Positions 1-38,309 of a DNA stretch of 38,309 nucleotides are shown in pieces. The stretch is taken from NCBI GenBank assembly GCA_001825035.1, contig MHUO01000009.1:78176-116484 (forward strand), read 5' to 3'. Position 1 is the first letter of the stretch, and every line of letters begins with the position of its first letter. The translations under genes were made by a program, and so were the position numbers. A model generated the notes under the pieces. The model searched no databases and was not told where the DNA came from. It saw nothing but the letters and a program-made list of their open reading frames with translations. Origin of the DNA: Candidatus Wildermuthbacteria bacterium RIFOXYD1_FULL_50_12 (lineage in GTDB: Bacteria; Patescibacteriota; Minisyncoccia; Minisyncoccales; UBA10102).

Positions 1-2
1 TG

Positions 3-182
3 GTGGTGACCGATGTGGTTGTTTTGGTAGACTGCCAGCAGGGTGGCAGAGAACGCCTGCGCGAGGCGGGATACAATCTCCACGTGAGGTACACCATTTC
101 CGAATTGCTCCGCTATTACATGGAGACGGGGCAAATTAAGGAAGAGAAGGGCCATGAGGTTTTCCGGTATTTGGGTATATAA
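3..182 (+). CDS. pyrE: Orotate phosphoribosyltransferase, C-terminal fragment (5' end outside window)
   Basis: Frame-3 reading VVTDVVVLVDCQQGGRERLREAGYNLHVRYTISELLRYYMETGQIKEEKGHEVFRYLGI*, typical of the OPRT C-terminus (VVVLIDRQQGGRE...). Confidence 0.75.
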   Translation: MVTDVVVLVDCQQGGRERLREAGYNLHVRYTISELLRYYMETGQIKEEKGHEVFRYLGI

Positions 183-200
183 CCTCGTGGCTGACCAGAG

Positions 201-240
201 GCCGCTGACACGAATGTCAGCGGCATAGCCATTTTTATAT
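201..240 (+). terminator. Intrinsic-terminator-like hairpin after pyrE
   Basis: Perfect 10-bp stem GCCGCTGACA-cgaa-TGTCAGCGGC (201-224), followed by atagccattttta. Confidence 0.6.
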
Positions 241-266
241 TTGACATTCTACGATAGTATGAAGAT

Positions 267-740
267 ATGAAAAAGCAAATTGTTTGGATTGGAGTCCTCA
301 TGCTTGGATTAATCCTTGTTGTCGCGCTTATGATTTTCCGCACTGCGCCTGATCAACCTCTTGGCGAGTCCGATCTCATTGAGTATAAAGACATACTTCG
401 AGTAAACCAGCCCAAAGCGAATCAAACAATTACAAGCCCGCTTTCCATAACCGGAGAGGCACGGGGGTCGTGGTTTTTTGAGGCAACTTTTCCCGTAATA
501 CTCGTCAACTGGGATGGACTTATTATCGCGCAACATTACGCCCAAGCCCGCGGAGAATGGATGACGGAAGAATTTGTGCCCTTTGAGACAACATTAGAAT
601 TTGAAAATCCAGCGTTTCCCGGAAGCGACGAGACGCATTTTAGCCGGCGAGGAAGTTTAATTTTACAGAAAAGCAATCCGTCGGGTCTGCCCGAATACGA
701 CGACGCGCTTGAAATTCCCGTATGGTTTGAGGGGCCGTAA
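267..740 (+). CDS. Membrane-anchored protein with Gmad2-like immunoglobulin-like domain
   Basis: N-terminal TM helix, then VNQPKANQTITSPLSITGEARGSWFFEATFPVILVNWDG, resembling the Gmad2 family. Confidence 0.7.
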   Translation: MKKQIVWIGVLMLGLILVVALMIFRTAPDQPLGESDLIEYKDILRVNQPKANQTITSPLSITGEARGSWFFEATFPVILVNWDGLIIAQHYAQARGEWMTEEFVPFETTLEFENPAFPGSDETHFSRRGSLILQKSNPSGLPEYDDALEIPVWFEGP

Positions 741-843
741 GGTAATCCAAAGGGGAGGAGCAATCCTTGGAGTAGAGAGGGGCTTGGGGATTGTTTTCTG
801 CCTTATTTTTTGCTATACTAGAAGAATTGGAATATCTATAAAT

Positions 844-1890
844 ATGCCTATTTCTGAGCTTAAAAAACAGGCCTTGGCGGTGTTTTCCGGAGCGAAAAAC
901 CTCGCGGAATTGGACTCTGCCTACCATCTCTATTTGGGCAGAAAGGGAAAGCTGACTCTTTTGCTGCGTTCTCTGCGGGAGCTTCCCGAAACCAGCCGCA
1001 GGGAAAAGGGCAAGGAGGCGAACGACTTGCACGACTTTCTTGAGCAGCAATTCTCAAAGCGAAAACAGGAACTCCAGAAGGAAGAATTCACTCAAAGCGA
1101 GAAAGCGGAGCGCATCGATGTTACCGCTCCGGGTAAGCGGATTGCGCTCGGGCGCTTGCACCCTCTGACACGCGTTCAGAGAGCGGCAATACGCATTTTT
1201 GGCAGTATGGGATTTGGGGTGGCAGAGGGTCCGCACATTGAAGCCGAGTGGTACAACTTTGATGCGCTTAATATTCCCGCGAACCACCCGGCGCGCGATA
1301 TGTGGGATACGTTTTGGCTCAAAGATTCAAAAAATTCAAGATTACTTCTCAGGACGCACACAAGTCCGGTACAGATTCGCTATATGGAATCCCATCAGCC
1401 GCCATTCCGCATCATAGCTCCGGGGCGGGTATTCCGATACGAAGCAACGGATGCTAAGCACAGCTTCGATCTCCATCAGCTGGAGGGTTTAATGGTGGGG
1501 CGCGACGTTTCGGTAGCGCATTTCAAAGCCGTTATTCAAAAATTTTACGAATTGTTTTTTGCCAAATCAATGACCATACGCCTGCGGCCAAGCTATTTCC
1601 CGTTTGTGGAACCCGGCTTTGAAGTGGATATGAGCTGCGTAATCTGCGGGGGGACGGGAAAGAAAGCGAAGAATACCCCCTGTAGCAGCTGCGGTCATAC
1701 CGGTTGGCTGGAAATGATGGGGGCTGGCATGGTGCATCCCAACGTGTTCAAGGCCGCAGGATATAATCCGCGCGAGTGGCAGGGGTTTGCCTTTGGCATG
1801 GGGGTGGAAAGATTGGCAATGATGAAATTCGGCGTTCCTGACATTCGATTATTTTTTGAGGGAGATCTTCAATTTATCCGACAATTCTAA
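844..1890 (+). CDS. pheS: Phenylalanine-tRNA ligase alpha subunit
   Basis: Class II aaRS motifs (LLRTHTSPVQIRYM, FRYEATDAKHSFDLHQLEG, GMVHPNVFKAAGY, GFAFGMGVERLAMM). Start placed at MPISELKK rather than the longer ORF start at 709. Confidence 0.95.
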   Translation: MPISELKKQALAVFSGAKNLAELDSAYHLYLGRKGKLTLLLRSLRELPETSRREKGKEANDLHDFLEQQFSKRKQELQKEEFTQSEKAERIDVTAPGKRIALGRLHPLTRVQRAAIRIFGSMGFGVAEGPHIEAEWYNFDALNIPANHPARDMWDTFWLKDSKNSRLLLRTHTSPVQIRYMESHQPPFRIIAPGRVFRYEATDAKHSFDLHQLEGLMVGRDVSVAHFKAVIQKFYELFFAKSMTIRLRPSYFPFVEPGFEVDMSCVICGGTGKKAKNTPCSSCGHTGWLEMMGAGMVHPNVFKAAGYNPREWQGFAFGMGVERLAMMKFGVPDIRLFFEGDLQFIRQF

Positions 1891-1893
1891 ACT

Positions 1894-5932
<4,039 letters not shown>

Positions 5933-5940
5933 CCCACGTC

Positions 5941-5969
5941 TTGACTTGCTTGTGGGAAGGCGGTATACT
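5941..5969 (+). promoter_or_regulatory. Sigma70-type promoter for secE-nusG-rplK
   Basis: TTGACT (5941-5946), 17-bp spacer, TATACT (5964-5969). Confidence 0.75.
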
Positions 5970-6023
5970 GGGGCCGTAGAGAACTGGCCCGAAAAGGCCT
6001 TTTTAAGATACAACAAATCACAA

Positions 6024-6233
6024 ATGAAAATGCCAAATCTTTTGCATCGGGCGTCTGGAGTTGTTGGCTTTTTGCGAGAAGTGAAAACAGAAACCAAAAG
6101 AGTAAACTGGCCCACGCGCGACAAAACAATTAAAGACACCCTCATTGTTGTTGCCTTTGCCGTCGCAGTCGCCTTGTTTTTAAGTGCGTTTGACTACATT
6201 TTCCAAACTCTATTGAACACCTTTTTCATTTAA
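6024..6233 (+). CDS. secE: Preprotein translocase subunit SecE
   Basis: GFLREVKTETKRVNWPTRDKTIKDTLIV followed by one TM helix; immediately upstream of nusG. Confidence 0.9.
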   Translation: MKMPNLLHRASGVVGFLREVKTETKRVNWPTRDKTIKDTLIVVAFAVAVALFLSAFDYIFQTLLNTFFI

Positions 6234-6245
6234 CGGGAAAAGCGT

Positions 6246-6791
6246 ATGCCAAAACAGCAAGCGACCGAAGAGCGAAACTGGTATGTTATTCATACTTACT
6301 CTGGATACGAAGACGCCGTTGCCAAAAACCTTAGGCAGCGGATTGAATCCTTGGGCATGGAAGACAAAATTTTCAACGTATTGGTCCCCAAGGAAAAAAA
6401 GATTAAAATTAAGAACGGCAAGCGCAAAATTGTGGAAGAGAAAATTTATCCCGGATACGTGCTCGTGGAGATGATGGTAACCGACGATTCGTGGTACGTG
6501 GTGCGCAACACTCCCCACGTGACGGGATTTGTGGGATCGGGCACCACGCCCATTGCCGTGTCGCAGGAAGAGATTCAGTATCTCCAGAAGCGCATGGGCG
6601 TGGAAACCCCGCACTACGAAATTGAAGTTGTGCCGGGCGACAGCGTGAAAATCGTGGACGGCCCGTTCAAGGATTTCGACGGGAGAATAGCCGAAATAGA
6701 CAAAGAACGCGGCAAGATCAAAGTACTCGTGAATATGTTTGGTCGAGACACACCCGTAGAATTGGACTCGCTCCAAATTCAGAAGCTATAA
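6246..6791 (+). CDS. nusG: Transcription termination/antitermination protein NusG
   Basis: NWYVIHTYSGYEDAVAKNL, YPGYVLVEMMVTDDSWYVVRNTPHVTGFVG, KOW region GDSVKIVDGPFKDFDGRIAEID. Confidence 0.97.
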   Translation: MPKQQATEERNWYVIHTYSGYEDAVAKNLRQRIESLGMEDKIFNVLVPKEKKIKIKNGKRKIVEEKIYPGYVLVEMMVTDDSWYVVRNTPHVTGFVGSGTTPIAVSQEEIQYLQKRMGVETPHYEIEVVPGDSVKIVDGPFKDFDGRIAEIDKERGKIKVLVNMFGRDTPVELDSLQIQKL

Positions 6792-6821
6792 TGTTAGATT
6801 GTACACCCTAACCTTAAATCT

Positions 6822-7244
6822 ATGGCAAAGAAAATTAAGGCAATCGTAAAGCTTCACATTCAGGCAGGCCAAGCGACGCCTGCCCCGCCGGTGGGCCCTG
6901 CCTTAGCGCAGCATGGCGTGAACATCGGAGAATTCACAAAGCAATTTAACGAAGCCACTCGCGATCAGCAAGGATTCAAACTCCCCACTGACATCATCGT
7001 CTATGTGGACAGAACTTTTACGTTTAAACTCCACCAGCCGCAGGCCTCCGCGCTTATCAAGAAAGCAATCGGTTTGGAAAAAGGTTCCGGTACTCCCAAT
7101 AAACAAACCGTAGCCACCATAACGAAAGCACAGTTAAAAGAGGTGGCTGAAAAGAAGATGGCGGACTTGAATACAAAAGATCTGGACAAAGCAACGAAGA
7201 TTATCGCAGGCACTGCAAAAAGCATGGGCGTTAAGGTAGAATAA
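6822..7244 (+). CDS. rplK: 50S ribosomal protein L11
   Basis: [43 protein letters not shown]-terminal [11 protein letters not shown]. Confidence 0.97.
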
Positions 7245-7249
7245 GGTAC

Positions 7250-7831
7250 ATGATTCTTTCTGACCGAGATATCAAACAAGCCATAAGCGAAGGGCGGATT
7301 GTCGTTAACCCGCCGCCCAATTTTGAAAAACAGCTCGGGCCTTGCTCCTTGGACCTTCATCTTGGGAATGTGATGAAGGCGTTCAAATCCTCTCCCTACC
7401 CCTACCTTGATCTGAAGCGGAAAGTGGATACCGAAGAGCTTATGGACGAGATTATTGTGAGTGAAGGGGATCCCTTTGTACTCCAGCCCGGAGCTTTTGT
7501 GCTCGCCGTTACCAAAGAAACCTTCAAGCTCCCAGACGACATTATGGGGCGTCTTGACGGAAGAAGTTCTCTGGGCCGACTGGGCATTGTGGTGCATTCA
7601 ACCGCCGCCCGTTTTGATCCCGGCTGGAACGGCAAAGCAGTTATGGAGCTCGGAAACCTCGGCCCCATGCCCGTAATTCTGTATGAAGGGATGCGCGTAT
7701 GCGCGCTTACTTTTGAGACACTTTCTTCTCCCGCCGAGACACCCTACGGTAAAAAAGCAACTGACAAGTACGCTTCTCAAGAAAAACCTCAAGCAAGCAA
7801 AATAAACGAAGAATTCACGGAGAATTCTTAA
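7250..7831 (+). CDS. dcd: dCTP deaminase
   Basis: [69 protein letters not shown]. Confidence 0.9.
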
Positions 7832-8799
7832 AAACCGCCAACAACGGTTATTTCTCCCTTGATAGGAGGCCAGGGATCATATCCTTCAATCTGAATATCG
7901 CCGAACGTAAAGTTGTCGATGTTTTTTATTTCTGGGTTTAATCTAAGCACTGGGAAGGGCCGAGGCTCCCGAGCTACTTGTTCTCGTACTTGTTCATAAT
8001 GGTTTGAATAAATATGGGCATCGCCAAACGTGTGAATGAATTCTCCTACGGGATATCCAGTTACTTGAGCCGTCATGCTTAAAAGCAACGCGTAGCTTGC
8101 GATATTGAACGGCACCCCCAAAAACATATCCGCACTTCGCTGATAGAGCTGGAGATAGAGCTTGCCGTCAAGCACATTAAATTGGAACATGGTGTGACAA
8201 AACGGGGGGACAGGGCGCGCATTACCCGGAGAGGCCATTTCGTAAATAAAATCTGGGTTCCAAGCGGAAACTACTGCGTGCCTACGATCGGGAGTTTTCT
8301 TTATCTTTTCTATTACCCAGGCGATTTGATCAATTTCCCTTCCGTCCGCACCTGGCCACTTCCGCCACATCCGGCCATAAACTGTGAGAATGTCGCCCCA
8401 TTCTCGTGCGAACTCCTCGCTGTCTTTTATTTTTTGGATAAAAGTATCTTGATCTTTAATTGCCAATTCTTCTTCGGTTAACGGACGTTCTTTTCTATAC
8501 CACTTGCCGTTCTGCGCATCTCGGAAAATACGATAGGCCCACTCATCCCAAATATGGACGTCGTTATCCACTAGATATTTGATATTCGAGTCGCCCTTGA
8601 GAAACCAGAGAAGTTCATGGATAATTCCTCGAGTAAAAACTTTCTTTGTGGTAAGCAGAGGGAATCCTTGTGACAAGTCAAAGCGAATCTGACGCCCAAA
8701 AAGGCTTTTCTCTTCGATGCCAGTGTTAAACTCATGCTTAATCGCGCCTTTTTCCATTATATCTTTGAGCAAATTGAGATATTGGTATTCAGGATGCAT
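7828..8799 (-). CDS. thyA: Thymidylate synthase
   Basis: [84 protein letters not shown]. Start set at MHPEYQYLN. Confidence 0.96.
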
Positions 8800-8836
8800 T
8801 ATGGTAGTATAGCAAATGAAAAATGAGAAAGGCAAC

Positions 8837-9352
8837 ATGACCACTTTCCTTATAGCAGCAATAACGGCAGACGGTTTTATCGCACGACACTCAAGGCATC
8901 TGGCCGACTGGACAAGCAAGGAAGATAAGCAATTTTTCACTCAAAAAACCAAAGAAGCAGGAGTGGTAATAATGGGCCTCAATACTTTTCGGACTATTGG
9001 AAGACCCCTTGGAGGCCGGCATAATATCGTATACGCGCCTGCCTCGCCGGCAGGCAGACCCCCCGAGGAGAAACTTCAAGGAGTGGAAATTACTCAAGAG
9101 AATCCCAAGGATCTCCTTGCGCGGCTGGAACAGAAAGGGTATAAGCAGGCCGCGATTTGCGGAGGAGCTACGATTTATACTATGTTTATGGAAGCAGGAG
9201 TCGTGGACAAGCTGTATCTTACAGTGGAGCCTGTATTGTTCGGCGCGGGCATCGGACTTTTCACAAAAGAACTGGACGTACGACTGACACTCCAATCCGT
9301 CCAAAAGCTCAATGAGCAAAGCACTTTGTTTGAGTATAATATTATGAAATAA
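8837..9352 (+). CDS. Dihydrofolate reductase-like protein (DHFR/RibD C-terminal fold)
   Basis: [34 protein letters not shown]...[16 protein letters not shown]. Divergent neighbour of thyA. An alternative start is 8816. Confidence 0.8.
9037..9055. repeat. Palindromic element inside the DHFR-like gene
   Basis: GCCTGCC-tcgcc-GGCAGGC. Confidence 0.75.
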
Positions 9353-9354
9353 CT

Positions 9355-9894
9355 ATGGTACTTGGTATCGCAGAACTTCAACGCTTGGTCAAAGAGAAAA
9401 ATCTTGTAGAAAACCTTTCCGAACGCGAGCTAAAAAATCCCGAAGGAGCGGGATTTGATTTGAGAATAGGGGAGTTGTACGAGGTTTCGGGGAAAGGATT
9501 TTTGGGAATTGCAGAGAGAGAAACACCGACAATGGATCTTATCGCAAAATATGAAGATGGAAAAAAGCATATCGTGGTTCTCAAGCCCCAAAAATACTAT
9601 GTGATGAAAACAGTGGAGGATGTAAATATGCCAGAAAACATTTTGGCAATTATGACTCCACGCTCAACCTTGTTTCGCTCCGGAGTGTATATATTCGGCG
9701 GGCAAACTCCCCCTGGATACAAGGGCGGACTAAACATGGGCATCTGTAACTTTCGCGACGAGGACTTTGAATTGGAAATGGGAGCGCGGGTCGTACACAT
9801 TATGTTTTTTGAGGTAAAAGGAGAAGGGAACCTCTACCGCGGCCAATGGCAAGGCGGAAGAGTTACCACGGACCAAAGAGAAACGCAGGTATAG
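9355..9894 (+). CDS. dCTP deaminase/dUTPase superfamily protein, more dUTPase-like
   Basis: IMTPRSTLFRSGVYIFGGQTPPGYKGGLNMGICNFRDEDFELEMGARVVHIMFFEV resembles dUTPase GYRGE..V.LIN...EDFE...GDRIAQ. Confidence 0.75.
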   Translation: MVLGIAELQRLVKEKNLVENLSERELKNPEGAGFDLRIGELYEVSGKGFLGIAERETPTMDLIAKYEDGKKHIVVLKPQKYYVMKTVEDVNMPENILAIMTPRSTLFRSGVYIFGGQTPPGYKGGLNMGICNFRDEDFELEMGARVVHIMFFEVKGEGNLYRGQWQGGRVTTDQRETQV

Positions 9895-9925
9895 CTGTTT
9901 GACAATCTGATAAGGAGGCGACTCG

Positions 9926-10534
9926 ATGGGAAACAGGCTTGTTATCGGCACCGACCTCGACGGAGTCATTATCCGTCATGTTACTGCTATCTTGGCTGCT
10001 TGCGAACAGCAAAAGGTGCCCTTACTGGCGGAGGAAACGAACTCTAACCTTTTCCGCTCCAAAGTAGGCGACGCATTCTACAGGGCAGTAGCGGATTGGC
10101 TCTATCGGGAAGGTACATATCAAGGAGAGCAAGTACGCGGAGCATTCCCAGTGCTTTGGCGCCTCAAGTCCTCTTGGAGAGTGATTGTGGTGTCAGCGCG
10201 GCACCCTGACGCTGTCCCGTTTGCTCAAACATGGCTAGGGGATCAAGAGTTCCACCAGAAAACTGGCATCGGGCGAGAGGATGTCTTTTTCTGCGCAGAA
10301 GAACAGAAGGGCGTTATTCTCGTTCGAGAAAGAGCTCAGGTATATATAGACGATAAACTCTCAGTGCTCGAAGGACTTCCTCCTGATATCTTGAGAATCT
10401 TCTTTGACCCCTTTTGTCTTGTGCGGCACGGTATCCTTCAACCTCCAGCAGGCATCGTTGTCGCAACAAGATGGATAGACATCGAGCACATCATCGTCCA
10501 GCGTTTCTCACAGCCCCAAGGCGTCACTGCTTAG
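9926..10534 (+). CDS. HAD-superfamily hydrolase-like protein
   Basis: LVIGTDLDGVI (DxDG motif I), VIVVSARHPDAVPFAQTWL (motif II), VYIDDKLSVLEGL. SD aaggagg upstream. Confidence 0.65.
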   Translation: MGNRLVIGTDLDGVIIRHVTAILAACEQQKVPLLAEETNSNLFRSKVGDAFYRAVADWLYREGTYQGEQVRGAFPVLWRLKSSWRVIVVSARHPDAVPFAQTWLGDQEFHQKTGIGREDVFFCAEEQKGVILVRERAQVYIDDKLSVLEGLPPDILRIFFDPFCLVRHGILQPPAGIVVATRWIDIEHIIVQRFSQPQGVTA

Positions 10535-10550
10535 GGGCCTTTATTTTTCT
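10513..10550 (+). terminator. Intrinsic terminator overlapping the HAD stop codon
   Basis: GCCCCaag...cttaGGGGC followed by ctttatttttct. Confidence 0.6.
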
Positions 10551-10574
10551 CTGCTTTTCGTATATTCTTTGTAT

Positions 10575-11039
10575 ATGGAACAAAGAAAAACCGTGTACAT
10601 CTGCGGCCCACTTACTGAACTTTCACCAGAATTACAAGAAAAGACAAAAAGGTTCTATGAACATCTTGCAAATCTTTGTGCGGAAATGACTGAATGTCGT
10701 GCTTTTGTTCCTCACGAACATTACGATCCAATCAAGAACGCCGTTTTTACTCCGCAGGAAGTGGATGCTGCTGAGCGCAAACAGGTATGTGAACGCACAT
10801 CTCTTTTACTTGTTATCGCAGTAGCGCCGTCCTGGGGTGGTGGCATTGAGGTAGAAATGGCAAACAGAAGTGGTATTCCGGTGATAATTTTATGTGAGCG
10901 CAATAAACTTGAACAACGAAAAATATCTCGTCTCCTAAGGGGTAACCCTGCCGTTGTTTCAGTTATTCCTTACAATACAGAAGAAGAGGTCATCGAAAAA
11001 TTGCGTGAAGAACTTAAGAATTATAAAGATAGGTTATGA
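10575..11039 (+). CDS. Nucleoside 2-deoxyribosyltransferase-like protein
   Basis: VYICGPLTEL N-terminus and SLLLVIAVAPSWGGGIEVEMANRSGIPVIIL core pattern. Confidence 0.6.
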   Translation: MEQRKTVYICGPLTELSPELQEKTKRFYEHLANLCAEMTECRAFVPHEHYDPIKNAVFTPQEVDAAERKQVCERTSLLLVIAVAPSWGGGIEVEMANRSGIPVIILCERNKLEQRKISRLLRGNPAVVSVIPYNTEEEVIEKLREELKNYKDRL

Positions 11040-12487
11040 ACTATATTCCTACTATCGGTCTTGAAATCCATGCGGAGCTCAAAACGAAGAGTAAGATGTT
11101 TTGCTCGTGCAAAAACGATCCTTTGGAGAAACTGCCGAATGTGAATATTTGTCCCATCTGCATGGGGCATCCGGGAACTCTACCGGTGCCCAATGCAGAG
11201 GCGATTCGCATGGTGCTGAAAACGGGTTTGGCGCTGAACTGTACCGTTGCAGAATATTCAAAGTTTGACCGGAAAAATTATTTTTACCCAGATCTCCCCA
11301 AAGGATATCAAATCAGCCAATACGATTTGCCGCTTTGCGAAAATGGCTTTTTGAGAATAGGCGAAAGGGACATTCGCATCCAGCGCATCCATCTGGAAGA
11401 AGACACCGCGCGTTCTCAGCATTCGGCGCAAGCCGATTATTCTCTGGTGGACTTCAATAGAGCCGGAGTGCCGCTTATGGAGCTGGTTACGGAACCTGAC
11501 CTCGAAAGCGGAGAGGAAGCGGCCGCTTTTGGACAAGAATTACAAATGATTTTACGGTATCTTCTCGTTTCTGACGCAGATATGGAAAAGGGGCAGATGC
11601 GGGTGGAGGCGAATGTCTCGCTCCGCCCCGAAGGGACCGAGGAGCTGGGCACGAAGGTGGAGGTAAAAAATCTCAACTCATTCCGCTCTGTGCAAAACGC
11701 GATCGCATTTGAGATACGTAGACAAACAGAACTGCTAGAGGCCGGCAAGGAAATTGCGCAGGAAACACGGGGATGGAACGAAGCAAAAAAAGAAACGTTT
11801 TCTCAGCGAGAGAAAGAATCGGCGCACGATTATCGGTATTTCCCGGAACCCGACATCCCCCCGCTCACTTTTACCAAGGACTTTATTGAACAGCTTCGCC
11901 TTGAGGTGCCGGAACTCCCACAGAAAAAACGCGAGCGCATACAACAGGAATATGAGCTTAAAGACAAGGAAGTAGCGCTCCTCGTGAAAGACAGAGCGCT
12001 TGGAGAATATTTTGAACAGGTAGTAAGCGAACTTGGCTCTCGTCTCCCGCAAAAAGAACTCGCGAAAAAAATCTCGCTTACCAAAAATTACATCGTTTCA
12101 GATCTCCAAGGACTGCTCAATGGAATGTCCGTGGAAGACCCGAATTTCAAGATTACGCCCGAAAACTTCGCCGAACTCATCAGTATGCTGGCCGATGGCA
12201 CGATTTCTTCGCCCGGCGCAAAATCACTGCTCAAGAAAATGTTTGAAACGGGCGGCGATCCTTCCCAACTCCTGGAGTCCGAACAATTGGCGCAGATTTC
12301 AGACGAAGGCGCCATTGAAAAAATCGCAAAAGACATCATCTCAAAAAATCCCAAAGCAGTAGAAGATTTCAAATCAGGCAAACAAAATGCTCTCCAGTTT
12401 CTTATCGGTCAAATGATGGCCGCCACCAAAGGAACCGTAAGCCCCGAGGGCGCAAGAAAAATTCTAATCACTCTTCTCGCCCCGTAA
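11036..12487 (+). CDS. gatB: Asp/Glu-tRNA(Asn/Gln) amidotransferase subunit B
   Basis: IPTIGLEIHAELKTKSKMFCSC, PVPNAEAIRMVLKTGLALNC, RKNYFYPDLPKGYQISQYDLPL, C-terminal YqeY-like domain. ATGA overlap with the upstream ORF. Confidence 0.97.
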   Translation: MNYIPTIGLEIHAELKTKSKMFCSCKNDPLEKLPNVNICPICMGHPGTLPVPNAEAIRMVLKTGLALNCTVAEYSKFDRKNYFYPDLPKGYQISQYDLPLCENGFLRIGERDIRIQRIHLEEDTARSQHSAQADYSLVDFNRAGVPLMELVTEPDLESGEEAAAFGQELQMILRYLLVSDADMEKGQMRVEANVSLRPEGTEELGTKVEVKNLNSFRSVQNAIAFEIRRQTELLEAGKEIAQETRGWNEAKKETFSQREKESAHDYRYFPEPDIPPLTFTKDFIEQLRLEVPELPQKKRERIQQEYELKDKEVALLVKDRALGEYFEQVVSELGSRLPQKELAKKISLTKNYIVSDLQGLLNGMSVEDPNFKITPENFAELISMLADGTISSPGAKSLLKKMFETGGDPSQLLESEQLAQISDEGAIEKIAKDIISKNPKAVEDFKSGKQNALQFLIGQMMAATKGTVSPEGARKILITLLAP

Positions 12488-13453
12488 GAATTTCTTTACG
12501 ATTTTTGCCCCTTGCTTGAAACCGATAACCCAGCGAATCCGCCCATCTTTTTTAAACCACAGCATTTGGCGGCGGGAAAAGTCCAGTGTTTCTTTGTGGA
12601 TTTTCTGCGTCATCTCATCTTTGGAAATCTGTCCTTGCAGATATTGCGCCACATACTTATATTCGAATCCGAATTGATTGAATTTTTTCCAGGGAATTCC
12701 TTGTTTGTGTAATGTTTCAACCTCCGCAACCAATCCGCGCCGAAACATTTGTTTGATTCTCTGCGCGATGCGTTTCCTCAATTCTTGCTTCTTTCGCCTC
12801 ATCCCTAAAAACAAAATCTGATAGGCCTGTCCGCCGAAGCCTTGCTTGCCCGCCGTAGCTTCAGCGCAGGTGGGGCGTAGGCGGAGGAGAGGACGTTTTT
12901 TCAGGGGTGGCACCGGCTTCCCAGTTGTTAGCACAATTTCTAAGGCGCGGATAAGACGCCTTCGGTTTTTAGGTTCAATGGTTTTTGCCCGAGCAGGGTC
13001 CAGCTTTTGAAGCCGCGAAAATAGTTCTTCCGTAGAAAGTTTTTCGAGGCGTCTTCGAAAAGCAAGATTTGGCTTTATTCCGGGGAATATCCATCCTTCG
13101 ATCAGGGCATAGATATAAAGAGGACTGCCTCCTACTATAAAAGGCACTCTAGAACGCGAAAAAACGCCCCCTAGGACTCTTTTTGCCTTATTCTGGTAAT
13201 CAACCACAGTAAAGGTCTTTTTTGGGGAGGTAACACTTAAAAGATGATGGGGGACGCCCATCATCTCGCGTTTTGACACCTTTGCCGTGCCGATATCCAA
13301 ACCCCTGTATACCTGCCGGGAATCCGCCGAGATAATCTCTCCACCGAAGCGTTTGGCAAGCCGCACCGCCAGCTCGCTCTTCCCCGATGCGGTCGGACCG
13401 ACGACAACCACTAGTGAATTTCTTCTTTTTTCTCTTTCAATAATCCGCGCCAT
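12464..13453 (-). CDS. miaA: tRNA dimethylallyltransferase
   Basis: VVVVGPTASGKSELAVRLAKRFGGEIISADSRQVYRGLDIGTAK, VPHHLLSV, GGSPLYIYAL, RRRLIRALEIVLTTGKP. Confidence 0.95.
   Translation of the reverse strand: MARIIEREKRRNSLVVVVGPTASGKSELAVRLAKRFGGEIISADSRQVYRGLDIGTAKVSKREMMGVPHHLLSVTSPKKTFTVVDYQNKAKRVLGGVFSRSRVPFIVGGSPLYIYALIEGWIFPGIKPNLAFRRRLEKLSTEELFSRLQKLDPARAKTIEPKNRRRLIRALEIVLTTGKPVPPLKKRPLLRLRPTCAEATAGKQGFGGQAYQILFLGMRRKKQELRKRIAQRIKQMFRRGLVAEVETLHKQGIPWKKFNQFGFEYKYVAQYLQGQISKDEMTQKIHKETLDFSRRQMLWFKKDGRIRWVIGFKQGAKIVKKFLRGEKSD
12826..12880. repeat. Palindrome-family insert inside miaA
   Basis: tgtccgccgaagccttgcttgcccgccgtagcttcagcgcagg; encodes the extra peptide PTCAEATAGKQGFGGQA. 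Confidence 0.75.
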
Positions 13454-15012
13454 TGCTCCAAGAATTCCACAAACATTTGAAAAGGCACTTCAATAAGGAA
13501 GTTCAGCGCGAGGAGAAATACGTTGTATCTAACGAGCTGCCCGGAAAGCCATCTGCCAACCTGAATCATCGGCAGGGAAAAAATATCAAAGAGGTTATAC
13601 AAAAATCCTTCCCGCGCGGGCTCCACCATCAATTCTCGTGCCTGCTGACGGATTTTCGTTCCGGCAAACAGCACCAAGGAAAGGAACATCAGAAAGATCG
13701 CGATGGAAAAAGGCGAGAACTGAAGCTCCTGCAGGCCCCATATGAGAACTCCAAAGGAAATGAGGAAGCTCAAAAGATAGAAACCGTACACGATGCTCGC
13801 CACCAAACCGGTTTTTCTGCGCGGCGGAAAAATTTTATAAGGTTCCATTCGCTGGCGCGGTTGAATAATTTTGATAACCTCCATCATCACGCGTTCGAAA
13901 TTGCGCTGCGAGCTTGTTTGCGCGGTGACAACCAGTCCGAGCATTAAAAAGGAGGGGACGGCGATGCTCAGGGCAATTGCAAGATAATTGACACCCGCTT
14001 GCAGATACCGTTCTACCGGAATTTCAATAAGAAACGCGATCAGCACTTTCGTAATGAACACCGACAAGACGCTGTACAAGGCCGCCCTGCCAATGCGCCT
14101 TTTTAGGCGCGCGTGCCGCCCATTGTAAGAATGCCGAATCGCTTCTTCAAAAGCGGGAGGATTATCCGCAAGCTCCGGGAAGCGCGCACTATCGTCGCTC
14201 AAAATATCGTGCAGGATAAGATACGGGGTGTCGTACTTTTCTGCGAGCTGGTAGAACCGCTCCCGATAAGGATGGGCAAGAATTTTCTGGATATTTTGGC
14301 GTAAAACCTCAAGATGATCTCCCACATAGGCAAGCGTTTCTTCTGTTGGGGTTTTCCAATCGGGATAAAACTTTTCCAAAATGTGATAGGCAATAGTGAC
14401 GGCATCCAGCTTAAACAGTGCTCTTTGCACCGCCACATAGATTTGAAGTTTCTTTTCCCCTTCGGCAAGAGGTCTCTCCGTTTCCTGTTTTCGGGCGATA
14501 AGCTGAGTGCGATTCTCCAAGTCCTCCGTCATCAGCTCAATGAGCGCGTGTTCGCGCCGCGGTAAAGAGAGTGTTTCTTCAATTTCTACTGCAGCTATGG
14601 AAAAGAGCCAATCCGTTGAATCTTTCCCATTTCTTTGCTGCCTTTCCCAAAAACGTTCTGCGACGAACACGTACTTTTGAATAATGGCCTGGATTTCGTC
14701 AACCTGATCAAAGGAAATTCGATTGTTCGGGAAATGACCTCCGCGTACGAGTTCTGCAAGAAAATTCTCGGCAAAATCCTCGCGGACTTTCTGGATGGCC
14801 AAGCGGCGTTTCAGAATGCGCTCAATCGCGGTCTTGCGGAGCAAATGTTCTCCTCTCCAATCCACGATTTCGCGGAGTTTTTCGTAAAACGAAGCGACGC
14901 GGGCGGCTACTTCGTCCACGGAAATCACCTCCTCTTCCTCGCGGAACTCGAATTGTTTTCGCCAGCTGTCGTATTTTTCAATAAGTTTTTGCACTCCTTG
15001 GGAAATAATCAT
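13411..15012 (-). CDS. Conserved membrane protein of unknown function (helical N-terminal half, several C-terminal TM helices)
   Basis: 533-aa uninterrupted ORF in the thrS-miaA operon; TM segments such as LLSFLISFGVLIWGL and FSIAIFLMFLSLVLFAG. Confidence 0.8.
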   Translation of the reverse strand: MIISQGVQKLIEKYDSWRKQFEFREEEEVISVDEVAARVASFYEKLREIVDWRGEHLLRKTAIERILKRRLAIQKVREDFAENFLAELVRGGHFPNNRISFDQVDEIQAIIQKYVFVAERFWERQQRNGKDSTDWLFSIAAVEIEETLSLPRREHALIELMTEDLENRTQLIARKQETERPLAEGEKKLQIYVAVQRALFKLDAVTIAYHILEKFYPDWKTPTEETLAYVGDHLEVLRQNIQKILAHPYRERFYQLAEKYDTPYLILHDILSDDSARFPELADNPPAFEEAIRHSYNGRHARLKRRIGRAALYSVLSVFITKVLIAFLIEIPVERYLQAGVNYLAIALSIAVPSFLMLGLVVTAQTSSQRNFERVMMEVIKIIQPRQRMEPYKIFPPRRKTGLVASIVYGFYLLSFLISFGVLIWGLQELQFSPFSIAIFLMFLSLVLFAGTKIRQQARELMVEPAREGFLYNLFDIFSLPMIQVGRWLSGQLVRYNVFLLALNFLIEVPFQMFVEFLEQWRGLLKEKKEEIH

Positions 15013-15031
15013 ACGAGTGAAAGCTCAAATC

Positions 15032-16849
15032 TCAAAGATTTTTTATATGCTCTTCGAATTGCTCCAGTTTCATTGCGCCAATGTCGCCTTTCCCGCGTTC
15101 GCGTACACTCACGGTGTCGTCGACCATTTCTTTTTCGCCCACGATCACAAGATACGGAATTTTCATTGTTTCTCCTTCACGAATGCGTTTGCTCAATGTT
15201 TCTTGAGCGTCGTCCACTTTCACCCGCATATTTTTGTTGTGGGAAAGCAGCTTTGCGCGTACGCGCTCGGCGTACTCTGAAAACTTGACGGATAAAGGCA
15301 GAATCTGTATTTGCACTGGAGCGAGCCAAAACGGGAAAGCGCCCGCATATTGTTCAATGAGGAAAGCGACGAAACGTTCGTGAGAACCCAGTGGAGCCCG
15401 ATGGATAACGTATACGGGCTTTTCTTTTCCGTCTTTATCTTTGTACACAAGGTTGAATCTACTGGCGGCAAAGAAATCAAGCTGGTTGGTGGAGGCGGTT
15501 TCTTCTCTTCCGATGACGCTTCTAATCTGAAAGTCCACCTTTGGCCCGTAAAACGCTGCCTCTCCCTCGACTTCCTGGTAGGGGAGCCCGGATTTTTTCA
15601 TGGCGCTCCGGACAATCTCAACCGCCTCTTTCCATTCTTTAGGAACGCCCGCGTATTTTTTCTTGTCTTTTGCGGGCAGACCTGCCTGCCGGTCAGGCAG
15701 GGAGAGCCGCATGTAAAAATCCTGAATGCCGAACACTTCCTTATACCAAAATTCATGAAGCCGCATGACATTCAAGAACTCTTCTTCTGCCTGTTCTTTG
15801 GAACAGTAAATGTGCGCGTCGTTTTGGGTAAACCCTCGCACCCGAAGAAGTCCGGCAAGGGTGCCGGAGCGCTCATATCGGTACACAGTTCCGTACTCTG
15901 CGTAACGAATGGGCAGCTCCCGCCAGCTGTGGGGATAAGCTTTATACACCATATGCGTGTGCGGGCAGTTCATTGCTTTGAGATAATAAGTTCCGTCGTC
16001 CAGCTTCATTGGCGGATACATGCTTTCGGAGTAATAAGGGATATGTCCCGACATTTTGTAGAGGATGTCCCTCGCAATATGCGGAGTTGACACGCGCTCG
16101 TACCCCCACTGCCGCTCCACTTCTTTTGCCCGTTTTTCAATTTCTTCGCGGATAATAGTGCCGGCTGGCAACCAAAGCGGAAGTCCCGGCCCCACTTCTT
16201 CTGCAAACGTAAAAAGTTTCAAGCGTTCACCCAATATGCGGTGATCCCGTTTCTTTGCTTCTTCCTGCTGCCAAAGATATTGCTCAAGGTTTTTTCCCGT
16301 CTGGAATGCGGCGCCATACACGCGCGTAAGCATGGGGTTTTTCTCGTCGCCTCGCCAATAAGCACCCGCCACGTGGGTGAGTTTAAAAGCGTCCAGCGGA
16401 AGCTCTGAAGTATTTTTCACATGCCCGCCGCGGCATAAGTCCAAAAATACGTCACCAGTGTAAACCACCCCAACCTTAGTCAATTTTGAATTTGTTTGGG
16501 ATTTAACGAGATCTCGTATGAGTTCAAGCTTATAGGGTTGTTTTTCCTTCTTGTAGTATGTCGCAGCTTTTGCCACCGGCCAGAGTTCTTTTTTGAAGGG
16601 AAGATTCTGTTTGACGATTGTGCGCATTTCAGCTTCTATCTTTGGCAAATCCTCTTCCGTTATAAATTTCCCCGCCTTCGCTAAAGCTTCGGCGGGCAAG
16701 GCAAAGTCGTAATAAAATCCGTTTTCAATCACGGGCCCAATTCCTAATTCTGCTTTAGGATATCGGCTCTTCACGGCCGCAGCCAAAATATGCGCGAAGG
16801 AATGCCGTATATGCTCACTATCGGAGGAAATTTGCTTTGCTGATGCCAT
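15032..16849 (-). CDS. thrS: Threonine-tRNA ligase, apparently without an N-terminal TGS domain
   Basis: HIRHSFAHILAAAVKSRYPKAELGIGPVIENGFYYDF, MSGHIPYYSESMYPPMKLDDGTYYLKAMNCPHTHMVY, GLLRVRGFTQNDAHIYC. Start at MASAKQIS. Confidence 0.94.
   Translation of the reverse strand: MASAKQISSDSEHIRHSFAHILAAAVKSRYPKAELGIGPVIENGFYYDFALPAEALAKAGKFITEEDLPKIEAEMRTIVKQNLPFKKELWPVAKAATYYKKEKQPYKLELIRDLVKSQTNSKLTKVGVVYTGDVFLDLCRGGHVKNTSELPLDAFKLTHVAGAYWRGDEKNPMLTRVYGAAFQTGKNLEQYLWQQEEAKKRDHRILGERLKLFTFAEEVGPGLPLWLPAGTIIREEIEKRAKEVERQWGYERVSTPHIARDILYKMSGHIPYYSESMYPPMKLDDGTYYLKAMNCPHTHMVYKAYPHSWRELPIRYAEYGTVYRYERSGTLAGLLRVRGFTQNDAHIYCSKEQAEEEFLNVMRLHEFWYKEVFGIQDFYMRLSLPDRQAGLPAKDKKKYAGVPKEWKEAVEIVRSAMKKSGLPYQEVEGEAAFYGPKVDFQIRSVIGREETASTNQLDFFAASRFNLVYKDKDGKEKPVYVIHRAPLGSHERFVAFLIEQYAGAFPFWLAPVQIQILPLSVKFSEYAERVRAKLLSHNKNMRVKVDDAQETLSKRIREGETMKIPYLVIVGEKEMVDDTVSVRERGKGDIGAMKLEQFEEHIKNL
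15681..15701. repeat. Palindromic element inside thrS
   Basis: CCTGCCTG-ccggt-CAGGCAGG. Confidence 0.85.
16671..16696. repeat. Second palindromic element inside thrS
   Basis: CCCGCC-ttcgctaaagcttc-GGCGGG. Confidence 0.7.
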
Positions 16850-16909
16850 AAACTCAATTAAGCCACTATACCACAAAAGGGGAGTGGGGAGAAAGATCCC
16901 ATACAAGGA

Positions 16910-16938
16910 TTGACACCCTTGCTGAAAATGGCTATACT
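16910..16938 (+). promoter_or_regulatory. Consensus sigma70-type promoter of a monocistronic small ORF
   Basis: TTGACA (16910-16915), 17-bp spacer, TATACT (16933-16938). Confidence 0.8.
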
Positions 16939-16982
16939 ATCGCAATCGGCAGCCGCCGAAATTTGTATACGAGGAGTGTGCC

Positions 16983-17180
16983 ATGGAGGGCGACCACCGC
17001 GTTAGCTTTCGTTTCACTACGACGCGAGGCATCGTGGAAGGGGAAGGTACCCTTATCGGCCAAGGACCTGCCGGGGGCGCCATAATCCCCAGTGGCACTC
17101 ATACAGTTCTTTCCATCAAGCACGGGGGGTTTGAAATCCTCCCCGATCAACAGCCGAGCGTCAACCAGGATAATCAGTAG
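16983..17180 (+). CDS. Small uncharacterised protein (65 aa)
   Basis: Own consensus promoter, SD-like gaggagtg, ATG, and a terminator downstream. MEGDHRVSFRFTTTRGIVEGEGTLIGQGPAGGAIIPSGTHTVLSIKHGGFEILPDQQPSVNQDNQ. Confidence 0.6.
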   Translation: MEGDHRVSFRFTTTRGIVEGEGTLIGQGPAGGAIIPSGTHTVLSIKHGGFEILPDQQPSVNQDNQ

Positions 17181-17206
17181 ATTGCTGTCCTGGGATAGCG
17201 CACGGC

Positions 17207-17245
17207 ACCCCCGGAGAGCTCACGCTCACCGGGGGTTCTGATTTT
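17207..17245 (+). terminator. Intrinsic-terminator-like hairpin after the 65-aa ORF
   Basis: ACCCCCGG (17207-17214) / CCGGGGGT (17229-17236), inner GAGC/GCTC, then tctgatttt. Confidence 0.6.
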
Positions 17246-17252
17246 AATATCG

Positions 17253-20200
17253 TCAAGCCGTGAGAATCTCTTCGATTTCTTCGGCGAGGAATTTTTTTTC
17301 ACCGCCCCGATGGTCAAGACGTCCGGTTATAAATACGATTTTGTTTTCCTGTAAAGCCGAAGGATATCGCTCAATCACGGACGGAAATACCACCACCTCA
17401 ATCCGATCCGTTAAATCCTCCACTCTCATAAACAGCATGGGTTTTCCCGCCTTGGTGACAATTCGCTTTACCGATGAAATAATGCCCCCGATGCGCAAGC
17501 GCTCCCGCTGCCGGCTAAACTGAAACTTATAGCGCGTATTGTGAATCTCCTGCACCGCTTCTTCCAAAGACCGAATTGCAAGCGCTCTGCTTTCCAAGAT
17601 GTTTTTAATTCCTTTGAGCGGGTGCGAAGTTACGTAGAGACCGAGCAGTTCTTTTTCCCACGAAAGCATTTCGGTTTCTTTCGCGGGTTCCGCCGCCTCC
17701 AGCGCAAATGACGTTTTCTCTGAAGGCGCAAAGTGGGCGTCAAACAGCCCTTTCTGACCGTTCGTTTTGTTCTTTTGGTTCTCCCGCGCAATGCCAAGCA
17801 GGCGCTCCATGTTGTGAAGCAGCTGGTTTCGCTCGCCGAACTGGTCAAATACGCCGGCCTTTATCATGCTCTCCATTGATTTTTTATTGAGGTCTTTGGT
17901 CGCCACGCGCGAGACAAAATCGTGAATAGAGAGATAGGGGCCGTGCTCCTTGCGTTCCTGGATAATGGAGGCAACGATTCCTTCGCCAACATTTTTAATA
18001 GCGAGTAAACCAAAGCGGATTTGCTTTTTTTCGGGTACAACGGAAAAAAAGGCGAAGCTTTCGTTCACATCAGGAGGCAGCACCTCAATGCCCATTTTTC
18101 TTGTTTCCTCAATCAGGAACGCAGTGCGCTCCACATCGGCTCTTTCAGAAGTGAGCAAGGCCGACATAAACTCCAAGGGATAATTTGCCTTGAGCCACGC
18201 GGTTTGATAGGCGATGGTGGCATAGCACGCGGCATGACTTCTGTTGAAACCATAACTTGCGAAGGGCTCAATAAAATCAAACACTTTCTCTGCAATTTTC
18301 TTTGAAGTTCCGTTCGCTATCGCCCGCTCGACAAATTTCGCCTTTTGCTCCTCCAAGAGTCCTTTTATTTTCTTTCCAATTGCTTTGCGCAAAATGTCCG
18401 CCTCTCCGTAAGAAAACCCTGCCAAATCTCGCGCCACCTGAAGAATCTGTTCTTGATACACGGCGATCCCGTAGGTATTTCTCAAAATGGGTTCAAGCTT
18501 TGGGTGGAGATATACAATTTCTTTTTTTCCTGCTTTTCGTGCAATGTAGTCGGGAATAAGCTCCATGGGCCCCGGGCGATACAGGGCCACCATTGCAATA
18601 ATGTCTTCAAACGCGGAGGGCTTTAATTCCCGGAGATATCGGCGCATGCCACCGCTCTCCAGCTGAAACACGCCCGTGGTATCTCCCTGACGCAGCAGTG
18701 TATATACCTTTGGATCGTCCAAAGGAACTGCATCAATGTCAATGTTTTTTCCGTGAATGGCGTATATGCGCTTGAGCGTCTCCTCAATAATCGTCAGGTT
18801 CTTCAACCCCAAAAAGTCCATTTTCAAAAGCCCGATATCTTCAACGCTGTGCATTTCGTATTGCGTCACAATGGAGACATCGTTTTGCGTGGGATGCTGA
18901 AGAGGGACGCGCTCATCCAACGGATCTGAAGAAATCACCACGCCGCAGGCATGCGTGGAAGCGTGACGCGCCACGCCTTCCAACTTTTTCCCCAAGTCAA
19001 TCAGACGTTTTGCCTGCTCATCGCTTTCGTATAACTGCCGAAAGTCGTCCACCTGTTCTAAGCTTTGAGCAAGCGAATAGCCAAAAGGAATAAGCTTTGC
19101 CACGCGGTCGCAATATCCATACTCATATCCCAAGGCGCGACCCACGTCGCGCACCACGGCGCGCGAAGCCATGGTGCCAAAGGTAATAATCTGCGCCACG
19201 CGGTCGCGGCCGTATTTTTGGGCGACATATTCAATAACCTCGTCTCGCCTTGTGTCGGCAAAATCCAAATCAATGTCGGGCCGAGAAACGCGCTCCGGAT
19301 TCAAAAATCGCTCAAACAAAAGATTATACCGAAGTGGATCAACGTTTGTGATCTTTAACAAATACGCCACAAGGGAGCCCGCCGCAGACCCTCTGCCGGG
19401 CCCCACCACAATGCGATTTTGCTTTGCCCAATTCACAAAATCTTGCACGATAAGGAAATAAGCCGCGAATCCGGTCTGGCGAATCACGTCGAGCTCGTAT
19501 CCCAGCCGATCTCGCGCCTCCTTTGAGTCCTTATACTGTGGCTTTGCTTCCAGCCCGGCCAAGCAAAGTTCGCGGAGATATTCATCGGCTGTTTTCCCTT
19601 CGGGCAGAGGAAATTCGGGCAAAAGGTTTTTATGGAGTTCAAGCTCCGCGTTGCAGGCGGCGGCTATCTTTTGCGTGTTTTCCAAGGCCTCTGGAATATC
19701 TGAAAAGAGCTCCGTCATCTCTTGAGCGCTCTTGAGAGAAAAATCTTCGCCTTTCATGGAAAGGCGCTCCGGATCATCTCGTTTTGCATTAGTATTAATG
19801 AGCATGAGCACATCCTGTGCTTCAGCGTCTTCTTTTCGCAGATAATGAGAATCGGCGGTCGCCACTACGGGGATTCCCGTAGTTTTTGAAATTTCAAGCA
19901 GCACTCCGTTCACTTTTGTCTGCTCTGAAATATTAGGATGTCTCTGGAGTTCCAAATAAAAATTCCCCCTGCCGAACATTTTTTCATAGTTGAGTGCAGC
20001 GTTTCGCGCCTCTTCCATTTTGTTGGCAAGGATGAGTTGGGAAATCTTTCCCGCTAAACACGCAGAAAGGGCAATGAGCCCCTCTGCGTGCTTGGCAAGG
20101 AGGGTCTCGTCAACGCGAGGTTTATAGTAAAACCCCTCCAGATGAGCCCGGGTAAGAAGCTTGATAAGGTTTTTGTAGCCCTGTGCGTTTTTGACGAGGA

Positions 20201-20474
20201 GAATGATGTGGTAAATGGTATCGTCCACGCCGGGGCGCTTGTCCAGCATGCCTTCGCGCGCCACATACATTTCACATCCCAAAATGGGTTTTATGCTCCT
20301 CTCCTTTGCCTTTTTGTAAAATTCCACAGCGCCGTATAAGTTGCCGTGATCTGTCAGAGCCACGGAATCCATACCGAGCTCCTGCACCCTATCCAAAAGC
20401 TGGTCTATTTTGGGAAGACCGTCCAACAACGAGTAGTGCGAATGGATATGGAGATGAGTGAATTTTCCGGGCAT
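17253..20474 (-). CDS. dnaE: DNA polymerase III subunit alpha
   Basis: PHP motifs (HLHIHSHYSLLDG, ALTDHGNLYGAVEFYKKA), VGPGRGSAAGSLVAYLLKIT, PDIDLDFADTRRDEVIEY, OB-fold near the C-terminus. Confidence 0.97.
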   Translation of the reverse strand: MPGKFTHLHIHSHYSLLDGLPKIDQLLDRVQELGMDSVALTDHGNLYGAVEFYKKAKERSIKPILGCEMYVAREGMLDKRPGVDDTIYHIILLVKNAQGYKNLIKLLTRAHLEGFYYKPRVDETLLAKHAEGLIALSACLAGKISQLILANKMEEARNAALNYEKMFGRGNFYLELQRHPNISEQTKVNGVLLEISKTTGIPVVATADSHYLRKEDAEAQDVLMLINTNAKRDDPERLSMKGEDFSLKSAQEMTELFSDIPEALENTQKIAAACNAELELHKNLLPEFPLPEGKTADEYLRELCLAGLEAKPQYKDSKEARDRLGYELDVIRQTGFAAYFLIVQDFVNWAKQNRIVVGPGRGSAAGSLVAYLLKITNVDPLRYNLLFERFLNPERVSRPDIDLDFADTRRDEVIEYVAQKYGRDRVAQIITFGTMASRAVVRDVGRALGYEYGYCDRVAKLIPFGYSLAQSLEQVDDFRQLYESDEQAKRLIDLGKKLEGVARHASTHACGVVISSDPLDERVPLQHPTQNDVSIVTQYEMHSVEDIGLLKMDFLGLKNLTIIEETLKRIYAIHGKNIDIDAVPLDDPKVYTLLRQGDTTGVFQLESGGMRRYLRELKPSAFEDIIAMVALYRPGPMELIPDYIARKAGKKEIVYLHPKLEPILRNTYGIAVYQEQILQVARDLAGFSYGEADILRKAIGKKIKGLLEEQKAKFVERAIANGTSKKIAEKVFDFIEPFASYGFNRSHAACYATIAYQTAWLKANYPLEFMSALLTSERADVERTAFLIEETRKMGIEVLPPDVNESFAFFSVVPEKKQIRFGLLAIKNVGEGIVASIIQERKEHGPYLSIHDFVSRVATKDLNKKSMESMIKAGVFDQFGERNQLLHNMERLLGIARENQKNKTNGQKGLFDAHFAPSEKTSFALEAAEPAKETEMLSWEKELLGLYVTSHPLKGIKNILESRALAIRSLEEAVQEIHNTRYKFQFSRQRERLRIGGIISSVKRIVTKAGKPMLFMRVEDLTDRIEVVVFPSVIERYPSALQENKIVFITGRLDHRGGEKKFLAEEIEEILTA

Positions 20475-20508
20475 TACTCAATTCTATCTCTTTTGCTACA
20501 ATATCTCA

Positions 20509-21114
20509 ATGCAGAAAATCGTCATAGGCATTGACGAAGTCGGAAGGGGCAGTTTGGCAGGACCGGTAGTGGCAGCCGCTTTTTGTATGGTGGGAAAGCC
20601 GCGGCTGCGCGCGATAGGGGATTTTGATTCCAAAAAACTTACGCCCAGATGGCGCGAAGATCTATACGAGATCCTTACTCGCCACCCGGATGTTGAATGG
20701 GGGATAGGGAAAGTTTCGGAAAGACAGATAGACAGGATAAACATTCTTCAAGCAACACGCCTTGCCATGCGCAAAGCATTCTTATCGCTGAGGCGCAAAC
20801 TCGTCAAAAGGGAAGTGAAGCCATCCCTTGTCATCGTAGATGGCCGTACGCTCCTTGACATCCCCGTTCCCCAAAGAGCACTCCCGCACGCAGACGCCAC
20901 GATATTTTTCTGCATGGCTTCATCCATCATTGCGAAGGTCACCCGCGACCGGCTTATGACGCGCTATCACAAGAAATATCCAAGGTACGGCTTTAACCGC
21001 CACAAAGGGTATGGAACGCCATACCATCTCCAGGCCCTCAAAAAATACGGCCCCTGCTCCATTCATCGGCTCTCTTTTACCCCTTGCAAACAAATGCAGG
21101 GAGTGATAAAGTAG
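20509..21114 (+). CDS. rnhB: Ribonuclease HII
   Basis: IGIDEVGRGSLAGPVVAAA, DSKKLTPRWRE, ASSIIAKVTRDRLM, YGFNRHKGYGTPYH. Confidence 0.95.
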   Translation: MQKIVIGIDEVGRGSLAGPVVAAAFCMVGKPRLRAIGDFDSKKLTPRWREDLYEILTRHPDVEWGIGKVSERQIDRINILQATRLAMRKAFLSLRRKLVKREVKPSLVIVDGRTLLDIPVPQRALPHADATIFFCMASSIIAKVTRDRLMTRYHKKYPRYGFNRHKGYGTPYHLQALKKYGPCSIHRLSFTPCKQMQGVIK

Positions 21115-21120
21115 GGAATC

Positions 21121-21411
21121 ATGGCAGTACCAAAGTGGCATCGGTCAAAGTCACGACAAGGGCAGAGAAGGATGCACATCTTCCTCAAAAGTCCCCGGCT
21201 GGCGGCTTGCAAAAAGTGCGGCAAGCCGGTTTTACCGCATACGCTTTGCGAGAACTGCGGAACATACCGCGGCAAGGAATTTATTGATGTGCTCGCCAAA
21301 CTCACAAAAAAAGAACGCAAACAAAAAGAAAAAGAATTGGCGGCGCAGGAAGCAGCCGCTCCGAGCGCGTCTAAAGAATTAAGTCCGGAGGCATTATCAA
21401 AAAATGGCTAG
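21121..21411 (+). CDS. rpmF: 50S ribosomal protein L32 with extended C-terminus
   Basis: MAVPKWHRSKSRQGQRRMH and zinc ribbon CKKCGKPVLPHTLCENCGTYRGKEFIDV. Confidence 0.92.
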   Translation: MAVPKWHRSKSRQGQRRMHIFLKSPRLAACKKCGKPVLPHTLCENCGTYRGKEFIDVLAKLTKKERKQKEKELAAQEAAAPSASKELSPEALSKNG

Positions 21412-21865
21412 TCGGCACCTCGCGCGTTCCATCGCGATGCAGTCCCTCTACGAATGGGATTTTTACAACAAGCAGACAGATCTATCTACTATCGTGGAAC
21501 GCAACATCAAAGAATTCGGCCCGGGACTGGAAGAAGGGAACAAGGACTTTGTGCGGCGCCTTGCCTCGGGCGTGAGCGAAAATCTGCAGTCGCTGAACGC
21601 CATTATTGAGAAAGCAGCTCCCGAATGGCCTCTAGGGCAAATTACCCTTGTGGATCGCAACGTCTTGCGCCTCGGTCTCTATGAGCTTATCTACGGCAAC
21701 AAAGAAGAGGTTCCTCCAAAAGTGGCAATCAACGAATCCATAGAGCTTGCCAAGAATTTCAGCGGCGAATCGTCTGGAAAATTTGTGAACGGCGTGCTCG
21801 GCACTGTGTTTAGAGAGTTAGAAACAACCGTAGCAGAAAACGATGGAGAACCTCACAAAGCTTGA
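21404..21865 (+). CDS. nusB: Transcription antitermination factor NusB
   Basis: SRHLARSIAMQSLYEWDF, DRNVLRLGLYELIY, PPKVAINESIELAKNFSGESSGKFVNGVLGTV. Confidence 0.95.
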   Translation: MASRHLARSIAMQSLYEWDFYNKQTDLSTIVERNIKEFGPGLEEGNKDFVRRLASGVSENLQSLNAIIEKAAPEWPLGQITLVDRNVLRLGLYELIYGNKEEVPPKVAINESIELAKNFSGESSGKFVNGVLGTVFRELETTVAENDGEPHKA

Positions 21866-22535
21866 AAACACGCTCATCATTTCCTTCCGCAGCAAATCCC
21901 TTTTACAGCAAGCGTTCGTTCATCGCTCCTATCTTAATGAAAATCGGGACCTTCATCTTGAGCACAACGAGCGCTTGGAATTTCTGGGGGATGCAGTGCT
22001 GGAACTCGTGGTTACCGAGCATTTATACCGGGAATATCCCGACAGAACCGAGGGTGAACTCACCGCATGGCGGGCGGCTCTCGTAAACAGCAAACGGCTC
22101 TCCTCCATTGGCCGCGAATTGCACTTCAACACCTATTTAATGCTCTCCCGCGGGGAAGCCAAAGAAGAGGGCAAGGCGAGAGATTATATTCTTGCAAATA
22201 CAGTAGAGGCCTTCATCGGAGCTCTATATCTTGACCAGGGCTTGAAATTTGCCGAAAAATTTATTACAACATATATACTCTCCAAGCTTCCAGAAGTCCT
22301 GCAAGATAAGCTCTTTGTGGACTCTAAATCCCGCTTTCAGGAGCTTGCGCAGGAAAAAGAAGGCATTACCCCCACATACATCGTGCTGAAGGAATGGGGG
22401 CCCGATCACGCCAAGCATTTCCGCATTGGGGTATATCTTGAAAAAGAGCTTGCGGCAGAAGGGGAGGGTTCTTCTAAACAAGAAGCAGAACAGGAAGCCG
22501 CCAAAAACGCCCTCACGGAAAAAAATTGGGAATAA
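21843..22535 (+). CDS. rnc: Ribonuclease III
   Basis: HRSYLNENRDLHLEHNERLEFLGDAVLELVVTEHLY, C-terminal dsRBD. Confidence 0.96.
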   Translation: MENLTKLENTLIISFRSKSLLQQAFVHRSYLNENRDLHLEHNERLEFLGDAVLELVVTEHLYREYPDRTEGELTAWRAALVNSKRLSSIGRELHFNTYLMLSRGEAKEEGKARDYILANTVEAFIGALYLDQGLKFAEKFITTYILSKLPEVLQDKLFVDSKSRFQELAQEKEGITPTYIVLKEWGPDHAKHFRIGVYLEKELAAEGEGSSKQEAEQEAAKNALTEKNWE

Positions 22536-22539
22536 AATT

Positions 22540-22980
22540 ATGCTTACGATTCGACTTTTCAGAGTAGGAAGAAAAAATCAACCGGCGTTTAAGATAGTGG
22601 TTACCGATAAAAGAAAATCCTCCACAAGAGGGCGTTTTGTGGAAGAGGTTGGGGTGTACAATCCCTTAACCAAGCAGCGCAATCTTAAGGGAGACCGCGT
22701 AAAATACTGGATATCGGTTGGTGCCAAACCTTCTCCCACGGTGCACAACATGCTCGTGGCAGATAAAATTGTGGAGGGTGCCAAAATCGCAAAACATAAA
22801 CTTCCCAAGAAAACCTCTGAAGGTGTCGCTCCTAAAGTAGCTGCCGTAGTGCCAGAACCCTCTCAAGCTGCTCCTGCGACAACGGAAGTCCCAGCCTCGC
22901 CATCAGGCGGGCAAGCCGAACCCGCCAAAAACCCGCCAGAGGCGGGTAATAAGGCGGGCGAGGAGCCCAAACAGCCATAA
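22540..22980 (+). CDS. rpsP: 30S ribosomal protein S16 with low-complexity C-terminal tail
   Basis: MLTIRLFRVGRKNQPAFKIVVTDKRKSSTRGRFVEEVGVYNPLTKQ; tail PASPSGGQAEPAKNPPEAGNKAGEEPKQP. Confidence 0.95.
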   Translation: MLTIRLFRVGRKNQPAFKIVVTDKRKSSTRGRFVEEVGVYNPLTKQRNLKGDRVKYWISVGAKPSPTVHNMLVADKIVEGAKIAKHKLPKKTSEGVAPKVAAVVPEPSQAAPATTEVPASPSGGQAEPAKNPPEAGNKAGEEPKQP

Positions 22981-23054
22981 GGACTTGACAAGGCGGTGTG
23001 CGATGATAAACTATTATAATTTTTACAGCATACGCACCTTCAAACGTGATGCGA

Positions 23055-23110
23055 AAACGGGGATGGGATTGACGAGGACCACTAACTCTTCTGCAATCCC
23101 ATCCCCGTTT
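23055..23110 (+). repeat. Perfect 17-bp inverted repeat (long hairpin) in intergenic transcript
   Basis: AAACGGGGATGGGATTG (23055-23071) / CAATCCCATCCCCGTTT (23094-23110), 22-nt loop. Confidence 0.85.
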
Positions 23111-23209
23111 CGTACCACAATCCAGCAACGGGGAAGAAAGGAGGCCCAAATTGAACGTTTAATAAGGCAACCCTAAAGTCTTAATATGATATCTTAACGG
23201 GAGGCTACC

Positions 23210-23362
23210 GTGACACATAGCGCCCGGAGACTTTCGGAGATTGCGCGGATGTTCCCATCCGCGCTGCACCCCAACCTCAAGCATCACGTTCCGCCCCCGC
23301 CTCCTCCGCCCCCCCCGACCCCCCCGACCCCCAAATTGGTCGAGGAGAAGCGGCAGAGCTAG
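23210..23362 (+). CDS. Micro-ORF, 50-aa proline-rich peptide (GTG start)
   Basis: SD gggagg before GTG; MTHSARRLSEIARMFPSALHPNLKHHVPPPPPPPPPTPPTPKLVEEKRQS*. Terminator follows. Absent from the supplied ORF track. Confidence 0.45.
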   Translation: MTHSARRLSEIARMFPSALHPNLKHHVPPPPPPPPPTPPTPKLVEEKRQS

Positions 23363-23386
23363 CCCCCCGCGCTGAATCCAACCAAC

Positions 23387-23425
23387 AACCCCTCGGATTG
23401 TGGTACGTCCGAGGGGTTCCTATTT
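23387..23425 (+). terminator. Intrinsic terminator-like hairpin
   Basis: 11-bp stem AACCCCTCGGA (23387-23397) / TCCGAGGGGTT (23408-23418), then cctattt. Confidence 0.65.
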
Positions 23426-23525
23426 GCACGCGTCCTCTCTGTGAATCTCTGCCAGGAAACAAACCTGGAGTACAAAAAGGAGAAGGGCAGGCCCGCGCGG
23501 TCTGCCCCTCATTAATTTCTTGGGG

Positions 23526-23554
23526 TTGACAAATCTCGCTCACAGAAATACCAT
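23526..23554 (+). promoter_or_regulatory. Sigma70-type promoter upstream of the KH-domain gene
   Basis: TTGACA (23526-23531), 17-bp spacer, TACCAT (23549-23554). Confidence 0.6.
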
Positions 23555-23615
23555 AAAAAGAGCTGAAAAGGTCGAGAATCATAGATGGATACTTACACAC
23601 GGAATTCAGAATTCA

Positions 23616-23924
23616 ATGGCAGAAGAGACACCTCAATACCAAGAGCTTCTTGAATACATCGTGAAGGCGTTGGTGGATAATCCAAACGATGTAAAAATAG
23701 AACGCAGGGTAGACGAAATGGGCGTGTTGCTTTCCTTGAAAGTGCACGCTCAGGACATGGGTCAGATTGTCGGCCGCCAAGGTTCCACCGCGAGAGCGAT
23801 TCGGACCTTGATCCGCATCGCAGGACTGAAGGCTCACGCAAGAGTAAATCTCAAAATTGAAGAGCCCGAAGGCGGACGCGGTCCCCGAAAAAGCGAGACA
23901 TCTCTCGGGGATTTGAATCTCTAA
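23616..23924 (+). CDS. KH-domain RNA-binding protein (KhpA/YlqC-like)
   Basis: LLEYIVKALVDNPNDVKIERRVDEMGVLLSLKVHAQDMGQIVGRQGSTARAIRTLIRIAG; GRQG KH loop; between rpsP and trmD. Confidence 0.9.
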   Translation: MAEETPQYQELLEYIVKALVDNPNDVKIERRVDEMGVLLSLKVHAQDMGQIVGRQGSTARAIRTLIRIAGLKAHARVNLKIEEPEGGRGPRKSETSLGDLNL

Positions 23925-23948
23925 AAAATCAACCTTGAAATCCGCAAG

Positions 23949-23984
23949 AACGGTGTTACCATAGGGTAATACCGTTTTTGTTTA
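23949..23984 (+). terminator. Intrinsic terminator after the KH-domain gene
   Basis: 12-bp stem (one G-T) AACGGTGTTACC-atag-GGTAATACCGTT followed by tttgttta. Confidence 0.75.
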
Positions 23985-24006
23985 TCCTGAGCGAAGTCGG
24001 AGGACT

Positions 24007-24666
24007 ATGCGATTTGATATCATTACCATCTTTCCCGAAATCTTTGACTCGTATTTTCAAGAGTCGCTTTTGAAGCGGGCTCGCACGAAAAAGCTTATTG
24101 ACATTCGCGTACATAATTTGCGCAATTGGGCGCGCGACTCCCACCAAACCGTAGACGACAAACCATTTGGAGGAGGATTGGGAATGGTGATGAAAATTGA
24201 ACCAATTTCTAAAGCGGTTCAGGAGTTGAAAGAAAAAAGGGCAAAGAGCAAGGTTATTTTATTTACTCCAAGAGGAAAAAAGTTTAACCAGCGAAGGGCG
24301 CAAGAGTACGCAAATCTCGACCAGCTCATCATGATTTGCGGAAGATATGAAGGAGTGGACGAACGAATAGGGAAGTATATCGCAGACGAACAGATATCAA
24401 TAGGGAATTATGATTTGATGGGCGGGGAACTTCCGGCCATGATCGTGGCGGAAACCGTGGCGCGATTGATCCCGGGAGTAATTGGGAAAAAAGAATTTCT
24501 CCAAGAGCGCGTGAAAGAAGGAGGGTTTATGGAGTATCCTCAATACACGCGCCCTGAGGTTTTCGAGATTGAAGGAAAGATGCGCAGTGTCCCCAAAATT
24601 CTTCTGTCGGGCGATCACAAAAAAATTGCGGCGTGGCGGACAAAACACGGAAAGCTCATTACGTGA
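24007..24666 (+). CDS. trmD: tRNA (guanine37-N1)-methyltransferase
   Basis: MRFDIITIFPEIFDSYFQESLLKRA, DDKPFGGGLGMVMKIEP, ICGRYEGVDERI, IGNYDLMGGELPAMIVAETVARLIPGVIG. Confidence 0.97.
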   Translation: MRFDIITIFPEIFDSYFQESLLKRARTKKLIDIRVHNLRNWARDSHQTVDDKPFGGGLGMVMKIEPISKAVQELKEKRAKSKVILFTPRGKKFNQRRAQEYANLDQLIMICGRYEGVDERIGKYIADEQISIGNYDLMGGELPAMIVAETVARLIPGVIGKKEFLQERVKEGGFMEYPQYTRPEVFEIEGKMRSVPKILLSGDHKKIAAWRTKHGKLIT

Positions 24667-24667
24667 A

Positions 24668-24696
24668 TTGAAAAATGAGGAGGAATGTGGTATAAG
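24668..24696 (+). promoter_or_regulatory. Sigma70-type (extended -10) promoter for the tRNA-Tyr/tRNA-Thr/rpmG/tRNA-Trp unit
   Basis: TTGAAA (24668-24673), 17-bp spacer, TATAAG (24691-24696) preceded by TGG. Confidence 0.65.
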
Positions 24697-24727
24697 AAGG
24701 TAGTCCTCCTATGTCAAGTTCGGAGGA

Positions 24728-24795
24728 CGCCTTCGCTCGCCTCGGCAATATAGCGGGCTACGCCCGCCGTAGCTCGTCGAAGGCGAGCGAAGGCG
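24728..24795 (+). repeat. Composite GC-rich palindromic element abutting tRNA-Tyr
   Basis: 15-bp outer arms CGCCTTCGCTCGCCT (24728-24742) / AGGCGAGCGAAGGCG (24781-24795) enclosing hairpin GCGGGC-tac-GCCCGC (24753-24767). Confidence 0.85.
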
Positions 24796-24877
24796 GGTCG
24801 GTGGCAGAGCGGTCAATTGCTCGTGGCTGTAAACCACGCGTCTTCGGACTTCGGGGGTTCGAATCCCTCCCGGCCCA
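24795..24877 (+). tRNA. tRNA-Tyr (GTA)
   Basis: Acceptor GGGTCGG/CCGGCCC, anticodon context ggctGTAaacc, long variable arm, T-loop TTCGAAT. CCA not encoded. Confidence 0.93.
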
Positions 24878-24883
24878 CTTTAG

Positions 24884-24956
24884 GCCAATGTAGCTCAGTC
24901 GGCAGAGCAACTCCATGGTAAGGAGTAGGTCGCCGGTTCAATTCCGGCCATTGGCT
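24884..24956 (+). tRNA. tRNA-Thr (GGT)
   Basis: Acceptor GCCAATG/CATTGGC, anticodon arm ACTCC-ATGGTAA-GGAGT, T-arm GCCGG-TTCAATT-CCGGC. CCA not encoded. Confidence 0.93.
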
Positions 24957-24978
24957 CAAGATAAGTTTTAAACAACAT

Positions 24979-25143
24979 ATGGCAGCGAAGAAAAAACCAT
25001 TTACAAAGTTCCAGTGCGGCACGTGCAAGGAGATCAATTACTTTATCAAGAAATCCAAGGCGGTAGCCGAGGTAAAGTTGGAATTGAAAAAGTTCTGCAA
25101 GCACTGCAAAAAACGCACCGCGCACAAGGAAACAAAAAAATAA
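24979..25143 (+). CDS. rpmG: 50S ribosomal protein L33
   Basis: MAAKKKPFTKFQCGTCKEINYFIKKSKAVAEVKLELKKFCKHCKKRTAHKETKK, four-Cys L33 pattern. Below the ORF-track length cut-off. Confidence 0.9.
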   Translation: MAAKKKPFTKFQCGTCKEINYFIKKSKAVAEVKLELKKFCKHCKKRTAHKETKK

Positions 25144-25145
25144 AT

Positions 25146-25220
25146 GGGGGCGTAGTGTCAGCGGTAGCACAACGGTCTCCAAAACCGTTAGCCCAAGTTC
25201 GAATCTTGGCGCCCCTGCCA
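25146..25220 (+). tRNA. tRNA-Trp (CCA)
   Basis: Acceptor GGGGGCG/CGCCCCT, anticodon loop CTCCAAA, T-loop TTCGAAT, encoded 3' CCA. Confidence 0.93.
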
Positions 25221-25226
25221 AACATT

Positions 25227-25255
25227 TTGACTTTATGCAGCATATGTGGTATAAC
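25227..25255 (+). promoter_or_regulatory. Sigma70-type promoter for the half-size MFS gene
   Basis: TTGACT (25227-25232), 17-bp spacer, TATAAC (25250-25255) with TGTGG upstream. Confidence 0.7.
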
Positions 25256-25288
25256 GTTACTGCAGTACATTACAGATAAGGAGCAGAT

Positions 25289-25876
25289 ATGCTGAATGTC
25301 TTTCGAAAGGGTCAGCTCACGAACTACAAAATCTTCCTCGGGGCGGACACGATCGTGTCCTTCGCGATGGGCCTTTTCGGACCTTTCTGGGCCGTCTTTA
25401 TCCTCGAATTCGGCGATTCTTCCATAGAGTCGCTTGGATTCGCGGTGGGGATAATGATCCTGGCCCAATCTCTAACCGCGTACTTCGCGGGGAAGTTCTC
25501 CGACAGGTTTGGCCGCAAAGGTTTTATGGTCGGAGCAAACTTGGCCATCGCGATGATCATCTTCTCTTACACTCTCGTAGAATCACTGGTACAGCTGTAC
25601 GCTGTCCAAGTGATGTACGGGATTGTAACTGCTATCTCGGGGACTGCCGAATCGGCGTTCCTGGGCGATATCACAGAAAGGGCAACTCGCGGCAGAGACG
25701 TAGGGAAACTGAACGCGATCACGGGTATAGCGGCCGCTCTTGCTATGATGGGAGGGGGAATCCTCGTCGGGGGATTCGGCTTCAACATCATCTTCTATGC
25801 GGTCGCCGGCTTCTTTTTCCTGTCGGCCGTCCTGCTCTTACTTATAAAGGAGAAAAGGATGCCGACAGCGGAGTAG
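25289..25876 (+). CDS. Half-size (about 6 TM) MFS-like transporter
   Basis: 195-aa hydrophobic protein with MFS loop-2/3 signature AGKFSDRFGRKGFMV; own promoter and terminator. Confidence 0.75.
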   Translation: MLNVFRKGQLTNYKIFLGADTIVSFAMGLFGPFWAVFILEFGDSSIESLGFAVGIMILAQSLTAYFAGKFSDRFGRKGFMVGANLAIAMIIFSYTLVESLVQLYAVQVMYGIVTAISGTAESAFLGDITERATRGRDVGKLNAITGIAAALAMMGGGILVGGFGFNIIFYAVAGFFFLSAVLLLLIKEKRMPTAE

Positions 25877-25891
25877 CGCCTGCAAGATAGA

Positions 25892-25932
25892 GGCGTCCGC
25901 CATGCGCACGCGTGGTGGACGCCTTCTTTCAT
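25892..25932 (+). terminator. Intrinsic terminator after the MFS gene
   Basis: 11-bp stem GGCGTCCGCCA (25892-25902) / TGGTGGACGCC (25913-25923) then ttctttcat. Confidence 0.75.
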
Positions 25933-25968
25933 TTCATGAAAATTTTGATACAATGAAGTGACTACCGT

Positions 25969-26496
25969 ATGGTGAAACTCCCAATCGTAGCGTACCCGGA
26001 GAAAATCCTCAAGCAGAAAGCCGAGGAAGTTTTGAAAACCACTCCGGAAATCAAAAAGCTCATTCCTCAAATGATGAGAGCGATGTACGAGCACGAAGGC
26101 ATCGGGCTCGCCGCTCCCCAAGTCGGCATATCCAAAAAGATTATTATCGTGGAAACTTCGGACAACCCCCGCGCGAACAAAGGCAAGTCACTTGCATTTC
26201 TCAATCCGGTCATCAAAAAAAAGGTGGGGAAATCTATCACAGAAGAGGAAGGATGCTTGAGTTTGCCAGGAATTTCTGTCCCGGTAAGACGTTCAGAATC
26301 TGTGGAGCTTGTGTGCCAGACCCCGGAAGGCGAAGATGTGCGCATTGTGGCAAAAGGTTTGACCGCGCGGATTTTCCAACACGAAATCGATCACTTAAAC
26401 GGAAAACTCATTATAGATAGAATACCCTTATGGAAGCGTCTCTCCGTAAAGCGTTTACTCAAATCAAAAGAGAGGACTTCACCCCTGGCGAACTGA
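25969..26496 (+). CDS. def: Peptide deformylase
   Basis: HEGIGLAAPQVGISKKIIIV, EEGCLSLPGISVPV, IFQHEIDHLNGKLIIDRI. Confidence 0.97.
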   Translation: MVKLPIVAYPEKILKQKAEEVLKTTPEIKKLIPQMMRAMYEHEGIGLAAPQVGISKKIIIVETSDNPRANKGKSLAFLNPVIKKKVGKSITEEEGCLSLPGISVPVRRSESVELVCQTPEGEDVRIVAKGLTARIFQHEIDHLNGKLIIDRIPLWKRLSVKRLLKSKERTSPLAN

Positions 26497-27008
26497 AAGA
26501 ATTTGCCGATATTGACGAAGCCCTTCCGATTGGCTGGGGGCAAACTATCTCTCAGCCCTTTACGGTTGCGTTTATGCTGGAAAAGCTTGAGCCACAAGCT
26601 GACCAAAAAATCTTGGACATCGGTTCAGGATCCGGCTGGACCACCGCCCTTCTTGCGCACGTTGTGGGGCTGCGCGGCAAAGTGGTCGCCATAGAAGTCA
26701 TTCCGCACCTCAAGGAATTTGGTGAAAAAAACGTTGCAAAGTATAATTTTATAGAGAAGGGGATTGTGGAATTCCTTTGCCGAAACGGCGCGGACGGCTA
26801 TGCGAAAGATGCTCCGTATGACGGTATCTTGGTTTCCGCAAGTTTGCCCAAAAAGGAACTTCCGCTCGCATGGAAACAGCAACTAAAGATCGGCGGGAAA
26901 ATCGTCGTGCCTATCCAAAACTCCATTTGGGTCTTTACCAAAACAGATGAACATACGTTCGGCGAGCAAGAACATCCGGGATTTGTTTTTGTCCCGTTTG
27001 TTTCATAG
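26430..27008 (+). CDS. pcm: Protein-L-isoaspartate O-methyltransferase
   Basis: ALPIGWGQTISQPFTVAFMLEKL, ILDIGSGSGWTTALLAHVVG, DGILVSASLP. Confidence 0.92.
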   Translation: MEASLRKAFTQIKREDFTPGELKEFADIDEALPIGWGQTISQPFTVAFMLEKLEPQADQKILDIGSGSGWTTALLAHVVGLRGKVVAIEVIPHLKEFGEKNVAKYNFIEKGIVEFLCRNGADGYAKDAPYDGILVSASLPKKELPLAWKQQLKIGGKIVVPIQNSIWVFTKTDEHTFGEQEHPGFVFVPFVS

Positions 27009-28062
27009 AAAATTTACCCTCAGGAGGACGAAGCTCGCGTGGGGAGCCGTCGCGGTTTTCGTTGTTACTGTGGCGATTGCTGGGATTATCCACATCTTTC
27101 TTCCCATTAATCCCGACGATGCGAACTCCGTGCTCTTTAAGGTTCAGGAAGGAGAAGGAAGCTACCGCATAGCTTCCGACCTTGAAGAAGCCGGCCTTAT
27201 ACGATCGCGCACAAGCTTTTTCCTGTACGCGGTGTTGACGGGCCGCGCCTTGCGCCTCCAAAGCGGCGACTATCTTCTCTCGCCCTCCATAAACGCAAAC
27301 GCAATTCTCCGCGCGCTCGCAGGCGGCGACATTGTGCAGGAGCGCATTACCATTCTGGAAGGAGGGGATCTTCGCGATATTGCGGCGGAATTTGAAAAAC
27401 GCGGATTCTTTACGCAAGAAGAATTCTTCGCGGTTACCGGATACCCCGGCATTGACTACCGAGAAGAAACCGATCTCCCCCGCCCAAAGGACTTTTCTGG
27501 CGAATTCGAGTTTTTGCGTGATAAACCGCCTTCCGTGAGTTTGGAGGGATATCTTTTCCCCGACACCTATCAAATTACGAAAAACGAAACTGCAGAAGGA
27601 TTCGTGCGGCGGGCGCTCCAAAACTTTCGGGCAAATCTCACATCAGAAATTCTCGAAGCAATAAAAACCCAGAACAAAACTATTTTTGAGGTGGTGAATT
27701 GGGCCGCTCTCGTGGAAAAGGAAGTACGCACTTTTGAGGACAAACAGCTGGTAGCCGGCATTTTGCAAAAACGTATGGAAAACGGCGTGCGTCTGCAGGC
27801 GGACGCCACCGTAGTATATATCCGCGACGGAAACTATGAGCGCGTTTCTATCGCAGAAACACAAATTGAGTCGCCCTACAACACATACCGGATATATGGT
27901 TTACCCTTGGGTCCAATTTCAAATCCGGGGATAGAAAGTATTAGGGCCGCGCTGGAACCTGTGGAAAGCGCGTACTGGTACTATTTGTCCGCGCGCGACG
28001 GCACAACCATATTTTCCCGCACATTCAAAGAACACCTCGCCGCCAAAGAACGCTATCTGTGA
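26947..28062 (+). CDS. mltG: Endolytic transglycosylase MltG-like (YceG)
   Basis: TM anchor, LQSGDYLLSP, LEGYLFPDTYQI, WAALVEKEVRTFEDKQLVAGILQKRMENGVRLQADATVVY, SPYNTYRIYGLPLGPISNPG. Confidence 0.94.
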   Translation: MNIRSASKNIRDLFLSRLFHRKFTLRRTKLAWGAVAVFVVTVAIAGIIHIFLPINPDDANSVLFKVQEGEGSYRIASDLEEAGLIRSRTSFFLYAVLTGRALRLQSGDYLLSPSINANAILRALAGGDIVQERITILEGGDLRDIAAEFEKRGFFTQEEFFAVTGYPGIDYREETDLPRPKDFSGEFEFLRDKPPSVSLEGYLFPDTYQITKNETAEGFVRRALQNFRANLTSEILEAIKTQNKTIFEVVNWAALVEKEVRTFEDKQLVAGILQKRMENGVRLQADATVVYIRDGNYERVSIAETQIESPYNTYRIYGLPLGPISNPGIESIRAALEPVESAYWYYLSARDGTTIFSRTFKEHLAAKERYL

Positions 28063-28068
28063 TAGCCC

Positions 28069-28097
28069 TTGACGAGTTTTAGGTGACTTGCTATTAT
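28069..28097 (+). promoter_or_regulatory. Sigma70-type promoter for rplJ-rplL
   Basis: TTGACG (28069-28074), 17-bp spacer, TATTAT (28092-28097). Confidence 0.75.
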
Positions 28098-28108
28098 AGG
28101 AATGTTTT

Positions 28109-28180
28109 CCGTAGACCACGGGCCCTTCGATTCGCTTCGCTCACTCAGGGCAAGCAACGAACGATAAGCCCCGTGCAGGA
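28109..28180 (+). ncRNA. L10-leader-like cis-regulatory RNA with inserted palindrome
   Basis: CCGTAGACCACGGG ... GATAAGCCCCGTGCAGG; stem CACGGG (28117-28122) / CCCGTG (28170-28175); resembles ribosomal L10 leaders and sits upstream of rplJ. Confidence 0.6.
28123..28150. repeat. Palindromic element of the CCCTTCGA..TCAGGG type in the rplJ leader
   Basis: CCCTTCGATTCGCTTCGCTCACTCAGGG; the reverse strand reads LSERSESKG in the spurious antisense ORF. Confidence 0.75.
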
Positions 28181-28227
28181 ATAATATTTTGCGACATTTT
28201 TGAATGCCGCGAAATATCGATTTATGT

Positions 28228-28256
28228 CTGCGGAAACTCCGCAGTTTTATTTTTAT
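28228..28256 (+). terminator. Intrinsic terminator/attenuator in the rplJ leader
   Basis: CTGCGGA-aac-TCCGCAG followed by TTTTATTTTTAT, ending 15 nt before the rplJ ATG. Confidence 0.8.
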
Positions 28257-28271
28257 CTGGAGTTCAAGAGT

Positions 28272-28793
28272 ATGCCAAAAACCAAACAACAAAAACTGGA
28301 AATCCTCAAAGAATTGGAGAAAAACCTCCAGAAACAGGTTTCCTTGGTGTTTATCAACTACAAAGGACTTTCTGCAAGAGATCTGGTGGATTTCAGGCAG
28401 GAATTGCGGGGAAATGAAGCCCAAATGATGGTGGTCAAAAAAACCCTCCTCCAAAAGGCGCTGCGAGAAAAGGGGATTGAGACAGACATAAAGCGCATGG
28501 AAGGCCAGCTGGGAGTGGTATTCGCGTATGGAGATCCCATAGCCGCCATTAAGAACACGCACACTTTTGCCCGCGCGCACGAAAGTTTGCAGATTTTAGG
28601 CGGATATTTTGAAAACGAAATACAGAACGCGGCCGTCATGCTTGAGATTGCCAGCTTGCCCGACAAGGAAGAGCTTTTGGCTCACCTTGTAGGCGCAATG
28701 GCTTCTCCAATAACGGGCCTCGTTTCCGTATTGCAAGGAAACATTAAAGGTCTGGTGTACGTTTTGGCCCAGAGAGCCAAAATGAATGTCTAA
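28272..28793 (+). CDS. rplJ: 50S ribosomal protein L10
   Basis: [44 protein letters not shown]...[13 protein letters not shown]. Confidence 0.94.
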
Positions 28794-28818
28794 TTTCCTA
28801 TTACTAATTTTAAAACCT

Positions 28819-29250
28819 ATGACAGAAGAAAAAACAACAGAAGAGAAAAAGGAGGTAGAAGTGCCAGAGAAATTTAAGTCGCTGGTAGAATCCATCGAAA
28901 AACTCTCGGTGCTGGAGCTTTCTGAACTCGTGCACATTCTGGAGGATAAATTCGGCGTGTCTGCAGCCGCTCCCGTAATGATGGGAGCAGCCCCCGCCCC
29001 TGCTGAAGCTTCGGCGGACAAGGAAGAAAAGTCCTCATTCAACGTGGTGCTTGCCGGAGTGGGGGACAAAAAGATTGAGGTTATCAAAGTGGTGAGAGAC
29101 GTAACTGGAAAGGGACTGAAGGAAGCCAAAAATCTTGTTGACGCCGCGGCCACGGGTCCCCAAGTGGTAAAAGAGGGGGCCGCCAAAGAAGAAGCAGAAG
29201 AACTCAAGAAAAAGCTTGAGACGGCTGGAGCTACCGTGGAACTCAAATAA
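28819..29250 (+). CDS. rplL: 50S ribosomal protein L7/L12
   Basis: [53 protein letters not shown]. Confidence 0.97.
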
Positions 29251-31120
29251 TCTCTACAGAGATGCGATAAAGTTTCGCGCCGTCAAAAAAATACATCGTT
29301 TGCCCGTCGGCGGAAACTGAGAAATCGCGAACATTAGCGAACACAGAACTCCTATACTGCAAAACCACCTGTCCTGATTTGCTCAAAATCACCGCTCGCC
29401 ATTCCGCAGGTTCCAGAAGATACAGGTAGGGAAGTTGAGAAGATGTCTTAAGCAAACGCACTGCACGGAATACCGGGAAAATATCGGGGCGCAAGCTCTC
29501 CTCATACGATCCTCGGAAATACCGCTGAATCTCGTTGTCTTGAGTGAGAATCCAAATGTTTCCATCAATGCCCATCGCCTGGGCATTGACTGGTTTTTTG
29601 GAAGAAAGAGGGTCAAGCCAGCTCGCAGCGGCCGTCGGAGAATTCTGAGAAATAGAGAAGCGAAAAATGTCGCCGCTTCTCGCGTCAAAGAAATAGAGGT
29701 TTCCTCCGTACTGCTCCATTCCCTTAAGCTGAGCTTCCGGGAGGAAGGAAACTGCGGGACGAAAAACAACGGCGTTCGTGAACGTGCTGAAGGAGAGAAT
29801 CGTATCGGGCTCTGCAAAGAACAGCAGCGAATCTCCGAAAGCAGTTCCAAATGCAAGATTTTTTCCTACGGTCACTGATTCAAAAGTGTTGATTTCGCCG
29901 TCAAAGATTAGAATTTTAGGAGAAGCCGGACCAAAAAAGTAGAACCTGCTGCTCATCTGAATCATGTATTGAGGATTCTCTGCGGCAAAGTTCGCGGGAA
30001 GTTCAAAAACAACATCGGGCTCCGCAATCTCCCTCACGTTGTACAATGCGCGTTGTTCAGCTGAAATTTCCGTGGGGCCGACTTGCGAGCTTTGCCGATC
30101 GGATGCGTCGCTACCGCGACGCGGTTCACCTCCCAAGATTGCAAAGCCAAGAAGCAACACCAACAGGAAGAGCGCAAGCAGCCCTGCTCGCCGTTTGGCT
30201 GCCGAAGCCAGAAAAAACAGAATTTTCTTCTTGAGCGAAGATGCACCTGGCAAGAGAGGCAAGGAAACGGCGGGCGGGCGGAGCATGGCGAGCAGGGCGG
30301 GTTTGAAACGAGGACGCGGAAGCGCGGGCAAGCTGAAGCGCGGCACTCCTACCTGCGCAGGCAGGCCTGCCAAAAATGGTATCTTGAGCCGAGACCCGCC
30401 TGCGCGGGCAGGTTCGCCTTTTGCTTTCTCTTGCACTTTAGCCGGGGCCTCCACGAACACAAAAAACAGAATGCCCGCCAGCGAGTCCATCTCTTTGTGT
30501 TTGGTCTTAAAGAGATGATGAAATTGCTTTTCCTCCTTTAATTGCGCTACGGTTTGCAAAAAATTTTCTTTGGAGAAAAACGCGAATACGTCCTCGGTGA
30601 GCCCCATAATTCTGTCTCCCGGAATCGCTCTGCCAGAACCCACGCTTCCGAACACCTTCAAAGAGCCCTCATTTTCAGCCCTCCGCTCTACGCTTTTCCC
30701 GGCGTCCACAAGGGAACCGGATCTTGCCATCCAAAGTTGCGTTCTGCCGGCTTTCGCAAAATACAGGGCATACCCGTCTCCAGCAGGAGCGAGTAAAAGC
30801 ACAAGCACGTGCAGATTCCCAAGCCAGTCCACATTTCCTTGCTTGGATTCTTCTGTCAGAAACTCGTTTGCTTTTTTAAGCGCCCCTTTCAAGCGCTGAG
30901 AAGTTGACTGTGCTTGCTGATCTGAAGCGTAGTATGTTTGGGAGATAACGTTGAAAAGGCGATCGAGAAAATCAGCGTTGGCGGGAATGGCGTTTGCCAG
31001 TTCGCCCATAAGATACAAACTACCGAACTCTTCTGTTCCCTTTGGCGGTTCTCCCGGAAACACTCGGAAGAACCTGTCCTTGTGCGCCTTGGGGTTAAAC
31101 TGAAACTCAAAAATTCGCAT
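29243..31120 (-). CDS. Membrane protein: PPM/PP2C-like N-terminal domain, Pro-rich linker, TM helix, propeller-like C-terminal domain
   Basis: N-terminal [19 protein letters not shown]...[35 protein letters not shown]-terminal repeated beta-type segments ([47 protein letters not shown]). Confidence 0.65.
30352..30412. repeat. Two palindromic elements in the linker of the PPM/propeller-like gene
   Basis: CTGCGCAG and perfect 12-bp palindrome GGCAGGCCTGCC (30360-30371); CCCGC-ctgc-GCGGG near 30395-30408. Confidence 0.75.
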
Positions 31121-31180
31121 ACTGATTTTGCATTATACCAAACTTGCGGTTTTTGCAAAAATTCTTTACCCTAAAATTAT

Positions 31181-31257
31181 GCACGCATAGCTCAGCTGGT
31201 TAGAGCGTCGCATTCACATTGCGAAGGTCTCTGGTTCGAATCCAGATGCGTGCACCA
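31181..31257 (+). tRNA. tRNA-Val (CAC)
   Basis: Acceptor GCACGCA/TGCGTGC, anticodon arm TCGCA-TTCACAT-TGCGA, T-arm TCTGG-TTCGAAT-CCAGA, encoded ACCA. Confidence 0.93.
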
Positions 31258-32102
31258 TGAAATTTGTTGTTTTGCTTCTGTCGCTTGCGGCGGTGATAGG
31301 ATTTGCCATCTTCGTGCTGAACTCGCAATCTGACCAAAATCCAGCCGAAGGAGGCATGCGCCTCCCGTCGGCTCAGGAACCTCGCGGCCTTGAAATAACC
31401 GAGCGGCTCGCGCGAAACATTCTCGCAAGCCTGTCTGCGCAGGCGGGCGTGCGCGGCAGCGGGTTTGATGACTCCACCACAACGTACGCTGCGGGGAATT
31501 TAGGCGATGAAAGAACCCCCGTGCTTATCATCGGAGCCACAGAGCCGCTCACGGATTTTTCGGGGCGTCAAAACAAAGCAACCATCGTTGTCGTGCGGGT
31601 GCTCAATGAAGCCGGAGAATACGAAGAGATTGGGAGAGTGCAATACGAGGAACTTTTGAGAAGCGCTCCGGAACTCAATGAGCTCCAAGATCTTACCGGC
31701 GACGGCACCCAAGAACTTTTCATGTCGCTTGGATACGGAGGCGCTTCAAACGCCGCCTACGGATTTTTCCGCGTGGATATGCAAGAAAAAAAGTTGGAAT
31801 GGGTTCAGCTTCGCGATCAAGCAGACCAAATGCGCAACGCCGAATTTCTCATGGGAGGAACGGTCACCCATACGGAAACCGTTCAGGTGCTTGATCTTAA
31901 TCTCGACGGCAAAAAAGAAATTGTAGAGCTCTTTACCCAAATATGGGAGCCAAGCGGACAGGAAAACGACATTCCCAGCAAACAAACGGGAGAAACATGG
32001 TGCCTCGCGCGCGCCTACCGGTGGTCGGGCTCCTTCTTTGATTTTGATCGCGCCCTCTCTGAACAATTCCTTGTGAACTTGGGCCCCGACTGCGCAATGT
32101 GA
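31257..32102 (+). CDS. Signal-anchored protein with FG-GAP/VCBS-like Asp motifs
   Basis: N-terminal TM MKFVVLLLSLAAVIGFAIFVL; DLTGDGTQELF and DLNLDGKKEIVELF motifs. Confidence 0.65.
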   Translation: MKFVVLLLSLAAVIGFAIFVLNSQSDQNPAEGGMRLPSAQEPRGLEITERLARNILASLSAQAGVRGSGFDDSTTTYAAGNLGDERTPVLIIGATEPLTDFSGRQNKATIVVVRVLNEAGEYEEIGRVQYEELLRSAPELNELQDLTGDGTQELFMSLGYGGASNAAYGFFRVDMQEKKLEWVQLRDQADQMRNAEFLMGGTVTHTETVQVLDLNLDGKKEIVELFTQIWEPSGQENDIPSKQTGETWCLARAYRWSGSFFDFDRALSEQFLVNLGPDCAM

Positions 32103-32114
32103 TATACTGGTGCA

Positions 32115-32498
32115 ATGCAATCGATCTTATTGCTGCGTTACGTCAAGTGGCATTTTATTGACGCTCCAAGAAACATCTTAAGGGGATGGGGCAATATTCT
32201 TTGGTTTAACTTCAACTATTTTTCAGTAGGATTGCTCTTGCAGACGTTTTTCTCGCCGTGGAGAAGAATCACGTGGGATTACGGAAGGGGATTCAATCTG
32301 GGAGCATATCTTTTTACGCTTGGCTCAAACCTCATCTCGCGAATCATAGGTGCTATTATGCGCAGCTTCCTTGTTGCGGCAGGACTCGCGGCACAATTCG
32401 CGATTCTTCTGATAGGAAGCTTTCTGCTTTTGTTTTGGTTCGCTTTACCAGCTCTTATCGCCGTTGCTTTTGCGTATGGCATCTTCCTTCTCTTTTGA
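32115..32498 (+). CDS. Small multi-TM protein of unknown function
   Basis: 127-aa hydrophobic ORF overlapping the start of the Clp-like gene by 23 nt. Confidence 0.7.
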   Translation: MQSILLLRYVKWHFIDAPRNILRGWGNILWFNFNYFSVGLLLQTFFSPWRRITWDYGRGFNLGAYLFTLGSNLISRIIGAIMRSFLVAAGLAAQFAILLIGSFLLLFWFALPALIAVAFAYGIFLLF

Positions 32499-35034
32499 TA
32501 TTACCACTTCTTCGCTCGCGCCGGCTCTGTGGTTTGACAGCTATTTTCGAACCGCGCTTTTGCGCAAAATTCGCAAAGGAACGCAGTGGGCGTTCGTCCT
32601 CTTCCTGTTTCTTTTTCTTCTTGCATTCGTGCCGGGCGAAGGTCTTGTTTCCCCAAACGTCAGCAGAATACTCCTCGGCCTTACTATGCTTACATTCGCA
32701 TACGGAACTGCGATATTCCTGCTTGAGCAATTCGGGGAAAATCTCCAAAGACCTTCTCGGCAGTTCGGAAAAGACAACCTCGCCGAATTTCTTTCTTTTC
32801 ACGCGCTTGGCGCCTCGCAAAGCGCAATCAGGCACGCAAAACGCAAACGTTTTTTCGCGACAGATTCAAAACTGCTCCTCTATTTCCTTCTGAAAGAAAG
32901 CCCTTCTCTGAAATCTGTGTTTTTCCGAATGTTGCTGGACCCTAAAGACCTCCACGAAGCGATAGAAAAGGAATTGGGCTCCCAGCCGCTCCGCCTGCGC
33001 AAAGAGAAGGGAACCGCGTTCGCGCCCGACTTTCAGGAAACCATACACGGAGCGATAGAGAGAGCACGGGTACAAGGCCGGGAACGGGCGGAGGTTGAAG
33101 ATGTGCTTGCCACGCTTTCCGAAACAGACGCCCTTTTAAAGCGATACTTAATTGAGCGAAATTTCCTTCCCGAGCGCGACGTTCCCAATGTCTCAGAATG
33201 GCACTACCAAGTTCGCACGAGGATCGAGGAGCAGAAAAAGTTCTGGATCAAGAAAAATCTGCGGCGAAAGGGCGCACTTGGGAAGGATTGGGCTGCGGGT
33301 TACACCATTACCCTGGATGAATTCGGATACGACCTCTCTAAAGAAGTTGCTGCCCTCCGGTTCCCTCGCGCGGTCGGACATACGCAGGAAAAAGAGATGA
33401 TGGAGCGCATCCTTTCCCGCCAGCAGACAAACAACGTGCTACTCGTAGGCGATCCGGGATCTGGAAGAAAACGCCTTATTCAGGACTTAGCTTCCAAAAG
33501 CGCGCTCGGGGAATGCCAAAATCCGCTTCTCAACTACAAGCGCGTGGTAGAGCTGGATCTTGCGCACCTGCTGTCTTCCATTCAGTCCCTTGAAGAGGCG
33601 GAGGCGATCTTAAACGAGATTTTTCGCGAAGTTATCGCAGCAGGCAATCTTATCTTGGTCATAGACGATCTTCACAATTTCGTGGGTGGGTTCGCTGAAC
33701 AGGCGGCAGGAAGAGTGAATATTGCGGGCGTGCTTTCTTCTTATTTAAGAATTCCGCAGTTTCCCTTTATCGCAGTAACCACCTTTGCGGGGCTTCATCG
33801 GTATCTGGAACAAAATCCTTCGCTTCTTTCCTATTTTGAACAGGTGCAAGTTACGGAACTTTCGCAGTCCGAAACCCTGCTGGTGCTGGAAGAAACCGTG
33901 CCCGGATTTGAAGCAATGTACAGAAAATTCATTTCCTATCCAGCCCTGCAATCAATAGTGTCCTACGCAGACAAATACATTCAGGCAACTCCCTTTCCCA
34001 AAAAGGCAGTGGATTTGCTTGATGATGCCATGACTTGGCTCGCGCAAACTTCAGAAAAGGTACTCCTCCCTCCCCATGTGGCTCGTGTCGTGACCGAGCG
34101 CACGCAAATTCCCGTGGGCGATATTGAAACCACGGAACGCGAGACCTTGCTGGATCTAGAAGCCCTTATTCATACGCGCATTGTGAATCAGGAAGAAGCG
34201 GTGCGCGAAGTTGCTTCTGCTCTCCGGCGCGCGAGAGCACAGGTGGCAACGCGTCAAGGCCCCATGGGAAGTTTCTTGTTCCTCGGCCCCACCGGAGTAG
34301 GAAAGACCGAAACCGCAAAGGCGTTGGCCGCAATTTACTTTGGCTCGGAATCGCGCATCATACGTTTGGATATGTCCGAATTCCAGAACGTCCAAGATAC
34401 AGCCCGGCTTTTGGGTACCCCCACGCAAGAAGGCCTGCTCACCACTTCGGTCAGACAAAACCCGTTTTCCCTTGTCCTACTGGATGAACTGGAAAAGGCA
34501 CATCCGAACATTCTCAACCTTTTCTTGCAGGTATTGGACGAAGGACATATTACCGACGGCATGGGCCGCAAGACCGATTTTCGCCACACTATTATCATTG
34601 CCACGAGCAACGCAGGGTACCCGCTTATTTTGCAGGCAATAAAGCGGAAAACGGATTTTGCCGATCTGAAAATCCAGATGCTGGAATACTTGTTCCACGA
34701 GGGAATTTATCGGCCTGAGTTCATCAACCGATTTGACGGCGTCGTTCTCTTTACTCCGCTGGAGCCGGAACATTTACTTCAAATCGCAGGGCTTATGCTG
34801 GAAAAACTCCAGCGGAATATGAAAGAAAAGGGAATTGAGCTTGAAATCACGGAAAAACTAAAGGCGAAAATAGCGGAACTCGGATACGACCCAACCTTTG
34901 GCGCGCGCAATATGAGAAGAGTGCTCCAAGACAAAGTGGAAAACGCGCTCGCAGTGGCCCTGCTTTCCGACGCGATAAAAAGGGGCGACCGCATTGCCCT
35001 GGACCCCGAAACGTTTGAAGTAATAAAAACATAA
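32476..35034 (+). CDS. Membrane-anchored Clp/Hsp100-family AAA+ protein (two AAA domains)
   Basis: N-terminal TM pair; D1 NVLLVGDPGSGRKRLIQ / LILVIDDLHNF; D2 GSFLFLGPTGVGKTETAKALA / SLVLLDELEKAHPNILNLFLQVLDEGHITDGMGRKTDFRHTIIIATSNAG; RPEFINRFD. Confidence 0.88.
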   Translation: MASSFSFDITTSSLAPALWFDSYFRTALLRKIRKGTQWAFVLFLFLFLLAFVPGEGLVSPNVSRILLGLTMLTFAYGTAIFLLEQFGENLQRPSRQFGKDNLAEFLSFHALGASQSAIRHAKRKRFFATDSKLLLYFLLKESPSLKSVFFRMLLDPKDLHEAIEKELGSQPLRLRKEKGTAFAPDFQETIHGAIERARVQGRERAEVEDVLATLSETDALLKRYLIERNFLPERDVPNVSEWHYQVRTRIEEQKKFWIKKNLRRKGALGKDWAAGYTITLDEFGYDLSKEVAALRFPRAVGHTQEKEMMERILSRQQTNNVLLVGDPGSGRKRLIQDLASKSALGECQNPLLNYKRVVELDLAHLLSSIQSLEEAEAILNEIFREVIAAGNLILVIDDLHNFVGGFAEQAAGRVNIAGVLSSYLRIPQFPFIAVTTFAGLHRYLEQNPSLLSYFEQVQVTELSQSETLLVLEETVPGFEAMYRKFISYPALQSIVSYADKYIQATPFPKKAVDLLDDAMTWLAQTSEKVLLPPHVARVVTERTQIPVGDIETTERETLLDLEALIHTRIVNQEEAVREVASALRRARAQVATRQGPMGSFLFLGPTGVGKTETAKALAAIYFGSESRIIRLDMSEFQNVQDTARLLGTPTQEGLLTTSVRQNPFSLVLLDELEKAHPNILNLFLQVLDEGHITDGMGRKTDFRHTIIIATSNAGYPLILQAIKRKTDFADLKIQMLEYLFHEGIYRPEFINRFDGVVLFTPLEPEHLLQIAGLMLEKLQRNMKEKGIELEITEKLKAKIAELGYDPTFGARNMRRVLQDKVENALAVALLSDAIKRGDRIALDPETFEVIKT

Positions 35035-35038
35035 TTCT

Positions 35039-36328
35039 ATGTCCGCAACTCAAAAAATTACTATCATCTTCGTCACAATCTTTTTCATCGCCCTCACGAC
35101 GGCAAGCGCGCTCCTCGCAATCCGTGCCTGGGATCCTCTCTGGAATCCCTTCCGTCCATCGCAAGAAAAAATTCTTCTTGCCGCCTTCCAAAAGCGAGAC
35201 GAAATTAAAACTTTGCGGACCGAAGCCATCTTTACCTTTGATCTTTATGACAAAACCAAAAAAATAGCGACCATTTCGGCCCGCGCGACAAACAGGACCG
35301 ATCAGACCGATTCCCTAAATCCAAAATCCGAAGGTGCACTTCAGGGAGAAGTAATGGGGGAGGGAACCCAAATTTCTTTTGCGGGCGAGTACAAGTTCGT
35401 GGATAAATCCTTCTATTTTAAAATTACAACCCTTCCGCTTCTTCCATTTCTTCAAATATTCATAAACGCGGAGGCGCTCGAACAAATGAAAAGCCAATGG
35501 ATTGTTTTTGACACAGAAGAACTGGGATACGATTCTCAACTCGAACCAACTCGCGAGCTTAGGCAAAAAATTCTCGATGCCTACGAACGGCTTATAAGAG
35601 AAGGAGAACTTTTCTCATCCATTGAACAATTGTCCGACAAAACCCTTCGCGGCGCATCAACTTATCACTTCAAAATGCTTATCGCGAATGCGGCGATAAA
35701 AGAAATGTATCAACTCTATCTTGAGGACTATGCTACCGATGATCCGCTTGCGAAGACCGCAGCAGAAAATTTGCTTGAGAGGATAGGGGATATACCGATT
35801 GAGCTGTGGATTGAAAAGGAAGGCTTGTATCCTTACCGCCTGACAGTACAGACAAACTTCCCTTCTCCAGAAGCGACCATTAAACTTGCGCTTCAAATGG
35901 ACTTTTCCAACTTTAACATACCTCTCAGCATTCAGCCGCCTGACGACGCAAAAACATTTGAAGAAATACTGCAATCTCTTGATGTTCCGGGCTCACCCTT
36001 ACAACAAGCGCGAAGTCAGGCGCGCGACGCAAGGCGGCAAGCCGATATCCGACTGATTCAAACTGGCATGGAACTCTACCACAATGACTTCGACCGATAC
36101 CTTTCATCGCCAAGCATTCCGCTCTCTCTCGGCAATATTATACCAACCATACCGAGCGATCCCGGAAGCGGAGTGTGCGAAGATTATCAGTGGATTCCCA
36201 ACGCTGAAAATCCGCAGTCATACTGCTTGTATGCGTGCTTAGAAGATGGCCGCTTCTTTGTGGGAAGTCCTCGCGGCACCTTCATACATCCTATCCCGCC
36301 TTTTTCGTTTGCCGAATGCGAATCGTGA
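35039..36328 (+). CDS. Membrane-anchored protein with C-terminal pseudopilin-like domain
   Basis: N-terminal TM; LolA-like beta-rich middle region; C-terminal ARRQADIRLIQTGMELYHNDFDRYLSS...IPSDPGSGVCEDYQWIP...YCLYACLEDGRFFVGSPRG resembles type II/IV pseudopilin head domains. Confidence 0.6.
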   Translation: MSATQKITIIFVTIFFIALTTASALLAIRAWDPLWNPFRPSQEKILLAAFQKRDEIKTLRTEAIFTFDLYDKTKKIATISARATNRTDQTDSLNPKSEGALQGEVMGEGTQISFAGEYKFVDKSFYFKITTLPLLPFLQIFINAEALEQMKSQWIVFDTEELGYDSQLEPTRELRQKILDAYERLIREGELFSSIEQLSDKTLRGASTYHFKMLIANAAIKEMYQLYLEDYATDDPLAKTAAENLLERIGDIPIELWIEKEGLYPYRLTVQTNFPSPEATIKLALQMDFSNFNIPLSIQPPDDAKTFEEILQSLDVPGSPLQQARSQARDARRQADIRLIQTGMELYHNDFDRYLSSPSIPLSLGNIIPTIPSDPGSGVCEDYQWIPNAENPQSYCLYACLEDGRFFVGSPRGTFIHPIPPFSFAECES

Positions 36329-36353
36329 TTAGCAAAGTTTAACTCTGTGCAAG

Positions 36354-36400
36354 ACCTGCCCTAATCCGCCGACTGGCGGACGAAGGGCGGGTTTATATTT
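36354..36400 (+). terminator. Palindromic element acting as probable terminator
   Basis: Outer CCTGCCCT / AGGGCGGG (one G-T), inner TCCGCC-gact-GGCGGA, followed by TTTATATTT. Confidence 0.6.
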
Positions 36401-36421
36401 AAAAATTGTGGATAAATGGGG

Positions 36422-36450
36422 TTGACGGGGGTGGGTGTGTGGGATATAGT
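36422..36450 (+). promoter_or_regulatory. Sigma70-type promoter of the mraZ (dcw) operon
   Basis: TTGACG (36422-36427), 17-bp spacer, TATAGT (36445-36450). Confidence 0.75.
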
Positions 36451-36484
36451 GGGAATTAAGTGGGGGGTTGTGGATAAATGTGGG
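36431..36484 (+). promoter_or_regulatory. Phased GTGG(G/A) repeat array, putative MraZ operator
   Basis: GTGGG/A starts at 36431, 36439, 36449, 36460, 36470, 36480 (offsets 8, 10, 11, 10, 10), overlapping the promoter. Confidence 0.75.
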
Positions 36485-36537
36485 GAAAAGTCGGCACATC
36501 TGTGGAAAACTCCTTTATTTAATAAGTACGCCCCTTT

Positions 36538-36969
36538 ATGTTCCTCGGAGAATTCACGTATTCCATAGATGAAAAGAAGCGACTGGCAATCCCCGCTAAA
36601 TTCCGTCAGGCACTCGGTAAGAAAGCAGTCATCACGCGCGGACTGGACGCCTGCCTCTTCGTATATCCTTGGAGAGAATGGGAGAAACTCGCGGCAAAAC
36701 TGAACAACCTGCCCCTGGCGCAGGCAGACGCAAGGGGATTTGCTCGACTCATGCTGGCAGGTGCGATGGAAGCTGATTTGGACAAGCTCGGACGAATCCT
36801 GGTGCCCGACTATCTGAAGGCCTACGCCTCGCTGAAAAAGAAAACTGTGATAGCAGGAGTGTACAACCGAATTGAAATCTGGGACGCACAGCAATGGGAA
36901 ACATACAAAGCGAACATTGAAAAGGGGATAGGGGATATGGCAGAACATCTCAAAGAACTGGGGATTTGA
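36538..36969 (+). CDS. mraZ: Transcriptional regulator MraZ
   Basis: FLGEFTYSIDEKKRLAIPAKFRQAL, CLFVYPWREWEKLAAKL, LGRILVPDYLKAYASLKKKTVIAGVYNRIEIWD; upstream of rsmH. Confidence 0.96.
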   Translation: MFLGEFTYSIDEKKRLAIPAKFRQALGKKAVITRGLDACLFVYPWREWEKLAAKLNNLPLAQADARGFARLMLAGAMEADLDKLGRILVPDYLKAYASLKKKTVIAGVYNRIEIWDAQQWETYKANIEKGIGDMAEHLKELGI

Positions 36970-36970
36970 T

Positions 36971-37828
36971 ATGCACATTCCGGTATTGAAAGAAAAAGTT
37001 CTGGAATATCTAAACCCTCAGCCCAATCAGAATTTTATTGACTGCACGGCGGGGGGCGGAGGCCACGCAACGGCGATACTGGAACGCATTGCACCAAAGG
37101 GAAAAGTGCTGGCGATTGACTGGGATCGCGAAGCGATCTCGCGCCTGAGAGCGACCAGCCGGCTCGTCCCCCGCGAAGGGAATTTTGCTGAAGTGAAAGA
37201 AATAGCGAACCGCGAGAAGTTCCTGCCCGTACACGGCGTTCTGTTTGATCTCGGACTGTCCACCACGCAGCTGGAAGAAAGCAAAAGAGGATTTTCTTTC
37301 CAACTTTTAGAACCGCTGGACATGCGCTATAACGCCCAGCAACCCGTAACCGCAGAGAAGATCCTCAACTACAGCAGCAAAGCAGAACTGGAACGAATTC
37401 TCAAAGAATATGGCGAAGAACAATTTGCGGGAAAAATCGCTCAGGCCATCGTGCAAGCCAGAGCGCAAAAGCACATAGAGGAAACATCCCAACTTGTAGA
37501 AATTATAGAAGAGGCCACCCCGAGGTGGTACCACCGGAAAAGAATTCATCCTGCCACCAAAACATTTCAGGCCCTTCGCATCGCGACGAACAATGAGCTT
37601 GAGAATCTTGAGCGGGGTCTCCAAGGAGCGACGGAATTGATAGTATCGAGCGGGAAGATAGCAGTTATTTCGTTCCATTCGCTGGAAGATCGCATCGTAA
37701 AGAATTTTTTCAAACAGGAACCTTCGCTTAAACCTTTTACTAAGAAACCAACTGTTCCGACGAACGCGGAAATAAAGAAAAATCCAAGGGCGCGCTCTGC
37801 CAAACTGCGAGTTGCAATAAAATTATGA
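36971..37828 (+). CDS. rsmH: 16S rRNA (cytosine1402-N4)-methyltransferase
   Basis: HIPVLKEKVLEYL, FIDCTAGGGGHATAILE, GVLFDLGLSTTQLEESKRGFSF, IHPATKTFQALRIATNNELENL, ISFHSLEDRIVKNFF. Confidence 0.97.
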   Translation: MHIPVLKEKVLEYLNPQPNQNFIDCTAGGGGHATAILERIAPKGKVLAIDWDREAISRLRATSRLVPREGNFAEVKEIANREKFLPVHGVLFDLGLSTTQLEESKRGFSFQLLEPLDMRYNAQQPVTAEKILNYSSKAELERILKEYGEEQFAGKIAQAIVQARAQKHIEETSQLVEIIEEATPRWYHRKRIHPATKTFQALRIATNNELENLERGLQGATELIVSSGKIAVISFHSLEDRIVKNFFKQEPSLKPFTKKPTVPTNAEIKKNPRARSAKLRVAIKL

Positions 37829-38109
37829 GAAAAAAAATAACATTCACCGCAGGACTGCTTTTTTCCGCTCTTTTGGTCGGCCTGTACATCTTCCAGGTTA
37901 ATTCTCTTACGGCCCTGGCGTATAGTGTGGCACAAACGGAACAGCGGTTCCTCGAACTCAAGCAAGCCAACGCAGAACTCCAGCATCGTGCGCATCAAGC
38001 AGTGTCCTTCAGGGATTTGGAACAAGTTGCAAAACAGCGAAATTTTGCGCGGGTGAGCTCCATTACCTATCTGCGGATTCCTTCAGGAGGCGTTGCCCAA
38101 AATCAATGA
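37825..38109 (+). CDS. FtsL-like cell-division protein
   Basis: Short bitopic coiled-coil protein between rsmH and a PBP gene; ATGA overlaps on both sides. Confidence 0.7.
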   Translation: MRKKITFTAGLLFSALLVGLYIFQVNSLTALAYSVAQTEQRFLELKQANAELQHRAHQAVSFRDLEQVAKQRNFARVSSITYLRIPSGGVAQNQ

Positions 38110-38309
38110 GTTCTTGGCGGCTTTATTTCGTCCTATTTCTGCTTTTTTGTTTGGGCGCGCTCGTCTCGGGACGCCTCGTTTTTTTGCAGATCGTAAATCA
38201 CGGATTTTATAAGGCATTAGCTCAAGGCCAGCAAACCGCAACAGCTTTAGCAAAAGGGGAGAGGGGCTCCGTGTTTCTCCAGGACAAGCACGGCACCCTG
38301 TACGCCTTG
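38106..38309 (+). CDS. Penicillin-binding protein 2/FtsI-like, N-terminal fragment (continues past window)
   Basis: MSSWRLYFVLFLLFCLGALVSGRLVFLQIVNHGFYKALAQGQQTATALAKGERGSVFLQDKHGTLYAL, N-terminal TM and RGSVF motif. Confidence 0.8.
   Translation, partial: MSSWRLYFVLFLLFCLGALVSGRLVFLQIVNHGFYKALAQGQQTATALAKGERGSVFLQDKHGTLYAL

Follow-up and report, generated by a model that had tools for sequence, protein, structure and literature searches.

Nostoc reportedly carries small dispersed repeats (SDRs) of 21-27 nt, said to have been described by Elhai et al. in 2008. They have folding potential and occur as nested copies, and inserting in frame into core genes is not what mainly characterises them; to our knowledge, no enzyme is known for them and they are confined to cyanobacteria. 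One of them, SDR5, has been seen inserted into HIP1, according to an excerpt of PMC4390886. Rickettsia palindromic elements are 100-150 bp repeats located in frame in protein genes (Ogata et al. 2000; as outlined in an excerpt of PMC3767692). The GTAG/CGTC REPs are 20-40 bp palindromes which, according to excerpts of PMC3733652, occur in several phyla and in some cases lie within ORFs, where they encode extra residues. The same excerpts of PMC3733652 describe the CGTC REPs as having no dedicated transposase, suggest loops and linkers as tolerated sites for the intragenic copies, and do not include Patescibacteria among the phyla that they name. REPINs are short palindromic mobile units that are paired, extragenic and tied to a cognate RAYT (PMC3116915).

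We analysed a window of 38,309 bases (the whole stretch of DNA presented above) of contig C9, which belonged to a genome of 676,968 bases; relatives of the source lineage had genomes of ~0.4-1.1 Mb, which agreed with the CPR (Patescibacteria) origin presumed in an earlier note on this DNA. The palindromes described here were dispersed, in frame in conserved genes and tolerated in loops, just like the Rickettsia palindromic elements to which the earlier note had likened them. Moreover, the gene of the phenylalanyl-tRNA synthetase beta subunit (PheT) was a host in both cases, as far as the excerpt of PMC3767692 goes. Judging from the description of the Rickettsia elements, those found here were set apart by their size of 16-27 bp and by their several unrelated sequences. 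They resembled the GTAG/CGTC REPs in being short palindromes (16-27 bp) present in many copies, some of them intragenic, but they had no tag, were mostly single rather than head-to-head dimers and were ~80% intragenic, whereas REPs were predominantly intergenic in the excerpts of their description. Unlike in REPINs, neither pairing nor RAYT linkage was found. Size range, folding potential and nested copies were shared with the Nostoc SDRs as these are described, while the sequences were different and in-frame insertion in core genes was a main feature of the present elements rather than of the SDRs. In open-access full texts, searched also for the sequences themselves, there was no report of such repeats in Patescibacteria. 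Intragenic REPs and Rickettsia elements were already known, and the present elements were a smaller, untagged and mainly intragenic variant, which we found undescribed for Patescibacteria in the open-access literature searched. By their defining features, the elements belonged neither to the tagged REPs, nor to the RAYT-linked REPs, nor to the MITEs, although they worked similarly to known in-frame palindromes.

The palindromes that the earlier note had reported were all present, exactly or within a few bases, and the sites in the window were as follows:

9038..9058, plus strand: C-type element CCTGCCTCGCCGGCAGGCAGA, encoding PASPAGR, in frame in a DHFR/RibD-like gene (8816-9352)
12827..12886, minus strand: 60-bp in-frame insertion in miaA with a D-type palindrome (core 12849-12874), encoding LRLRPTCAEATAGKQGFGGQ
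15681..15701, minus strand: C-type element CCTGCCTGACCGGCAGGCAGG (gene sense), in frame in thrS, adding the 7 amino acids DRQAGLP
16671..16696, minus strand: D-type element CCCGCCTTCGCTAAAGCTTCGGCGGG (plus strand sequence), in frame in thrS, encoding PAEALAKAG
22893..22960 (approximate), plus strand: several short CCCGCC/GGCGGG palindromes clustered in the C-terminal tail of rpsP
23985..24005, plus strand: E-like element TCCTGAGCGAAGTCGGAGGAC, intergenic, immediately 5' of the 24007 start codon
28993..29018, plus strand: D-like palindrome in the linker of rplL (L7/L12)
30348..30365, minus strand: B-type element, encoding GLPAQVG, in the linker encoded by gene 29243-31120 (PPM)
30395..30412, minus strand: second B-type element, encoding PARAGG, also in the PPM linker
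31430..31447, plus strand: B-type element, encoding SLSAQAG, in ORF 31257-32102, which had a single orthologue for comparison

The listed hairpins were not the strongest in the window, where several terminator-like ones outscored them. The claim that the palindromes added peptides in frame held for MiaA, for both ThrS sites and for the DHFR-like protein, whose orthologues were empty, and failed for rplL. Namely, the 20-aa insert of MiaA was absent from 29/29 orthologues, and the insert at thrS 16671, a net gain of ~9 aa, was absent from 29/29 relatives. At the 15681 site, thrS had exactly 21 bp more than in G016, the closest relative, and the other relatives also lacked the peptide. The extra peptides of MiaA and ThrS coincided with the palindromes in the comparison with orthologues, as had been predicted, and so did that of the DHFR-like protein. 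A CTGCC repeat at ThrS was considered as a rule for target-site duplication and rejected, since it looked like shared sequence. The 7-aa insert of the DHFR-like protein was present in the window genome and in G021 and absent from G016 and the other relatives, and it was a clean 21 bp insert in G021 in comparison to G016. Similarly, the 21 bp of the intergenic E-like element were absent from G016. The alignments of S16 and L7/L12 had been expected to reveal further inserts. The rplL linker was, however, as long in the relatives; therefore, no peptide was added there and rplL was rejected as an insertion. The rpsP tail was hypervariable in all relatives, so that an insertion was not provable at this site, and the PPM linker was likewise hypervariable in all of them.

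The motif families were drawn up by eye from the same data and counted afterwards, with third-order Markov sequences giving the chance expectation, and in a 385 kb sample of the source genome the counts, within mismatch limits, were:

Family A: TCCGCCAGCTGGCGGA, 16-bp unit, 16 copies vs 0.3 in Markov sequences
Family B: CCTGCCTGCGCAGGCAGG, 18-bp unit, 18 copies vs 0.3 in Markov sequences
Family C: CCTGCCTCGCCGGCAGGCAGG, also present in a symmetric form (C2), 5 copies vs 0 in Markov sequences
Family D: CCCGCCTTCGCTNNAGCTTCGGCGGG, 4 copies vs 0 in Markov sequences
Family E: CCCTTCGACNNGCTCAGGG, 4 copies vs 0 in Markov sequences

Roughly 45 family members, with units of 16-27 bp, were present in the 385 kb, to which all family counts of the source genome refer except those of A and of exact B over the whole genome. 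Genome-wide, the family A pattern CCGCCAGCTGGCGG had 15 exact copies and 34 with no more than one mismatch, and the reversed pattern had 0; exact B was present in 9 copies in the source genome, with 0 for its control. The suspected excess of the motifs over chance was therefore real with respect to both the Markov and the reversed-pattern controls, while the single related family of the earlier note had to be replaced by several (types A, B, C, D and E). Repeats of the F type (TCCCGTACGAAAT...ATTTCGTACGGGA) were set aside as a separate leader-like family outside A-E. The distribution of exact B was patchy, with hits in 9/380 genomes of the phylum and none for the control. Exact B was also found in 25 IMG/VR stretches, which may point to a viral reservoir. 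Immediately outside the 16-bp units of A and the 18-bp units of B, the information content was ~0 bits, and this flank analysis detected no GTAG or CGTC tag at the unit ends. As read from the sequences, the A, B and C units had no stop codon in any frame, and the inserts of B, C, D and E were multiples of three (18, 21, ~24 and ~27 bp).

Our family sample comprised 1.36 Mb from 12 family members (the 385 kb of the source genome and ~970 kb from eleven relatives), in which we found 87 copies and checked each of them against orthologues. Seventy of the 87 (~80%) were genic at a coding fraction of ~86%; therefore, genes were hardly avoided. The use of reading frames was biased both in family A (21/8/5, p=0.0017, mostly PPAGG) and in family B (6/0/11, p=0.0047, mostly LPAQAG-like), with some orthologous copies counted repeatedly in these tests, and the Cys-Leu-Arg-Arg frame of family B was never used. 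In structure models built from family alignments, the insertion block 191-210 of MiaA lay between a helix and a strand with a mean pLDDT of 56-58, and segments 58-60 and 388-396 of ThrS (numbered from the 16849 start codon) had a pLDDT <50. The insertions of both proteins accordingly fell in low-confidence model segments, in line with the surface loops anticipated for them.

Independent in-frame insertion occurred in the relatives too. Many further gains were clean and in frame, among them the 18 bp added by B at each of L003:8121, L074:9256 and L091:16529, and the gains of C at L253:18924, E at L082:4317 and D at L280:5218. The exact difference between empty and filled sites was 18 bp for B, 21 bp for C and 24 bp for E. 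The closest pair compared was G016 and G021, two genomes of one genus with 85% identity over 119 kb, so that no insertion was caught within a species. Their clean indels of 9-120 bp numbered 33, of which 33% showed significant self-complementarity (p<=0.05) against 6.6% for random control segments, and ~20/33, often of exactly 18 or 21 bp, were assigned to the families or their variants by reading the sequences. The PheT gene had at least four different insertions across G016 and G021. Additionally, one site was occupied by an A element in G021 and by an E-like element in the source genome, hinting at hot spots.

These observations were probably best explained by several families of very small, untagged, GC-rich palindromes that are non-autonomous REP-like mobile elements, with survivors that are frame-neutral in loops. 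It was unlikely that the palindromes were instead made de novo at each site by template switching or quasi-palindrome correction and recurred due to similar GC-rich seeds. Several insertions did have 3-7 nt in common with the target edge, and family A, which often seemed to replace 1-10 bp of the target instead of being cleanly inserted, resembled a replacement of target bases and may differ from the other families in its mechanism. However, identical sequences of 16-18 bp were located at unrelated sites with flanks devoid of information. Moreover, three loci had a 36-bp composite of B nested in B, CCTGCCT[CCTGYCCGCGCAGGCGGG]GCGCAGGCAGG, one of them in the opposite orientation, and this nesting argued for the copying of existing sequence rather than its local creation. 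The exact 19-base E sequence was also at odds with a separate origin at each site, since many phyla were present among the matches listed (Sphingomonas, Microbacterium, Chloroflexi, Bacteroidetes, Omnitrophota and several Patescibacteria), while ~2 chance matches were expected in 257 Gb by an arithmetic estimate; by a crude test, ~60/137 listed copies of E were deep in long open frames. Ordinary REPs moved by the RAYT/Y1 transposase of the genome, the partner sought in the earlier note, were an even less likely explanation. The source genome encoded one such transposase (C9:193376), a Y1 gene was also present in 23/39 relatives, and the copy number of A correlated weakly with the number of Y1 genes when all 40 genomes were taken together (rho 0.32, p 0.044), but not within the family (rho 0.05). 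The transposase was flanked by its own palindromes, TGCTAGGACNGTCC, rather than by A-E, and the inspected RAYT loci of relatives had other, unrelated palindromes, with A-E copies being only incidental and further away. In addition, G005 (91% complete) contained 6 exact A copies, and G014 (100% complete) contained E copies, one of them an in-frame insert, and neither genome had a Y1 hit. RAYT was thus present but rejected as the mobiliser because its flanking palindromes differed, and no mobilising enzyme was identified by the PF01797 search of the source genome and 39 relatives or at the inspected loci. Membership in the MITEs, which had also been considered, was not supported either, since no fixed target-site duplication was found: the slide length at element insertions was 0-7 without a constant value.

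Selection for functional recognition sites (an uptake sequence, a Chi-like site or a nucleoid site), which would be genic simply since the genome is mostly genes, was highly improbable. Although it would agree with a genic share near the coding fraction, the elements were extra in-frame blocks with respect to orthologues, they were few and patchily distributed, with exact A copies numbering from 0 to 17 in each relative, and several unrelated sequences existed side by side. The idea that the palindromes were a by-product of Pro/Ala/Gly-rich linker codons, with no element involved, had the least to recommend it and could hardly be correct in general. The linkers of rplL and PPM, like the tail of rpsP, were of low complexity and variable, as this idea would predict, and it possibly holds for rplL. 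It was contradicted at most sites, leaving unaccounted for the insertions in MiaA, ThrS, the DHFR-like protein, PheT and other core domains, the intergenic copies, and the variety of frames used (PPAGG, SASWR, GLPAQAG and PACAGR).

If the palindromes were non-autonomous REP-like mobile elements, an existing copy would be duplicated into a new place, sometimes inside another copy, and the target would not be duplicated over a fixed length. An enzyme would act on the hairpin in trans, and it might be a Y1/HUH transposase that is not encoded beside any copy. Most insertions hit genes because the genome is mostly coding, and the survivors would be those that are in frame, free of stop codons in that frame and located in surface loops or linkers. 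Inserts of 3n length together with stop-free symmetric units would make the elements frame-neutral parasites, and both properties may be the product of family-level selection. Some sites were common to related genomes, so that many of the insertions were old, which, like the target replacement seen with family A, counts against this reading; that the elements are still moving is what we infer.

A broader proposition was more tentative, and we consider it rather doubtful: that the elements represent a class of untagged palindromic mobile DNA below 30 bp, partly cross-phylum (E), tuned to be frame-neutral, moved by an unrecognised enzyme and serving as a leading source from which Patescibacteria gain new protein segments. 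Mobile DNA of ~18 bp landing in frame in essential genes would lie at the bottom of the size range known for mobile elements, and the elements offer a testable system for the movement of such tiny units. They would account for the odd peptides PPAGG, LPAQAG and AEALAKAG that occur in annotated proteins of CPR bacteria, and in these streamlined, gene-dense genomes they may be a chief source of small protein insertions.

The strongest hairpins in the window, at 17207-17236 and 23387-23418, were terminator-like and had no relation to the palindromic repeat families. Elsewhere in the same genome, a Y1/RAYT-like transposase gene (G000:C9:193376-193588, sampled stretch L072), part of whose sequence was masked as N, had TGCTAGGACWGTCCYAGCA palindromes on both flanks. 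One gene position was a possible insertion hot spot, where one genome carried an element of palindromic family A and the other an E-like element (L275:2100 of the relative G021 vs L003 of the own genome).

The orthologue of window 20458-21114 in another relative, G004 (L090), contained a 370-residue insertion that was absent from all other relatives. It began with Cys and ended with Gly-Asn, followed by Ser, and it looked like an intein.

We also observed a motif of ~95 bp in which a closing stem surrounded a conserved core, ACGCGAGGGTCCACTCCGAAGGAGGGGTWAAGCGC. The stem sequence varied among the copies while complementarity was kept, and a related copy adjoined rplL in the relative G016. The one copy tested against Rfam gave no match, and the motif was possibly a new structured RNA.

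Copies of the ~95-bp motif (sampled stretch:positions)
L002:1280-1420
L002:7740-7880
L003:6050-6190
L074:14380-14520

A leader of ~78 bp, TCCCGTACGAAAT...AACAAACGAAATTTCGTACGGGATG, was present in five copies.

Copies of the ~78-bp leader (sampled stretch:positions)
L075:14055-14150
L077:7958-8050
L011:11780-11875
L002:4650-4745
L002:9620-9715

Its last ATG apparently served as the start codon for the downstream gene, and the genes that followed were murG-like, hisS-like and rbfA-like as judged from their first residues. One copy of the leader, searched against Rfam, had no match. Since the terminal repeats could pair locally or over distance, a translational switch was suggested.
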